Part shown: one piece after another, positions 1 to 64,000 of the stretch
Position numbering within the stretch: position 1 is the stretch's first letter
Layout of the letters: every line of letters begins with the position of its first letter
Source: Terrabacter sp. Root181
GTDB taxonomy: Bacteria > Actinomycetota > Actinomycetes > Actinomycetales > Dermatophilaceae
Direction of reading: 5' to 3'
Assembly (NCBI RefSeq): GCF_001428505.1
Contig: NZ_LMHU01000006.1
Location: forward strand, 434,712 to 498,711
DNA length: 64,000 nt
Notes under the pieces: model-generated
The model's input: the letters and a program-made list of their open reading frames with translations, nothing else
Told to the model about the DNA's origin: nothing
Databases searched by the model: none
Position numbers and translations under genes: made by a program

Positions 1-1145
1 CGCAGCAGGTGCACCGTCGTGTCGTCCTTGCCGAACGTCAGGTCGGTGCCGACCTCGTTGACGACCTGCAGGTCGCTGCCCTTGCGGGCGAACTTGGCCC
101 GCGCGTGGTCCATGACGCTGCCGTGGGCGTCGCCCGTCTCGGCGGCGAAGCTGACGATGAACGGCGAGCCCGTCCCGCGGCTCTCGCGGGCTGCGACGAG
201 GCCGCGGACGATGTCGGGGTTCTCGACGAGCTCGACCCGAAGGCCGGCGTCGGGGTCGGCGGACTTCTTGATCTTGCTCTCGCTCACGGCCGCCGGGCGG
301 AAGTCGGCCGGCGCCGCAGCCATGACGACGACGTCGGCGTCGGACGCCGCCTCCTCGACGGCACGCTGAAGCTCGAGGGTCGTCTCGACGGGCACGACGT
401 CGATGCCCTCGGGCACCGGGAGCGCGACGTTGGCGGCCACGAGGGTGACCTTCGCGCCACGGTCGGCAGCGGCGCGCGCGATGGCCACGCCCTGCTTGCC
501 GGACGAGCGGTTGCCGAGGTAGCGCACGGGGTCGAGCGGCTCGCGCGTGCCCCCGGCGGACACGACGACGCGCCGGCCCTCGAGGTCGCGCCGGGGCTCC
601 CCCGCCACGGCGGCGCCGTCACCCGACACGATCGCGAGGCACGCGGCATACAAGGCCTCGGGCTCGGGGAGGCGGCCGGCACCGGTGTCCTTGCCGGTCA
701 GGCGTCCCACCGCGGGGTCGATGACGTGGGCTCCGCGCGCGCGGAGCGTGGCGACGTTGGCCTGCGTGGCCGGGTGCTCCCACATCTCGGTGTGCATGGC
801 CGGCGCGAACGCGACCGGGCACCGAGCGGTGAGGAGGGTGTTGGTCAGCAGGTCGTCGGCGAGGCCGTGCGCGGCCTTCGCGAGGAGGTCTGCGGTGGCC
901 GGGGCGACGACCACCAGGTCGGCGGACTGGCCGATGCGCACGTGCGGGACCTCGTGGACCGACGTCCACACCTCCGTGCTGACGGGCTTGCCCGAGAGGG
1001 CCGACCACGTCGGCGCTCCCACGAAGTGGAGCGCCGCCGCGGTGGGCACGACGGTGACGTCGTGCCCGTGCTCGGTGAAGAGCCGGAGCAGCGAGCAGGC
1101 CTTGTAGGCGGCGATGCCGCCACTCACCCCGAGGACGACGCGCAT
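1..1145 (-). CDS. coaBC: Bifunctional CoaBC (PPC synthetase/decarboxylase), 3' end missing
   Basis: Cytosolic flavoprotein of coenzyme A synthesis: it joins 4'-phosphopantothenate to cysteine and decarboxylates the product to 4'-phosphopantetheine. About 381 residues are visible from the ATG at 1145; the gene runs off the left edge, so the C-terminus is missing. The N-terminal CoaC flavodoxin fold shows VVVAPATADLL near residues 80-90 and the substrate clamp PAMHTEMW near 114-121. The CoaB part opens with GGTREPLDPVRYLGNRSSGK near 193-212. It follows rpoZ, gmk and mihF on the same strand, the standard actinobacterial order. It begins 25 bases after the rpoZ stop, so it is probably co-transcribed. 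Confidence 0.97.
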   Translation of the reverse strand, partial: MRVVLGVSGGIAAYKACSLLRLFTEHGHDVTVVPTAAALHFVGAPTWSALSGKPVSTEVWTSVHEVPHVRIGQSADLVVVAPATADLLAKAAHGLADDLLTNTLLTARCPVAFAPAMHTEMWEHPATQANVATLRARGAHVIDPAVGRLTGKDTGAGRLPEPEALYAACLAIVSGDGAAVAGEPRRDLEGRRVVVSAGGTREPLDPVRYLGNRSSGKQGVAIARAAADRGAKVTLVAANVALPVPEGIDVVPVETTLELQRAVEEAASDADVVVMAAAPADFRPAAVSESKIKKSADPDAGLRVELVENPDIVRGLVAARESRGTGSPFIVSFAAETGDAHGSVMDHARAKFARKGSDLQVVNEVGTDLTFGKDDTTVHLL

Positions 1146-1170
1146 CGGCTGCTCCCGACCCGTCGGGTGC

Positions 1171-1434
1171 TCAGGCCTCGGTGGGCGTCGAGGTCAGCAG
1201 GCCCTCGTTGATCTCGCGCAGCGCGATCGACAGCGGCTTCTCGTGGACCTCGGTCTCGACGAGCGGACCGACGTAGTCGAGCAGGCCCTCCTGCAGCTGG
1301 GAGTAGTAGGCGTTGATCTGACGGGCGCGCTTGGCGGAGTAGATGACGAGCGCGTACTTCGAGTCGGCGGCGGTCAGGAGGTCGTCGATCGGCGGGTTGG
1401 TGATGCCGATGGGAGCAGCCTGGGTACCGGACAC
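1171..1434 (-). CDS. rpoZ: RNA polymerase omega subunit
   Basis: Small subunit that helps assemble and stabilise RNA polymerase by holding beta-prime. The protein has 87 residues and the omega core: [11 protein letters not shown] near the start, then [19 protein letters not shown] and [16 protein letters not shown]. This matches the actinobacterial form in length and motifs. The start is GTG; the ribosome site upstream is weak (a short GAGA). It sits between gmk (102-base gap) and coaBC (25-base gap) in the conserved mihF-gmk-rpoZ-coaBC block. Confidence 0.96.
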
Positions 1435-1535
1435 AGTGATCTCGTTTCGTTGGTTTCAGCGGGCTTGAGGTGCGTGCTGCGACGTCGACGGCGGTGCGGT
1501 CGTCTGCCGTCGGCTGGCACACATCACGTCGGGAC

Positions 1536-2156
1536 TCACCGGTCGGTGCGTCCCGATCTCATCAATGATACGAGTTCTTCGCTCGCCCGACGAACATCGT
1601 CGTTGACGATGACCTCGTCGAACTCGCTCTGGGCGGCCAGCTCGGCCCGTGCGGTGGACAGGCGGCGCTCGCGCTCGGCCTCGTCCTCGGTGCCCCGTCC
1701 GACGAGCCGGCGCACCAGCTCGTCCCAGCTCGGCGGCGCGAGGAAGACGAAGAGCGCCTCGGGCCACGTGTCGCGCACCTGGCGGGCCCCCTGCAGGTCG
1801 ATCTCGAGCAGGGCGTCGCGCCCCTCGCGGATGACGCGCTCGACCGGCCCGCGCGGGGTGCCGTACTTCGCGGCGCCGTGCACGACGGCGTACTCGAGGA
1901 ACTCCCCCGCCTCGACGAGACGGTCGAACTCGTGGTCGTCGACGAAGTGGTAGTGCACGCCGTCGACCTCGCCCGGCCGCGGGCGCCGGGTCGTCATGGA
2001 GACGGAGAACCACACGCCCGGGAAGTGGGTGCGCACGTAGGCCGCGATGGTGCCCTTCCCGACGGCGGTCGGGCCGGCGAGCACCGTGAGCCGGCCACGC
2101 CGGGGTGCGTCTGCGTCGTGCTGGGGCTCCGCGGTCGACGTCGGGTCAGCCGACAT
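1536..2156 (-). CDS. gmk: Guanylate kinase
   Basis: Phosphorylates GMP to GDP with ATP in the cytosol. The P-loop GPTAVGKG is at about residues 28-35, followed by the GMP-binding SVSMTTRRPRPGEVDGVHYHF and the EIDLQGARQV segment, in family order; length is about 206 residues. The ATG at 2156 overlaps the mihF stop as TGATG, which suggests translational coupling; an adjacent GTG at 2159 is an alternative start. The N-terminal 20 residues before the kinase fold are a low-complexity extension. The pairing with mihF fits purine nucleotide supply in a housekeeping cluster. Confidence 0.97.
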   Translation of the reverse strand: MSADPTSTAEPQHDADAPRRGRLTVLAGPTAVGKGTIAAYVRTHFPGVWFSVSMTTRRPRPGEVDGVHYHFVDDHEFDRLVEAGEFLEYAVVHGAAKYGTPRGPVERVIREGRDALLEIDLQGARQVRDTWPEALFVFLAPPSWDELVRRLVGRGTEDEAERERRLSTARAELAAQSEFDEVIVNDDVRRASEELVSLMRSGRTDR

Positions 2157-2473
2157 CACGGCTTCTCGAAGCGGTGCAGCAGGGCCGCGACCTGGTTGGC
2201 CCCGAGCCCCCGGACCCGGCGGGACTCGGCGATGCCGACCTCGGACATGATCGCCTTGGCCCGCACGCGGCCGACGCCGGGCATCGACTCGAGCAGCTCG
2301 GTGACCTTCATCTTGCCGATGACGGGGTCGACCTTGCCGTCCTCGAGGACCTCCGCGAGCGAGCCGCTGGAGTACTTGAGCCGGTTCTTGACCGCTGCTC
2401 GCTCCCGACGTGCGGCTGCAGCCTTCTCGAGTGCTGCGGCCCGTTGCTCAGGGGTGAGCGGTGGAAGCGCCAC
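2156..2473 (-). CDS. mihF: Integration host factor MihF, actinobacterial type
   Basis: Nucleoid-associated DNA-binding protein of the actinobacterial IHF family (mIHF/sIHF), unrelated to enterobacterial IHF. The 105 residues comprise a charged N-terminal helix (QRAAALEKAAAARRERAAVK), then a helix-two-turn-helix region with VTELLESMPGVGRVRAKAIM and RRVRGLGANQVAALL. The start is GTG at 2473, supported by GAGGAG about 8 bases upstream. The linked order mihF-gmk-rpoZ is diagnostic of actinobacteria. A promoter-like pair lies upstream at 2555-2584. Confidence 0.95.
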   Translation of the reverse strand: MALPPLTPEQRAAALEKAAAARRERAAVKNRLKYSSGSLAEVLEDGKVDPVIGKMKVTELLESMPGVGRVRAKAIMSEVGIAESRRVRGLGANQVAALLHRFEKP

Positions 2474-2554
2474 GGTCTTCGGTCTCCTCGCTGCCTGCGG
2501 GGAGCGCCCTGCGCCCCCTGCCGTTCTTCACGTCTCGCGTGTCTGTCTCCGCCG

Positions 2555-2584
2555 AACCTAGCGATCCGGCCCTGCGCGCCGCAA
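2555..2584 (-). promoter_or_regulatory. Putative promoter of mihF-gmk-rpoZ-coaBC
   Basis: On the minus strand TTGCGG is followed, after 18 bases, by TAGGTT, a fair match to a housekeeping sigma promoter. The predicted transcript start is near 2548, giving a leader of about 75 bases to the mihF GTG. This is a pattern match only. Confidence 0.4.
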
Positions 2585-2628
2585 CGCGGGGCCTGCCGGA
2601 AACGCCTCACGGCACGCCCCGGCGCCGC

Positions 2629-3015
2629 TCAGCTGCCGAGGTCGACCCCGCAGGTCTCCTTGGCGTGGGTCTCGATGCGCTTGGCCGAGGCCTCGAAGCC
2701 CTGCATCTGCTTCGTCAGTGCGGCGAGGTCCGGCTTGGCCACCGTGAACTTCGCGACGAGGACCCGCAGCGACGCCCAGTCGGCCTTGACCTCCTCGGGT
2801 GCGCTCGCCTCGATCTGGGTGATGGTCGCGACGAAGCGGGCCGCGGCGGCCGGGTCCTTGAGGGTCGCGCCGGCGTCCTTCCAGTCGGCTTCTGCCGTCT
2901 TCAGGGCGTCACAGTAGGAGCCGGCGGACCCCGCCGAGCAGGCGCCGAGGGACGTCGCCGACAGGAGCAGCACGAGGGCCACCGACGGCCCCCTGCGCAT
3001 GGCGGTCGTTCGCAT
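2629..3015 (-). CDS. Putative lipoprotein (paralogue of the next gene)
   Basis: Unknown function, about 128 residues. A positive N-terminus (MRTTAMRRG), a hydrophobic stretch (VALVLLLSATS) and the lipobox LGAC predict a lipid-anchored secreted protein. The mature part is helical and polar. YCDAL and a C-terminal ETHAKETCGVDLGS hold two cysteines that could form a disulphide. It aligns along its length with the neighbour at 3085-3540 (EVK..W..L and the end TC.LD.S), so the two are tandem paralogues. ATG 3015 is preferred because a -10 box lies 6 bases upstream; ATG 3000 is also possible. Confidence 0.8.
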   Translation of the reverse strand: MRTTAMRRGPSVALVLLLSATSLGACSAGSAGSYCDALKTAEADWKDAGATLKDPAAAARFVATITQIEASAPEEVKADWASLRVLVAKFTVAKPDLAALTKQMQGFEASAKRIETHAKETCGVDLGS

Positions 3016-3021
3016 CCCCAC

Positions 3022-3027
3022 ACCGTA
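3022..3027 (-). promoter_or_regulatory. -10 box TACGGT, leaderless start of lipoprotein gene
   Basis: TACGGT ends 6 bases before ATG 3015, so transcription would start at or next to the ATG. The box overlaps a copy of the octamer GTATGCCG (3025-3032, read on plus). Confidence 0.4.
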
Positions 3028-3084
3028 TGCCGTGTGGTGGGCGCCGTCGCGCGAGTCCCTCGAAGCGCGCCGGTCCGAGGGGGC

Positions 3085-3540
3085 TCAGGAGATGTCGAGG
3101 TTGCACGTCGTCTTGGCGTGCTTCTCGATGGTCGTGCTCGAGGCGTCCATCTTCGCCGTCGCGGCCGTGAGGGCGCTCTTGTCGCCGGAGGCTGCGGCGT
3201 CGACGAAGGCGATGAGGTCACCCCACTCCTGCTTGACCTCTGCGGGCGCGGCGGCCTCGATCTTCTCGAGCACGGCCTTGCCCTGCGCGAGGGCAGCCGT
3301 GTCGCTGAGCTTCGAGGACATGGACTCGAGCTCCTTCTGGCCGGACTCGAGTGCCGCGCAGTAGGCGGCGTCGCCCTGCGCGCTGGTCGTCGCGCTCGGT
3401 GCCGACGACGAGGAGGCGGCAGCGCTGCCGCCGCCGCTCGCGGGGGGCTGGGTGCTGGAGCCGCACGCGGCGGCGAGCGGGATCGTCGCCACGACGGCGA
3501 CGGTGGCGAGCAGTCGGCGAACCGGTCGAGTGTGAGTCAT
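3085..3540 (-). CDS. Putative lipoprotein (paralogue of previous gene)
   Basis: Unknown function, 151 residues from ATG 3540. The signal peptide has an n-region THTRPVRR, a hydrophobic core and the lipobox LAAAC, followed by a Ser/Ala/Gly-rich spacer of about 30 residues. The folded part carries AYCAAL and ends in EKHAKTTCNLDIS, matching its tandem paralogue. Both cysteines outside the lipobox are conserved between the two copies. It lies 49 bases downstream of pyrF; a shared transcript is possible, but function in pyrimidine metabolism cannot be inferred. Confidence 0.82.
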   Translation of the reverse strand: MTHTRPVRRLLATVAVVATIPLAAACGSSTQPPASGGGSAAASSSSAPSATTSAQGDAAYCAALESGQKELESMSSKLSDTAALAQGKAVLEKIEAAAPAEVKQEWGDLIAFVDAAASGDKSALTAATAKMDASSTTIEKHAKTTCNLDIS

Positions 3541-3589
3541 GCCACACGGCATACCCGGCTGGGAGTTGCCTGTGACAAACCGGGGAGCG

Positions 3590-4432
3590 TCAGCGCAGGA
3601 GCGACTCGGCGACCTGCGCCGCCCGGCTCGCCAGTCTGCTCGGGTCGGGGCCGGCCGCGAGGATCTCGCGACTCGACGCGGCGAGGACCTGGTGGCGGGC
3701 CGCGCCGAACGTCGCCGCGAGGGTATCGACGGTGCCGCCCTGCGCCCCGAAGCCGGGCGCGAGCACGGGCGTCGCTGCCGCCACGAGGTCGAGCCCGAGG
3801 TCGCGCACGGCGGTGCCCACGGTGGCGCCGATGACGAGCCCGACGCTCCCGAGCTCGCCGCGGGGCAGCGCAGCAGCGTTGTCGCCGGCTGCGCCCTCGA
3901 CGACGGACGCGGCGACCGACCGGCCGTCCCGCACCGCGTGCTGGACCTCGGCGCCCTCCGGGTTGGAGGTCAGGGCCAGGACGAAGAGCCCGCGACCGTT
4001 CTCCTCGGCGAGGTCGATCGCGGGGCGCAGCGACTCGTAGCCGAGGTAGGGGCTCACGGTGAGGGCGTCCGGCGGGGCGACGGCGTCCGGACCGAGGTAG
4101 GCCTCGGCGTACGCGCTCATGGTCGACCCGATGTCGCCACGCTTCGCGTCGAGGATCGTCAGCGTCCCCGACGCGCGCAGCTCGGTGAGCACCCTCTCGA
4201 GCACGGCCAGGCCACGGCTGCCGAAGACCTCGAAGAAGGCGGACTGCGGCTTGACCGCGGCGACCCGCCCGGCGAACGCCTCGACACAGGTGAGCGCGAA
4301 ACGCTCGAGCCCGGCGACGTCGTAGGACAGGCCCCACGACTCGACCAGCCCCCGGTGCGGGTCGATGCCCGCGCAGAGCGGCCCGTGGGCCTGCATGGCG
4401 TCCTGGAGGCGGGCTCCGAAGGCCTTGCTCAT
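3590..4432 (-). CDS. pyrF: Orotidine 5'-phosphate decarboxylase
   Basis: Last enzyme of de novo UMP synthesis: decarboxylates OMP to UMP in the cytosol. The 280 residues match the type 2 (mycobacterial-like) OMP decarboxylase. CAGIDPHRGL is at about 20-29, KPQSAFFEVFG at 61-71, and the catalytic D-x-K-x-x-D array LDAKRGD at 94-100 (Asp95, Lys97, Asp100). ATG 4432 follows the pyrD stop by 35 bases. It is the last gene of the pyr operon, and no clear terminator hairpin follows it. Confidence 0.97.
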   Translation of the reverse strand: MSKAFGARLQDAMQAHGPLCAGIDPHRGLVESWGLSYDVAGLERFALTCVEAFAGRVAAVKPQSAFFEVFGSRGLAVLERVLTELRASGTLTILDAKRGDIGSTMSAYAEAYLGPDAVAPPDALTVSPYLGYESLRPAIDLAEENGRGLFVLALTSNPEGAEVQHAVRDGRSVAASVVEGAAGDNAAALPRGELGSVGLVIGATVGTAVRDLGLDLVAAATPVLAPGFGAQGGTVDTLAATFGAARHQVLAASSREILAAGPDPSRLASRAAQVAESLLR

Positions 4433-4467
4433 CGTCGGTCTCCGTTCACGGGTGTGCGGTGGGTCGC

Positions 4468-5418
4468 TCAGCGGCCGTGGGCCACGGCGACGGCATCGGT
4501 GAAGCGCTCGAAGCCCTTGGCGTCGAGCAGCTCGCACAGCTCGCGCAGGACCCGGACCGGTGCCGAGGGGTCGTTGAACACCGCCGTCCCGACCTGGATC
4601 GCGCTCGCTCCGGCAGCGACGAGCTCGAGGGCGTCCCGCCCCGTGCGCACTCCCCCGACGCCGATGATCGGCACGGTGGGGATCCGCCCCTCGAACATCG
4701 CCTGGCGCACCTGCCAGATGGCCCGCACCGCGACCGGTCGGATGCCGGGACCCGACAGGCCACCGGTGACCCCGCCGAGCTGCGGACGCATCCGGTCGGT
4801 GTCGATGACCATGCCGAGCAGCGTGTTGATCATCGTCAGGCCGTCGGCGCCGGCCTTGACGCAGGCGGCCGCGATGGCGGTGATGTCGGTGACGTCCGGG
4901 CTGAGCTTGGCGAAGACCGGGATGTCGCGCGGGAGCTGCTCGCGCACGAGCGCGATGACCTTGGCCGAGGCCATCGGGTCGCAGGCGAACACGAGGCCGC
5001 GGTTGGCGACGTTGGGGCACGAGATGTTGACCTCGACCCCGACCACGGCATCGAACGCCCGGCTTGCTCGGAGGGTCGCCGCGACGTGGGCGTACTCGGT
5101 GCTCGAGCTGCCGGCGATCGAGGGCAGCACGCGGGCCCCGACGGACTTGAGCCAGGGCAGGTCCTCGTCGACGAACGCCTCGATGCCGGGACCCTGCAGG
5201 CCGATCGAGTTGAGCATCCCGGAGGGCGTCTCGGCCATGCGGGGTGTGCCGCGGCCGGACCGCGGGTCGGCCATGACGGACTTGGTGACGAACGCGCCGA
5301 GGTCGGCGACGTCGAAGAAGCGGTGCAGCTCCCTGCCGTTCGCCGCGCAGCCCGAGGCGGTCATCAGCGGGTTGGGCAGCCGGTGGCCGCCCCCGAGGTC
5401 GACGGAGAGGTCCACCAT
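4468..5418 (-). CDS. pyrD: Dihydroorotate dehydrogenase, class 1B catalytic subunit
   Basis: FMN enzyme oxidising dihydroorotate to orotate. The 316 residues show the class 1 signature NISCPN at 131-136 with Cys134 as the expected catalytic base, NSIGLQGPG near 70-78, KLSPDVTDI, and the FMN-phosphate loop GVGGVRTGRDALE. The cysteine and the adjacent pyrK mark it as class 1B, which passes electrons to NAD via PyrK, unlike the quinone-linked class 2 enzyme typical of mycobacteria. Its ATG overlaps the pyrK stop (ATGA), so translation is coupled. Confidence 0.96.
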   Translation of the reverse strand: MVDLSVDLGGGHRLPNPLMTASGCAANGRELHRFFDVADLGAFVTKSVMADPRSGRGTPRMAETPSGMLNSIGLQGPGIEAFVDEDLPWLKSVGARVLPSIAGSSSTEYAHVAATLRASRAFDAVVGVEVNISCPNVANRGLVFACDPMASAKVIALVREQLPRDIPVFAKLSPDVTDITAIAAACVKAGADGLTMINTLLGMVIDTDRMRPQLGGVTGGLSGPGIRPVAVRAIWQVRQAMFEGRIPTVPIIGVGGVRTGRDALELVAAGASAIQVGTAVFNDPSAPVRVLRELCELLDAKGFERFTDAVAVAHGR

Positions 5419-6304
5419 CAGTGGCCACCCACCTTCGGGGCGCCGACGGCGTCGTCCGGAACGCGGGCATGACCACCGTCGAAGGCGTCCCAGCGGACTC
5501 GGTCACCGCGGAAGACGGGTCCCTCGACGCACGAGCGCACCATCCGCGTCCTCCCGTCGGACCCGACGACCGGCATCACGCAGGTCATGCAGACGCCGAC
5601 GCCGCAGGCCATCGACTCCTCGACGGCGACCTGGGCCACCGCGCCTTGGGCCTGCGCGACCCGGGTGATCGACTCGAGCATCCCCATGGGACCGCAGCCG
5701 TAGACGACCCCGGCCCCGGTGCGCTCGATGATCCCCGGCAGCGGGTCGCTGACCCAGCCCTTCTGCCCGGCGGAGCCGTCGTCGGTCGTGACCGTGACGC
5801 CGTCGCAGCTGCGCCGGGCCTCGACCACGCCGAAGAGGCGGTCCTCGCTCGCCGCTCCCAGGACCATCTCGACGTGGCAGCCGCGCTCGCGCAGCTCACC
5901 GGCGAGCCAGAAGAGCGGAGCGCTGCCGTAACCGCCGCCGACGAGGACGCAGGCGACGGGGTCGGTCGGCAGCGGGAACGCCTTGCCGAGCGGTCCGACG
6001 ACGTCGATGGTGTCGTGCGGGGCACGCTCGACGATCCACCGGGTGCCGGTGCCCACGGCCGACACGACGATCTCGACGGTGCCACCGTAGGTGCCGCTCG
6101 GGCTCACCTTGTGGATCGAGAAGGACCGCCGCAGCAACGTCCCGGACGTCTCGCCGCCGACCGCGAGAGCGACGAACTGGCCCGGTCGGGCGAGCTCGGC
6201 GACGCCGGGGGCGACGAGGGTGAGGTGCTGGTAGGCACCGACCCGACGGGTCGCGATGACCTCCGCGACCTCCTGCGTGACGCGGGCCCGCAGCTGGCGC
6301 TCGC

Positions 6305-6308
<4 letters not shown>
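5418..6308 (-). CDS. pyrK: Dihydroorotate dehydrogenase electron transfer subunit
   Basis: Ferredoxin reductase-like partner of PyrD that takes electrons through FAD and a 2Fe-2S cluster to NAD. In the 296 residues, RRSFSIHKV is the FAD-binding arginine motif, [16 protein letters not shown] the nucleotide-binding loop, and [16 protein letters not shown] plus a later RSC supply the four cluster cysteines (near residues 233-256). The gene overlaps carB by ATGA upstream and pyrD by ATGA downstream. Complex formation with PyrD is inferred from family and position. Confidence 0.95.
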
Positions 6309-9657
<3,349 letters not shown>

Positions 9658-9658
<1 letters not shown>

Positions 9659-10869
9659 CAGGCGTTGACCTCCGTGGTCTGGTGGGCTGTCTGTCTGGTG
9701 CTCATGAGCTCCACGAAGCGGTCGAAGAGGTAGGCGGCGTCGTGCGGGCCGGCGGCCGCCTCCGGGTGGTACTGCACGGAGTACGCCGGCCGGTCGAGGC
9801 ACTCGAGGCCCTCGACGACGTCGTCGTTGAGGCACACGTGCGACACGCGGACGCGGCCGTATGCCGTGTCGCTGTCCTCGTCGAGGGGCGCGTCGACCGC
9901 GAAGCCGTGGTTGTGGGCGGTCACCTCGACCTTGCCGGTCGTGCGGTCCATGACCGGCTGGTTGATGCCGCGGTGGCCGTACTTCAGCTTGTACGTGCCG
10001 AAGCCGAGCGCCCGACCGAGGAGCTGGTTGCCGAAGCAGATGCCGAAGAACGGGATGTCGCGGTCGAGCACCTCGCGCAGCAGCGCGACCTCGCGCTCCG
10101 CGGACGCCGGGTCACCGGGACCGTTGGAGAAGAAGACCCCGTCGGGGCCGGACTCCCCCACCGCGAGCACGTCGTCGATCGTCGCGGAGGCCGGCAGCAC
10201 GTGCACCTCGATCCCGCGCTGCGCCATGAGCGCCGGGGTCATCGCCTTGATGCCGAGGTCGACGGCGGCGACGGTGAAGCGCTTGTCGCCCACGGCCGGG
10301 ACGGCATACGGCTCGGCGGTGGTGACCTCCGCGGCGAGCGCGGCGCCCGCCATCTGCGGGCTCGTGCGGACCGCGTCGAGCAGGTCGGCCTCGGGACGGT
10401 CGGCGGCGTCACCGCTGAAGATGCCGACGCGCATGGCGCCGCGCTCGCGCAGGTGGCGCGTCAGGGCGCGGGTGTCGATGTCGCAGATGCCGACGACGCC
10501 CTGGTCGACGAGCTCGTCCTCGAGCTCGCGCGTGGCGCGCCAGCTGGACGACCGGATCGCGGGGTCGCGCACGACGTAGCCGGCGACCCAGATGCGGGTG
10601 CTCTCGTCGTCCTCGGTGTTGACGCCGGTGTTGCCGACGTGCGGCGCGGTCATGACGATGACCTGCCGGTGGTAGCTCGGGTCCGTCAGCGTCTCCTGGT
10701 AGCCGGTCATGCCGGTGGAGAAGACCGCCTCACCGACGGTCTCGCCGACCGCGCCGTAGGACGACCCACGGAAGGTGCGGCCGTCCTCGAGCACGAGGGT
10801 CGCTGCGACGCGGGCGGGCGCGGACCTCCCGTCACGGCTCGGCACGGTCAACGGTGTCTGGGTGGTCAC
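9658..10869 (-). CDS. carA: Carbamoyl-phosphate synthase small subunit
   Basis: Glutamine amidotransferase subunit that releases ammonia for CarB. In 403 residues the N-terminal CPSase_sm_chain domain ([30 protein letters not shown]) precedes a class I amidotransferase with the nucleophile in [12 protein letters not shown] near residue 278 and the His-Glu pair in QYHPEA near 367. GTG 10869 overlaps the pyrC stop by four bases (GTGA). In most actinobacterial pyr operons a small membrane protein gene sits between pyrC and carA; here they abut. Confidence 0.98.
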
Positions 10870-12199
10870 AGGTCTGCTCCCGAGGTCGTCGCGTTCGTCA
10901 GTTCTCGTCGGGTGCCCGCGCCGTTGCGGACGTCGTGGGTGACGCGCCCCGCGTGGACCGTCGCGAGGACGGCTCCGCGCAGGGTATGCCCGTGCCACGG
11001 GTTGTTGCGCGAGCGGCTGCGGCTCGCGGCGGCGTCGACCGTGACCTCGCGGTCGGGGTCGACGAGGGTGATGTGGGCGGGGCTGCCGACGTCGAGCGCC
11101 CTTCCCTGGTGGGCGAGTCCGCCGATCCGGGCAGGGGCGGTCGACATGACGCGGGCCACGTCGGCCCAGTCGAGCAGCCCGGGGTGCACGAGCACGTCGC
11201 TGACGACCGAGAGTGCCGTCTCGAGGCCGAGCATGCCGAAGGCAGCGTCGACGAAGGCATGCTCCTTGTCGTGACGGGCGTGCGGCGCGTGGTCGGTGGC
11301 GACGGCGTCGATGGTGCCGTCGGCGAGGCCCGCGCGCAGCGCCTCGACGTCCTCGGTCGGGCGCAGCGGCGGGTTGACCTTGTAGACGGGGTCGTAGCCG
11401 AGCAGCAGGTCGGTGGTCAGGGCCAGGTGGTGCGGCGTGACCTCGGCGGTGACGTCGATGCCCTGTGCCTTGGCCCAGCGGATCACCTCGACGGTGCCCG
11501 CGGTCGAGACGTGGGCGACGTGGACGCGGGAGCCGGTGTGGCGGGCGAGCATGACGTCGCGCGCGACGATCGACTCCTCGGCGATGCCGGGCCACCCCGG
11601 CAGCCCGAGACGACCGGAGACCTCGCCCTCGTGGCAGCAGGCCTCGCGCCCGGCGAGCCGGGGGTCCTGGGCGTGCTGGCTGACGACCCCGCCGAACGGC
11701 TTGATGTACTCGAGCGCGCGGCGCATGATCCGCGCGTCGTGGACGCAGTGGCCGTCGTCGCTGAAGACGCGCACCTTCGCGCGCGAGCGGGCCATCAGGC
11801 CGAGCTCGGCGAGCTCGACGCCCTCGAGGCCCTTGGTCACGGCCCCGACCGGGACCACCTCGGTGAGCCCGCAGGCGCGCCCGAGGTCGAGCACGCGTTC
11901 GGCTGCCTCGGCCGTGTCGGTGACCGGGCTCGTGTTGGCCATGGCGAAGACGGCGGTGAAGCCGCCTGCGGCAGCGGCCGCCGAGCCGGTGGCGATGGTC
12001 TCGGCGTCCTCGCGTCCCGGCTCGCGCAGGTGCACGTGGAGGTCGACGAGGCCGGGCAGCGCGACGAGGCCGTCGGCGTCGAGCACCTCGGTGCCGGCAG
12101 GTGCCGAGACCGAGCCGACCTCGGTGATGACGCCGTCCTCGACGAGCAGGTCGGCCGACTCGGCGCCGAGCAGGCGGGCGCCGCGGATCACGAGGCGGG

Positions 12200-12203
<4 letters not shown>
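10866..12203 (-). CDS. pyrC: Dihydroorotase
   Basis: Zinc amidohydrolase that cyclises carbamoyl-aspartate to dihydroorotate. The 445 residues include the metal-binding [10 protein letters not shown] (His56, His58), a mid-protein HVAHVST, and the catalytic aspartate in VATDHAPH near 307. Length and motifs match the class I bacterial enzyme. ATG 12203 overlaps the pyrB stop (ATGA). It acts directly after PyrB in the pathway and in gene order. Confidence 0.97.
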
Positions 12204-13845
<1,642 letters not shown>

Positions 13846-13857
13846 TCTTCGCGAGGG

Positions 13858-13863
13858 AGTCTA
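13858..13863 (-). promoter_or_regulatory. -10 box TAGACT of the pyr operon
   Basis: TAGACT on the minus strand would place the transcript start near 13851, a few bases upstream of the PyrR hairpin, which fits a short regulatory leader. No good -35 hexamer is visible. Confidence 0.45.
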
Positions 13864-13942
13864 ACGCGGGCCCGCCCACGGGCCGACACCGGTCCGCCCC
13901 TCGGCACGTCGCCCCGAGGACGGCCCGTGGCGTGGCCGGGAA

Positions 13943-13976
13943 CGACGAAGCCACCCGCGCGCGGGTGGCTTCGTCG
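13943..13976 (-). terminator. 34-base perfect palindrome after nusB
   Basis: A gapless palindrome centred at 13959/13960 (arms CGACGAAGCCACCCGCG) lies 22 bases past the nusB stop and upstream of the pyr promoter. There is no T-tract, as is common for actinobacterial hairpin terminators. It would separate efp-nusB from pyr transcription. Confidence 0.75.
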
Positions 13977-13998
13977 CATGGTGCCGGGTGCGTGGGCG

Positions 13999-14412
13999 TC
14001 AGACGATGGTCGCCTTGACCTCGGCGAGCCGCGCGAGCAGGCCGTTGACGAACGCCGGCGACTCGTCGGTCGACAGGTCGGTCGCGAGCGCCACGGCCTC
14101 GGAGATCGCGACGCCGTCGGGGATCTCGTCGTTCCAGAGCACCTCCCAGGCGCCGAGCCGCAGGATCGCGCGGTCGACGGCGGGCATCCGCTCGAGGGTC
14201 CAGCCCTGGCTGTAGTCGGTCAGCGCCGCATTGATGTCGTTCCAGCGCCCGACGACACCGCGCACGAGGTCTGCGGTGTAGGGGTTGTTCGCCGCCCGCG
14301 ACTCGCGGTCGGCGAGGCGCTCGTCGAGGAGCGTCTCGGCGTTGAGACCGCGCTGGTCCGCCTCGAAGAGGATGTCGAGGGCCCGCGTTCGGGCCTTGCT
14401 GCGTGCTGCCAA
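13999..14412 (-). CDS. nusB: Transcription antitermination factor NusB
   Basis: RNA-binding all-helical protein that, with NusE (S10), promotes antitermination in rRNA operons. The homologous region begins AARSKARTRALDILFEAD and includes GWTLERMPAVDRAILR and STDESPAFVNGLL, typical of the actinobacterial family. There is no ATG or GTG at the right place; the TTG at 14412, 16 bases after the efp stop, gives 137 residues, the normal length. The ribosome site is weak, so translation may be coupled to efp. Confidence 0.93.
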   Translation of the reverse strand: MAARSKARTRALDILFEADQRGLNAETLLDERLADRESRAANNPYTADLVRGVVGRWNDINAALTDYSQGWTLERMPAVDRAILRLGAWEVLWNDEIPDGVAISEAVALATDLSTDESPAFVNGLLARLAEVKATIV

Positions 14413-14428
14413 GGGAATTCGCGTCCGC

Positions 14429-14992
14429 TCAGTCGTTGACTCGGCCGAGGTACGACCCGTCGCGGGTGTCGACCTTGACGCGGGTGCCGGACTCGAGGAA
14501 GAGCGGCACGTTGATCTGTGCACCGGTCTCGAGCGTGGCCGGCTTGGTGCCGCCGGTCGAGCGGTCGCCCTGCAGGCCCGGCTCGGTGTGCGTGATCTCG
14601 AGGACGACCGACGCGGGCAGCTCGACGTAGAGCGGCAGGCCCTCGTTGGTGGCCACGAGCGCGTTCTGGTTCTCGAGGAGGTAGTTGGCGGCGTCGCCGA
14701 CGACGGCCTCGGACACGTTGAGCTGGTCGTACGTGTCGGTGTCCATGAAGACGAAGTCGGTGCCGTCCTTGTAGAGGTACTGCATCGTGCGCTTGTCGAC
14801 GTTGCTCGTCTCGACCTTGGTGCCGGCGTTGAACGTCTTGTCGACGACCTTGCCGGAGAGGACGGCCTTGAGCTTGGTGCGCACGAACGCGGGGCCCTTG
14901 CCGGGCTTCACGTGCTGGAACTCGACGACGGACCAGAGCTGTCCCTCGATGTTGAGCACCATGCCGTTCTTCAGGTCGTTGGTCGAAGCCAT
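14429..14992 (-). CDS. efp: Translation elongation factor P
   Basis: tRNA-mimic that relieves ribosome stalling at polyproline. From ATG 14992 it has 187 residues in the three-beta-barrel layout: KOW-like N-domain ([18 protein letters not shown]), OB domains, and the C-terminal [15 protein letters not shown]. Lys32 in PGKGP is the tip residue, numbered as in Bacillus EF-P. No epmAB-type modification gene is in view. A GTG two codons upstream is an alternative start. It is followed by nusB on one transcript. Confidence 0.96.
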
Positions 14993-15088
14993 CGTCACAA
15001 ACCACTTTCGTATGCCGGCCGGCCCGGTCGGGTGCCTCTGGGCACGCCGGAGCCCCGGACGTTCTTTGACTTGGGGAGTTGCCGCACG

Positions 15089-15094
15089 AGTCTA
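15089..15094 (-). promoter_or_regulatory. -10 box TAGACT of efp-nusB
   Basis: TAGACT on the minus strand about 95 bases upstream of efp, with no clear -35. It faces away from the helD promoter at 15151, so the 272-base gap 14993-15264 is a divergent regulatory region. Confidence 0.4.
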
Positions 15095-15150
15095 GCCGTG
15101 CGCCCACCGGATCGCGGAATCGCGCACGCGTCCCAGGGGCCCCGCCGGTG

Positions 15151-15156
15151 TACGCT
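15151..15156 (+). promoter_or_regulatory. -10 box TACGCT of the helD-like gene
   Basis: TACGCT preceded by TG (an extended -10 feel: TGTACGCT). The transcript would start near 15163, just before the long hairpin at 15177-15243. Confidence 0.4.
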
Positions 15157-15176
15157 GACCCGTTCCCCCGCCCCGC

Positions 15177-15243
15177 AACACACCGAGCAGGTCACGACCC
15201 ACCGGCGTCCGATCCCGGCGGGTTGCCACCTCCTCGGTGTGTT
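15177..15243 (+). promoter_or_regulatory. Long hairpin in the helD 5' leader
   Basis: Perfect 11-base arms AACACACCGAG (15177-15187) and CTCGGTGTGTT (15233-15243). Inside, AGGT pairs with ACCT, and then GACCCACCGG with CCGGCGGGTT, with one mismatch and a G-U pair, so almost the entire 67 bases fold. It ends 8 bases before the GAAAGG ribosome site. It could be an attenuator, a stability element or a protein or ligand target; the role is unknown. Confidence 0.6.
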
Positions 15244-15264
15244 CCGCTGACGAAAGGTCCTCGC

Positions 15265-17313
15265 GTGCCCTCGCCCGACCACGGACTCGACGCCGAACTC
15301 GCCCGGGAGCAGGCCTATCTCGACGACGCGCGCGAGCAGCTCGCTCGGATGCGTCGGCTCGCCGAGTCCCTCGACGCGTCGAAGGCGAGCGACGCGGTCT
15401 CGGGAGAGGTCCTCGGCTGGGTGCTGGCGCGGCGCATCGCCTCGCTCCAGGACGACCCGCGCACGACCCTCTTCTTCGGCCGCATCGACGTCGACCCGCC
15501 CGGCGGACCCGCCGAGCAGTTCCACATCGGCCGACGGCACGTGTCGGACGAGGCGGGCGACCCGGTCGTCGTCGACTGGCGGGCCCCGATCTCGACGGCC
15601 TTCTACCGTGCCTCGTCGGTCGAGCCGATGGACGTCGTGCTGCGGCGCCGCTTCGGCGTCGACCGTGGACACCTGACGGCTCTCGAGGACGAGCACCTGC
15701 GCGAGCCGGAGCAGTCAGGGTCGACGGCCGGCTCGCTCCTCGCCGCCGAGATCGAGCGCCCGCGCACGGGCCCGATGCGGGACATCGTCTCGACGATCCA
15801 GCCGGAGCAGGACGAGATCGTCCGGAGCGACGTCGCCGTGAGCGTCTGCGTGCAGGGGGCGCCCGGCACCGGGAAGACCGCCGTCGGGCTGCACCGCGCC
15901 GCCTGGCTGCTCTACTCCTTCCGCGAGCGCCTCGACCGCTCGGGCGTGCTCGTCGTCGGCCCCAACCGCGCCTTCCTCGACCACATCGGAGCGGTGCTGC
16001 CCTCGCTCGGCGAGGTGCGCGTCGGGCACGCGACCATCCAGTCGCTGCTCGAGCACGGCCGGGTGCGCACGGACGAGCCGGCCGAGGTGGCGACCCTCAA
16101 GGGCGACGCCCGCCTCGCGTCGGTGCTGCGCCGCGCCGTGTGGTCGAGCCTCGTCCGTCCCACCGAGGCGGTCGTGGTGCCGCGCGGCGTGCGCAAGTGG
16201 CGCGTCCCGGCCTACGAGGTCGCCGACATCGTCGACGAGCTCGCCGCCCGCGGCGTGCGCTACTCCGCCGCGCGCGACCTGCTCCCCCAGCGCCTCGCCC
16301 ACCACGTGCTCCTGGAGATGGAGCGGGCGGGCGACGCGCCCGACGACCGGGTGCAGGACGCGGTCGCGAAGTCGGCTGCGGTCAAGACGTACGTCTCGTC
16401 CGTGTGGCCCGCCCTCGACCCGCAGGGCGTGCTGCACCGGCTGTGGTCCGACGCCGACGCACTGCGAGCTGCCGCCGGTGACGACCTCACCGACGACGAG
16501 CAGTCGATGCTCCTGTGGGACAAGCCGGCCCGCGCCAAGGGTGCCGCCCGCTGGTCGCGCGCCGACATGGCCCTGCTCGACGAGCTCGACGACCTGCTGC
16601 GACGGGTGCCCAGCCTCGGCCACGTCGTGCTCGACGAGGCGCAGGACCTGTCGCCCATGCAGCTGCGCGCGGTCGGACGGCGGTGCTCGACGGGGTCGGT
16701 CACGGTGCTCGGCGACATCGCCCAGGGCACGACCCCGTGGGCGACGTCATCCTGGGACGACGCGATGCGTCACCTCGGCAAGGACGACCACGACCTCGTC
16801 GTGCTCGACCGCGGCTTCCGGGTCCCGGCCGTCGTGATCGAGTACGCCGCCCGGCTCCTGCCCGTCATGGCGCCGGGTCTCGGCGCACCGGTATCGGTGC
16901 GCGACAACCCGGGGCGGCTGGACATCGTGCCCGCGCCTCCGGGCGGCCTCGACGCCGAGGTCGTGCGGGCCGTTGCGCGGGCCTCGAGCGCCGCGGGGTC
17001 GGTCGGCGTCATCGCGCCGGACGCCGACGTCGAGCGGGTCTCGGCCGCGCTCGCTGCCGCCGGCGTGCCGCACGGACGGCTCGACCGCGACCACGGCGAC
17101 GACGAGGACCACCAGGTCGAGGTCGTGCCGGCGAGCGTCGCCAAGGGTCTCGAGTTCGACCGCACCGTCGTGGTCGAGCCGGCGGCGATCGCGGCAGCCG
17201 AGCCCGACGAGCGCACCGGCCTGCGACGCCTGTACGTCGTGCTGACCCGCGCCGTCTCCGAGCTGACGATCGTGCACACCGAGCCGTTGCCCGAGGCTCT
17301 CGGCGCAGCCTGA
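15265..17313 (+). CDS. HelD/HelR-type RNA polymerase recycling ATPase
   Basis: Superfamily 1 helicase-like ATPase that releases stalled RNA polymerase from DNA; the actinobacterial form HelR is known to displace rifamycins. The 682 residues open with a coiled coil (ELAREQAYLDDAREQLARMR) that in HelD enters the polymerase secondary channel. Then come GRIDV and VVDWRAPISTAFYRAS, typical of HelD rather than UvrD. Walker A is GAPGTGKTAVG near 198-208, Walker B VVLDEAQDLSP near 454, then VLGDIAQGT and RLYVVLTRA. GTG 15265 is preceded by GAAAGG. It stands alone on the plus strand. Confidence 0.88.
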   Translation: MPSPDHGLDAELAREQAYLDDAREQLARMRRLAESLDASKASDAVSGEVLGWVLARRIASLQDDPRTTLFFGRIDVDPPGGPAEQFHIGRRHVSDEAGDPVVVDWRAPISTAFYRASSVEPMDVVLRRRFGVDRGHLTALEDEHLREPEQSGSTAGSLLAAEIERPRTGPMRDIVSTIQPEQDEIVRSDVAVSVCVQGAPGTGKTAVGLHRAAWLLYSFRERLDRSGVLVVGPNRAFLDHIGAVLPSLGEVRVGHATIQSLLEHGRVRTDEPAEVATLKGDARLASVLRRAVWSSLVRPTEAVVVPRGVRKWRVPAYEVADIVDELAARGVRYSAARDLLPQRLAHHVLLEMERAGDAPDDRVQDAVAKSAAVKTYVSSVWPALDPQGVLHRLWSDADALRAAAGDDLTDDEQSMLLWDKPARAKGAARWSRADMALLDELDDLLRRVPSLGHVVLDEAQDLSPMQLRAVGRRCSTGSVTVLGDIAQGTTPWATSSWDDAMRHLGKDDHDLVVLDRGFRVPAVVIEYAARLLPVMAPGLGAPVSVRDNPGRLDIVPAPPGGLDAEVVRAVARASSAAGSVGVIAPDADVERVSAALAAAGVPHGRLDRDHGDDEDHQVEVVPASVAKGLEFDRTVVVEPAAIAAAEPDERTGLRRLYVVLTRAVSELTIVHTEPLPEALGAA

Positions 17314-17320
17314 CGCCCGC

Positions 17321-17614
17321 TCACTGAAGCCCCTGGTGGCCCGCCCATCTGTCCGCGGCCCGGTCGCCGGCGGCCGAGATGAGTGCTGCGAGCTCGGGCC
17401 GGTCCGGCACCGTGAACGACACGTAGGCCCCGCGACCGCCCTCGACGGGTCGGCCGTACGCCTTGGCCGCGAGATGGCCGTCCGGGAGCATCCGGACGTT
17501 GAGGGTGTCGAGCCGGAACTCCTGTCCCCGGCGACTGTCGTTCCAGCGCAGCGCCTCAGGGATCGTCACGTTGATCGCCATCGCGCTGACGACGAGGTCC
17601 TCGTCCTCACTCAT
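17321..17614 (-). CDS. Small conserved-looking protein of unknown function
   Basis: 97 residues, not recognised. It has no signal peptide or membrane segment. VRMLPDGHLAAKAYGRP and AYVSFTVPDRPEL suggest a small beta-rich fold, followed by a C-terminal helix (AALISAAGDRAADRW). ATG 17614 has GGAG nearby. It converges with helD across only 7 bases and lies 25 bases downstream of the dioxygenase-like gene, so it may share that transcript. Confidence 0.6.
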   Translation of the reverse strand: MSEDEDLVVSAMAINVTIPEALRWNDSRRGQEFRLDTLNVRMLPDGHLAAKAYGRPVEGGRGAYVSFTVPDRPELAALISAAGDRAADRWAGHQGLQ

Positions 17615-17639
17615 GGGAGCAGGCTCCCACGTCGCGCTG

Positions 17640-18566
17640 TCAGACGCCGATCGTCAACGCCGCCGTGTAACCAGACGTGGCGCTGCCCGACATCGTCGCG
17701 AGCTGGTGGATGCCACCGTCGTCACCGAAGACGTTGTCGCGCTGGAGACTGACCTGCGAGAGGTTGCCGACGCTCTGCCCGTAGCCGCTCATGGCGTAGA
17801 CCGTCTCGCAGGTGGTCTGGGGCAGGGCGATCTGCGAGGTCTTGACGATCGGGCCGCTCGACGTCGCATCGCTCACCTTCGAGTAGACCTCGAAGTGGAT
17901 GTGCGGCCAACGTCCCGAGTAGCAGGCGGGAAAGATCGACGTGAAGGTTGCCGTGCCCGACTCGTCGGTGGCCTGCACGCCGCGCAGGTAGTTCTCGTCG
18001 GCCGCGCCCTGGCTGTACATCGAGTAGCTGCCGTCGCGGTCGCAGTGCCAGACGTAGACGGCCGCGCCGACGAGCGCAGAGCTCGTCGCGAGATCCTTCA
18101 CCGTCAGCTTGATGGTCAGGGGCACACCCTGGGCCGTCGTGGTGGAGGAGCCGAAGCTGCTGCGGATGTCCTGGCGCACGATGCCGGAGTCGTCGAGGGC
18201 GTTCTGGCCGTTGGACCCGTCGCCCGGATAGGGCCCGGCCGTCTCGTCCGGCGCCTCGACGAGATCGGCATCGGTCGTGGCAGCGGAGGTGGCCGCCGCC
18301 GTCGAGGTGGCGGCGCTCGTCGCGGTGGCCGAGGACGTGGCGCTCGACGAGCTACTCGTCGCGCTGCTCGTCGTGACCGACGCGGTGCCGGAGCTGCACG
18401 CTGCGAGCGCTCCCGCGACACCGAGACCGCCGAAGAGGGTCAGCGCCCGGCGCCGGTCGACGAGGGTCTGGAGGTCGTAGACAAGTCCCCGGTCGTGGTC
18501 CTCGATCTCGTTGCCGTGCTCGTCGAGCCACTCGTGCTCAGGGGCCGAGGGAGTGCGCGGTGCCAT
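17640..18566 (-). CDS. Secreted intradiol dioxygenase-like protein
   Basis: Member of the catechol/protocatechuate intradiol ring-cleavage dioxygenase fold, but exported. In 308 residues a cytosolic N-terminus is followed by RRRALTLFGGLGVAGALAAC, a twin-arginine-like lipoprotein signal. A Ser/Thr/Ala spacer of about 45 residues leads to the catalytic domain (ETAGPYPGDG). Fe(III) ligands appear present: Tyr in VYVWHCDRDGSYSMYS, Tyr in CYSGRWPHIHFEVY and its two histidines. ATG 18566 has AAAGG upstream. The substrate is unknown; exported members may act on extracellular aromatic compounds, an inference from the fold. Confidence 0.82.
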   Translation of the reverse strand: MAPRTPSAPEHEWLDEHGNEIEDHDRGLVYDLQTLVDRRRALTLFGGLGVAGALAACSSGTASVTTSSATSSSSSATSSATATSAATSTAAATSAATTDADLVEAPDETAGPYPGDGSNGQNALDDSGIVRQDIRSSFGSSTTTAQGVPLTIKLTVKDLATSSALVGAAVYVWHCDRDGSYSMYSQGAADENYLRGVQATDESGTATFTSIFPACYSGRWPHIHFEVYSKVSDATSSGPIVKTSQIALPQTTCETVYAMSGYGQSVGNLSQVSLQRDNVFGDDGGIHQLATMSGSATSGYTAALTIGV

Positions 18567-18608
18567 GGGCCGACCTTTCGTCGCGGGACCCGGTAGTCCC
18601 TCCTGAGA

Positions 18609-18623
18609 AGACTCTGAGAGTCT
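18609..18623. promoter_or_regulatory. 15-base palindrome upstream of dioxygenase gene
   Basis: AGACTCT-G-AGAGTCT, perfect arms of seven, centred about 50 bases before the dioxygenase ATG in a 146-base gap. A plausible operator; the regulator is unknown. Confidence 0.4.
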
Positions 18624-18712
18624 CATCCGTGGCGACCCGTTGCTCGGTCTGTGCAATCGCTGTGAGACTGCGGCTCGGGGCTGGATCGGACGCCTCCTCC
18701 CGGTCCGTGGTG

Positions 18713-19171
18713 TCAGGAGCGAGCGGCTTCCGTCGAGCGAACGAGGTCGAGCGCGCACTCCTTGACCCTCGAGGCGTCGCCCGTGTCGACCGTGGCGAGG
18801 TAGACGAACCAGCTGCCGTCGTGCTGGGCCGCGAGACGGCATGCTCTCGGCCAGCCCTTCAGCTCGTACACCGGTGACCGGGCCGGGATGAAGCCGGCCG
18901 AGTGCTCGGTCACCTCCGGCAGCTCCGACTGCGTGAGCTCGTTCAGGCTCGAGTACGTGCAGGAGACCCGGAACACCTCCGGTCCGAGCTGGGCCGGTGC
19001 GAGTGCCTGCGGCCGATCAGGTCGCGAGCTGTACGTGACGCCGTCGTGCACCACGAGGTCCGTGAAGTCGACGATCGCCCGCCGCACCGGCGTGACCAAC
19101 ACCGGCGGGCAGCCGGGCACCGCCACGGTCGTCGGTTCCGGGGCCGAGGCTGGATGCCGGACCGGCTGCAC
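18713..19171 (-). CDS. Putative lipoprotein, frame apparently broken in signal peptide
   Basis: Unknown function. The frame ending at 18713 carries the body (about 150 residues, with PGCPPVLVTPVRRAIVDFTD and CRLAAQHDGSWFVYLAT). Reading upstream of the GTG at 19171, the same frame gives AAALSGC, an ideal lipobox, but then has no start codon. The start of a signal peptide (THAERLAVGGAVLVA after GTG 19239) is in another frame. Removing two bases from GCGCGG near 19190 joins them into a normal lipoprotein signal. Either a real frameshift or a sequence error; the short GTG 19171 start would lack export. Confidence 0.5.
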   Translation of the reverse strand: MQPVRHPASAPEPTTVAVPGCPPVLVTPVRRAIVDFTDLVVHDGVTYSSRPDRPQALAPAQLGPEVFRVSCTYSSLNELTQSELPEVTEHSAGFIPARSPVYELKGWPRACRLAAQHDGSWFVYLATVDTGDASRVKECALDLVRSTEAARS

Positions 19172-19320
19172 GCACCCCGACAGAGCGGCCGCGCGACGAG
19201 CACCGCGCCGCCGACTGCGAGCCGCTCTGCGTGGGTCACGACAGCAACGTACGGCGCGCGGAGGTGAGCCGGATGGGCAGCGTCGGGCTCCGTCATCACA
19301 TCGTGACGGGCCCGCTGCCG

Positions 19321-19758
19321 TCAGACCAGGGCGCGCAGGGCCAACAGGTAGGACTGCAGGCCGAAGCCCGAGACCGTGCCGGTCGCGACCCCCGCGACGA
19401 CGCTGGTGTGCCGGAACTCCTCGCGGGCAGCCGGGTTGCTCAGGTGCACCTCGACGAGGCTGCGTCCGCTCGTGGTCACGATGGCGCAGGCGTCGCGGAC
19501 GGCATACGAGTAGTGCGTGAAGGCGCCCGGGTTGAGCACGACGTCAGCCCCCACGTCGACGGCCTCGTGCAGCCAGTCGATGAGCTCGCCCTCGTGGTTG
19601 GTCTGGCGACAGTCGGCGACGAGGCCCAGGTCGCGCGCCTCGCGCTGCACCGCGGCGTGCACGTCGTCGAGCGTGTCCGAGCCGTAGACCTCCGGCTCTC
19701 GGGTGCCGAGACGGCCCAGGTTGGGGCCCGACAGGACGAAGACCGTGGGTGCCGTCAT
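19321..19758 (-). CDS. aroQ: 3-dehydroquinate dehydratase, type II
   Basis: Third step of the shikimate pathway: dehydrates 3-dehydroquinate. It has 145 residues, as usual for the dodecameric type II enzyme. The catalytic tyrosine is Tyr25 in REPEVYG, and NPGAFTHYSYAVRDA (Asn76), HLSNP (His105) and Arg116 complete the site. The usual GPNLN reads GPNLG here, a mild deviation beside the active loop. ATG 19758 lies 7 bases after a TAGACT box that uses the aroB stop codon, so aroQ may also be transcribed alone as a leaderless mRNA. Confidence 0.96.
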   Translation of the reverse strand: MTAPTVFVLSGPNLGRLGTREPEVYGSDTLDDVHAAVQREARDLGLVADCRQTNHEGELIDWLHEAVDVGADVVLNPGAFTHYSYAVRDACAIVTTSGRSLVEVHLSNPAAREEFRHTSVVAGVATGTVSGFGLQSYLLALRALV

Positions 19759-19765
19759 GCCCGCG

Positions 19766-19771
19766 AGTCTA
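19766..19771 (-). promoter_or_regulatory. -10 box TAGACT overlapping the aroB stop
   Basis: The TAG stop of aroB forms the first half of TAGACT; seven bases later comes the aroQ ATG. Suggests an internal leaderless promoter. Confidence 0.45.
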
Positions 19772-20896
19772 CTGAGCGGCCGCGTCGGCGCGGCGCGACA
19801 CGAGGCCGTATGCCGCTTGGAGCAGCGCGTCGTCAGGCCCGGCCAGACGGGTGGGCTCGGCCAGACCGTCGAGCACGACGAACCGCAGCGTCGAACCGCG
19901 GGACTTCTTGTCGCGTCGCATCGCGGTCAGCAGCTCGTCCCACCGGCCCGCGGCATACGTCGTCGGCAGGCCGAGCGAGGTGAGGACCGAGCGGTGCCTG
20001 GCCACGAGCGCGTCGCCCTCGGGACCGCTCAGGTGACCGGTGAGGCGGGCGAGCTCGGCGACGTAGACCATGCCGACCCCCACCGCCTCGCCGTGCCGCC
20101 ACGAGTAGTGCTCGACCTGCTCGATGGCGTGGCCGAAGGTGTGGCCGTAGTTGAGGATCTCGCGGAGCGAGCTCTCGCGCAGGTCGGCGGCGACGACGTT
20201 GGCCTTGACCCGGACGGCGCGCTCGATGAGCTCGCGCAGGTGCGGGTTGGCGGCACTTCGGGCCCGGTCGGCGTCATCCGCGGTGGCCGACTCGACGAGG
20301 TCGAGGATGACGGGGTCGGCGATGAAGCCGCACTTGACGACCTCGGCGAGACCCGCGGCGAGGTCGGCCACGGGCAGGGTCGCGAGGACGTCCACGTCGC
20401 AGAGCACCCCGGCCGGCGGGTGGAAGGCGCCGACGAGGTTCTTGCCCTCCGGGGTGTTGATCCCGGTCTTGCCACCGAGGGCAGCGTCGACCATGCCGAG
20501 TAGCGTCGTCGGCACCTGGACGACGCGCACCCCGCGCAGCCACGACGCCGCGACGAAGCCGGCGAGGTCGGTGACCGTGCCGCCGCCGACCCCGACGACG
20601 GCATCGGTGCGGGTGAAGCCGGCGCGGCCGAGCTGCGCCCAGAGGGCCGCAGCGACCTCGGCGGTCTTGGCCGCCTCTGCGTCGGGCACCTCGGCGGCGT
20701 GGACGGCATACCCCCGACCCTCGAGTGCTGCTGTCACCCGGGACGTGAGCCCGGGGAGCGTCGGGGGGTGGACGACGAGGACGCGTTCGACGTCGGGGCC
20801 GAGGAGGTCACCGACGCGGTCGAGCACACCGGACCCGATGACGACGTCGTAGTCGCCGCCGACGGCGATCGTCGTCGGCTCGGCCGGAGCGCTCAC
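19769..20896 (-). CDS. aroB: 3-dehydroquinate synthase
   Basis: NAD- and metal-dependent cyclisation of DAHP to 3-dehydroquinate. The 375 residues include the NAD-binding GVGGGTVTDLAGFVA, the PTTLLGMVDAALGGKTGIN block, metal ligands in LNYGHTFGHAIE and HGEAVGVGM, all family signatures. GTG 20896 overlaps the aroK stop (GTGA). The stop is TAG, rare in this window. aroC-aroK-aroB-aroQ are read in that order. Confidence 0.97.
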   Translation of the reverse strand: MSAPAEPTTIAVGGDYDVVIGSGVLDRVGDLLGPDVERVLVVHPPTLPGLTSRVTAALEGRGYAVHAAEVPDAEAAKTAEVAAALWAQLGRAGFTRTDAVVGVGGGTVTDLAGFVAASWLRGVRVVQVPTTLLGMVDAALGGKTGINTPEGKNLVGAFHPPAGVLCDVDVLATLPVADLAAGLAEVVKCGFIADPVILDLVESATADDADRARSAANPHLRELIERAVRVKANVVAADLRESSLREILNYGHTFGHAIEQVEHYSWRHGEAVGVGMVYVAELARLTGHLSGPEGDALVARHRSVLTSLGLPTTYAAGRWDELLTAMRRDKKSRGSTLRFVVLDGLAEPTRLAGPDDALLQAAYGLVSRRADAAAQ

Positions 20897-21423
20897 GCCC
20901 GGGCCGCCTGGAGCTCGGCGACGACGACGTCGACGACCTCGTCGGGCGTGCGGCCGGCGGTGTCCACGCGGACGGTCGCGATGCGCTCGTAGGTCGGGCG
21001 CCGCTGGTTCATCATCGCGACCCACGACGCGCGGGGGTTGACCGACAGGAGCGGTCGCGACCGGTCGAAGCCGATCCGCTTGCTCGCGTCGGCGATGGCG
21101 ACGTCGAGGAAGACGACGGCGTGCCCGGCGATGGCCGCCTCGGTCAGCGGGTCCATGACCGCTCCCCCGCCGAGCGAGACGACGCCCGGCTCCTCCGCCA
21201 GCGCCCGGGCGACCTCGGCGCGCTCGAGGTCGCGGAAGACGGACTCGCCGTCGTCGACGAAGATGTCGGAGATCGACCGGCCCTGCGCGGCCTCGATGGC
21301 AGCGTCGACGTCGTGGAAGGCGACGCCCAGGCGCGACGCCAGCGCCTGCCCGACGGTGGTCTTGCCGGCGCCGGGAGGCCCGACGACGACGGCCACGGGG
21401 CGGCTCACGGGCTCGTTCACCAT
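20893..21423 (-). CDS. aroK: Shikimate kinase
   Basis: Phosphorylates shikimate at the 3-hydroxyl. The 176 residues have the P-loop GPPGAGKTT at 15-23, the shikimate-binding DVDAAIE region, SLGGGAV and the lid FDRSRPLLS. The ATG at 21423 overlaps aroC by seven bases; a GTG one codon on gives a four-base overlap. It is coupled to aroC and aroB on both sides. Confidence 0.97.
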
Positions 21424-22637
21424 GTGCGCAGCCCCTGCCGGATGCCGTCGAGGTATGCCGTGTGGTTGCGTGACGTCTCGGTGACCGAGTCGCCCCCGAA
21501 CTTCTCGAGGCACGACGCGGCGAGGACCAGCGCGACCATCGCCTCGGCGACCACGCCCGCGGCAGGCACGGCGCAGACGTCCGAACGCTGGTGGATGGCC
21601 GTCGCGGCCTCCCCCGTGGCGACGTCGACCGTGGACAGCGCCCGCGGCACGGTGCTGATCGGCTTCATCGCCGCGCGGACGCGGAGCACCTGGCCGGTCG
21701 ACATGCCGCCCTCGGTGCCGCCGGCCCGGCCGGTGCGGCGGGTGATGACGCCGTCGACGAGCTCCATCTCGTCGTGCGCCTCGGAGCCGCGACGCCGGGC
21801 CGTCTCGAAGCCGTCGCCGACCTCGACGCCCTTGATCGCCTGGATGCTCATGAGGGCCTGCGCGAGCTGCCCGTCGAGCTTGCGGTCCCAGTGCACGTGC
21901 GAGCCGAGACCCGGGGGCACGCCGTAGGCGAGGACCTCGACGACGCCGCCGAGGGTGTCGCCGTCCTTCTTGGCCGCGTCGACCGCGGCGACCATGGCAG
22001 CCGACCCCTGAGGATCGAAGGCGCGCACGGGGTCGGCGTCGAGGCGCTCGACGTCGTCGGGGGTCGGCAGGGCGGCGCCGGCGGCCACACCTGCCGTCCC
22101 GATCGAGACGGTGTGCGACACGAGGCGGATGCCGTAGGACTGCTCGAGGAAGCGGGCGGCGATCTCGCCGAGCGCGACCCGGGCCGCGGTCTCGCGGGCC
22201 GAGGCACGCTCGAGCACGGGGCGGGCGTCCTCGTGACCGTACTTCTGCATGCCGACGAGGTCGGCGTGCCCCGGACGAGGGCGGGTCAGCGGCTTGTTGC
22301 GCGCGACCTCCTTCTCGGCGTTCACGTCGTCGGAGGCGGCATACGCCTCGTCGCTGACGGCCTCGGGGCTCATCACGGTGGTCCACTTCGGCCACTCGCT
22401 GTTGCCGATGCGCACCGCGATGGGCGAGCCGAGCGTCAGGCCGTGGCGCAGGCCACCGAGGAACTCGACCTCGTCCTGCTCGAACGTCATCCGCGCACCG
22501 CGGCCGTAGCCGAGGCGACGACGGGACAGGGCGGCCTGCAGGTCCTTCGCCCCGACCTCGACGCCGGCGGGCAGCCCCTCCATCATGGCGACGAGTGCGG
22601 GACCGTGCGACTCACCGGCCGTCAACCAACGCAACAT
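21417..22637 (-). CDS. aroC: Chorismate synthase
   Basis: FMN-dependent elimination of phosphate from EPSP to give chorismate. The 406 residues start with [15 protein letters not shown], then [26 protein letters not shown] and [10 protein letters not shown], all signature segments. ATG 22637 has GGGAGG about 9 bases upstream, so this is a strong start and probably the operon head. The 106 bases upstream hold a 15-base imperfect direct repeat and nothing else recognisable. Confidence 0.98.
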
Positions 22638-22743
22638 GCCCCGATCCTCCCACGGGGTCCGCCACCGCCCCCGACCCGCCCGCTCCGCGGGACCGGGCTC
22701 GCGGGCTGCGCTCGGGAGGGCAGGCGGTCGGGAGAGCAGGCGC

Positions 22744-23457
22744 TCAGACGAGCGGGCTCACCTGGACGACGAGGGAGATGAGCAGACCGAGCAGCATCCA
22801 GGGACCGAACGCGATGTCGTCCTTGCGGGTGCCGCGGCGCAGGACGAGCCGCACGAGCCCGTAGACCCCCGCGAGGATGAAGGCGGCATACGACGCCACG
22901 AGCGTCGTCGACACGCTGACGTAGCCGGTCGCGAGCCCCACGAGCCCGGCGAGCGTCACGTCGCCGTAGCCGAAGCCGCTGCCGAGCAACGCCGCCACGA
23001 GCGCGAGCACGAAGTAGATCGTCCAGAGCACGGCGCCGGCGATCGCCGCCCGGCGCAACGCCTCCCAGTCCCCCGAGGCGAGGGACGCGAGCGCGAGCTG
23101 CGCCACGAGGAGTGGGTATGCCGGCCGCGTCAGTCCGCGCGGCAGGCGATGCACGTCCGCGTCGATCCACGCGAGGCCGACGGCGACGAAGGCGAACCCG
23201 AGGTAGGCTGGCGTCAGCGCCCACTCCGACAGGGGTCCGAAGCGCCAGGCGAGCAGCCCCCACAGGAGGGCGAGCGCGACCGGCACGACGACCGGCGAGA
23301 CGCGCGGCGGGGGCCCGGCCTCGTCGTCGAGGCGGTAGCCACCGGTCGCGAGCCGGCGTCGCAGCACCTCGCCGACGAGCCCACCGGCCACGACCAGCGC
23401 GACGACGAACCACCACGGCGTGCCCGGGGCCGTCGCCCACGTCATCGGCGGGATCAT
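22744..23457 (-). CDS. Prepilin peptidase (A24 family, short form)
   Basis: Membrane aspartyl protease that trims type IV-like prepilin leaders. The 237 residues are almost all membrane segments (about seven). The two expected catalytic aspartates lie in [12 protein letters not shown] and [10 protein letters not shown]. The N-terminal cysteine-rich methylase domain is absent, as in many actinobacterial forms. The ATG overlaps the aroE stop (ATGA). No pilin gene is in the window, so its substrate is elsewhere. It is last in the alaS-ruvX-mltG-aroE run. Confidence 0.88.
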
Positions 23458-24317
23458 GGGTCCTCGCGCCGGTCGCGCAACGCGAGTCGGAGGGCGTGCG
23501 ACATCTCGGCGAGCGGAGCCGGGCGACCGGTCATGAGACGGACCTGCTCGGTGGCCTGGTGCAGGAGCATGTCCGTGCCCGCGGCGACGGCCCAGCCGCG
23601 GCCACGCGCGGCGCGCTGCAGGGCGGTCTCACCCGAGCCGTAGACGACGTCGAGGACCACGGGACGTCGCGTGCCCTCCCACACCTCGGGGAAGGAGCCC
23701 AGGCCCGGCACCGACGCTGGCGGCACGGTGCTGACGACGGCGTCGACGTCAGCCGCCGTGGCCCACTCCCCCAGGTGGACGACCTCGACGGCCAGCCCGG
23801 CCTCCCGGGCCTGCGCGAGGGTCTCGGAGCGGACCCGGTCGCGCACCATGAACACGACCCGTCCGCCGGGCGCCGACACCGCAGCGATCGCGGCGCGCGC
23901 GGTGGCACCCGAACCGACGACGAGCACGCTCGACGGGTCGGTGCACCCGGCGACGCGCAGCGCCATCGTGATGCCGTGGACGTCGGTGTTGTGCGCGATC
24001 CAGCCCGGCGACCCGTCGGGGTCGCGGACGAGGGTGTTGGCCGCGCCCGTCACCGCGGCGACCGTCGTCACCCTGGTGGCCGCCCGGAACGCCACCTCCT
24101 TGAGGGGCATCGTCAGGGACAGACCGGCCCACGTCGCGTCGAGTCCGGCGAGGGCGGCGGCGAAGCCGGCCTCGTCGACCTCCCGGCGGTCGTAGGACCA
24201 GTCGTGCAGGCCCAGCGCCGCATACGCCGCCCGGTGCAGCACGGGCGAGAGCGAGTGCCCGATCGGGCTGCCCCACACCGCGCAGTGCCGGGCGACGTCG
24301 CGCCCCTCGTTCAGCAC
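23454..24317 (-). CDS. aroE: Shikimate dehydrogenase
   Basis: NADP-dependent reduction of 3-dehydroshikimate. The 287 residues contain the substrate loop HSLSP (22-25), catalytic Lys73 in MPLKEVAF and Asp112 in HNTD, then a Rossmann fold with VVGSGATARAA. GTG 24317 overlaps the end of mltG by seven bases and is the only suitable start. It is apart from the other aro genes, inside the mltG operon, a common actinobacterial arrangement. Confidence 0.95.
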   Translation of the reverse strand: MLNEGRDVARHCAVWGSPIGHSLSPVLHRAAYAALGLHDWSYDRREVDEAGFAAALAGLDATWAGLSLTMPLKEVAFRAATRVTTVAAVTGAANTLVRDPDGSPGWIAHNTDVHGITMALRVAGCTDPSSVLVVGSGATARAAIAAVSAPGGRVVFMVRDRVRSETLAQAREAGLAVEVVHLGEWATAADVDAVVSTVPPASVPGLGSFPEVWEGTRRPVVLDVVYGSGETALQRAARGRGWAVAAGTDMLLHQATEQVRLMTGRPAPLAEMSHALRLALRDRREDP

Positions 24318-25534
24318 TTGCCCTTGTTGTCGGTGCACCACTTCTGGAACTGCGCCACGTTGCGCTGGTGCTCCTCGTAGGTGGCGGCGAACTTCGTCTC
24401 CCCCGTGTCGAGGTCGACCGTCACGAAGTAGAGCCACGGCCCGGCCACGGGTCCGGCGGCGGCCTCGAGGGCGCTCTCTCCCGGGTTGGAGATCGGGCCG
24501 GGCGGCAGACCGGTGAAGCGTCGCGTGTTGTAGGGGTTGTCGCTGTCGAGCATCTCCTGCGTGGGGACACCGCGCTTCTTGAAGATGTAGTTGACCGTCG
24601 AGTCGAACCCGAGCGACATCTTGGCCGCGAGCCGGTTCTCGACGACGCGGGCGACCTTGGACCGGTCCGCCTGGTTCTTGGCCTCGCCTTCGACGAGGCT
24701 CGCCACCGTGACGACGCGCTCCATCCGGTCGGGCGTGATGCCGAGGGCGTCGAGGCGCTTGGTCGACTCCGCGACCATCTGCTTGAGCTGGTCGAGCGCG
24801 GTCGCCGTGGGCCCGAACTCGTAGCTCGCCGGGAAGAGGTAGCCCTCGAGGTTGCCCTTGGCCGACGGGGGCAGGCCGAGCTCGTCGACCTTCTTGGCGG
24901 CCGCGACGTACTGCGCCACCGGGATGCCCGACGACTTCGACAGCTTGGCGTAGATCTCGCTCGCCCAGAGACCCTCGGGGATGGTGACGCGGGTGATCAT
25001 ACGGTTCTTGGGGTCGACGAGGATCGCGAGGGCGTCGGACGCCTTCATCTGCTTCTTCATCTCGTAGACGCCCGGCTGGATGCCGGCGCTCTTCGGGTCG
25101 TTGTTGGCGGCCTCGATGAAGGCCTTGCTCGACTTGACGACGTCCTGGTCGGCCAGGGTCTTGGCGATCGCGCTGCCGCCCGCACCCTGGTCGACGGTCA
25201 CCCGGATCTCGCCCGTACCCGGGCCCGGGTAGTCGTTGGACTCGAGGAAGCCCTCGACGACCGGCTTGAGGGCCTTGTAGGCGACGGCGACGCCGCCGCC
25301 GATGACGGCGAGCGCGAGCACGATCACGACGAGGCGGCGGAAGACCGACGGCTTGCCCTTCGGCGCACCACCTGACGCGCCCTTGCCGGCCCGGCGGTTG
25401 CCGCGCTTGCGGGCCGCGAGCTCCTGCTCGCGCAGCTCGCGTCGGCTCATCGGCGGCGCCGCGTGCGTCTCCTCGACGTGCTCGAGGGTCTCTTCGTGGT
25501 CGCCGAAGATGGATGACTCGAGATGGTCCTTCAT
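24311..25534 (-). CDS. mltG: Endolytic murein transglycosylase MltG
   Basis: Inner-membrane lytic transglycosylase that cleaves nascent peptidoglycan and ends glycan strands. The 407 residues have a charged cytosolic N-terminus of about 65 residues, one membrane segment (68-87, VVIVLALAVIGGGVAVAYKA), then the YceG domain. The catalytic glutamate is expected in VASLVEGEAKN near 280, and YNTRRFTGLPPGPISNPG follows. ATG 25534 overlaps the ruvX stop. It ends with two lone cysteines (FQKWC, KGKC). Confidence 0.96.
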   Translation of the reverse strand: MKDHLESSIFGDHEETLEHVEETHAAPPMSRRELREQELAARKRGNRRAGKGASGGAPKGKPSVFRRLVVIVLALAVIGGGVAVAYKALKPVVEGFLESNDYPGPGTGEIRVTVDQGAGGSAIAKTLADQDVVKSSKAFIEAANNDPKSAGIQPGVYEMKKQMKASDALAILVDPKNRMITRVTIPEGLWASEIYAKLSKSSGIPVAQYVAAAKKVDELGLPPSAKGNLEGYLFPASYEFGPTATALDQLKQMVAESTKRLDALGITPDRMERVVTVASLVEGEAKNQADRSKVARVVENRLAAKMSLGFDSTVNYIFKKRGVPTQEMLDSDNPYNTRRFTGLPPGPISNPGESALEAAAGPVAGPWLYFVTVDLDTGETKFAATYEEHQRNVAQFQKWCTDNKGKC

Positions 25535-26037
25535 CGACGACGTTCCTTCTTCCGTTTGCCCCCCGGCGTGACGGTCTCCCCGGGCGGCCTGCCCGACAGC
25601 GCCTCGGTGTCGAGGGCCGACTGCAGGATGAGCACCGCAGCAGCCTGGTCGACGACGGCCCGTTGCCCCCGACCCGGGACGCCGCTGTCGCGTAGTCTGC
25701 GGTGCGCGTCCACGGTGGTCAAGCGTTCATCGACCATCCGCACCTCCACCGTACCCAGACGGGCCGCGAGCCGACCGGCATAGTCGCGCGCGATGCGCGC
25801 CGCCTCGCCCTCCTGGCCCGACAGCAGGCGCGGCAGCCCGACGACGACCTCGATCGCCTCGAGCTCCTTCGTCAGGGCCACGATGGCGTCGACGTCGCTG
25901 TCGGTCTCGGCATCCCGCGCCAGGGTGCGCACCGGATGGGCGAGCACCCCGGAGGCGTCCGACGCCGCGACGCCGACGCGGGCATTGCCCACGTCGACGC
26001 CGACGCGGGCCCCTGGACGGGCGCGGGGATCCGACAA
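25531..26037 (-). CDS. ruvX: Holliday junction resolvase-like RuvX (YqgF)
   Basis: RNase H-fold nuclease linked to 16S rRNA 5' processing and possibly recombination. GVDVGNARVGVAASD carries the first acidic residue, followed by VVGLPRLLSGQEG, VDERLTT and VDQAAAVLILQ. The start is TTG 26037, one base after the alaS stop, giving 168 residues; no ATG or GTG lies closer. A basic tail (GGKRKKERRR) ends the protein. The order alaS-ruvX-mltG-aroE is conserved in actinobacteria. Confidence 0.94.
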   Translation of the reverse strand: MSDPRARPGARVGVDVGNARVGVAASDASGVLAHPVRTLARDAETDSDVDAIVALTKELEAIEVVVGLPRLLSGQEGEAARIARDYAGRLAARLGTVEVRMVDERLTTVDAHRRLRDSGVPGRGQRAVVDQAAAVLILQSALDTEALSGRPPGETVTPGGKRKKERRR

Positions 26038-26038
26038 G

Positions 26039-28711
26039 TCAGTCGCCTCGGTTGCGGAGCTGGTCCTCGACGGAGCCGAGGGCCACCGAGACGCGCGACG
26101 CGTCGGTGCCGCCGCCCTGGGCGAGGTCGTCCTTGCCGCCGCCACCGCCGCCGAGCGCCTGCGCGGCGACCTTGACGAAGGCGCCGGCCTTGAGTCCGAT
26201 CTCGCGGGCGCGTTCGTTCGTCGCAACGATGACGACCGGGCGGCCGGCGGCCACGGAGGCCATCGACACGAGCACGGGACGGTCGTTGCCGAGGCGGCCG
26301 CGCACGTCGGTGACGAGCTTGCGCAGGTCGTCGCCGGTGACGCCGTCGCCCGCGTCGTGGCTGACGAACGTGACGCCGGAGATGTCGCGCGCCGACTGGA
26401 CGAGCCCGGACGCCGCCCCGAGCACCTGGCTCTGACGCACCGCCGCGATCTCCTTCTCGGCGTCGCGCAGCCGGCCGAGGATGGTCGCGATGCGGTCGGG
26501 CAGCTCGTCGCGCCGCACTCCGAGCGTGTCGGTCAGCTGGCTGACGATCGTCGCCTCGCGGGCGAGGTGGGAGTACGCGTCGGCACCCACGAGCGCCTCG
26601 ACGCGCCTCACGCCCGACCCGATCGAGCTCTCGCCGAGCAGCTTGACGACCCCGATCTGGCCGACGCGTGGCGTGTGCGTGCCGACGCACAGCTCACGGG
26701 ACCACTCGCCGATCGACACGACGCGGACCCGCTCGCCGTACTTCTCGCCGAAGAGCGCCATGGCGCCGAGCTTCTTCGCGGCGTCGATGGCCATGACGTC
26801 CGCCGTGACGGGCAGGTCGTCGAGCAGCACGGCGTTGATCCGCGCCTCGATCTCGCCCATGGCCGCGGCGGGGACGGCCTGGAGCGACTTGAAGTCGAAG
26901 CGCAGCCGGCCCGGGGAGTTCTCGGAACCCGCCTGCGTGGCCGTGTCGCCGAGCTCGTCGCGCAGCGCCTGGTGGACCATGTGGGTCGCGGTGTGTGCGC
27001 GGGAGATCGACCGGCGGCGCACGACGTCGACCTCGGCCTCGGCGTCCTCGCCGACGCCCGCCTCGCCCTCGAGCACCGTCGCGCGGTGCACGACGAGACC
27101 GGTGATGGGGCGCTGGACGTCGGTGACCTCGATGAGGGCCCCGCTCGCGAGGCGGATGTGGCCGTGGTCGGCCTGCTGGCCACCGGACTCCGCGTAGAGC
27201 GGCGTGCGGTCGAGCACGATCTCGACCTCGTCACCGGGACCGATGCGGTCGACGACGACGCCGTCGCGGATCAGGCCCCGGATACGCGTGTCGGTCTGCG
27301 TCTGGTCGTAGCCGGTGAACTCGACGTCGCGGCCGAGGGTGTCGGACAGCTGCCGGTAGACGCTCGTGTCTCCGTGCGCCGACTTCTTGGCCCTGGCGTC
27401 GGCCTTCGCGCGGTCCCGCTGCTCGCCCATGAGCCGGCGGAAGCCGGGCTCGTCGACCTGCAGACCCTGCTCCGCGGCCATCTCGAGCGTCAGGTCGATC
27501 GGGAAGCCGTACGTGTCGTGCAGCGCGAACGCCTCGGCGCCGCCGAGGGTCGTGGCACCCGAGGACTTGGCCCGCGCCACCGCCGTGTCGAGGATCGTCG
27601 TGCCCGAGCTCAGCGTGCGTCGGAAGGCGTCCTCCTCGGCGTACGCGACCTGGCTGATCCGGTGGAAGTCGGTCTCGAGCTCCGGGTAGGAGGTCTTCAT
27701 CCGCTCCATGCTGACCGGGAGCAGCTGCTCGAGCGTCGGTGCGTCGACGCCGAGCAGACGCATCGAGCGGACCGCGCGCCGCAGGAGGCGGCGCAGCACG
27801 TAGCCGCGGCCCTCGTTGCCCGGGGTGACGCCGTCTCCGATGAGCATGAGCGAGCTGCGCACGTGGTCGGCGACGACGCGGAAGCGCACGTCGTCCTCGT
27901 GGTCCGAGCCGTAGCGGCGACCGGTCAGGTCCTCCGCCGCCGCGATGACGGGGAAGACCTCGTCGGTCTCGTAGATGTTGTCGACGCCCTGGAGCAGGAA
28001 GGCGACGCGCTCGAGGCCCATGCCGGTGTCGATGTTGCGCTTGGGCAGCTCGCCCGCGATGTCGAAGTCCTCCTTCGACCGGACGTTCTCGAGCTCGTAC
28101 TGCATGAAGACGAGGTTCCAGAACTCGAGGTAGCGGTCGCCCGCCTCCCAGTCGCCGTCGGCGCCGAACTCGCGGCCTCGGTCGAGCAGGATCTCCGAGC
28201 AGGGACCGCCGGGACCGGCCACGCCCATGTTCCAGTAGTTGTCCTTGCGCCCGAGGCGCACGATGCGGTCGTCGGACAGGCCCGCGATCTTCTTCCATAG
28301 CGAGATCGCCTCGGCGTCCTCGTGGTAGACGGACGCGTAGAGGTCCTTCTCCTCGAAGCCCAGGCCACCCTCGGCCTGGCTGCGCGTGATGAGCTCCCAC
28401 GCGAGCTCGATGGCGCCTTCCTTGAAGTAGTCGCCGAAGCTGAAGTTGCCGTTCATCTGGAAGAACGTGCCGTGGCGGGTCGTCTTGCCGACCTCCTCGA
28501 TGTCGAGGGTGCGCACGCACTTCTGCACGCTCGTCGCGCGCGAGAACTGCGGGGTCTCCTGACCGAGGAAGTACGGCTTGAACGGGACCATGCCGGCGTT
28601 GACGAACAGCAGGTTCGGGTCCTCGTGCACGAGCGGGGCGCTCGGCACGACGGTGTGGCCGCGGCTGCCGAAGTACGAGAGCCAGCGACGCCTGATCTCA
28701 GCGGTTTCCAT
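26039..28711 (-). CDS. alaS: Alanyl-tRNA synthetase
   Basis: Charges tRNA-Ala and edits Ser/Gly mischarging. The 890 residues begin [19 protein letters not shown] (class II aminoacylation core), with motif-2/3 regions ([31 protein letters not shown]), the editing-site zinc ligands HTATHMVH and CVGTH, and a C-terminal DHHA1-like domain ([14 protein letters not shown]). The first gene of its operon, behind a leader of about 215 bases with two hairpins. Confidence 0.98.
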
Positions 28712-28749
28712 GATGAGTCCTTGGGGTCGACACGTGTGGTCTGCGGGAG

Positions 28750-28820
28750 GCCCGTCGCAGGTGGTGACGGGCAGGCGGGGCGGGGTCAGCCCGGCGCCTC
28801 ACTGGCGCGCGGCTGACCCC
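28750..28820 (-). promoter_or_regulatory. Two hairpins in the alaS leader
   Basis: In the 340-base gap 28712-29051. The larger hairpin pairs GGGGTCAGCC (28782-28791) with GGCTGACCCC (28811-28820), plus an inner GCGCC/GGCGC stem. The second pairs GCCCGTC (28750-28756) with GACGGGC (28766-28772). Both lie between the likely alaS transcript start and its ATG. No T-box motif is seen. Role unknown. Confidence 0.5.
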
Positions 28821-28933
28821 CGGGGGGCTCGCCTCGCCGGCTGCAGGCCACCGCACCGGGCGTGCCTCGGTCCCTGGTGGGCCACGTTCATCGTCCTTCG
28901 GTCGTCGGCGCACGCTCACGCCGAGGTGGTTCA

Positions 28934-28939
28934 ACCCTA
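28934..28939 (-). promoter_or_regulatory. -10 box TAGGGT of alaS
   Basis: TAGGGT on the minus strand, about 225 bases before alaS, with no convincing -35. It gives a long leader that includes both hairpins. Confidence 0.35.
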
Positions 28940-28977
28940 ACGGACCGCGTGAGACTCGTCCCACCGCCGTTGACCGG

Positions 28978-29027
28978 GTATGCCGCTGGGCCGGCTCCCC
29001 CGTGCGGGAACCGGCCCAGCGGCATAC
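28978..29027 (-). terminator. Terminator hairpin after the oligopeptide ABC operon
   Basis: Seventeen-base perfect arms GTATGCCGCTGGGCCGG (28978-28994) and its complement (29011-29027), with a further TCCC/GGGA pairing inside. It lies 25 bases past the oppF stop. Both arm ends are copies of the dispersed octamer GTATGCCG. No T-tract. Confidence 0.8.
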
Positions 29028-29051
29028 GTCGTGCGTCCTCGCCCCCGGCAC

Positions 29052-30104
29052 TCAGGCCGAGTGCTCGACCTCGGCGACGAGGTCGGTCTTGACCTCCGGG
29101 AAGTGGCAGGCCTGCAGGTGCACGCCGCCCTCGCGGAAGGTGCGCGTCGCCAGGTCGGCCGTGGCCGAGACGAGCGGCGGCTCCTGCTGGGCGCAGATGT
29201 CCTGCGCCTTCCAGCAGCGCGTGCGGAAACGGCAGCCGCTCGGCGGGTCGATCGGGCTCGGCACGTCGCCGACCAGGCGGATGCGCTCCTTGGGGGCGAT
29301 GCCGCGGGCGACGTTGATGTCGGGCGCCGCCGAGAGCAGGGCCTGGGTGTACGGGTGCTCGGGGGCCTCGTAGATCTTCTTCTTGTCGCCGTACTCGACG
29401 ATCTTGCCGAGGTACATCACCGCGACCTGGTCGCAGAAGTGGCGCACGACGCCGAGGTCGTGGGCGACGAAGATGAACGCGAGGTCGAGCTCGTTGCGCA
29501 GCTTGGCGAGCAGGTTCATCACCTGCGCCTGGATCGACACGTCGAGAGCCGAGACCGGCTCGTCGGCGATGATCAGCTTCGGCTCGACCGCGAGGGCGCG
29601 GGCGATGCCGATGCGCTGGCGCTGGCCTCCGGAGAACTCCGAGGGGTAGCGGTTGATGTGCTCCGGGTTGAGGCCGACGAGCTGGAGCAGCTCCTGCACG
29701 CGGGCCTTCTCCTTGCCCTTGTGCAGGCCGTGCACGCGCAGCGGCGTGCTGAGGATCGCCCCGACCGTCTGCCTCGGGTTCAGCGAGGAGTACGGGTCCT
29801 GGAAGATCATCTGCACGTTGCGGCGGATGTCGCGCAGCTCGTGCTCCTTGAGGTGCGTGATGTCACGCCCCTCGAACTCGACGGTGCCGCCGGTGGGCTC
29901 GTCGAGCCGCGTCACGAGCCGCGACGTCGTCGACTTGCCGCAGCCGGACTCGCCCACGAGTCCGAGGGTCTGGCCCTCGTTGACCGTGAAGCTGATGCCG
30001 TCGACGGCCTTGACCGTCGCCTTGACCATGCGCAGGCCCTGGACCTCGCGGAACGGGAAGTAGCGCTGGAGGTCGGTGACCCTGAGCAGCGTCTTGTCGC
30101 TCAT
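29052..30104 (-). CDS. Oligopeptide ABC transporter ATPase (OppF type)
   Basis: Cytosolic ATPase of a peptide importer. The 350 residues have Walker A GESGCGKST (51-59), Q-loop MIFQDPYSSLNP, signature FSGGQRQR, Walker B LIIADEPVSALD and the H-loop VAHDLGVV. The C-terminal oligo_HPY region (HPYTQALLSAAP, then cysteines in GCRFRTRCWKAQDIC) marks the Opp/Dpp branch and may bind an Fe-S cluster in some relatives. ATG overlaps the OppD stop. Confidence 0.95.
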   Translation of the reverse strand: MSDKTLLRVTDLQRYFPFREVQGLRMVKATVKAVDGISFTVNEGQTLGLVGESGCGKSTTSRLVTRLDEPTGGTVEFEGRDITHLKEHELRDIRRNVQMIFQDPYSSLNPRQTVGAILSTPLRVHGLHKGKEKARVQELLQLVGLNPEHINRYPSEFSGGQRQRIGIARALAVEPKLIIADEPVSALDVSIQAQVMNLLAKLRNELDLAFIFVAHDLGVVRHFCDQVAVMYLGKIVEYGDKKKIYEAPEHPYTQALLSAAPDINVARGIAPKERIRLVGDVPSPIDPPSGCRFRTRCWKAQDICAQQEPPLVSATADLATRTFREGGVHLQACHFPEVKTDLVAEVEHSA

Positions 30105-31171
30105 CGGACTCCCTCGTCGTTCTGCAGCGTGGCCACGGGGTCGGCCAGGTGGCAGCGGATCTCACGGTTGGACAGGCCCGGCGTCGGCCGCCACTCCGGC
30201 AGCACGGTCCAGCAGGCATCCCCCTCGACCTGCGTCTTGAACTCGCAGCGCGGGTGGAAGGAGCAGCCCGACGGCAGGTTGAGCAGGCTGGGCGGCGTGC
30301 CCTTGATCGCCTTGAGCTCCTCGAGGTCCTCCGAGTGCGAGGGCAGCGACTGGAGCAGGCCGTAGGTGTACGGGTGCGACGGCTGGGCCAGCACCTCCTT
30401 GGCGCTGCCCTTCTCGACGCCACGGCCGGCGTACATCACGAGGATGTCGTCGGCCGTCTCGGCCACGACCGCGAGGTCGTGGGTGATGAGGATGACCGCC
30501 GAGCCGAACTCCTTCTGGAGGTCGTTGACGAGGTCGAGGATCTGGGCCTGCACGGTGACGTCGAGCGCGGTCGTCGGCTCGTCGGCGATGAGCAGCTTGG
30601 GGTTGTTGACCAGGCCTAGGGCGATCATGGCGCGCTGGCGCATGCCGCCCGAGAACTCGTGCGGGTAGGAGTTGGCGCGACGCTGCGGGTTGGGGATGCC
30701 CACGAGGTCGAGCATCTCGACCGCACGCTTGAGGGCGACCTGCTTGCTCACCTTGTTGTGCGCCTGGTAGGCCTCGGCGATCTGCTTGCCCACCTTGTGG
30801 AACGGGTGCAGCGAGCTCTGCGGGTCCTGGAAGACCATGGCGGCCTTGGTGCTGCGGATCTTCTGGAAGGTCGAGCTCGGCGCGCCGACGAGCTCGATGC
30901 CGTCGAGCTTGATGCTGCCCGTGATCTGGGTGCGCTTGGGGTTGTGCAGTCCGAGCACCGCCATGCTGCTCACGGACTTGCCGGACCCGGACTCGCCGAC
31001 GATGGCGAGCGTCCGCCCGAGGCGAGCCTGGTAGGTGAGGTTGGAGACGGCCTTGACCACGCCCTCCTCCGTCGGGAAGGCCACCGAGAGGTCGTTGACG
31101 TCGAGGACGACGTCGCCGGCGTTGCGGGCCTCTGCGGTCTGGGTCGAGATGGTGTTGACGGTCGTGGTCAC
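30101..31171 (-). CDS. Oligopeptide ABC transporter ATPase (OppD type)
   Basis: Second ATPase of the importer. The 356 residues have Walker A GESGSGKSV near 59-67, MVFQDPQSSLHPFH, signature FSGGMRQRAMIAL, LLIADEPTTALDVT and LITHDLAVV, plus the HPYTYGLLQSLP and CSFHPRC C-terminal motifs. GTG 31171 overlaps the OppB stop (GTGA). It is expected to pair with OppF as a heterodimer; peptide specificity is set by the binding protein. Confidence 0.95.
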   Translation of the reverse strand: MTTTVNTISTQTAEARNAGDVVLDVNDLSVAFPTEEGVVKAVSNLTYQARLGRTLAIVGESGSGKSVSSMAVLGLHNPKRTQITGSIKLDGIELVGAPSSTFQKIRSTKAAMVFQDPQSSLHPFHKVGKQIAEAYQAHNKVSKQVALKRAVEMLDLVGIPNPQRRANSYPHEFSGGMRQRAMIALGLVNNPKLLIADEPTTALDVTVQAQILDLVNDLQKEFGSAVILITHDLAVVAETADDILVMYAGRGVEKGSAKEVLAQPSHPYTYGLLQSLPSHSEDLEELKAIKGTPPSLLNLPSGCSFHPRCEFKTQVEGDACWTVLPEWRPTPGLSNREIRCHLADPVATLQNDEGVR

Positions 31172-32154
31172 GAGAGCCTCACTCTCGGGTCGATGAAGGA
31201 GTACGCGATGTCGACGAGGAGGTTCATGACCACGACGACGACGGCTCCGATGAGCACCGTCCCCATGATGACCGGCAGGTCGAAGGACCGGAGCGCGGCC
31301 AGGCCGCGGCGGCCGATGCCGTCGACGCCGAAGATCTGTTCCGTGATGAGAGTGCCGGTCAGCAGGGCCGCGATGTCGAGGCCCAGGATCGTGGCGATCG
31401 GGCTCATCGCGGCCCGAAAGCCGTGCTTGAACAGCACGGTGCGCTCGTTGATGCCCTTCGACCGGGCGGTGCGGATGTAGTCCATCGACAGCGTCTCGAT
31501 CATCGAGTTGCGGGTGTAGCGCACATACGACGCGGAGGTGACGAGTCCGAGGATCAACGCGGGGGCGAGCATGCCCATGAAGTAGGGCCCGACTCCCGCG
31601 GATATCGAGGAGTACTGCGGAAGGATGTTCCACAGGATGACCGGGTAGAGCGCGACGAGCAGCGCGAGGACGTAGTACGGGATCGAGCCGAGCACCTGCG
31701 AGCCGCCGACGAGCCCGCGGTCGGACGCGGAACCGCGGCGCACTGCCGCGAGGATGCCGAACGTCACGCCGACCGTCACGAACACGACTGCGGCCATCAG
31801 GGCCAGCACGACGGTGTTCGGGAAGCGGGTGAAGAGCTCCTCGTTGACGGAACGACGCGTCACGAACGAGAAGCCCAGGCACGGGGCGCCGCAGTGCACG
31901 GTGTCGCCCGCGTAGACGAAGTCGCGACCGACGAAGAGACCCTTGAAGTAGGTGAGGAACTGCTCGATGAGGGGCTTGTCCAGCCCGATGCTCTTGGTGA
32001 TGGCCTCGAGCCGTGCGGGGTTGCACTTGGTCTCGGGGCACATGGCCTGGGCCGGGTCGGACGGGCCCGCGAAGAACAGCAGGAACGCCGAGACCAGGGT
32101 GGCCATGATGACGCTCAGGGCGAGAGCCGACCGCCTGAGGATGTACGTGAGCAC
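31168..32154 (-). CDS. Oligopeptide ABC transporter permease (OppB type)
   Basis: Inner-membrane permease of 328 residues with about six membrane helices and a large external loop after helix 1. The loop holds three cysteines (MCPETKC, HCGAPC region). The EAA loop reads YIRTARSKGINERTVLFKHG, which docks on the ATPases. GTG 32154 has GGAAGG upstream. The gene follows the binding-protein gene across a 113-base gap that carries a strong hairpin. Confidence 0.94.
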   Translation of the reverse strand: MLTYILRRSALALSVIMATLVSAFLLFFAGPSDPAQAMCPETKCNPARLEAITKSIGLDKPLIEQFLTYFKGLFVGRDFVYAGDTVHCGAPCLGFSFVTRRSVNEELFTRFPNTVVLALMAAVVFVTVGVTFGILAAVRRGSASDRGLVGGSQVLGSIPYYVLALLVALYPVILWNILPQYSSISAGVGPYFMGMLAPALILGLVTSASYVRYTRNSMIETLSMDYIRTARSKGINERTVLFKHGFRAAMSPIATILGLDIAALLTGTLITEQIFGVDGIGRRGLAALRSFDLPVIMGTVLIGAVVVVVMNLLVDIAYSFIDPRVRLS

Positions 32155-32183
32155 GTTTTGCCTTCCAAACGAGGTGGGCGCCG

Positions 32184-32218
32184 GTGGTGGGGGCCCGGGA
32201 AACCCGGACCCCCACCAC
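32184..32218 (-). terminator. Intra-operon hairpin between binding protein and OppB
   Basis: Ten-base arms GTGGTGGGGG/CCCCCACCAC with an inner CCGGG/CCCGG stem and AAA loop. A partial terminator or 3' stabiliser here would keep binding-protein mRNA above that of the permease and ATPases, a known strategy in ABC operons. Confidence 0.65.
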
Positions 32219-32267
32219 GGCTTCAGTTCAGATCTTGCTCCCCTTGCGGGGCGCTGTCACTGACGAC

Positions 32268-34046
32268 TTACTGGTCGAGCCACACGTCAGTGAGGTCCGG
32301 CATGCCCTTGTTCGGGTTGTTGTGGACGTTCTTGACCTTCGTGCCGAAGACCGAGTTGCCCTTGTCGTTGTTGTCCGGGATGGCCAGGAGGTAGTTCTCC
32401 GTCAGCCACTTGTCCATCTTGCCCCACTCCGGGCCCTGCTCCGTGATGGAGAGGTTCTGGATGCGCTTGATCTCGGCGTCGATCTTGGCGTCGGAGAAGT
32501 TACCGAACGTCGTACCACCCTGCGAGAGGGCGATCGTGCCGATGGTGGGCGGGATGATCGAGTCGGCGGACGGCCAGTCGAAGCACCATCCACGCGGCGA
32601 CTGGAGCATGTTGTACTTGCCCTTGGGGTCGCCGACGATCTTGCGACGCTCGGCTCCGGGGACACCGATGTCCTGAACCTTGAAGCCGGCGGCCTCGAGC
32701 TTCTGCTTGCGGACCTGGTTGACCTTCTGCGCGATGTCGTCGTCGTTCGTGTAGTAGTAGATGAGCTCGAACGGCTTGTCGGGGCCGTAGCCGGCCTTGG
32801 CGAGCATGTCCTTGGCCATCGTCGGGTTGCCGTCGCCCTGACCGTTCATCTTGACGCCCGGCGCAGCCTCGGCCTCGTAGTCGAGGTGACCGGGGATCTG
32901 CGGCGGGATGATCGTGCTGGCCGGCGAGAACGAGTGCGTCGTCTCGCCTCCGGCCTTGTGGATCGAGTCGAAAGGCCACGCCACGGCGATCGCCTTGCGG
33001 ATCTCGAGCGGGATCTTGCGGGCGTCCATGTTGACCATGAGCACGCAGGAGGACGGGCCCTCCTCGAACTGGGCCTTCTTGTCGCCCTCGATCTGCGGGA
33101 TGAGCGAGGAGTCGATGGCGTCCCAGTTGAGGCTCGTGGCGTCGTCACCGTTGGAGGCAAGGATGGCCGTCTGCGTCTTGATGGTGTCGACGCCCCACTT
33201 GAAGTGGAAGCCGTCGGGGTAGTCGTTGCGTGCCGGGTCGGTGGCCGGGTCCCAGTTGGGGTTGCGCTTGAGGACCAGCTCGGTGCCCGGGGTGTACTTG
33301 TCGAACATGTACGGGCCGGTGGCGAGCGGGTGCAGCTGGTAGTCGGCCTTCTTGTCCTTCGCCTCGGGGATCGGCGTGAACTGGTTGAAGGAGACGAAGT
33401 AGGGCAGCGTCTCGAAGCGCTTCTCGAGGTGGAAGACGACGGTCTTGTCGTCGGGGGCCTCGACGCCCTTCCAGCTCTTGTCACCCTTGTAGGGGCCCTG
33501 GTAGTCGGCGCCACCCTTGAAGAACTCGCGCTGGTACGTCGGGCCGTTGGCCGCGAGGTCGGGGTCGAACGAGCGCTTCGCGGCGAAGACGATGTCGGCA
33601 GCCTTGACCGGGGTGCCGTCTTCGTACTTGATGCCGTCCTTGAGCGTGAAGGTCCACGTCAGGCCGTCCTCGGACGCCTTGCCGAGGTCGGTGGCGAGGT
33701 CCGGCACCAGCACCTGCTTGCCGTCGCGGCTGACGTAGGTCGTCAGCGCGCGGTGAGTGAGCGAGAAGATGACGGCCGTGTCCTGGTAGAACTGGTCGCT
33801 CGGGTCCATGTTGGCGGGCACCGTGGAGTAGGGCACCGTGAGGATGCCGCCCTTCTTGGCACCGGGGATCTCCGGGGCGGGGCCCTTGGCGTTGGGGTCG
33901 AGGGCGGCACCCGCCTGGTCGACCGGCGCGTTTCCACCGTTGGTGCCGTTGCCGGCACCGCCGTTGTTGGCGGCAGGCGCGCCGCAGGCCGCGACGAAGC
34001 CGAGGGAAGCCGCGGCTCCCACGGTCAGGACTTTGGTCCAGCGCAT
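32268..34046 (-). CDS. Peptide ABC transporter substrate-binding lipoprotein
   Basis: Extracytoplasmic receptor of the importer, family 5 (SBP_bac_5). The 592 residues start with a lipoprotein signal (KVLTVGAAASLGFVAAC), a Gly/Asn-rich linker to about residue 45, then the fold: GGILTVPYSTVPANMDPSD, LTWTFTLKDGIKYEDGTPV, HPLATGPYMFDKYTPG. ATG 34046 has AGGGAG upstream. It is second in the operon after a permease gene, an unusual order. The stop is TAA. Confidence 0.95.
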   Translation of the reverse strand: MRWTKVLTVGAAASLGFVAACGAPAANNGGAGNGTNGGNAPVDQAGAALDPNAKGPAPEIPGAKKGGILTVPYSTVPANMDPSDQFYQDTAVIFSLTHRALTTYVSRDGKQVLVPDLATDLGKASEDGLTWTFTLKDGIKYEDGTPVKAADIVFAAKRSFDPDLAANGPTYQREFFKGGADYQGPYKGDKSWKGVEAPDDKTVVFHLEKRFETLPYFVSFNQFTPIPEAKDKKADYQLHPLATGPYMFDKYTPGTELVLKRNPNWDPATDPARNDYPDGFHFKWGVDTIKTQTAILASNGDDATSLNWDAIDSSLIPQIEGDKKAQFEEGPSSCVLMVNMDARKIPLEIRKAIAVAWPFDSIHKAGGETTHSFSPASTIIPPQIPGHLDYEAEAAPGVKMNGQGDGNPTMAKDMLAKAGYGPDKPFELIYYYTNDDDIAQKVNQVRKQKLEAAGFKVQDIGVPGAERRKIVGDPKGKYNMLQSPRGWCFDWPSADSIIPPTIGTIALSQGGTTFGNFSDAKIDAEIKRIQNLSITEQGPEWGKMDKWLTENYLLAIPDNNDKGNSVFGTKVKNVHNNPNKGMPDLTDVWLDQ

Positions 34047-34116
34047 TGTTGTTTGCTCCCTTTGTGCTTGTCCCGGCGTTTTGCCGAGAACATCTGATGA
34101 CCGTGACCCGGTGGGG

Positions 34117-35157
34117 TCAGCGGCGGCTGGTGGGGTCGAAGGCGTCGCGGATCGAGTCGCCGAGCAGGCTCAGGGCGAGGACGAGGAGCGACAGGCCGAT
34201 GACCGAGGGCCAGAGCCACAGGGGGTACGTGGCGAAGAGGTTCTGCGCGTCGGCGATGGTGCGGCCCCACGACGCGGTGGGCTCGACGAGACCGGCACCG
34301 AGGTAGCTCAGCGTCGCCTCGTAGGTGATGTAGGCCGGCACGGCGATCGAGGCGGAGACGATGATCGGGCCGACGAGGTTGGGCAGGATCTCGCGGAAGA
34401 GGATCGAGCGGGTCGGCACGCCGATGGCGCGTGCGGCCTGGACGAACTCGCGCTCGCGCAGGCTCTTGACCTCGCCGCGCACGAGTCGCGCCAGCCCCAT
34501 CCACCCGAAGACGACGAGGATGACGATGAGGACCCAGAAGCGGATCGCGGAGGTCTCCTCGGGCGTGAGGTCGCTGCCGGCCGCGATGCGCTTCTGCATG
34601 ATCGGGATGATGGCGAGCACGAGCAGCAGGATCGGCAGCGACAGGAAGAAGTCGATGATCCAGGAGATGACCTTGTCGGAGGCGCCACCGAGGTAGCCGC
34701 CGACGAGCCCGAGGGTCACGCCGATGATCGTCGAGGCGAACGCCGCGACGAAGCCGATGATGAGCGAGGGGCGCGCGCCGTAGGCCCAGCGGGCGAAGAG
34801 GTCACGACCGAGTCGCGGCTCGACGCCGAGCCAGTGGGCCGAGCTGGCCCCGACGGTCGGCAGGCCGTTGAAGTCGACGAGCTCCGTGTGCACCGTGCTC
34901 GGGTCGGCCTTGGCCCCGGTGATGGGGTCGACGGCCTCGAGGGAGACGAGGAACGGGGCGAAGATCGCGATGAGGAGGAACAGCAGGATGATGACGGCGC
35001 AGACGACCGCGACCTTGTCCCGCTTGAGCCGGGCCCAGGCCACCTGACCGGGAGAACGGCCCGTGCGGACGTCCTGGGTCTCGGGGGCCGTCGTCGAAGC
35101 CGTCTCCTCGGATTCCTCGGTCAGCATGGCCGCTGAGGGCTCCGGCATTGCGTTCAA
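34117..35157 (-). CDS. Oligopeptide ABC transporter permease (OppC type)
   Basis: Permease of 346 residues with an N-terminal OppC_N helix after a cytosolic tail of about 45 residues, then five more helices. The EAA loop reads REFVQAARAIGVPTRSILFRE. The TTG at 35157 is the better start: GGAGA lies 7 bases upstream, whereas the ATG at 35148 has it too far away. First gene of the operon, followed after 70 bases by the binding protein. Confidence 0.93.
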   Translation of the reverse strand: MNAMPEPSAAMLTEESEETASTTAPETQDVRTGRSPGQVAWARLKRDKVAVVCAVIILLFLLIAIFAPFLVSLEAVDPITGAKADPSTVHTELVDFNGLPTVGASSAHWLGVEPRLGRDLFARWAYGARPSLIIGFVAAFASTIIGVTLGLVGGYLGGASDKVISWIIDFFLSLPILLLVLAIIPIMQKRIAAGSDLTPEETSAIRFWVLIVILVVFGWMGLARLVRGEVKSLREREFVQAARAIGVPTRSILFREILPNLVGPIIVSASIAVPAYITYEATLSYLGAGLVEPTASWGRTIADAQNLFATYPLWLWPSVIGLSLLVLALSLLGDSIRDAFDPTSRR

Positions 35158-35266
35158 CGCGTTGTCTCCATCCTTGTGGGATCACATCCGGCCGGGGTTT
35201 CGTCACCCGGACCGCCCTCGGAGGCACACCAGATGATCCGGATGCCACCCCCGCCGGGACGTCGTG

Positions 35267-35295
35267 AGCCTGCCACACAGTTTCGCGCTGTCCAA
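35267..35295 (-). promoter_or_regulatory. Putative promoter of the oligopeptide ABC operon
   Basis: TTGGAC, a 17-base spacer and CAGGCT on the minus strand, about 110 bases upstream of OppC in the 260-base gap 35158-35417. The rest of the gap shows no gene. Pattern match only. Confidence 0.35.
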
Positions 35296-35417
35296 GCATC
35301 GAGACGTGCATGGATGACAAATCGTTACCGAGCACCACGTCCGGCCACACATTGTTCGTCCACGCCCTGCGGACCCGAAACATTGCCCGACGACGCAGGC
35401 GTGAGCGGCCCCTCCGG

Positions 35418-36821
35418 TCACTCCCCGCGCGTGCGCACCAGACGTCCCGCGAGCCATTCCCAGCGCGTCCGGAGGCGCTCCTCGAACCCGCGGTCCGTGG
35501 GCCGGTAGTAGCTGACGGCGTCGTGCAGGTCGTCGGGGAGGTACTGCTGCGCGGCGACCCCGTCGGGCTCGTCGTGCGCGTAGACGTACCCCTTGCCGTG
35601 ACCGAGCCGCTCGGCGCCCGCGTAGCCGCTCCCCCGCAGGTGCGGGGGGACGGCGCCGCCACGGCCCGCGCGCACGTCCGCGATCGCCTCGTTGATCCCG
35701 AGGTATGCCGCGTTGGACTTGGGTGCCATGGCGTTGTGCACGACCGCCTGGGCGAGGATGATCCGCGCCTCGGGCATGCCGATCTGGGCCACCGCGTGCA
35801 TCGCCGCCACGGCGGTCTGCAGGGCGGTGGGGTCGCCCATGCCGACGTCCTCGCTGGCGGAGATGACGATGCGGCGGGCGATGAAGCGGGGGTCCTCCCC
35901 CGCCTCGAGCATCCGCGCGAGGTAGTGCAGGGCGGCGTCGACGTCACTCCCCCGCATCGACTTGATGAGCGCGCTCGCGACGTCGTAGTGCTGGTCGCCG
36001 GCGCGGTCGTAGCGGACGGCCGCCTGGGCGACGGCCTGCTCGACGTCGGCCAGGGTGATCCCGACGGGGTCGTCGGACGTCCGGCCCGCGGGCTGGGCGT
36101 CGAGCGCGACCCCGGCGGCGGCCTCGAGGGAGGTCAGCGCCCGACGCGCGTCGCCGCCGGCGATCCGCACGAGGTGGTCGGTGGCGTCGGCGGCGAGGGT
36201 GTGCGCGCCGTCGAACCCGCGCTCGTCGGTGAGCGCGGCTGCGAGGAGCTCGGCGATCTCACCGTCGGACAGCGACTCGAGCGTGACGAGCACCGACCGC
36301 GACAGCAGGGGCGCGATGATGCTGAACGAGGGGTTCTCGGTCGTCGCCGCGACGAGGATGACGGTGCGGTTCTCGACGCCCGGGAGCAGCGCGTCCTGCT
36401 GGGCCTTGGTGAAGCGGTGGATCTCGTCGAGGAAGAGCACGGTCTGGCGGGCGTAGAGGTCACGCTCCCGGACGGCCGACTCCATGACCGAGCGGACGTC
36501 CTTGACACCGGCCGTGACGGCCGAGAGCTCGACGAAGCGGCGTTCGGCGGCTGTCGCGGCGAGGTGGGCGAGCGTCGTCTTGCCCGTGCCCGGCGGCCCC
36601 CAGAGGATCGCCGACAACGGACCCGCGGCCCCGCCGGAGCCCTCGATGAGCCGGCGCAGCGGGCTGCCCGGACGCAGCACCTTCGCCTGGCCCCGGACCT
36701 CGTCGAGGGTGCGCGGGCGCATCCGGACGGCGAGCGGGGCGACGCCGGCCGATGCGGGCTGCTCGCCGCGCTCGGCGGCGGAGGCCGCACCGAAGAGGTC
36801 CTCCGTGCTGTTCGACATCAC
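35418..36821 (-). CDS. rarA: Replication-associated recombination protein A (RarA/MgsA)
   Basis: AAA+ ATPase of the clamp-loader family that acts at stalled replication forks. The 467 residues have Walker [10 protein letters not shown] at 75-83, Walker [13 protein letters not shown] near 128-139, sensor TTENPSF, and the C-terminal tetramerisation region (AHYxR-like [20 protein letters not shown]). GTG 36821 is favoured over the adjacent ATG because TAGCCT lies 6 bases upstream (leaderless). It diverges from an MMPL gene only 17 bases away. Confidence 0.95.
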
Positions 36822-36827
36822 TGTGGA

Positions 36828-36833
36828 AGGCTA
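36828..36833 (-). promoter_or_regulatory. -10 box TAGCCT of rarA, inside the MMPL gene leader
   Basis: Six bases separate TAGCCT from the rarA GTG. The box lies in the 17 bases between two divergent start codons, where the MMPL ribosome site (GGAAGG) also sits. Confidence 0.45.
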
Positions 36834-36838
36834 TCCGC

Positions 36839-39031
36839 GTGCAGAACCCCTCACCCGCGGGCCCGCCGCGCACCCGGCTGGCCCGTCTCGGCGGACTCAT
36901 CGCGCGGCACCCGCGCACCTGGGTGGCGGCCTGGGCCGTCATCGCCATCGCGTGCTTCGCCGTCGCGGTCGGTGGCGTGACCGGGGAGTCGCTCTTCGAG
37001 CGGCTGCACTCCGGCGCCCCGACCGTCGAGTCCGAGTCCTCCCGGGCCCAGGACGTCATCGCCGAGAGCCAGCCGGCGCTCGAGACCCTGACGATGCAGG
37101 TGACCGGCGCCGACCTCACCGATGCGGCGACGGTGCAGGCCGGCGCGTCCGCGACCCGTGAGGTCGCACAGGTCCCGGGTGTCAAGACCGTGCGGTCTCC
37201 GCTGCTCGCACCGGGCGGCGTCACCGACCCGTCCGTGGCGCCGTTGCTCAAGGGCGGGACCCCGGCCGCGGGCGGTTTCGTCACCGTCGTCGACTTCGAG
37301 CCCGGCCTCGACAAGGCAGCCCAGGACGCGGCCGAGACGCAGGCCGAGACGCGGCTGCTGGCCGTCGCGACGAGCATGGACGCCCAAGGGTCCGTGGGTA
37401 GCACGAGCAAGGTCATCGAGGCCATCACGACGACCGTCGAGCGCGACCTGCTCCGGGGCGAGGGCATCGCCCTGCCGCTCACCTTCATCGTCATGTTCTT
37501 CGTCTTCGGCGGCTTCGTCGCCGCGGGCATGCCGGTCGTCGGTGCCGTCGTCTCGATCGGCGGGGCCCTGCTCTCGCTCTTCGTCTTCTCCCACGTGGTC
37601 GAGCTCGACGCGACGGTCGTCAACATCGTCACCCTGCTCGGCCTCGGCCTCTCCATCGACTACGGCCTCCTGACGGTGAGCCGCTTCCGCGAGGAGCTCG
37701 CCCACCGCGAGCACGAGGTGCCGACGCGCGAGGAGGTCGCGCACGCGGCCGAGCGGACCGTGGCGACGGCGGGCCGCACCGTCCTCTTCTCCGGCCTGAC
37801 CGTGGCGATCGCCCTCGCCGGCCTGCTCGTCTTCGAGGCGTCGATCATGCGCGCCATCGGGGTGGCCGGGGTCAGCGTCGTCCTCGTCGCGATGGTCGTC
37901 GCCATCACGCTCGTGCCCGCACTCTGCGTCGTGGGCGCAAAACGCCTGTCCCGCAAGGCCGTCGAGCCGACGTCCGACGTCGGCTTCTTCTCCCGGCTGG
38001 CCGTCGGGGTGCAGCGCCGACCCGTGATCGTCATCGTCGGGGTCGTCGTCGTCCTCGTGACGCTGGCGCTGCCCACCTTGTCGATGAAGCTCACCTCGTC
38101 GGGCACCGAGCTGCTCCCGAAGGACGCGCCCCAGCGGGTCTTCTTCGAGCTGCTCGACCGGGACTACCCCGCACTCTCCGCCCCGGAGGTGACCGTCGTC
38201 GCCCGGACGGCCGACACCGCCGCCGTTACGGCGTGGGCCCAGCAGTTCCGCAGCAGTCCGGGTGTGGAGGCCGTCGTCGTCCGTCCGCTCGGGAGCACCG
38301 ACCAGCGCGTCGACATCCGCGTCGCCGGGCGTCCGACGTCCGACGAGGCCCAGGACCTCGTGACGACGATCCGCGGGACGAGCGCACCCTTCGTGACGTT
38401 GACGACGGGGCAGGCCGCGGGACAGATCGACTTCCTCGACTCGATGTCCGCCCGCGCTCCGTACGCCGTGGCTCTCGTCGTGCTCGGCACGTTCGTCCTG
38501 CTCTTCCTCATGACAGGGTCGGTCGTCCTGCCGGTCAAGGCACTGCTGCTCAACGTCATCTCGCTCGGCGCCGCGCTCGGCGTCGTCGTGTGGATCTTCC
38601 AGGAGGGCCACCTCGAGGGCCTCCTCGGGTTCACCTCGGTCGGCGCGATCGAGTCGATGGTGCCGTTCCTCGTGCTCGCCTTCGGGTTCGGCCTGTCGAT
38701 GGACTACGAGGTGTTCCTGCTCTCCCGGATCGTCGAGTTCCACCGGCACGGTGCCGGCAACGACCGCGCGGTCTCGCTCGGCCTCCAGCGAACGGGCCGC
38801 ATCATCACGTCGGCGGCGCTGCTCATCGTCATCGTCTTCGGCGGCTTCGTCGCCGGCGACATCCTCATCATCAAGGAGATGGGCGTGGCGCTCGTCGCGG
38901 CCGTCGCCATCGACGCGACGCTGGTGCGCATGCTGCTCGTCCCCGCGACGATGACGGTGCTCGGCCGATGGAACTGGTGGGCCCCCGGGCCACTGCGCCG
39001 CCTCCACGACCGGTTCGGGATCACGGAGTGA
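36839..39031 (+). CDS. MMPL family RND transporter
   Basis: Proton-driven membrane exporter; relatives move lipids or drugs. The 730 residues comprise two halves, each a membrane helix, an external domain of about 130 residues and a five-helix bundle. The proton-relay Asp-Tyr pairs are in SIDYGLL (near 270) and SMDYEVF (near 620). GTG 36839 has GGAAGG about 9 bases upstream. The last bases overlap a GNAT gene. The cargo is unknown; a short C-terminus distinguishes it from MmpL3. Confidence 0.9.
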   Translation: MQNPSPAGPPRTRLARLGGLIARHPRTWVAAWAVIAIACFAVAVGGVTGESLFERLHSGAPTVESESSRAQDVIAESQPALETLTMQVTGADLTDAATVQAGASATREVAQVPGVKTVRSPLLAPGGVTDPSVAPLLKGGTPAAGGFVTVVDFEPGLDKAAQDAAETQAETRLLAVATSMDAQGSVGSTSKVIEAITTTVERDLLRGEGIALPLTFIVMFFVFGGFVAAGMPVVGAVVSIGGALLSLFVFSHVVELDATVVNIVTLLGLGLSIDYGLLTVSRFREELAHREHEVPTREEVAHAAERTVATAGRTVLFSGLTVAIALAGLLVFEASIMRAIGVAGVSVVLVAMVVAITLVPALCVVGAKRLSRKAVEPTSDVGFFSRLAVGVQRRPVIVIVGVVVVLVTLALPTLSMKLTSSGTELLPKDAPQRVFFELLDRDYPALSAPEVTVVARTADTAAVTAWAQQFRSSPGVEAVVVRPLGSTDQRVDIRVAGRPTSDEAQDLVTTIRGTSAPFVTLTTGQAAGQIDFLDSMSARAPYAVALVVLGTFVLLFLMTGSVVLPVKALLLNVISLGAALGVVVWIFQEGHLEGLLGFTSVGAIESMVPFLVLAFGFGLSMDYEVFLLSRIVEFHRHGAGNDRAVSLGLQRTGRIITSAALLIVIVFGGFVAGDILIIKEMGVALVAAVAIDATLVRMLLVPATMTVLGRWNWWAPGPLRRLHDRFGITE

Positions 39032-39792
39032 CCGCCGTCGTCAGCGCGCACGGTCTCGACGACCTGCTTGACGCGACCGGTCGCCACCCCTTCGTCAGGT
39101 GGGAGGTCACCGACGACCTGGCCACGACCTGGTGGAGCTCGGCCGACGCCGTCGCCTTCCAGCGCACCCGCAAGGCCGTGCGCCGCACCGTGAACGTCCT
39201 CGGTGGCGACGACGGGGTCACGGCGCTGCTCGACCACCTGCCGGAGATCGCGCAGACGGTCTCCCCCGGACGTCGCGCCTTCTCGGTCACCGTGCCGCAG
39301 CACCTCGAGCCACGGCTGCGCGAGCGCTACCGCGTCATGGACGGAGGTGACTGGGAGTGGTTCCACACGACCACCGCCCCGGAGGAGCATCCGTCGCACG
39401 AGCAGGTGGTCGTCCTCGACGACGTCGCGCGGGGCGACGAGGTGCGCGCGTTCCTCGAGGCGCACTCCCCCACGGCCGACACCGAGCCCGGCGGGGGCGA
39501 CCGTTGGTTTGCGGTCGAGGACCGCGACGGTGCGCTCCGCGCGGTCGCCGCCTGGGGCACGACGCGTGGCGGGGCGCCGCACCTGTCGTCCGTGGCCGTC
39601 GACGCGCGGCTGCGCGGTCAGGGCCTCGGCCGCACCATCGTCGGCGCGGTCACCCGCCTGGCCGTCGCCGAGACAGGTGTCTGCACCCTCGGGATGTACT
39701 CGCACAACGCGGTCGCGCGTGGGCTCTACGCGTCCCTCGGCTACGACCGGCTCTGCGCCTGGTCGAGCCGCCCGGTCGTCATCGACCACTGA
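39028..39792 (+). CDS. GNAT family N-acetyltransferase
   Basis: Acetyl-CoA dependent transferase with unknown acceptor. The 254 residues have an N-terminal domain of about 110 residues without a recognised match. A C-terminal GNAT fold follows: LSSVAVDARLRGQGLGRTIV holds the acetyl-CoA pyrophosphate loop RGQGLG, and GMYSHNAVARGLYASLGY is motif B. GTG 39028 overlaps the MMPL stop (GTGA), so it is translationally coupled to the transporter and may modify its cargo or a related small molecule, which is inference. Confidence 0.85.
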   Translation: MTAVVSAHGLDDLLDATGRHPFVRWEVTDDLATTWWSSADAVAFQRTRKAVRRTVNVLGGDDGVTALLDHLPEIAQTVSPGRRAFSVTVPQHLEPRLRERYRVMDGGDWEWFHTTTAPEEHPSHEQVVVLDDVARGDEVRAFLEAHSPTADTEPGGGDRWFAVEDRDGALRAVAAWGTTRGGAPHLSSVAVDARLRGQGLGRTIVGAVTRLAVAETGVCTLGMYSHNAVARGLYASLGYDRLCAWSSRPVVIDH

Positions 39793-39808
39793 CCGGGCGG
39801 CCTCGGCC

Positions 39809-40243
39809 TCAGGCGAAGTCGGCGGCCACGACCTTCCGGTCGGCCTCCTGTACGAGGACGATCCAGTTGCCCGAGTTGTCGCGGCACACGGCCTCGGTGC
39901 CGTAGGGCCGGGCCGACGGAGGCTGGAGGAACTCGACGCCCTTCGCCGTCAGGTCGGCGTAGGTCTTCTCGCAGTCGTCGACCGAGAGGCCGAGCCCGTT
40001 GAGGCCGCCGGCGTCGAGGGCCCGCTTCATCGCCGTGACGAGCTCGTCGGAGAAGGGGGGTCCGGGGATCGCGAGGCTGACCTGCAGCTCCGGCTGGCTC
40101 GGGTGCACGACGGTGCACCAGCGGTAGCCGTCGCCGAGGGTGATGTCGTCCTTCTCCTCGAACCCGAGGACGTCGACGTAGAAGCGCTTGGACTCGTCGA
40201 TGTCCTTCACGAAGACGCTGACGATGGAGATGTTGGTGATCAT
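39809..40243 (-). CDS. VOC (glyoxalase/bleomycin resistance fold) protein
   Basis: 144 residues with two beta-alpha-beta-beta-beta modules of the vicinal oxygen chelate superfamily: VSVFVKDIDESKRFYVDVLGFE at the start and CRDNSGNWIVLVQEA near the end. It looks like the small glyoxalase-like enzymes; substrate unknown. It lies 9 bases after an AraC regulator gene and has its own -10 box TAGCGT made from that gene's stop codon, 6 bases from ATG 40243. Confidence 0.88.
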   Translation of the reverse strand: MITNISIVSVFVKDIDESKRFYVDVLGFEEKDDITLGDGYRWCTVVHPSQPELQVSLAIPGPPFSDELVTAMKRALDAGGLNGLGLSVDDCEKTYADLTAKGVEFLQPPSARPYGTEAVCRDNSGNWIVLVQEADRKVVAADFA

Positions 40244-40249
40244 GGGTCC

Positions 40250-40255
40250 ACGCTA
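40250..40255 (-). promoter_or_regulatory. -10 box TAGCGT overlapping the AraC gene stop
   Basis: The TAG stop of the regulator gene starts TAGCGT; six bases later comes the VOC ATG. A possible internal leaderless promoter. Confidence 0.45.
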
Positions 40256-40705
40256 GGACGGCCCGGACGGCCCGCGCTTCTCCTGGGTTGCGGAGCCTTC
40301 GACGAGACCCCACATGAACATGAGGCAGCCCGGGATGTGCGGCGCACCCGTGGCGGCATACCTCGCCTGGAACTCGCTCGGGCTCTCCCCCACGACGGCC
40401 CGGAACCGGCTGCTGAAGGAGCCCAGGCTCGAGAAGCCGACCGCGTGGCACACCTCGGTGACCGTGAGGTTGGTGGCCCGGAGCAGGTCCTGGGCCCGCT
40501 CGATGCGCCGACGCGAGACGTACTCGGTTGGTGTCACGCCGTACGTCGTGCGGAAGAGCCGGAGGAAGTGGTACTTCGACAGGCGCGCCTCGGCGGCGAG
40601 CGCGTCGAGGTCGAGCGGCTCGGCGTAGTGCCGGTCGGCGTGGTCGCGGGCGCGGCGCAGGTGGACCAGCACGTCATCGGGCGCGCGTCGCTCCGTCGTG
40701 GTCAC
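40253..40705 (-). CDS. AraC family transcriptional regulator (DNA-binding domain only)
   Basis: 150 residues, essentially just the double helix-turn-helix: LDALAAEARLSKYHFLRLFR and TEVCHAVGFSSLGSFSSRFR, followed by GESPSEFQARY. There is no sensor domain, as in SoxS-like short members. GTG 40705. A tail of about 30 residues after the domain has MFMWG. It probably controls the VOC gene next to it; the effector is unknown. Confidence 0.9.
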   Translation of the reverse strand: MTTTERRAPDDVLVHLRRARDHADRHYAEPLDLDALAAEARLSKYHFLRLFRTTYGVTPTEYVSRRRIERAQDLLRATNLTVTEVCHAVGFSSLGSFSSRFRAVVGESPSEFQARYAATGAPHIPGCLMFMWGLVEGSATQEKRGPSGPS

Positions 40706-40729
40706 CCGCTCATTCTCGCCCTCCGCGCC

Positions 40730-42439
40730 TCAGCCGACGGCATCCGTGACGAACGTGCCGTTGACAGCGCGGAGCCGGTGGTCCCAGGACGTCCCGGGCC
40801 GGCCGAGGACCTTCTCGCTGAGCGTGGCCCGGGCACTGGTGTCGGCGGTCGCGTGCCGCTGGTCCCGCGGCACCCCGTAGATCCAGCTCGCCTGCCCGTC
40901 GTAGGACGAGGTCTCCGACCGGCTCGACAGGCGCGCCGCGCCGCGCGTCAGCGAGTCGTCGCGCGACCACGTGATGGCGATGTCGCCCGTGACGTCGTAC
41001 GCGCCGGCGATGTCGCCGCGCGGATGGAAGCCGAGGACACCGTCCTTGTCCCAGCGGTGTCCGGTGCGTTCGACGGTCGGGGTCCCGTTCGCGAGCCCGG
41101 TCGCCACCACCTGGGTGTCGGTCCACGACGCCGTGAGCGTGTCGTCGGCCTCGTCGTCGGTCCACACGTGCCGCGACGTGTTCTCGAGCCGGCGCGTGAC
41201 CGTGGTCGTCACCGGCCCGCGCGAGGTGGACAGCGTTCCCGTGACGCGGAGCTGACGTCGCGCGTCGAGATCGACGTGGCCCGCCTGGTCCCCCGCCCCC
41301 GACACGGCGCTCTCCACGACGGGGTCGCCTGCGTATGCCGTCCCGGTCGTCCCTGCGACGACGCTGCGGCCCGCGTCGCGCCAGATCCGGAAACGTGGCG
41401 AGATCGTCCAGCCGCCCTGACCGGACGGCAAACCCACGACCGAGAGGCGCACGTCGTGCGGTCTGCCGTCGTTGAGGCGGCCCAGGAACGGCGTCAGGTC
41501 GTAGCCGAGCGGCGGGATGTCGAAGGCCTTCGGTGACGGGATGGTGTACCAGAGGAACGGGTTGCTCCAGCCTCCGGTGTAGACGACGGGGTACGGCGCC
41601 GCGATCCCGGCGAGCTGCCCGTCGATGCGCACGTCGACCTCGCGGTAGGGCAGGCCGTCCGGACACGAGTAGCCCGTGCTCGCGGGGGCGCTCGTGTCCC
41701 AGAACTCCTCGCAGCCACCGCCGGAACCGGTCGCGAAGACGTCCGCGAGCAACCGGGTCGAGTTGCGGGGCACGGTCAGCGAGCCGACGAGGTCGGTGCC
41801 GTCGCGGGAGGTGTCGGAGAGCGGAAGGACGGCGTCGGACGTCCGGGCCGCCGGGGTGCCGCGTCCCGTGGTGTAGAAGTCGAGCTCGACCGTGACGTGG
41901 ATGACTCCGGTGTACGTGGAGTCGACGACGTTGCCGATGAAGGCCTGCACCTGCTGCGGGTCCGCGAGCAGCGGCGCGAGGTCGGTGACGTCCTTCTCGA
42001 CGTGCCAACGGATCCCGTCGACGCTCGGCTCGGGCGTCGAGAGCGTCAGCATGCGCACGCCACCGACGTCGACGTAGCCGATGCGGTCGAACTGCCGCCC
42101 GGCCACCGAACCCTCGAGCCGCATGACGACCGTGGACCACGGACCTGCGCACCCGACGGGCGGGGTGTAGGCCCGCGTGTGGACGTCGAAGTCGTCGAAC
42201 GCGTCGTCGACGACCCGCACGGTGCAGTGACGGGTGGGTGGCACGGCGACGGGTGGCTCCGGGGTGCGCGGGTCGTCCCAGTCGGTGCCGAACTCCGGTG
42301 GCGGGGCAGCGGCGGGCGCGGTCGAAGGGACGGCGGCGGGACCGGTCGAGGGCAGGCCAGAGGCCGCGCTCGCGCCCGTCAGGGCGAGGACCGTGCCCAG
42401 GAGCACCGCTGTGACGGGACGGCGACGTGGTGTGCGCAT
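40730..42439 (-). CDS. Secreted PNGase A-like peptide-N-glycanase
   Basis: Homologue of plant peptide-N4-(N-acetyl-beta-glucosaminyl)asparagine amidase A, which removes N-glycans from glycoproteins. The 569 residues start with a Sec signal (TPRRRPVTAVLLGTVLAL..) and a Pro/Ala linker to about 55. The family block follows: FDRIGYVDVGGVRMLTLSTP, IRWHVEKDVTDLAPLLADP and NVVDSTYTGVIHVTVELDFY. Activity is inferred from similarity. ATG 42439 has TACGGT 7 bases upstream. It stands alone between aspS and the AraC gene. Confidence 0.85.
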   Translation of the reverse strand: MRTPRRRPVTAVLLGTVLALTGASAASGLPSTGPAAVPSTAPAAAPPPEFGTDWDDPRTPEPPVAVPPTRHCTVRVVDDAFDDFDVHTRAYTPPVGCAGPWSTVVMRLEGSVAGRQFDRIGYVDVGGVRMLTLSTPEPSVDGIRWHVEKDVTDLAPLLADPQQVQAFIGNVVDSTYTGVIHVTVELDFYTTGRGTPAARTSDAVLPLSDTSRDGTDLVGSLTVPRNSTRLLADVFATGSGGGCEEFWDTSAPASTGYSCPDGLPYREVDVRIDGQLAGIAAPYPVVYTGGWSNPFLWYTIPSPKAFDIPPLGYDLTPFLGRLNDGRPHDVRLSVVGLPSGQGGWTISPRFRIWRDAGRSVVAGTTGTAYAGDPVVESAVSGAGDQAGHVDLDARRQLRVTGTLSTSRGPVTTTVTRRLENTSRHVWTDDEADDTLTASWTDTQVVATGLANGTPTVERTGHRWDKDGVLGFHPRGDIAGAYDVTGDIAITWSRDDSLTRGAARLSSRSETSSYDGQASWIYGVPRDQRHATADTSARATLSEKVLGRPGTSWDHRLRAVNGTFVTDAVG

Positions 42440-42446
42440 GGTTCCG

Positions 42447-42452
42447 ACCGTA
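42447..42452 (-). promoter_or_regulatory. -10 box TACGGT of the PNGase A gene
   Basis: Seven bases from ATG 42439, indicating a leaderless mRNA. No matching -35 at the usual distance. Confidence 0.4.
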
Positions 42453-42509
42453 GGACCGCTCGGGTCAAGGATGGGCAAAGCGCGTGGCAGGTGACGGCAT
42501 ACGTCAAGA

Positions 42510-42543
42510 AGGGGTTGTCGTCACCGCGGTGACGACAACCCCT
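42510..42543 (-). terminator. 34-base perfect palindrome after aspS
   Basis: Gapless palindrome centred at 42526/42527 (arms AGGGGTTGTCGTCACCG), 21 bases past the aspS stop. It has the same length and form as the nusB terminator and no T-tract. Confidence 0.78.
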
Positions 42544-42564
42544 CCATGGAGCGGGTGCTGGAGG

Positions 42565-44394
42565 TCAGCTCTGCTTCGGGCTGACCTCGGGGGCGCCCTG
42601 GGCTGCGGGGGCGGAGGCCGCGGGCTTCGCGTCCACGCCGGCCTCCTTGCGCTGCGCGGACGTGATCGGCGCCGGGGCCGCGGTCAGCGGGTCGTAGCCA
42701 CCGCCGGACTTCGGGAAGGCGATGACGTCGCGGATCGAGTCGGTGTGCGCGAGCAGCGAGACGATGCGGTCCCAGCCGAAGGCGATGCCGCCGTGCGGCG
42801 GGGCACCGAACGCGAATGCCTCCAGGAGGAAGCCGAACTTCTCCTGGGCGTCCTCCTCCGACAGGCCCATGACCGCGAAGACGCGCTCCTGCACGTCGCG
42901 GCGATGGATACGGATCGAGCCGCCGCCGATCTCGTTGCCGTTGCAGACGATGTCGTAGGCGTAGGCGAGCGCCGGCCCCGGGTCGGTGTCGAAGGTCTCG
43001 AGGAACTCGGGCTTGGGCGAGGTGAAGGCGTGGTGGACGGCCGTCCACGCACCGGCACCGACGGCGACGTCGCCTGAGGCGACGGCGTCGGCGGCCGGCT
43101 CGAAGAGCGGGGCGTCGACGACCCAGAGGAAGCTCCACGCGTCCTCGTCGATGAGCTCGCAGCGACGTCCGATCTCGAGTCGGGCGGCACCGAGCAGGGC
43201 CCGCGAGGGCTTGGCCGCGCCGGCGGCGAAGAAGATGCAGTCACCCGGCTTCGCGCCGACGTGCGCGGCCAGGCCGCCACGCTCGGCGTCGGTGAGGTTC
43301 TTGGCGACCGGGCCACCGAGCTCGCCGTCCTCCTGGACGAGGACGTACGCGAGACCGCGGGCGCCGCGCTGCTTGGCCCACTCCTGCCAGGCGTCGAGCT
43401 GCTTGCGCGGCTGGCTCGCACCACCCGGCATGACGACCGCACCGACGTAGTCCGCCTGGAAGACACGGAAGGTCGTGTCGGCGAAGTATCCGGTGCACTC
43501 GACGAGCTCGTTGCCGAAGCGCAGGTCGGGCTTGTCGGAGCCGTAGCGGGCCATCGCGTCGGCGTAGGTCATCCGCTGGAACGGGGCGTCGAGCTCGACG
43601 CCGATCAGGCGCCAGAGCGCCTTCACGATCGACTCGCCGAGCTCGATGATGTCGTCCTGCTCGACGAAGCTCATCTCGATGTCGAGCTGGGTGAACTCCG
43701 GCTGGCGATCGGCGCGGAAGTCCTCGTCGCGGTAGCAGCGCGCGATCTGGTAGTAGCGCTCCATTCCGGCGACCATGAGCAGCTGCTTGAACAGCTGCGG
43801 GCTCTGCGGCAGTGCGTACCACGAGCCGGGCGCGAGGCGCGCGGGCACGAGGAAGTCACGGGCACCCTCGGGCGTCGACCGGGTCAGGGTCGGGGTCTCG
43901 ATCTCGACGAAGTCGCGGGCACCGAGGACGGCGCGCGCTGCGGCGTTGACCTTCGAGCGCAGGCGGATCGCGGCGCCGGCCGAGCTGGCGCCGGGGCGGC
44001 GCAGGTCGAGGTAGCGGTGCTTGAGGCGGGCCTCCTCGCCGACCGTGACGCGCTCGTCGATCTGGAACGGCAGCGGCGCAGCCGGGTTGAGCACCTGGAG
44101 CTCGCTGACGATGACCTCGATGTCGCCGGTGGGCAGGTCGGGGTTGGCGTTGCCCTCGGGGCGCTCGCGCACCTCGCCGGTGACCTTGACGCAGAACTCG
44201 TTGCGCACGTCGTGGGCGCCGCCCTGGGCGAGCACCTCGTCACGCGCGACGACCTGGGCGACGCCCGAGGCGTCACGCAGGTCGAGGAAGGCGACCCCGC
44301 CGTGGTCTCGACGCCGCGCCACCCAGCCGGTGAGGGTGACGGTCTGGCCTGCGTGGTCGGCACGGAGAGTGCCGGCCTCGTGAGTGCGGAGCAC
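42565..44394 (-). CDS. aspS: Aspartyl-tRNA synthetase
   Basis: Charges tRNA-Asp (and tRNA-Asn in organisms with the nondiscriminating form). The 609 residues have the OB anticodon domain ([22 protein letters not shown]), class II core ([40 protein letters not shown]), the bacterial insertion domain and motif 3 [14 protein letters not shown] 44394 has GGAAGG upstream. An Ala/Pro-rich tail of about 25 residues ends the protein. Which tRNAs it charges cannot be told here; no gatCAB is in view. Confidence 0.97.
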
Positions 44395-44500
44395 GGAGGG
44401 TCCTTCCGGGACGTGGTTCGGGCGGCACGACGGCCGCCGGGGCTGAGCTGGGAGTGCGCTGGGGCGCCCGCGGCTGGTCGGCCGTGGGCACCGAGGACCA

Positions 44501-44506
44501 ATCCTA
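44501..44506 (-). promoter_or_regulatory. -10 box TAGGAT of aspS
   Basis: TAGGAT on the minus strand about 107 bases before aspS in the 138-base divergent gap. No good -35 seen. Confidence 0.35.
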
Positions 44507-44519
44507 GACCGCCTGCGCC

Positions 44520-44525
44520 TAGGCT
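44520..44525 (+). promoter_or_regulatory. -10 box TAGGCT of the acyltransferase gene
   Basis: Seven bases before GTG 44533, so the mRNA is probably leaderless; no Shine-Dalgarno is present, which agrees. Confidence 0.45.
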
Positions 44526-44532
44526 CTTCGCC

Positions 44533-45627
44533 GTGCAGCACTCCCGCAACCGAGACCTCGACGGCGTCCGAGGTCTCGCCATCCTCCTCGTCGTGGCGGC
44601 CCACTCCGGGCTGCCGGTGCGCTGGGGCGGCCTGTCGGGCGTGACGCTCTTCTTCGTGCTGTCCGGCTACCTCATCACGAGCCTGCTCGTCCGCGAGTGG
44701 GACCGCTGGGGGTCGGTCAGCCTGTGGCGCTTCTGGGGACGACGGGCCCTGCGCCTGCTGCCCGCGCTCGCGCTCCTGATCGTGCTCGCTCCCCTGCTGC
44801 TCTGGGCGACGGGCGACGACCGGCTCTCGACCTACCCCACCGCGGCCCTCGCCTCGCTCTTCTACGTCGGCAACTGGGTGCGCATCGGGGGCACCGACCT
44901 GGGGGTGCTCAACCACCTGTGGTCGCTCTCGGTCGAGGAGCAGTTCTACGTCGTGTGGCCGGCCGTCTTCATCGCCCTCATGACGTGGCTGCGCAGCCGC
45001 GCCCTCGCGGTCGTGCTCAGCCTGGCGGCGCTCGCGACCTTCTACTCCGTGTGGACGAGGGGCAGCGCGATCCGCCTCGACATCTCGACCGAGACGAACG
45101 CGTTCGCCCTCCTGCTCGGGGTGGCACTGGCGTTCGCGATCGCCGCGGTGCGCGCGCGTGGCTGGGAGCTGCCGTCGACGAGCCCCCTCGTGCCCTTCGT
45201 CGTCCTGGTCGCCGTGTCGGCCTTCCCCGGGCACGGGCTCGAGGTCGACCACCCGCTCTTCCGGCCGCTCGGTGCCGTCTACGCCGTGCTCGGCGTGTGG
45301 CTCGTGTATGCCGCCGTGTCGGGTCACTCGCGCGTCGTGGGCTCCCGCGTCATGGTCTTCTTCGGGACGATCAGCTACGCGCTCTACCTGTGGCACCAGA
45401 CGTTCATCAACAGCAGGCTGCTCGGCGAGCACACGACCCCACGCAACCTCGTGCTCATCGCGGCCGCGGTCCTCGTCTCGTGGCTCTCATGGGTGCTCGT
45501 CGAGCGACCCGTGGGCCGGCTGCGCGGTCGGCTGCGTCTCGACCAGCCGTCGCGTCGGCAGCAGGCCTTCGCCGAGACCCGCGACCGGGCCGCGCGGGAC
45601 CCGCGTCCGGCCGCCCCGACGGCGTAG
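44533..45627 (+). CDS. Acyltransferase 3 family membrane protein (OatA-like)
   Basis: Integral membrane O-acyltransferase that moves acyl groups onto extracytoplasmic glycans or lipids. The 364 residues form about ten helices. [20 protein letters not shown] holds the conserved histidine, [10 protein letters not shown] follows, then [14 protein letters not shown] with the conserved Glu, and YALYLWHQ near the end. Unlike full OatA it lacks the SGNH esterase domain, so it may need a partner. Target unknown. GTG 44533 has no ribosome site but a -10 box 7 bases away. Confidence 0.92.
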
Positions 45628-45672
45628 ACCGCCCGCGCGGGAGGGTTCCGGTCCGGCGCCGCCGGTGCGCCG

Positions 45673-47199
45673 CTACGCCGTCGTCCGAGCCCGGTCTCCC
45701 GCGGCTGCGGGCTCCGGGTCCGGCCCCCTGTCCGGTTCTGCTTCCGGTTCTGCGTGCTCGTCGACGTTGCGGGAGTCGGTGAGGCTGAGCGCCCCCCAGG
45801 TGGTCACGACTCCCACGAGGACGGCCAGGACGGCATACGTCACCCGTTCACCGTGGAAGAAGGACGAGACGAGCTCGGGGCTCCAGGTGCCTGCCGGCAG
45901 GACCGTCGTCACGAGGACGGCCACGAGGGTGCCGACGACCGCGGTGCCGACGCTCGTCCCGACCTCCTGGGCCGTGTCGTTGAGAGCGGTGCCGATCGAC
46001 GTCCGGTTGGCGGGCATCGCCTCGACGAGCGCCACCGCGCAGATCGTCATGACCGTGCGCAGGCCTACCGTCATGACGACCATGGAGGCAGCGATGGCGG
46101 GGTAGCCCCGGTCGACGCCCCACGCGAGGCCCAGGAGCGAGCCCGCGACGAGGGCCGCACCGACGAGGCACGCGATCCGGTGGCCGAAGCGCCGGGCGAG
46201 CCATTCCGAGAGCGGAGTGGCGAGGATCATCGTCATGATGAGCGGCAGGTTGGCGAGGCCGGCGCGCACCGGGCTCCAGCCGTAGGCGTACTGGAAGTGC
46301 AGGATGAGGCCGAACATGACCCCGGCCATCGCGATCGAGGTCCCGGCCTGTGCCACGGCGGCGCCGCGCACCGTGCCCCGCGAGAAGAGCGAGAGGTCGA
46401 GCATCGGTGAGGCGGAACGTCGCTCGTGCCGGACGAACGCGAAGAGGGCGAGGCCGGCACCGAGGACCGCCGCGACCGTGGTGGCCGACACCCAGCCGTG
46501 CTCGACGCCGCTCGTCAGGGCGTAGCAGCCGAGGCCGATGGCCGCGATGCTCAGCAGGGCGCCGGCCAGGTCGAGCCGGTCGTCGGTGAGGTCCTCGCGG
46601 CGGTCGGCGGGCACCCCGAGCCGGACTCCGACCCACGCGACCAGGGCGATGGGCGCGTTGACGAGGAGCAGCCACTCCCACCGGACGTGGGCGAGCGCCG
46701 TGCCGCCGAGGAGGGGGCCGAGGACGAAGCCGGACATCCCGACGATGATCATCACGGTCATGGCCCGCATGCGCAGGGCCTGGTCGTCGAAGAGCCGGAA
46801 GACGAGCGAGTTGGTGATCGGAGCCATCGCCGCCGCCGCGATCCCGAGGGCCGCTCGGAGCGCGATGAGCTCGCCGGTCGTGGACACTGCGGCCACTCCG
46901 AGGCTGATGACGCCGAAGCCGGCGAGACCCCAGAGGAGCACCCGGCGTCGGCCGAGCCGGTCGGCGGCCGAGCCCGCGGTCAGCAGCAGGCCGCCGAACG
47001 TCAGCGAGTAGGCACCGGTGACCCACTGCAGCGCCGTCGTGGCGCCACCGAGGTCGCGGCCGATGGTGGGCAACGCGATGGTCAGGAGGGTGTTGTCCAC
47101 CATCTCGACGAAGAAGGCGAGGCAGAGGGCGAGCATGGGCACCGAGGCCGCGCGGAGCGAGGCATAGGTCCGAGACGGGCCGGGGATCGTCGTGGTCAT
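45673..47199 (-). CDS. MFS multidrug exporter, 14-helix (DHA2/EmrB type)
   Basis: Proton-coupled drug exporter in the membrane. The 508 residues predict 14 helices; motif A reads GSAADRLGRRRVLLWGLAG and motif C region VGMSGFVLGPLLGG. The C-terminus is a long Glu/Pro-rich cytosolic tail (EHAEPEAEPDRGPDPEP). ATG 47199 has AGGAGGT upstream. It diverges from a TetR gene across three identical-type operators, so it is almost surely repressed by that protein until an inducing compound binds. Confidence 0.94.
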   Translation of the reverse strand: MTTTIPGPSRTYASLRAASVPMLALCLAFFVEMVDNTLLTIALPTIGRDLGGATTALQWVTGAYSLTFGGLLLTAGSAADRLGRRRVLLWGLAGFGVISLGVAAVSTTGELIALRAALGIAAAAMAPITNSLVFRLFDDQALRMRAMTVMIIVGMSGFVLGPLLGGTALAHVRWEWLLLVNAPIALVAWVGVRLGVPADRREDLTDDRLDLAGALLSIAAIGLGCYALTSGVEHGWVSATTVAAVLGAGLALFAFVRHERRSASPMLDLSLFSRGTVRGAAVAQAGTSIAMAGVMFGLILHFQYAYGWSPVRAGLANLPLIMTMILATPLSEWLARRFGHRIACLVGAALVAGSLLGLAWGVDRGYPAIAASMVVMTVGLRTVMTICAVALVEAMPANRTSIGTALNDTAQEVGTSVGTAVVGTLVAVLVTTVLPAGTWSPELVSSFFHGERVTYAVLAVLVGVVTTWGALSLTDSRNVDEHAEPEAEPDRGPDPEPAAAGDRARTTA

Positions 47200-47215
47200 G
47201 GCACCTCCTGAAGTA

Positions 47216-47268
47216 TCGAACGGCGTTCGACTCTCGAACACAGTTCGATAATATAGAACAGTGTTCGA
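47216..47268. promoter_or_regulatory. Three TetR-type operators
   Basis: Three 15-base inverted repeats TCGAAC-N3-GTTCGA at 47216-47230, 47234-47248 and 47254-47268 (the last with one mismatch, TAGAAC). Centres are 18 and 20 bases apart. They cover both divergent promoters, so binding would silence exporter and regulator together. Confidence 0.85.
47226..47254 (+). promoter_or_regulatory. Promoter of the TetR gene
   Basis: TTCGAC, 17-base spacer, TAATAT. It overlaps operators 1 and 2. The AT-rich core is unusual for this genome. Confidence 0.5.
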
Positions 47269-47278
47269 TGTAATGCAA
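47250..47278 (-). promoter_or_regulatory. Promoter of the MFS exporter gene
   Basis: On the minus strand TTGCAT, 17-base spacer, TATATT. Operator 3 fills the spacer, giving direct repression. Confidence 0.55.
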
Positions 47279-47311
47279 GAACGACGGCACCGGGTGTGGT
47301 GGGATGGGGCC

Positions 47312-48019
47312 ATGAGCCCACAGCGCCAGCGCGACGCCAGCCCCCCGAGGGGGCGCCGCCGGGCCTCGCACTCCCTCGACGCCGTGCTCTCGGAGGCGGT
47401 CGCCCTGCTCGACACGAGCGGCGAGCAGGCTCTGACGTTCCGGGCCCTGGCGGGCCGGCTCGGTGGGGGCGCCGCGAGCATCTACTGGTACGTCTCGAGC
47501 AAGGACGAGCTGCTCGACCGCGCCGCCGACCACGTCCTCGCGGATGTGCTGGCTGCCGTCCAGGACGTGGGGACCGGCGATCCCGTCGACGACCTCCGGA
47601 CCATGGCCCTCAGGATCTTCGACGCCATCGTCGAGCGGCCCTGGCTGGGCGCGTACTTCATGCGCAACACGGAGGTGCAGCCGAACGCCCTGGCGATCTA
47701 CGAGCGTCTCGGCGAACAGGTGCTCCGCCTCGACCTCACACCGCGGCAGAGCTTCCACGCGGTCTCCGCGGTCGTCGGCTTCGTCGTCGGCACGGCGGCC
47801 GACATGGGCCAGCAGCCCCCGGAGGAGGTCCTCTCCGGAACGCTCGGACGCGACGAGTACCTCGCCAGATATGCCGCGCAGTGGCGTGAGCTCGACCCCG
47901 CCACGTTCCCGTTCGTGCACGTCGTCGTCGACGAGTTCGCGGGTCACGACGACGCCGAGCAGTTCCGCGCCGGACTCGACCTCATCCTCGCCGGGCTGCG
48001 CCTGCAGGCCGGGACCTGA
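47312..48019 (+). CDS. TetR family repressor of the exporter
   Basis: 235 residues from ATG 47312. The N-terminal helix-turn-helix reads ALTFRALAGRLGGGAASIYWYVSSKDELL, near residues 38-66, and the rest is a helical ligand domain (VVGFVVGTAADMG). An upstream ATG at 47261 would start inside operator 3 and is unlikely. It is divergent from the MFS exporter with three shared operators, so self-repression and exporter repression are expected. The inducer is unknown. Confidence 0.93.
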   Translation: MSPQRQRDASPPRGRRRASHSLDAVLSEAVALLDTSGEQALTFRALAGRLGGGAASIYWYVSSKDELLDRAADHVLADVLAAVQDVGTGDPVDDLRTMALRIFDAIVERPWLGAYFMRNTEVQPNALAIYERLGEQVLRLDLTPRQSFHAVSAVVGFVVGTAADMGQQPPEEVLSGTLGRDEYLARYAAQWRELDPATFPFVHVVVDEFAGHDDAEQFRAGLDLILAGLRLQAGT

Positions 48020-48063
48020 GCGGTCAGCTCCGAAGGCGGCGGGCGATGTCCCCGCCACGCGGC

Positions 48064-48978
48064 TCAGACCGGTCGGAGGTCCCGGCCGGCCTCGGTGGCG
48101 AGCGCGTCGACCGCCGCGGCGAGCGCGGGCCGGTCGGTCATGGTGCGCCGCCAGACGAGGCTGACCGTCCGTTCGGACACCGGGTCGACGATGGGGACGG
48201 CGACGACCCGACCCGGGAGCTGGCCTCGGCCGAGGCGTGGCACGAGGGCGATGGCCTCCCCCTCGGCGACGAGGGCGATGTGGGTGGCGAACTCGAGGGC
48301 GACATGGGCGATCCGGGGAGCGCGACCGACGTCGGCATACATCTTCTGCAGCCACTGGTGGCAGATGGAGCCGGGCGCGACGCTGGCCCAGGCCTCGTCG
48401 AGCACGTCACCGACCCCGAGGCTGGCACGGGCGCCGAGCGGGTGGTCCTCGTGAACGAGGACGTCGGCGCGGTCCCGTCCGAGGTCTCGCACCTCGAGGT
48501 GGTCCGGGATGGCGAGCGGCAGTGGCTCCCAGTTGTGCACGAGGGCGAGGTCGTGCGTGCCGGCGGCCACCGCATCCACCGCGTCCCAGGGGTCGATCTC
48601 GTCGGGCCGGAGGACGACGTCGGGTGCGGTCGCGCGAAGGCGGCCGATGGCGCCCACGACGATCCCGCGGTAGGCCGTGGCGAAGGTCGCGAGGCGCACC
48701 GTGCCGACCGTCTCACCGCTCGCCCCGTGGAGGCGCGACTCGAGCCGCTCCATGTCGGCCAGCAGGGCCCGGGCCGCGTCCGAGAGGGTCCGGCCCGCCT
48801 CGGTGAGCAGCACGCCGCGACCCTGCCGCTCGAGCAGCTGCACCCCGGTCTGGGTCTCGAGGCGCTTGATCTGCTGGGACACCGCGCTCGGGGTGTAGTC
48901 GAGGGCGGACGCGGCGGCCCCGACGGAGCCGTGGGCCTCGACAGCCACGAGCGAGCGCAGGGCGACCGGATCGATCAT
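48064..48978 (-). CDS. LysR family transcriptional regulator
   Basis: 304 residues with an N-terminal winged helix (ALRSLVAVEAHGSVGAAASALDY, then SAVSQQIKRLETQTGVQLLER) and a C-terminal LysR_substrate domain. It is divergent from an EamA transporter, whose gene it probably controls. ATG 48978 lies within a 19-base palindrome that also holds its -10 box TAGCAT, so it likely blocks its own expression. Confidence 0.92.
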   Translation of the reverse strand: MIDPVALRSLVAVEAHGSVGAAASALDYTPSAVSQQIKRLETQTGVQLLERQGRGVLLTEAGRTLSDAARALLADMERLESRLHGASGETVGTVRLATFATAYRGIVVGAIGRLRATAPDVVLRPDEIDPWDAVDAVAAGTHDLALVHNWEPLPLAIPDHLEVRDLGRDRADVLVHEDHPLGARASLGVGDVLDEAWASVAPGSICHQWLQKMYADVGRAPRIAHVALEFATHIALVAEGEAIALVPRLGRGQLPGRVVAVPIVDPVSERTVSLVWRRTMTDRPALAAAVDALATEAGRDLRPV

Positions 48979-48994
48979 GTAGCGATGCTACATG
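48976..48994. promoter_or_regulatory. 19-base palindrome over LysR gene start and -10 box
   Basis: CATGTAGC-GAT-GCTACATG, perfect 8-base arms. The LysR ATG is its first codon (minus strand) and TAGCAT at 48985-48990 its -10, six bases from the ATG. A natural autoregulatory operator for the LysR protein. Confidence 0.6.
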
Positions 48995-49051
48995 GTGGGC
49001 CTCATGACAGTTTGATGGACGTGAACGGTCTGCAGCCCCGACGATGAGGTC

Positions 49052-50053
49052 ATGCGCCGCCGTGACACCGCCCTCGCCGTGCTCGTCGCCCTCATCTGGG
49101 GCACGAACTTCGTCGCCATCCGCACCGGCATCGACTCGGTGCCGCCGTTCCTCTTCCTCGCGGTGCGCTTCGTCGTCGTCTGCATCCCGGCGGTCTTCCT
49201 CGTCCGACGGCCGGGGCTGCCGTGGCGCGACCTCGCCCTCATCGGCCTCTTCACGAGTCTCGGCCAGTTCGCACTCATGTACCTCGCTCTGCACCTCGGG
49301 ATGCCGCCGGGCCTGTCGTCGCTCGTGCTCCAGGCGCAGGTGCTCCTCACCGTCGTCATCGCCGCCGTCTGGCTGCGCGAGCGTCCGTCGACGGCCCAGC
49401 GCATCGGTGTCGCCCTGGGAGGAGCCGGACTCCTGACGATCGCGGTCGGTCGTGGGCTCTCAGCCCCGCTGCTCCCCCTCGTCGTGCTCGTGCTGGCCGC
49501 CGTGTCCTGGGCCGTGGGCAACGTGCTGACCCGCCGTGCGGGGGCGCTGACGGGTCCGGGCGCCGGGCTCGGGGTGACGGTCTGGTCGGGCCTCGTCGTG
49601 CCGGTGCCGGCCCTCGCACTCTCGTTCGCGTTCGAGGGACCGGAGGCCATCGGGGAGGCCCTGGGTCACCTGCAGTGGCAGGCCGTCGCCTCGACCGCCT
49701 ACACCGCCTACCTCTCCTCCCTCGTCGGCTACGGGATCTGGAACACGCTGCTCAGCCGGCACCCCGTCGCGAAGGTGACGCCGTTCGCGATGCTCGTGCC
49801 GGTGTTCGGCATGGCCGCCGCGGCGGTCGCGTTCGACGAGAGGCCCAACGTCCTCGAGCTGGCCGGCGGGCTCGTGCTGCTCGCCGGCGTCGCCGTGGCG
49901 GTCACCCGGCGACGTGGCGGGGTGGCGGTGGCATCGCCGGCCGTGCCCGCCGACGGGTCACCCGTGCTCGCCGTCGACATAGAGCCAGCGACCGGCCCGA
50001 CGGGCGAAGCGGCTGACCTCGTGCAGCTCGCCCCGACGCCCGGCACCCGCTGA
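49052..50053 (+). CDS. EamA/DMT family transporter
   Basis: Ten-helix metabolite exporter of the drug/metabolite superfamily, made of two EamA repeats (ALAVLVALIWGTNFVAI; VLAAVSWAVGNVLTRR). 333 residues. The transport part ends near residue 292 (VAVTRRR); the final 40 residues are a Pro/Ala-rich tail whose last 32 codons lie opposite the conserved C-terminus of ychJ. The substrate is unknown; amino acids are common for the family. ATG 49052 has GAGG upstream. Confidence 0.9.
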   Translation: MRRRDTALAVLVALIWGTNFVAIRTGIDSVPPFLFLAVRFVVVCIPAVFLVRRPGLPWRDLALIGLFTSLGQFALMYLALHLGMPPGLSSLVLQAQVLLTVVIAAVWLRERPSTAQRIGVALGGAGLLTIAVGRGLSAPLLPLVVLVLAAVSWAVGNVLTRRAGALTGPGAGLGVTVWSGLVVPVPALALSFAFEGPEAIGEALGHLQWQAVASTAYTAYLSSLVGYGIWNTLLSRHPVAKVTPFAMLVPVFGMAAAAVAFDERPNVLELAGGLVLLAGVAVAVTRRRGGVAVASPAVPADGSPVLAVDIEPATGPTGEAADLVQLAPTPGTR

Positions 50054-50383
50054 GGACTCCGACCACCGGGCGACGAACTCGACGACACCGTCCTCGTCGT
50101 CGGTCCCGCCGCGCTCGCTCCGCAGCACCGTCAGGCCGGTCCAGCGCGTCGCCGCGTCGAGGTCGACCCGCTCGGGCCGGGTCCGTGGGTGCCAGCTGCG
50201 CACGAGGTACGCCTCGTCCCCCACGGCGAACGCCGTGTAGCGCGAGCGCATGAGCTCCTCCGCGGTGGCGGCCGGACGGTCGCCCGCGTGGAGCGGACCG
50301 CAGCAGGCGGCATACGCCTGCTGCTGCGGGCCGCCACCGCACGGGCACCGCGCCGAGGCAGCCGGCCCGAAGGCCCCGCTCAC
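49958..50383 (-). CDS. ychJ: YchJ family SEC-C motif protein (UPF0225)
   Basis: 141 residues. The N-terminal zinc-binding SEC-C motif CPCGGGPQQQAYAACCGPLH is followed by the NTF2-like body (MRSRYTAFAVGDEAYLVRSW) and the typical end GRWLYVDGEH. Role not well defined; the motif recalls the SecA C-terminal zinc finger. GTG 50383 overlaps the Nudix stop (GTGA). Its last 96 bases overlap the convergent EamA gene. Confidence 0.9.
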   Translation of the reverse strand: MSGAFGPAASARCPCGGGPQQQAYAACCGPLHAGDRPAATAEELMRSRYTAFAVGDEAYLVRSWHPRTRPERVDLDAATRWTGLTVLRSERGGTDDEDGVVEFVARWSESSAGAGRRGELHEVSRFARRAGRWLYVDGEHG

Positions 50384-51057
50384 GAGCGCTGGACGCGCTG
50401 GGCCTCGCGGGCGGGCCAGGGCGCGTCGTGCGGTCGCAACGTCGACCACCCACGGCCTCGGGACAGCCCAGCGGAGAGCAGCCCGACGAGCGTGGCCGAG
50501 TTGCTGATGCGTCCGTCGAGCGCCGCGTCGACGGCGTCGTCGAGCGAGACCCAGAGCGGTCGGATCCCGAGCTCCTCGGCGGTGCGCTGGTGGGCGTCGG
50601 CCGCGGCGACCTCGTGCAGGCCCCGAGCGAGGAAGATCCGCACCGTCTCGGGGAACGCCCCCGGCGACGTGACGTCGTCGGCGAGCACGTGCCAATCGTC
50701 GGCCGTCAGGTCGACCTCCTCGGCCAGCTCACGCGCGGCGGCCTCCCACGGCGGCTCGCCGTCGACGTCGAGCAAGCCGGCGGGGAGCTCCCACACGTGG
50801 CCGCCACTCGCGTGGCGGTACTGCCGGATGAGGAGCACGTGCGAGACCCCGTCGAGCTCGCGCAGGGCGAGCACGGCGACGGCGCCGGGGTGCGTCACGA
50901 AGTCACGGGTGACGACTCCCCCGGCGCCGAGGTCGACGCGTTCGCGCACGACGTCGAAGATGATCCCCTCGAAGGGGGTCGTCGTCTCGACCACCGGCTC
51001 GGCGGTCCACTCCTCGACGAGGTCGGCTGCGGTGCCCCGCGGCGCGTCCAGGCTCAC
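50380..51057 (-). CDS. Nudix hydrolase, ADP-ribose pyrophosphatase type
   Basis: Hydrolyses ADP-ribose or related nucleotide sugars. The 225 residues hold a Nudix box GLLDVDGEPPWEAAARELAE followed by EVDL; one extra residue before the first Glu is typical of the Rv1700 branch. GTG 51057 starts 7 bases after the pyrG stop; no good ribosome site is seen, so coupling to pyrG is likely. The pair pyrG-Nudix is conserved in mycobacteria. Confidence 0.92.
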   Translation of the reverse strand: MSLDAPRGTAADLVEEWTAEPVVETTTPFEGIIFDVVRERVDLGAGGVVTRDFVTHPGAVAVLALRELDGVSHVLLIRQYRHASGGHVWELPAGLLDVDGEPPWEAAARELAEEVDLTADDWHVLADDVTSPGAFPETVRIFLARGLHEVAAADAHQRTAEELGIRPLWVSLDDAVDAALDGRISNSATLVGLLSAGLSRGRGWSTLRPHDAPWPAREAQRVQRS

Positions 51058-51064
51058 CCGCGGC

Positions 51065-52837
51065 TCAGTCGGCGTCCGGGACGGCACCCGACGCGGAGAC
51101 GGACGCGAGCTCGTCGCGCCCGGCACGCTCGTCGGCGTCCCGATCGGCCTGGCCGGCGTCGACCGCGGCACGGTGACGCTCGACCTCCACGAGACGCTCG
51201 CTGCGCTGGCGCTGCAGTGCGGCCCCGACCAGCCCTGCGAAGAGCGGGTGCGCGCGGTTGGGACGCGACAGGAACTCCGGGTGCGCCTGCGTCGACACGT
51301 AGTACGGGTGCACCTCGCGGGGGAGCTCGACGAACTCGACGAGCGTGCCGTCGGGCGAGGTGCCGGAGAAGACGAGACCCGCCTTCTCGAGGTCGGCCCG
51401 GTAGGAGTTGTTGACCTCGTAGCGGTGGCGGTGGCGCTCCTTGACCTCGGCCTCGCCGTAGGCCTCGCGGATGACGCTGCCCTCCTTGAGCGCAGCCGGG
51501 TAGAGCCCGAGGCGCATCGTGCCGCCGAGGTCGCCGGCGCCCTCGACGAACGCCTTCTGCTCCTCCATCGTGGCGATGACGGGGTGGTCGGTCTCGGGGT
51601 CGAACTCGGTCGAGCTCGCGTCCTGGTTGCCGAGGACGGCGCGGGCGTACTCGATGACCATGCACTGCAGGCCGAGGCAGATGCCGAGCGTCGGCACCTG
51701 CTTCTCGCGGGCCCACGTCAGCGCACCGAGCTTGCCCTCGATGCCGCGTACGCCGAAGCCGCCGGGCACGAGGACTGCGTCGACGCCCCCGAGCGCCTTC
51801 TGGGCCCCGGCCGGGGTCTGGCACTCGTCGCTGGCGACCCAGCGGATGTTGACCTTGGCGTCGTGGTGGAAACCGCCGGCACGCAGCGCCTCGGTGACCG
51901 AGAGGTACGCGTCGGGCAGGTCGATGTACTTGCCGACGAGCGCGATCTCGATGTCGTGCTCCGGGTCGTGGACCCGCTGGAGCAGCTCGTCCCACTCGGT
52001 CCAGTCGACGTCGCGGAAGTTGAGCCCGAGCCGGCGGATGACGTAGGCGTCGAGGCCCTCGCGGTGCAGCACCTTGGGGATGTCGTAGATGCTCGGGGCG
52101 TCGACTGCCGCGGCCACCGCGGTCACGTCGACGTCGCACATGAGCGAGATCTTGCGCTTGATCGGGTCGGGGATCTCGCGGTCGGCTCGCAGCACGAGGC
52201 CGTCGGGCTGGATGCCGACCTGGCGCAGGGCGGCCACGGAGTGCTGGGTCGGCTTCGTCTTCAGCTCGCCGCTCGGCGCGAGGTAGGGCACCAGCGAGAC
52301 GTGCAGGAAGAAGCTGTGGTCGCGGCCGATGAGGTGGCGCACCTGGCGGGCCGCCTCGAGAAAGGGCAGCGACTCGATGTCACCGACCGTGCCGCCGATC
52401 TCGGTGATGATGACGTCCGGGGCGTCCGGACCTCCGGTGGCGAGCGCGCGCATCCGGGCGACGATCTCGTTGGTGATGTGCGGGATGACCTGGACCGTGT
52501 CGCCGAGGTACTCGCCGCGGCGCTCCTTGGCGATGACGTTGTTGTAGACCTGCCCGGTCGTCACGTTGGCGCTGCCGACGAGGTTGACGTCGAGGAAGCG
52601 CTCGTAGTGGCCGATGTCCAGATCGGTCTCGGCTCCGTCGTCGGTCACGAAGACCTCGCCGTGCTGGAACGGGTTCATCGTCCCGGGATCGACGTTGATG
52701 TAGGGGTCGAGCTTCTGCATCGTGACCCGCAGGCCCCGCGATCTGAGAAGTCGTCCGAGGCTCGAGGCGGTGAGCCCCTTGCCGAGAGAGGAGGCGACGC
52801 CCCCGGTCACAAAGATGTGCTTCGTCGTATCCACCAC
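51065..52837 (-). CDS. pyrG: CTP synthase
   Basis: Aminates UTP to CTP with glutamine, completing pyrimidine nucleotide supply. The 590 residues have the synthase domain ([40 protein letters not shown]) and a class I amidotransferase ([15 protein letters not shown] with the nucleophile; TQAHPEF). A C-terminal extension of about 45 residues is charged and variable. GTG 52837 (a second GTG follows) lies 8 bases after TAGACT made from the upstream gene's stop. Confidence 0.97.
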
Positions 52838-52845
52838 GGGCTTTG

Positions 52846-52851
52846 AGTCTA
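52846..52851 (-). promoter_or_regulatory. -10 box TAGACT overlapping the glycosyltransferase stop
   Basis: The TAG stop of the glycosyltransferase gene is the first half of TAGACT; eight bases later pyrG starts with GTG. It would let pyrG be transcribed apart from the envelope genes. Confidence 0.45.
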
Positions 52852-53997
52852 CGTCACTCCGCGGGGGTCCGTGACGTAGCGTTCCACCCACCGGCGCGTC
52901 TCGTCGTCGGGAGTGGGCCATCCGGCCGCCAGCACGCGGGCGGCGGCACCGTCGCGGAGCCTGGCCGCCGGGTCGCTGAGCAGGTGGTCCACTCGGTCCG
53001 CCACTGCGGCCGGGTCACCTACGGCGACAAGCGAACCCGCGTCCCCCACGAGGTCGGGTAGGCCGCCGGTCCTAGTCACCACGACGGGCAGCCCCGCTGC
53101 CATGGCTTCCTGGACAACGAGCGCCCGAGCTTCCCAGCGACTGGTGAGGACGAAGACGTCGGCGGCGCGGAACCACTCGGGCACATCGGTGCGGGCCCCC
53201 ACGAACCGGACCTGCGCCGCGGCGACGTCGCCCTCCCCCTGCGGTATGCCGTCCGCCTCCTCCTCGAGGCGGGCGCGGAGCCGCGCGTCGCCGTCGCCGA
53301 CGACGACCCACGTCGCGGCGGCGTGCGACAGTCGCGCGGCCTGCACGAGGGTCGGGAGGTCCTTCTGGGGTGCGATGCGCGACACCGTGAGCACGACGGG
53401 ACGATCGGTGGCGATGCCCGCCGCGGCAAGGAAGGCGGCCCGCTCGGTGGCGTCGAGGGCAGGTCGACCCCGGAGGTCGGCGACCGCGGCGGACGGCACG
53501 TGGGCCAGCTCGGTGCATCGGGCCCCCAGTCGATCGGCGAGCTCGACGAGGTCGGCGCTCGCACCTGTCACGAGGTCGGCCCGGCGCAGGGACCAGCTGA
53601 GCAGACGGCGGGCGACCGATGCCCTGGCGCGTGCGCTCGCGGACGGACCGGCCGGTGGGAGGTCGTTGTGGAGGGAGACCACGAGCCGCGGGCGTGGCCG
53701 GGCCCGGCTGACGGCCACGGCAGCGACAACGGCAGCCTGGTGCCCGTGTGCGTGCACGACGTCGACGGTGCACGCGAGGCGCATGATGCGGTGCCAGTCC
53801 ACGAGACCGCGAGGAGCGCGCACCCCGCTGTGGACCGGCCACAGCCGGAGGGCGTCGGTCCAGCCGAAGGTGCGCGCCGTCGAGTCGGCCGTCACGACCT
53901 CGACCTCATGACCCTGCTCGCGCAGGCCGGTCACGAGGGCGTCGACGTGCGCGCCGACTCCCCCGGCCGCCCGGCCGAGCACCATGAGCACCTTCAT
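52849..53997 (-). CDS. Glycosyltransferase, GT-B fold (CAZy GT4-like)
   Basis: 382 residues, cytosolic or membrane-edge sugar transferase. The acceptor half starts [19 protein letters not shown]; the donor half has [17 protein letters not shown] and the family E-x7-E region [20 protein letters not shown]. Donor and acceptor are unknown. ATG overlaps the MurJ-like stop (ATGA). It follows the MraY/WecA-like and flippase genes, suggesting it extends a lipid-linked sugar; that is inference. Confidence 0.9.
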
Positions 53998-55784
53998 CGC
54001 GTCTCCGAGGGGCCGGTGGCGTCGGACGTGCGGGCCGGGTCCACGACGCTCGGCGAACCGACGCTCGGCGAACCGGCGGTCGAGGAAGCGGGTCGTCGCC
54101 GACGCAGGCGGGTGAGCACCGACCGGTCTACGAGCAGGACGACGACCACGAGGGCCGCCGTGGCGGCCAGCGCGACGGCCACGGCCTGGACGGCGGCGGC
54201 CAGGAGTGCATCGGGGGTCCACAGACCACCGAGCCACCACCCGAGGACTGCCGCCGCCGCAGCTCCGGCGATCCCGGCGGCGACCGGGCGCACCGGGACG
54301 GCCAGCGCCGCGCCGCCCCAGCTCCGCGCGACGAGGACCGCGAGCGCGACCGCCCCGGCCACGAGCCCCACGCTCGTGCCGAGGGTCAGGGCGCGCACGG
54401 TGGCGTCAGGTCCGGCGTCGCCCTCGAGAGCCACGAGGGGCACGAAGGTCGTCGTGAGCCAGGCCACGGCGACCACCGCGCCGGCGACCCGCGCGCGGCC
54501 GCGGACGTACGACGCCCGGGTCAGCAGTCCGATCGCGCAGAGCCCGACGATGCCGGGAGCCACGAGCGCCAGGGCGTCGGGGATGGCCGACAGGGCCTCG
54601 GCGCCCGTCCGGTCCGCTCGTCCCGCGTCGAGCAGTGCGAAGAAGGCGCCGACCGGTCGGGCGACGGCCACGAGCAGCCCCCCGGCCAGCAGGCCGGCGA
54701 GAAGAGTCGCGAGCCAGGTGCGACGCAGCACGTCCACGGCCGCCGGGCCCGGCGCAGAGCCCGGCGCAGGGCCCGGCGCGGGAGTCACGGTCCCGGCCCG
54801 CGGTGTCGCGTCCCGGCCGGCCTCCGCACTGCCCGCCAGCGTCGGGAACGCCGCTGTTGCGAGCGGGACGGCGAGGACGGCATACGGCAGCAGCGAGACA
54901 GCCTGGACGTAGGTGTAGACGTTGAGCGTCCCGGGGCCGCCCCGGTCGTTGGCGAGACGGATGAAGACGAGGGTCGCCAGCTGCTGTCCGGCGACGGCGA
55001 GCAGCCCCGCCACGGCGAGTCGCCGGACCCTGGCGGCGACGCCGTGGGGGAAGCGGGTCGTCAGGCGGAGGTCGATGCCGGCGCGACGCACCGGGACGAG
55101 GAGCGGCAGGGACAGGGCCACGACCCCGAGGGTCGTGCCGACGGCGAGCACCGTGGTCGCCGATGTCGGCACCTGCGGGATCACCGCCGCCGGGTCGGCG
55201 GCGAGGGCGGCGTACGCGACGTAGGTCGCGATCACGACAAGGCTCGACATGAGCGGGGCCAGGGCCGCCGCGACGAAGCGGTGGTGCGACTGGAGCAGCC
55301 CGCCGAGCACGATGCCGACGCCGTAGAGCGGGATCTGGATCGCGAAGACCCGCAGCAGGTCGGTGCCGAGACCCACCGCACCGGGACAGGACCCTCCGGC
55401 TCCGAGCAGAGCGCGCGCGATCGGCTCGGCGGCGAGGGCGACGAGCAGCCCGAGCGGCACGAGGACGACGAGCACCCACGTCAGCAGGGCGGAGGCCGTG
55501 TGGTCGGCCTCGGCCTTGTCCCCGCGGGCCAGCGCGCCCGCGACGAGGGGCACGGCGACTGCGGCGAGCACTCCCCCGGCCGCGATCTCGAAGAGCACGT
55601 TCGGCACGGCGTTGACCGACTGGTAGACGCTGCCGACACACGTCGCGCCGACCGAGTGCGAGAAGACGAACCATCGGCCGAAACCGACGACACGAGCGAC
55701 GAGCGTGATGACCGCGATGGTCCCGGCCGCGGCGAACAGCCCACGGCGAGAGGCATGCCCGTTCACGGGGGCCCGGTCACTCAT
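53994..55784 (-). CDS. MurJ/MviN-like lipid flippase
   Basis: Membrane protein of the MOP exporter superfamily, 596 residues, about 14 helices. The conserved family start is GTIAVITLVARVVGFGRW, with NAVPNVLFEIAAGGVLAAVAVP soon after. A Pro/Gly/Ala linker (PAPGPAPGSAPGPAA) sits mid-protein, and the tail has a GSPSV pair from a 15-base duplication. It may flip lipid II or another polyprenyl-linked sugar. Actinobacteria usually have another murJ near the chromosome end, so this may be a specialised copy. ATG 55784 overlaps the previous stop. Confidence 0.9.
   Translation of the reverse strand: MSDRAPVNGHASRRGLFAAAGTIAVITLVARVVGFGRWFVFSHSVGATCVGSVYQSVNAVPNVLFEIAAGGVLAAVAVPLVAGALARGDKAEADHTASALLTWVLVVLVPLGLLVALAAEPIARALLGAGGSCPGAVGLGTDLLRVFAIQIPLYGVGIVLGGLLQSHHRFVAAALAPLMSSLVVIATYVAYAALAADPAAVIPQVPTSATTVLAVGTTLGVVALSLPLLVPVRRAGIDLRLTTRFPHGVAARVRRLAVAGLLAVAGQQLATLVFIRLANDRGGPGTLNVYTYVQAVSLLPYAVLAVPLATAAFPTLAGSAEAGRDATPRAGTVTPAPGPAPGSAPGPAAVDVLRRTWLATLLAGLLAGGLLVAVARPVGAFFALLDAGRADRTGAEALSAIPDALALVAPGIVGLCAIGLLTRASYVRGRARVAGAVVAVAWLTTTFVPLVALEGDAGPDATVRALTLGTSVGLVAGAVALAVLVARSWGGAALAVPVRPVAAGIAGAAAAAVLGWWLGGLWTPDALLAAAVQAVAVALAATAALVVVVLLVDRSVLTRLRRRRPASSTAGSPSVGSPSVVDPARTSDATGPSETR
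54046..54075. repeat. 2 x 15-base tandem duplication in the MurJ-like gene
   Basis: Two identical copies of ACGCTCGGCGAACCG encode GSPSV twice in the cytosolic tail. Confidence 0.85.
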
Positions 55785-56689
55785 CGGGGCTCCCGGCCCC
55801 ACTCGTCGAGCCCGCGCAGGACCGGGTGGGCCTCGATGACGCGGGTGAAGCTGACACGCTCAGAGGCAAGCGTCAGCGCAGCCAGGCCGGCGAGCGCCAC
55901 CGCCCGACCGAGGAGCCCGGTGCGCTCGACGAGCGCGAGACCTACGAGTGCCCCGGCGGCGTTGGCGCCCGTGTCACCGAGCATCGACGTCGCGCGGAGG
56001 TCGTCGCGGACGACGCCGAGCGAGGCGCCGACCGCGGCCGCTGCCGGCGCACTGCCGACGAGCGGGAGCCCGGCCGCGGCGGTGACCTTCAGGGCTCGTC
56101 CGGGACGCAGGTCGAAGAGGTTGACGGCGTTGGCGGCGCCTGCGACGACGGCGCCACCGACGAGGGTGGCGAGCGCCCCGGGACGGGTCGGTCGCCCCAC
56201 GTCGGCGAGCGCGGCACCCAGCAGCCCGGTGACGCCGAGTCCGACGATCTTGACCGTGCCCGTGGTGACCTCACCACGCGTGAGCGCCCCCAGGTGACCC
56301 TTGAGGCCCTTGTCCGACGCACCTCCGGCGAGGTCGTCGAGCGCCCCGAGAGCACCGGCGGCGACGGCGACGGCTAGGGCCGACGAGGCCGACGAGGCCG
56401 ACGAGGCCGACGAGGCCGACGAGGCGCCGATCGATGGGGCGGTCGCACCGCGGGACAGGCGTGAGGCCACGGCGCCGGCGGCGATGCCGGCCACGGCGCC
56501 GCCGACCCAGGCGGGACCCTCGAGGAGGGTGACGCGACGGCCGGCGTGGTTGGTGCGCTCCCATGGTTCGCGGAGGGCAGGCGCCAATCGCCGGGACAGC
56601 CGCAGCACCGCCCACGACCCCGCTGCCGACCCGACGAGGGCAGCGAGGGACGACACGCCGGACGGGCTCGTGCGACGCCTCGACGTCAC
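55781..56689 (-). CDS. MraY/WecA-superfamily sugar-phosphate transferase
   Basis: Membrane enzyme expected to move a sugar-1-phosphate from a nucleotide sugar to a polyprenyl phosphate. The 302 residues include the Asp pair GALGALDDLAGG, NAVNLFDLRPG and MLGDTGANAAGAL, all matching motifs of the Glycos_transf_4 family. The N-terminal motif is altered (EGPAWVGG in place of the usual TPxxGG). An ASS x5 repeat lies just before the Asp pair. GTG 56689 overlaps the steB stop. It is shorter than MraY; the substrate is unknown. Confidence 0.85.
   Translation of the reverse strand: MTSRRRTSPSGVSSLAALVGSAAGSWAVLRLSRRLAPALREPWERTNHAGRRVTLLEGPAWVGGAVAGIAAGAVASRLSRGATAPSIGASSASSASSASSASSALAVAVAAGALGALDDLAGGASDKGLKGHLGALTRGEVTTGTVKIVGLGVTGLLGAALADVGRPTRPGALATLVGGAVVAGAANAVNLFDLRPGRALKVTAAAGLPLVGSAPAAAAVGASLGVVRDDLRATSMLGDTGANAAGALVGLALVERTGLLGRAVALAGLAALTLASERVSFTRVIEAHPVLRGLDEWGREPR
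56382..56426. repeat. 5 x 9-base tandem repeat in the MraY/WecA-like gene
   Basis: Five adjacent GACGAGGCC copies (the last differing by one base) encode five Ala-Ser-Ser units in a loop next to the Asp-Asp motif. It is in frame and prone to copy change. Confidence 0.92.
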
Positions 56690-57630
56690 GGAAGCACCCG
56701 GGGGACGGTGGCCGTGGCTCCCGTGGCGACGCCGTAGTGGCCGACCCGCTCGTCGAGGACGTTCTCGATGGCGAGGACCACGATGGCAGGCCCGTCGCCG
56801 GCCCGGGCATGGTCGACGGTGGCGACGATCTCGGCGGTCTCGGACTTCTCGCGCACGGCTTGGACGGCGTTGGACGTCACGGGCTGGCCCGCCGCTGCGA
56901 CCGTCTCACCACCGGCGACGACGGTGGCGCGGGTCGAGCCGGCGAACGATGTGACCAGGGCTCTGACGGCGTCGGAGCGGGCGGTCACCGCCGACTCGGT
57001 GCCCGCGTAGTCGGCGGACACGACGATGGCAAGGTCGGCCGGCGCGAGGTCGGCCACCGAGCTGTCGACGAGGCCTGCGTCGACCAGCACCTTGAGAGCG
57101 GCCGAGCGCTGCGGTGAGCTGCCGGTGTTGCCCGTCGAGACCGTGAGATCGGTGAGCACCTGCACGAGCAGGACGTCGCCCGACGCGCTCGTGTCGATCC
57201 CGAGCGCCGACGCGGCCTCCTTGGCGGCCTGGACACGGTCGGCCGACTGGCTGGGGTCGAACCAGTCGGGGCTGAGCGTGACCGTCCCGGTCAGGGCGGA
57301 GCCGCTCTGCGTCACGACGCCCTCGAGGTTCGTCGTCATCGTGCCGTCGGCGGACGGCAGCACGACGACGACCGCGCGGTGACCGGACAGCCGGGCCTTC
57401 ACGACCCGCTGCTGCACGGCGGTCGCGTACTCGTCCGACGCGTCGACGATCTTCTCGCTCGTCGTCAGCTTCTCGTTGAGGGACTGCTTCTCGGTGCGCA
57501 GGGCTGCGACCTGGTCGCTCAGCTGGTTGCCGAGGTTGGCCTGCAGGGGGCCGGCCCCGAGCACGATGCCCACCGCGAGCGCGAGGAACACCGAGATGAT
57601 CGAGACGAGGTGATAGCGGAAGTCGATCAC
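56686..57630 (-). CDS. steB: SteB/MctB family protein (Rv1698-like)
   Basis: 314 residues, the same length as Mycobacterium Rv1698. One N-terminal membrane helix follows VIDFRYHLVSIISVFLALAV, then a coiled coil (LGNQLSDQVAALRTEKQSLN) and an extracytoplasmic domain. Relatives were described as a copper-related channel (MctB) and, in Corynebacterium, as SteB, which acts with SteA in cell separation. GTG 57630 overlaps the steA stop (GTGA). Which role applies here is open. Confidence 0.9.
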   Translation of the reverse strand: MIDFRYHLVSIISVFLALAVGIVLGAGPLQANLGNQLSDQVAALRTEKQSLNEKLTTSEKIVDASDEYATAVQQRVVKARLSGHRAVVVVLPSADGTMTTNLEGVVTQSGSALTGTVTLSPDWFDPSQSADRVQAAKEAASALGIDTSASGDVLLVQVLTDLTVSTGNTGSSPQRSAALKVLVDAGLVDSSVADLAPADLAIVVSADYAGTESAVTARSDAVRALVTSFAGSTRATVVAGGETVAAAGQPVTSNAVQAVREKSETAEIVATVDHARAGDGPAIVVLAIENVLDERVGHYGVATGATATVPRVLP

Positions 57631-58808
57631 GAGAGGATCCCAACGACGGCAGTCCAGAGGTCGTCCCAGCGGGCCGCGAGGACCTGCAGCCACGCCTGCC
57701 CCGCCGGTGTGGACGCGAGGGCTGCGAAGAAGGCGAGCACACCTGCGAGGAGCATCGTCACGAGCAGTCGACCCGGGATGCGGGCGCGGTAGAGCTGGCT
57801 GACGCCCTTGGCGTCGACGAGCTTGCCGCCGACGCGCAGCCGGGTCAGGAACGTCGAGGCCTGCCCGTCGCGACCCTTGTCGAGGAACTCGACGAGGGTG
57901 ACGTGGGTGCCGACGGCGACGATGAGCTCAGCACCGGAGTCGTCGGCGAGGAGCATCGCGACGTCCTCGCTCGTGCCGGCGGCCGGGAAGACGACCGGCG
58001 TGATCCCGAGCGCCTCGACGCGCGCGAGACCCGGGGCGCGCCCGTCGCGGTAGGCATGCACGACGATCTCGGCGCCGCACCGCAGCGCCTTGTCCGAGAC
58101 GGAGTCCATGTCACCGACGATGAGGTCGGGCTGGTGGCCGGACTCGAGGATCGCGTCGGCGCCGCCGTCGACGCCGATGAGGATCGGGCGGAACTCGCGG
58201 ATGTAGGGACGCAGGGTCTCGAGGTCCTCGCGGTAGTGGTAGCCGCGTACGACGATGAGGCAGTGCCGCCCGTCCAGCTCGGTGGTGATCGGTGGCACGC
58301 CGATGCCGTCGAGGAGCAGGTCGCGCTCCTTGCGGATGTACTCCATCGTGTTCGTCGCGAAGGCCTCGATCTGCACGGCGAGCCCGGCCCGCGCCTCGTG
58401 CATCTGCGCCTTCACCGCATCGGCGTCGAGCAGCGTGCCGGTGGCGACCCGCGACTCACCCGACCACAGGGCACTGCCGTCGAGGCGGACCGGCTGGCCC
58501 TCGGCGAGCGTCATGACCTCGGGACCGGCGGCGTCGAGCACGGGGATGCCGGCCTCGACGAGGATCTGCGGGCCGAGGTTCGGGTAGCGGCCACTGATCG
58601 AGGCGCTTGCGTTGACGACCGCCGCGGGGCGGACGCTCACGAGGGCGTCGGCGCTGACCTTGTCGAGGTCCGCATGGTCGATGACCGCGATGTCGCCCGG
58701 TTGCAGCCGCTTCGTCAGGGCCTTGGTCCGCCGGTCGACGCGTGCGGTGCCGACCACGCCCGGACCGGTGTCTCGGGCATGCGAACGGCGGCGGATGGAG
58801 AGGGCCAT
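57627..58808 (-). CDS. steA: Cytokinetic ring protein SteA (Rv1697-like)
   Basis: 393 residues, the length of Rv1697. It has a thiamin pyrophosphokinase-like domain (ILIGVDGGADAILESGHQPDLI, then VGDMDSVSDKAL) and a C-terminal membrane helix (LLVTMLLAGVLAFFAALA). In Corynebacterium SteA localises at the septum and with SteB affects daughter cell separation. ATG 58808 has GAGG upstream. Whether it keeps nucleotide-binding ability is unknown. First gene of a tight run that ends in pyrG and the Nudix gene. Confidence 0.92.
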   Translation of the reverse strand: MALSIRRRSHARDTGPGVVGTARVDRRTKALTKRLQPGDIAVIDHADLDKVSADALVSVRPAAVVNASASISGRYPNLGPQILVEAGIPVLDAAGPEVMTLAEGQPVRLDGSALWSGESRVATGTLLDADAVKAQMHEARAGLAVQIEAFATNTMEYIRKERDLLLDGIGVPPITTELDGRHCLIVVRGYHYREDLETLRPYIREFRPILIGVDGGADAILESGHQPDLIVGDMDSVSDKALRCGAEIVVHAYRDGRAPGLARVEALGITPVVFPAAGTSEDVAMLLADDSGAELIVAVGTHVTLVEFLDKGRDGQASTFLTRLRVGGKLVDAKGVSQLYRARIPGRLLVTMLLAGVLAFFAALASTPAGQAWLQVLAARWDDLWTAVVGILS

Positions 58809-58925
58809 GATGGCCTCAATCGTGCCACGTCGGTGGATCGGCGCCCCCATCGGTCCGAGCCGCGGCGCGGCACGCGGCAGGAGTCTCGGGATGGGCCTCG
58901 ACCGTCTCTCGGGACGCCCATGCGA

Positions 58926-60719
58926 TCAGGCGCGCGCGCCGCTGCGGGCGACCGGACGCGCACCCACCCGGGCGCCGCTGGTCTGCTCGAGCAGGTCGCC
59001 GGCGTGGGCCAGACCGGCCTCGGAGTCGGGGTCACCGCCCATCATCCGCGAGAGCTCCCGCAGCCGGGCGTCGCCGTCGACCACGGAGACGCTGCTCGAG
59101 GTGATGCGGCCGTCGTCGGACTTGTGCACGACGAGGTGCCGGTCGGCGAACGCCGCCACCTGCGCGAGGTGGGTGACGACGATGACCTGGGCGTGCTCGG
59201 CCAGTGCCGCCAGACGTGCACCCACGTCGAGGGCTGCCCGACCGCCGACGCCGGCATCGACCTCGTCGAAGACGAACGTGGGTGGTCCGCTCGCGGCCTC
59301 GCCCGAGGCGCTGCGCGAGCCGACGACCTCGAGGGCGAGCATGACGCGCGAGAGCTCACCGCCGGAGGCGGCACGGGACACGCTGCGCGGCGTCGCACCG
59401 GGGTTGGCGGCGAGCAGGATCTCGACGTCGTCGATGCCGTGTCGGGCCAGCCGCACGCGGTCACCGTCGGGCAGCACGACGCCCTCGGGGTCGGTGCGAC
59501 GACGCAGCTCGACCTGGACGACGGCCTTGCCCATCGCCAGGTGCGAGAGCTCCTCGGAGACGCGGGTGCCGAAGTCGTCACCGGCGGCGCGGCGAGCCTC
59601 CGACAGCGCGACGGCGGCCTCGACGACGGACGCCTCGAGCTCGGCCACCTCGGCGCCGAGCCGCTCGACCCGGTCGTCGGCCGTCACGAGCTCGTCGAGG
59701 CGAGCAGCCCCGCGACCCGACCACTCGAGCACCTCGTCGACGGTCTCGCCGTACTTGCGGGTGAGGACACCGAGCGCCGCCCGCCGCTCCTGCACGTAGC
59801 CCAGGCGCTGCGGGTCGAGGTCGACGTCCTCGAGGTATGACGTGAGGTCGGCCGAGAGGTCCGTGACGAGCGTGCCCACCTCGTGCAGGCGCTCGTCGAG
59901 GCCGGCGAGGGCCTGGTCGTGGGCCGTGGCGGGCCCGAGCGCACCCCGGGCCGACCCGATCAGGTCACGCACGTTGGGGGCCGGCTCGGCGGCATACTCG
60001 TCACCGCTGAGGTCAGCGAGGGCCTGGGCTGCAGCCAGACGAAGCGTGTCGGCGTGGGCGAGGCGCTCGTCCTCGGCGCGCAGCGCCACGTCCTCGCCGG
60101 GCTGGGGGTCGACGGCCTCGATCTCCTCGAGGGAGGCGGTGAGCGAGTCGATCTCACGGGCGCGCTCACGTGCTTCCGACACGAGGCGCTCGTGCTCACG
60201 GGCGGACTCGCGCCAGCGGTCGTAGAGCTCGCCGACGCGGTCGCGGAGCGCCGTGAGGTCAGGTCCGCCGAAGTCGTCGAGGACCACCCGGTGCGCGTCG
60301 CCCTGCTTGAGGCGCCACTGGTCGGCCTGGCCGTGGACGGCCACGAGCATCTGCCCGAGCTCGGCGAGCACGGCGACCGGGGCGGTGCGCCCGCCGACGT
60401 GGGCGCGCGACCGTCCGGCCGCGGCGATGGTGCGGGCGATGACGAGCTCGCCGTCCTCGTGGTCGGCGCCCGCCTCGTCGGCCCGGACGAGGGCCGGATG
60501 GTCCAGGGGCAGCTGCACGACGCCCTCGACGAGCGCCGAGGAGGAGCCGGTGCGCACGAGCCCGGAGTCGGCGCGCTCACCGAGCAACAGGCCGAGACCG
60601 GAGACGACCATGGTCTTGCCGGCGCCGGTCTCACCGGTGAGGACGTTGAGCCCGGGGCTCAGGTCGAGGACGGCGTCGTCGATGACGCCGACACCCCGGA
60701 TCCTCATCTGGCTGAACAC
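58926..60719 (-). CDS. recN: DNA repair ATPase RecN
   Basis: SMC-like ATPase for double-strand break repair. The 597 residues have Walker A GETGAGKT near 30-37, a central coiled coil with a short bend, signature ASGGELSRVML near 451 and Walker B FVFDEVDAGVGG near 481. GTG 60719 is chosen over ATG 60707 because AAGGTGG lies 6 bases upstream; the same bases form TAAGGT, a -10 box using the nadK stop. No LexA-like box was recognised. Confidence 0.96.
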   Translation of the reverse strand: MFSQMRIRGVGVIDDAVLDLSPGLNVLTGETGAGKTMVVSGLGLLLGERADSGLVRTGSSSALVEGVVQLPLDHPALVRADEAGADHEDGELVIARTIAAAGRSRAHVGGRTAPVAVLAELGQMLVAVHGQADQWRLKQGDAHRVVLDDFGGPDLTALRDRVGELYDRWRESAREHERLVSEARERAREIDSLTASLEEIEAVDPQPGEDVALRAEDERLAHADTLRLAAAQALADLSGDEYAAEPAPNVRDLIGSARGALGPATAHDQALAGLDERLHEVGTLVTDLSADLTSYLEDVDLDPQRLGYVQERRAALGVLTRKYGETVDEVLEWSGRGAARLDELVTADDRVERLGAEVAELEASVVEAAVALSEARRAAGDDFGTRVSEELSHLAMGKAVVQVELRRRTDPEGVVLPDGDRVRLARHGIDDVEILLAANPGATPRSVSRAASGGELSRVMLALEVVGSRSASGEAASGPPTFVFDEVDAGVGGRAALDVGARLAALAEHAQVIVVTHLAQVAAFADRHLVVHKSDDGRITSSSVSVVDGDARLRELSRMMGGDPDSEAGLAHAGDLLEQTSGARVGARPVARSGARA

Positions 60720-60725
60720 GGGTCC

Positions 60726-60731
60726 ACCTTA
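60726..60731 (-). promoter_or_regulatory. -10 box TAAGGT overlapping the nadK stop
   Basis: The nadK TAA stop starts TAAGGT; six bases later comes the recN GTG. The same bases read as a Shine-Dalgarno (AAGGTGG), so either role is possible. Confidence 0.35.
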
Positions 60732-61682
60732 GGGCCGGGCACCCGCACCGCCGTCGACGTCGTCCACGGGTGTCGTGGTGTCGCCGTTGCCGTTGCCACG
60801 CCACCCGGCGACCGACAGGTTGAACTTGGCGACGAGGCGGTCGGTGAACGGCGCGCTCGTCAGACGGGCGAGGCGAAGCGGACGCAACCCGCGGCGTACC
60901 TCGATGCGCGCGCCCGGCGGGAGGTCGACATGGCGCCGGCCGTCGCACCACATGACGCCCGCCCCCTCGGTCGCGGCCTTGATCTCGACGGCGAGGTGGG
61001 TGTCGGGACCCAGCACGAGCGGGCGGGCGAAGAGTGCGTGCGCTGCGCTGGGGACGAGGAGCATCGCCTCGACCTGCGGCCACACGACCGGCCCACCGGC
61101 CGAGAAGGCGTATGCCGTCGAGCCCGTCGGCGTGGAGACGATGACGCCGTCACAGCCCCAGCTCGACAGCGGGCGACCGTCGACCTCGACGGTGACCTCG
61201 AGCATCCGCTCGCGTGCCGCCTTCTCGACGCTGACCTCGTTGAGGGCCCAGCTGCTGGCGATGAGGTCACCGTGCAGCTTGGCGTCGACGTGGAGCGTCA
61301 TGCGCTCCTCGACGGCGTAGTCGTTGCTCGCGATGTGCTCGACCGTGGCGTCGAGGTCGTCGCGCTCGGCCTCCGCGAGGAAGCCGACGTGGCCCAGGTT
61401 GACGCCGAGCAGGGGGACGTCGACGCTGCGGGCGAACTCGGCGCCGCGCAGGATCGTGCCGTCGCCGCCGAGCACCACGACGAGGTCGCACCCCTCGGCG
61501 ACCTGCTCCTCGGCGGACGCGATGTGCACGCGTGCGCTGTCCTTGAGGTCGAGGGCCTCCGCCTCGTCGGCCTGGAGGGACACGTCGATGCCGAGGTGCG
61601 TGAGGCGCTCGACGACGCCCTTGGCGACCGTCAGCGCCTCGGGGCGCCTCGGGTGGGCCACGAGCAGGATCCGGCGCGTCAC
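60729..61682 (-). CDS. nadK: NAD kinase
   Basis: Phosphorylates NAD to NADP. The 317 residues have VVVLGGDGTILRGAEFA near 68-84, LNEVSVEK, and the NAD-binding GCDGVIVSTPTGSTAYAFSA. The C-terminus is a low-complexity tail (GNGNGDTTTPVDDVDGG). GTG 61682 overlaps the tlyA stop. The stop is TAA, rare here. tlyA-nadK-recN is conserved in actinobacteria. Confidence 0.97.
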   Translation of the reverse strand: MTRRILLVAHPRRPEALTVAKGVVERLTHLGIDVSLQADEAEALDLKDSARVHIASAEEQVAEGCDLVVVLGGDGTILRGAEFARSVDVPLLGVNLGHVGFLAEAERDDLDATVEHIASNDYAVEERMTLHVDAKLHGDLIASSWALNEVSVEKAARERMLEVTVEVDGRPLSSWGCDGVIVSTPTGSTAYAFSAGGPVVWPQVEAMLLVPSAAHALFARPLVLGPDTHLAVEIKAATEGAGVMWCDGRRHVDLPPGARIEVRRGLRPLRLARLTSAPFTDRLVAKFNLSVAGWRGNGNGDTTTPVDDVDGGAGARP

Positions 61683-62479
61683 GGGGCTCCTTCCAGGTCG
61701 ACGGCCTCCAGCATGTCATCCAACGCCGTCACGGAGGCGCCCGGGACCGGTCTCGGAGCGAGCCAGAAGAGGAACTCCCGGTTGCCGTCGCCCCCGGCGA
61801 TCGGGCTGGCGCTCGCGCCGTGCAGGTGCAGGTCCAGGTCGGCCGCGACCTGCGCCACGTCCCGCAGCACACGCCGGCGTTCGTGCGGCGACGTCACGAC
61901 CCCCGTGCGGCTCAGCCGCTCACGGCCCACCTCGAACTGCGGCTTGACCAGGACGACCAGGTCACCCTCGTCGGTCACGAGGGGGCGCATGGCGGGCAGC
62001 GCGATGGCGAGCGAGATGAAGCTGAGGTCGGACACGACGAGGTCGAATCGCCCTCCGAGCGCCGCGGCGTCCACGTCACGGATGTTGGTGCCGGGCAGGT
62101 CGCGGACCCTGGGGTCAGCACCGATCGTCGCGACGAGCTGGTCGTGGCCGACGTCGAGAGCCGTGACGTGCGCAGCACCCCGCTCGAGCAGGACCTGCGT
62201 GAATCCCCCCGTGCTCGCACCGACGTCGAGGCACCGTCGGCCCTCGACCGGGACGGGCCACGTGTCCAGGGCGTGGAGCAGCTTGAGGGCCGCGCGCCCC
62301 ACCCACCGGTCAGGCTCACGAGTCAGCTCGATCGTCGTCGAGTCGCCGACGGGCACGGCGGGCTTGCTTGCCGGTCTGCCGTCGACGAGCACCACGCCGG
62401 CCATGACGAGCTCGCGCGCCTGGGTGCGCGACCGGGCCAGTCCGCGGGCGACGAGCTCGACGTCGAGACGACGCGTCAC
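61679..62479 (-). CDS. tlyA: TlyA rRNA 2'-O-methyltransferase
   Basis: Methylates ribose in 16S and 23S rRNA; in mycobacteria its loss gives capreomycin resistance. The 266 residues have an N-terminal S4 RNA-binding domain (MTRRLDVELVARGLARSRTQ) and a Rossmann methyltransferase with CLDVGASTGGFTQVLLERGA. The K-D-K-E residues appear as Lys66, Asp in VVSDLSF, Lys in VLVKPQFE and Glu in NREFLF. GTG 62479 overlaps the preceding stop (GTGA). Confidence 0.95.
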   Translation of the reverse strand: MTRRLDVELVARGLARSRTQARELVMAGVVLVDGRPASKPAVPVGDSTTIELTREPDRWVGRAALKLLHALDTWPVPVEGRRCLDVGASTGGFTQVLLERGAAHVTALDVGHDQLVATIGADPRVRDLPGTNIRDVDAAALGGRFDLVVSDLSFISLAIALPAMRPLVTDEGDLVVLVKPQFEVGRERLSRTGVVTSPHERRRVLRDVAQVAADLDLHLHGASASPIAGGDGNREFLFWLAPRPVPGASVTALDDMLEAVDLEGAP

Positions 62480-62982
62480 GCCCCACCCAGGCCGCCGAGG
62501 CGGCTCTGCAGGCTGCGGTGGGCGTGCTCGCCCGACTCGATGCGTTCCGCGAACGAGCCGGCCTGGGACTCGGCCAGGCGCATCATCGCCTCGTCGACGG
62601 CCTGGTCCCCCGTCACCGGCGGCGTCGGCACGTCAGGTGTCGTGTCGAGCGGGGCGTACGGCACCTCGGCGGCTGCCCCGTCGTCCTCGACGTCCTCGTC
62701 ACGGTTCCGGTGGTCCGTGACGTCGTCGTGGGCCTCGTTCTGGGTCTCGTCGGTGTCGTCGTCCGCGAGGTCGCTCGCGCCGTCGTCGTCCGTCACGTCG
62801 GCGTCGCTCACATCGTCGGACTCGTCGGGCTCGTCGGACCAGTCGTCGAGCGTGCCGTCGAGGTCGCCGCTCCCGTCCGTGCTCGTGTCGGTCTCCGAGT
62901 CCATCGGATCGAGCTCCTCGGCGACCTGGAGCGGTTCGCCGGACCCGAGGTCGTCGCGTCGAGCGTCACTGTCGCCGAACAT
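62476..62982 (-). CDS. Highly acidic protein of unknown function
   Basis: 168 residues. Residues 1-105 are extremely Asp/Glu-rich (for example SDEPDESDDVSDADVTDDDG) and surely disordered. The last 50 residues hold a possible helix (AVDEAMMRLAESQAGSFAER, then HRSLQSRLGGL). It occupies the place of mycobacterial Rv1693, between the phosphatase and tlyA. ATG 62982 has GGAGG upstream. It could bind RNA-processing or ribosomal proteins through charge, but no function is claimed. Confidence 0.8.
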   Translation of the reverse strand: MFGDSDARRDDLGSGEPLQVAEELDPMDSETDTSTDGSGDLDGTLDDWSDEPDESDDVSDADVTDDDGASDLADDDTDETQNEAHDDVTDHRNRDEDVEDDGAAAEVPYAPLDTTPDVPTPPVTGDQAVDEAMMRLAESQAGSFAERIESGEHAHRSLQSRLGGLGGA

Positions 62983-63021
62983 GTGCTGCCTCCGTGCCGA
63001 GTCGTGTGGTTCGCTGCGGTC

Positions 63022-63027
63022 ACGCTA
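63022..63027 (-). promoter_or_regulatory. -10 box TAGCGT overlapping the HAD gene stop
   Basis: The TAG stop of the phosphatase gene starts TAGCGT, 39 bases before the acidic-protein ATG; the short leader contains GGAGG. Suggests a promoter for the tlyA-nadK segment. Confidence 0.4.
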
Positions 63028-64000
63028 CCGGGTCGGAGCCGCCGGATCGTCGAGCAGGCGGTCGAGGGCCCCGGCCTCGCGGCGCAGCTGCTCGCGCGGG
63101 ACCCCGTCGTCACGAAGCGTCAGCAACGCCGCCAGCCCGGCGCGTACGACCTCGATGGGGGCCGCGCTCCCCCGCTCGACGCGCAGCGTCCCGTCGGTGC
63201 GTGTCACCTGCGCCGCGCCGCATCGCCAGGCTCCTCCCTCTGGCACCGGGGCGGCGTACGGCTGGAGGAGCTGGGCGAGCGAGGAGACGACATACGTCGG
63301 CGACGAACCGCTCACCACGAGGTCCGACGGCCGGTCGACACCGGTGAGGACCCACGCCGAGTCGAGACCCGAGGCCTCCGCTCCGACGATGTCGGTGGCG
63401 ATCCGGTCCCCGACGGCGAGCGTCCTGTCCGCCCGGCTGCCGAGGCGGTCGAGGGCCAGGTCGTAGAGCGGCGGGTGCGGCTTCCCGACGACGTCCGGGC
63501 GCCGCCGGAGCGCGGCGGCGAGCAGGTCGATGTACGCGCCGTTCCCCGGGGACTGGCCCCACGGCAGTGGCAGGGTGGCGTCGTCGTTCGTCGCGACCCA
63601 GGGCAGACCTGTGGTCAGGAGCCGGGCCGCCGTCTCGAAGTCCCGCACTCGCAGCTCCTCGCCGAAGCCCTGCAGCACGGCCGCGACGACGTCGTGCCCG
63701 AGGCGGCCGTCCGTCTCGTCGAGGCTGACGGGGGTGAGGCCGGCATCCCTCAGGGCCTCCACGACACCCTCACCGCCGAGGGCGAGCACGGCAGCGCCCG
63801 CCTCCAGCTCGTGGGCGAGCCGGGCAGCGCCGGCCTGGGCGCTCGACACGACGTCGGACGCGGTTGCCGGTGCGCCCAGACTCGCGACCTGCGCGGCCAC
63901 CTCGCTCGGCACGCGCGAGGCGTTGTTCGTCGCGTAGACGACCTTGATCCCGCGAGTCACCATGTCCCGCAGTGCGTCCGGCGCCCCGGGCACGGCATCC
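63025..64000 (-). CDS. HAD-IIA phosphatase (Rv1692-like), 5' end missing
   Basis: About 325 residues are visible; the N-terminus with the nucleophile motif lies past the right edge. Present are motif II (VVYATNNAS), motif III Lys (VVGKPHPPLYD) and motif IV (AVGDRIATDIVGA). The type IIA cap lies between (GGEGVVEALRDAG..). Position before tlyA matches Rv1692, reported as glycerol 3-phosphate phosphatase in M. tuberculosis; the same substrate here is inference. A C-terminal extension of about 70 residues follows the HAD core. The stop is TAG. Confidence 0.9.
   Translation of the reverse strand, partial: DAVPGAPDALRDMVTRGIKVVYATNNASRVPSEVAAQVASLGAPATASDVVSSAQAGAARLAHELEAGAAVLALGGEGVVEALRDAGLTPVSLDETDGRLGHDVVAAVLQGFGEELRVRDFETAARLLTTGLPWVATNDDATLPLPWGQSPGNGAYIDLLAAALRRRPDVVGKPHPPLYDLALDRLGSRADRTLAVGDRIATDIVGAEASGLDSAWVLTGVDRPSDLVVSGSSPTYVVSSLAQLLQPYAAPVPEGGAWRCGAAQVTRTDGTLRVERGSAAPIEVVRAGLAALLTLRDDGVPREQLRREAGALDRLLDDPAAPTR

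Follow-up and report, generated by a model that had tools for sequence, protein, structure and literature searches.

To our knowledge, tags by which bacteria recognise kin DNA and take it up have so far been described from just two Gram-negative families. The uptake sequence of the Neisseriaceae (DUS) exists in eight dialects which follow phylogeny, with inverted pairs associated with terminators (PMC3630211), and is missing from genomic islands (PMC7371117). The uptake sequence of the Pasteurellaceae (USS) is described as having no orientation bias, a preference for non-coding DNA, close opposite pairs and word types which differ by subclade (PMC1626085). In Micrococcus luteus, Flp/Tad-dependent transformation requires comEC and both tad clusters; that paper nowhere uses the term 'uptake sequence', and its available text describes no such word (PMC4322843).

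The window analysed here is a 64-kb stretch (64,000 nucleotides) of Terrabacter sp. Root181. Terrabacter is a soil actinobacterium. The octamer CGGCATAC/GTATGCCG is found in 29 exact copies in the window (Table 1); the first-pass annotation had placed all 29 correctly. Dinucleotide shuffles of the window have a mean of 0.66 copies (0.7 expected), and 0 of 100 reach 29. That annotation had suggested that the word is under selection as DNA, offering four roles for it (methylation or restriction site, segregation or replication mark, recombination hotspot, DNA uptake tag), and had named genome-wide counts against a codon-aware model, strand skew and conservation among relatives as checks. The genome contains 2,231 copies (1,096 + 1,135), about one per 2 kb, while the reversed-word control gives 250; a 464-kb sample has 227 copies against 9-12 expected. 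None of the 24 single-mismatch words exceeds 2.2 times expectation in the 464 kb. Several are at 0 where 1-6 would be expected, and none is clearly singled out. The flanks show only a weak preference, for A or G before and G after. In the same genome CGGCGTAC (651 copies; control 220) and CGGCATCC (989; control 468) are in modest excess, which was treated as background.

In almost every respect open to testing, the word is similar to the uptake sequences of Neisseriaceae and Pasteurellaceae. The best reading is that CGGCATAC serves as a DNA uptake sequence, with dialects, in an actinobacterial lineage capable of natural transformation; we put the probability of this at about two in three. Shared with the DUS are thousands of exact, short, non-palindromic copies, dialects a few bases apart, inverted pairs, and islands without copies. 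However, the DUS has 10-12 nt and the words here 8-9 nt; Neisseriaceae are Gram-negative diderms that use type IVa pili, with ComP as the receptor. Dermatophilaceae, by contrast, are actinobacterial and have Tad pili, with PilT-like ATPases in only a few genomes. Strand balance, non-coding preference, close inverted pairs and subclade word types are shared with the USS, which differs in its density (about one copy per kb, roughly double that of CGGCATAC) and in its extended AT-rich segments.

Table 1. Copies of CGGCATAC in the 64-kb window, with the hairpin formed by two of them.
Feature	Position	Strand	Context
CGGCATAC copy	644..651	+	outside called genes
CGGCATAC copy	3025..3032	-	outside called genes
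CGGCATAC copy	3547..3554	+	outside called genes
CGGCATAC copy	8144..8151	+	gene 6305-9658(-), frame CGT-ATG-CCG
CGGCATAC copy	9859..9866	-	gene 9658-10794(-), GCA-TAC
CGGCATAC copy	10302..10309	+	gene 9658-10794(-), TAT-GCC
CGGCATAC copy	15010..15017	-	outside called genes; identical in 5/6 relatives aligned there
CGGCATAC copy	19500..19507	+	gene 19321-19758(-), TAT-GCC; identical in 10/10 aligned relatives
CGGCATAC copy	19808..19815	-	aroB, GCA-TAC
CGGCATAC copy	19951..19958	+	aroB, TAT-GCC
CGGCATAC copy	20704..20711	+	aroB, TAT-GCC
CGGCATAC copy	21453..21460	-	aroC, GCA-TAC
CGGCATAC copy	22337..22344	+	aroC, TAT-GCC
CGGCATAC copy	22884..22891	+	gene 22744-23457(-), TAT-GCC
CGGCATAC copy	23116..23123	-	gene 22744-23457(-), GCA-TAC
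CGGCATAC copy, left arm of inverted pair	28978..28985	-	
CGGCATAC copy, right arm of inverted pair	29020..29027	+	
Intergenic hairpin of two inverted copies	28978..29027	-	24 bp from stop of ABC-transporter gene 29052-30104(-)
CGGCATAC copy	35703..35710	-	gene 35418-36818(-), GCA-TAC
CGGCATAC copy	40354..40361	+	gene 40253-40705(-), TAT-GCC
CGGCATAC copy	41333..41340	-	gene 40730-42406(-), GCA-TAC
CGGCATAC copy	42495..42502	+	outside called genes
CGGCATAC copy	45306..45313	-	gene 44533-45627(+), TAT-GCC
CGGCATAC copy	45831..45838	+	gene 45673-47199(-), TAT-GCC
CGGCATAC copy	48333..48340	+	LysR-type regulator gene 48064-48978(-), TAT-GCC
CGGCATAC copy	50308..50315	+	outside called genes
CGGCATAC copy	53244..53251	-	gene 52849-53997(-), frame GAC-GGC-ATA-CCG
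CGGCATAC copy	54878..54885	+	gene 53994-55784(-), TAT-GCC
CGGCATAC copy	59990..59997	+	gene 58926-60719(-), TAT-GCC
CGGCATAC copy	61110..61117	-	gene 60729-61682(-), GCA-TAC

Within the family (Dermatophilaceae), CGGCATAC reaches at least 100 copies per Mb in 108 of 186 genomes; this density is reached in 0 of 229 genomes from 19 other families of the order (Actinomycetales). Other genera of the family carry single-base variants (CGGCGTAC, CGGCATCC or CCGCATAC) or a different word, CCCCCTTCG; all five words are non-palindromic. Word-positive genomes number approximately 145 of 186, an approximate figure because positives for the four other words were picked by eye. Among the CGGCGTAC calls, G012 (785 copies) and G152 (865) were taken as positive and G006 (870, 3.0 times control) as negative; G162 and G167 were counted as negative despite 1,210 and 1,336 copies of CGGCATCC, as were the g47 genomes, in which CGGCGTAC is about 4-5.6 times control but in only 448-656 copies. 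CCCCCTTCG was scored in 163 and CCGCATAC in 166 of the 186 genomes, and G074 of g27 was left out. For CCGCATAC, reversal gives a biased control, since the reverse, CATACGCC, overlaps CGGCATAC followed by GCC; absolute counts were therefore used for this word. No word was found in the 40-140 kb searched in the genera g2, g11, g16, g28, g38, g47 and g53 and in G019 of g5; the top words of g32, g10 and g12 were repeats inside genes or a composition effect and were dropped. On a single-gene tree, built from the ComEC of 42 genomes, the words cluster (14 changes, against 24.2 when shuffled; 0 of 200 shuffles are as low). Relatives that differ in their word include G042/G044 of g15, G092/G094 of g33, G178/G000 and G020-G021/G018-G019 of g5. 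In-place conversion from an old to a new dialect is uncommon: one of seven aligned CGGCATCC sites of G178 is CGGCATAC in G000, with little sequence aligned.

Copies are denser between genes (0.78/kb) than within them (0.41/kb). Ten of the 13 CGGCATAC pairs within 70 bp are inverted, and five of the ten form stems of 15-19 bp between genes. Where CCCCCTTCG or CGGCATCC occurs in close pairs, these are likewise inverted and intergenic; for CGGCGTAC and CGCCGTAC, the 140 and 100 kb examined contain no close pairs and show no clear excess between genes. The word pair of the window, previously read as the two arms of a terminator, does form a hairpin: counted inwards from the word's outer end, 17 base pairs follow one another without a mismatch, a stretch of 66 nt has a folding energy of -54.4 kcal/mol (z -7.0), and there is no T run. 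In the one island examined, a low-GC Dpd/ISL3 island of 28 kb (C1:312149-340561) which is acquired, there are 0 copies of CGGCATAC.

These features bear on the alternative which survives best, a word which a DNA methyltransferase, together with methylation-directed mismatch repair, both makes and keeps; it would serve as the enzyme's target and play no part in uptake. The cyanobacterial HIP1 (GCGATCGC) is the model for this: it is likewise a dense octamer, low in some relatives and with alternate words in exceptional strains (PMC4390886). An exact 8-mer with little excess of near matches would also suit an enzyme site. However, HIP1 is a palindrome tied to methyltransferases, unlike the words here, and neither the intergenic excess nor the inverted pairs in intergenic hairpins are predicted; HIP1 is not known to have an inverted hairpin habit. 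A repair bias should moreover deplete a particular precursor word, and no neighbour of CGGCATAC stands out in this way. We consider this explanation unlikely.

Copies of CGGCATAC are kept between species in 67 of 95 cases, against a same-phase background of 42.2 (the rows are not independent, and the count leaves out L101, of 4 kb); in the three closest relatives they are kept no better than background (17 of 32, against 17.0). A recombination bias without uptake selectivity, such as gene conversion favouring the word after any DNA transfer, would explain the accumulation, the turnover of dialects and the acquired island without copies. However, it requires a novel sequence-specific conversion enzyme which repeatedly changes its specificity. 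We know of no example of such behaviour, and judge this explanation quite improbable.

Over 400 kb the two orientations of CGGCATAC are balanced (98/100), as they nearly are in four successive 100-kb blocks (26/29, 22/19, 27/33 and 23/19 per strand), and the genome totals of the 108 genomes with at least 100 copies per Mb show no skew (largest strand |z| 2.29). Chi-like sites (RecBCD/AddAB/AdnAB) and KOPS-like FtsK guides work in a single orientation, with a skew along each replichore. That CGGCATAC is a mark of this type, for recombination or segregation, is very unlikely, because it has no strand skew, and two of the roles offered by the first-pass annotation, segregation or replication mark and recombination hotspot, lose ground for the same reason. 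Chi and KOPS sites are also short, over-represented words, and PMC4390886 names Chi as one class of them; however, inverted hairpin pairs would not be expected of them, and related clades here use different words.

Codon usage does not account for the word. In the window, 12 copies are read as TAT-GCC, seven as GCA-TAC and two in other frames, and eight lie outside called genes; the TAT-GCC count is slightly below the 'about 15' given earlier, perhaps through open reading frames missed by our simple gene caller, and the GCA-TAC, other-frame and gap copies agree with what had been described. Both codons are indeed rare in the called genes of the window: TAT is used 21 times against 324 for TAC, with 12 of the 21 inside the word, and GCA makes up 138 of 2,650 Ala codons, seven of them in the word. 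The window has 21 coding copies, whereas 500 shuffles of its synonymous codons give 1.57 on average (sd 1.28) and never more than 8. A larger test gave 158 coding copies against 9.6 +/- 3.0 in such shuffles, and about half of the TAT codons in that set fall within the word. Although CGGCATAC suits Tyr-Ala and Ala-Tyr codons, which account for 141 of the 158 copies, an artefact of codon, codon-pair or composition bias has a negligible chance of being the explanation: it is rejected by the synonymous-codon shuffles (in which codon-pair order is not preserved), intergenic density exceeds coding density, the other families of the order stay below the density threshold, and same-genus relatives without the word exist (e.g., G016, G092 and G122).

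The uptake-sequence reading implies a competence machinery. Terrabacter sp. Root181 shares comEA, comEC and a pair of tad clusters with Micrococcus luteus. ComEC is present in 180 of 186 family genomes and the DUF4244 gene of the tad cluster in 161 of 166; in a set of 42 genomes selected because they have ComEC, ComEA is its neighbour in all 42 (in G030 the ComEA is split). Both ComEC and DUF4244 also occur in genera that yielded no word, and PMC4322843 describes this combination of genes as frequent among Actinobacteria. Possession of competence genes therefore does not tell genera with a word from those without; ComEC and DUF4244, being nearly universal, were set aside as discriminating traits. 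A PilT-type ATPase passes the cut-off in one of 150 genomes (G094), while G182 has a split match and G058 a weaker one; the type IVa pilus was likewise set aside as a discriminating trait. The known type of uptake-word receptor is a type IVa minor pilin; a reader of this type is unlikely here, because PilT is so rare. ComEA, through its SLBB/HHH residues, and two small pilins of the Tad system (DUF4244 pilin and TadE) were also compared as candidate readers; judged by eye, their residues do not vary with the word, and no reader was found among these three proteins.

From these patterns we infer an uptake preference, a reader and a drive. A reader on the cell surface, linked to the Tad/Flp pilus and to ComEA/ComEC, would preferentially bind word-bearing DNA; kin DNA taken up in this way would recombine into the chromosome, and word-bearing alleles would be taken up and fixed more often than word-free ones. 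In this way the exact 8-mer would have built up, in either orientation, to a density near one copy per 2 kb. As the specificity of the reader drifts, the word would drift along with it, giving the genus dialects CGGCATAC, CGGCGTAC, CGGCATCC and CCGCATAC; one shift of the reader may have given the quite different CCCCCTTCG. Of the four roles offered at first, the uptake tag is favoured by the lack of skew, the inverted intergenic hairpins, the absence from the island and the family-wide dialects.

Among the literature matches listed there is no report of transformation in these genera, and no title or abstract start among them reports an uptake word in Actinobacteria (the matches are open-access; subscription papers and preprints lie outside). 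A whole-word search of the open-access literature for CGGCATAC, GTATGCCG, CGGCGTAC and CGAAGGGGG gave a Ralstonia MLVA paper as its sole match. The chances are better than even that this is a third independent case of sequence-marked natural transformation and the first in Gram-positive (monoderm) bacteria, with clade-specific words of 8-9 bases, a Tad-pilus uptake machine with a putative receptor, and several word swaps, once to an unrelated word.

If this is true, the family would provide an independent system in which to study how uptake words originate, spread and change: 53 of its genera are sampled, with at least five words and several switches among them. Sister species with different words would offer a way to find the reader by comparison. 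Natural competence and the choice of gene-exchange partners would then be predictable from sequence alone in a large environmental group.

The first-pass annotation counted 29 copies of the octamer CGGCATAC in the window. This count is correct; there are 29 exact copies over both strands against 0.66 in dinucleotide shuffles. The whole Terrabacter genome (4.94 Mb, 12 contigs) contains 1,096 forward and 1,135 reverse copies, or one per 2.2 kb, while the word read backwards, used as a control, occurs 126 and 124 times. A 464-kb set, made up of the window and 400 kb of contig C1, contains 227 copies; second- and third-order Markov models predict 9.2 and 11.6. None of the 24 single-base variants exceeds 2.2 times expectation in this set. 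The top two, CGGCATCC (97 vs 45-49 expected) and CGGCGTAC (58 vs 27-40), are words of relatives. Flanking constraint is weak: A precedes 56% of copies and G another 25%, while G follows 64%.

It had also been proposed that selection on the DNA word overrides codon choice, and a codon-aware null supports this. Genes, called with a simple caller of our own, contain 158 copies; shuffling synonymous codons across all genes leaves 9.6 +/- 3.0 (maximum 17, n=100), and shuffling within genes leaves 13.8 +/- 3.5 (maximum 23). For the window alone the figures are 21 and 1.57. Coding copies include 95 written TAT-GCC and 46 written GCA-TAC, and 95 of 194 TAT codons lie inside the word. What is over-represented is the DNA word, not the protein.

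By the same gene calls, genes carry 0.41 copies per kb and the gaps between them 0.78 (0.42 vs 0.68 in a 544-kb set); density is 1.30 per kb in gaps between convergent genes, 0.96 in divergent and 0.69 in tandem gaps. Orientation is balanced over 400 kb (98 vs 100), as in successive 100-kb blocks (26/29, 22/19, 27/33, 23/19). Spacing is approximately Poisson, except that distances of 1-4 kb and pairs no more than 100 bp apart are mildly over-represented. Neighbours within 70 bp are oppositely oriented in 10 of 13 cases; eight of these ten are ordered GTATGCCG...CGGCATAC, GTATGCCG being the word in opposite orientation. Five inverted pairs are intergenic with stems of 15-19 bp. One pair in the window had been described as the arms of a terminator; the hairpin exists, but it has no T run and is therefore called terminator-like only.

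Features located in the window and on contigs C1 and C9 of the Terrabacter genome (L numbers are fetched stretches)
Feature	Location	Content
Longest CGGCATAC-free gap	C1:312149-340561 (L016, L017)	DpdA, B, C, D, F, G, H (7-deazaguanine DNA modification); ISL3 transposase
Inverted pair hairpin	window 28978/29020	24 bp from ABC-transporter gene stop; -54.4 kcal/mol, z -7.0
Conserved copy	window 19500	short gene adjoining aroB
Tad cluster 1	C9:332-336 kb	TadZ/Ssd, TadA, TadB, TadC, DUF4244 pilin, TadE
Tad cluster 2	C9:364-372 kb	Flp-like pilin, CpaB, TadA, VWA-TadB fusion, TadC
Tad cluster 2, further genes	C9:364-372 kb	TadZ-like and TadG-like genes, so named by sequence only
VWA-TadB fusion	C9, L109 10263-12245(-)	N-terminal von Willebrand A domain and T2SSF domain, in Tad cluster

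Among 108 bins of 5 kb, the word is absent from all five below 64% GC and averages 2.4-3.0 copies in those above 70%. This is so although the word itself (5/8 G or C) is GC-poorer than the genome. The longest gap in 400 kb (28.4 kb, 62% GC in a 71% GC genome) is taken as an acquired island. Acquired DNA is without the word in the one island looked at.

Conservation of sites between relatives had been suggested as a check, and the outcome depends on distance. Nine word-bearing relatives have 67 of 95 aligned copies identical (rows that share ancestry and are not independent) vs 42.2 predicted from 8-mers in the same codon phase. It is the six more distant relatives that supply the excess (50/63 vs 25.2), the three closest being at background (17/32 vs 17.0). 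Word-poor Humibacillus sp. DSM 29435 and Phycicoccus sonneratiae keep 1/14 vs 2.5 predicted. The copy at 19500 is identical in 10/10 aligned relatives (L091-L100). One of them is Humibacillus sp. DSM 29435; the rest of the stretch fetched from it is rich in CGGCATCC.

MltG, a protein encoded in the window, is 93-94% identical to its matches in Terrabacter sp. Ter38 and Root85, which identifies the genome as a Terrabacter. Intrasporangiaceae genera such as Terrabacter are placed by GTDB in Dermatophilaceae. All nine genomes of the genus carry CGGCATAC. Density is bimodal in the 186 genomes of the family, which represent 53 genera: at least 100 per Mb in 108 genomes (median 452, highest 1,356), 40-100 in 13 and below 40 in 65. 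In 19 other families of the order, no genome of the 229 counted gets to 100 per Mb; G395 comes highest by eye, at about 80 (control 61).

Local k-mer scans of word-poor genera proposed other words, four of which were then confirmed by whole-genome counts (genera are numbered g, genomes G). CGGCGTAC is found in g35 (2,111, 4,185 and 3,903 in three genomes), g3 (2,366, 2,618 and 785 in three), g7 (2,216), g6 (1,359), G092 (1,463) and two of four g5 genomes (2,529 and 1,125). CGGCATCC is found in g9 (3,816 and 3,838), g51 (3,949), two g15 genomes (4,480 and 3,619) and Humibacillus sp. DSM 29435 (17 in 21 kb). CCGCATAC numbers 511 to 1,204 in 4/4 g13 genomes. CCCCCTTCG numbers 797 to 1,939 in all 15 g27 and all three g36 genomes tested, and 11 to 80 in the remaining 145 of 163. 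Local counts only are available for GGTCTACG in G016 (31 in 80 kb) and CGCCGTAC in G092 (54 in 100 kb). Some genomes carry two words, which is what a switch under way should produce: in g15, G044 and G045 have 2,195 and 2,099 CGGCATCC with 1,217 and 1,189 CGGCATAC; in g44, G152 and G155 have 625 and 836 CGGCATAC with 865 and 1,011 CGGCGTAC. With thresholds set by eye, about 145 of 186 family genomes have at least one of the five words counted genome-wide. In hindsight only, CGGCATAC, CGGCGTAC, CGGCATCC, CCGCATAC, CGCCGTAC and CCCCCTTC all fit CNNCNTNC.

Alongside CGCCGTAC, G092 (L032-L036) has the palindrome GCCGTACGGC at 9 sites in 100 kb, about a tenfold enrichment; it may be one more dialect or a word of another kind. 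In g42 (G118, G119, G120), where CGGCATAC is abundant, the reversed control outnumbers CGGCGTAC 2.3- to 4.8-fold, which would suit replacement or avoidance of the sister word.

In layout the words largely agree, two of them excepted. Close pairs (within 60 bp) are inverted for CCCCCTTCG (5/5 in g27, 2/2 in g36) and CGGCATCC (6/6 in g51). Intergenic vs coding densities per kb are 1.16 vs 0.28, 1.22 vs 0.45 and 3.31 vs 0.70, respectively. CGGCGTAC has no close pair among 94 copies in 140 kb (3.3 expected by chance) and CGCCGTAC none among 54 in 100 kb (1.5 expected); in the same stretches their intergenic excess is small or absent. This layout speaks against uniform behaviour of the words. On a midpoint-rooted ComEC tree of 42 genomes, the eight word classes require 14 changes vs 24.2 when shuffled (0/200 shuffles as low). 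The CCCCCTTCG genomes make up a single supported group that nests among those with CGGCATAC; CGGCGTAC is found in one deep group and appears again in G092 and G021; CGGCATCC of G178 is nested beside Terrabacter and Humibacillus.

The Terrabacter genome has adjoining comEA and comEC. ComEC is present in 180/186 family genomes, DUF4244 in 161/166, and ComEA, split in one case, in 42/42 genomes that had been selected for their ComEC. These genes therefore fail to separate word-bearing from word-free genera; compared by eye, ComEA and the small pilins do not vary in step with the word. The split comEA (G030, L057) has SLBB and HHH in two separate open frames; no word was found in its genus, g12. 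Type IVa pilus PilT/PilB-like ATPases stand out in three of 150 family genomes (G094, G182, G058), with only G094 passing the PilT cut-off. The near-match and competence-gene evidence is of limited specificity. For this reason confidence in an uptake sequence is slightly lowered, and raised for its main rival, a word resembling the cyanobacterial octamer HIP1 (treated in part of PMC4390886), which we nevertheless consider unlikely.

Known uptake words are described, in sections of PMC1626085, as occurring family-wide at about one copy per kb, with no orientation bias, a preference for non-coding DNA and oppositely oriented close pairs. A section of PMC3630211 adds that dialects follow the core phylogeny and that terminators are associated with inverted pairs, and one of PMC7371117 that islands lack copies. 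CGGCATAC resembles both known systems in orientation, non-coding preference, inverted pairs, family-wide occurrence, dialects and islands. However, it has about half their density, its lack from islands rests on one island, and its dialect phylogeny on one gene tree rather than a core tree. It probably works like an uptake sequence and is a candidate for that class, whose defining functional feature is preference in uptake. According to a 2025 paper (PMC12616744), such a habit is known from no family but the Neisseriaceae and Pasteurellaceae. With a probability of roughly two in three, CGGCATAC would be the DNA uptake sequence of a naturally transformable actinobacterial lineage, for which a preference in uptake is predicted.
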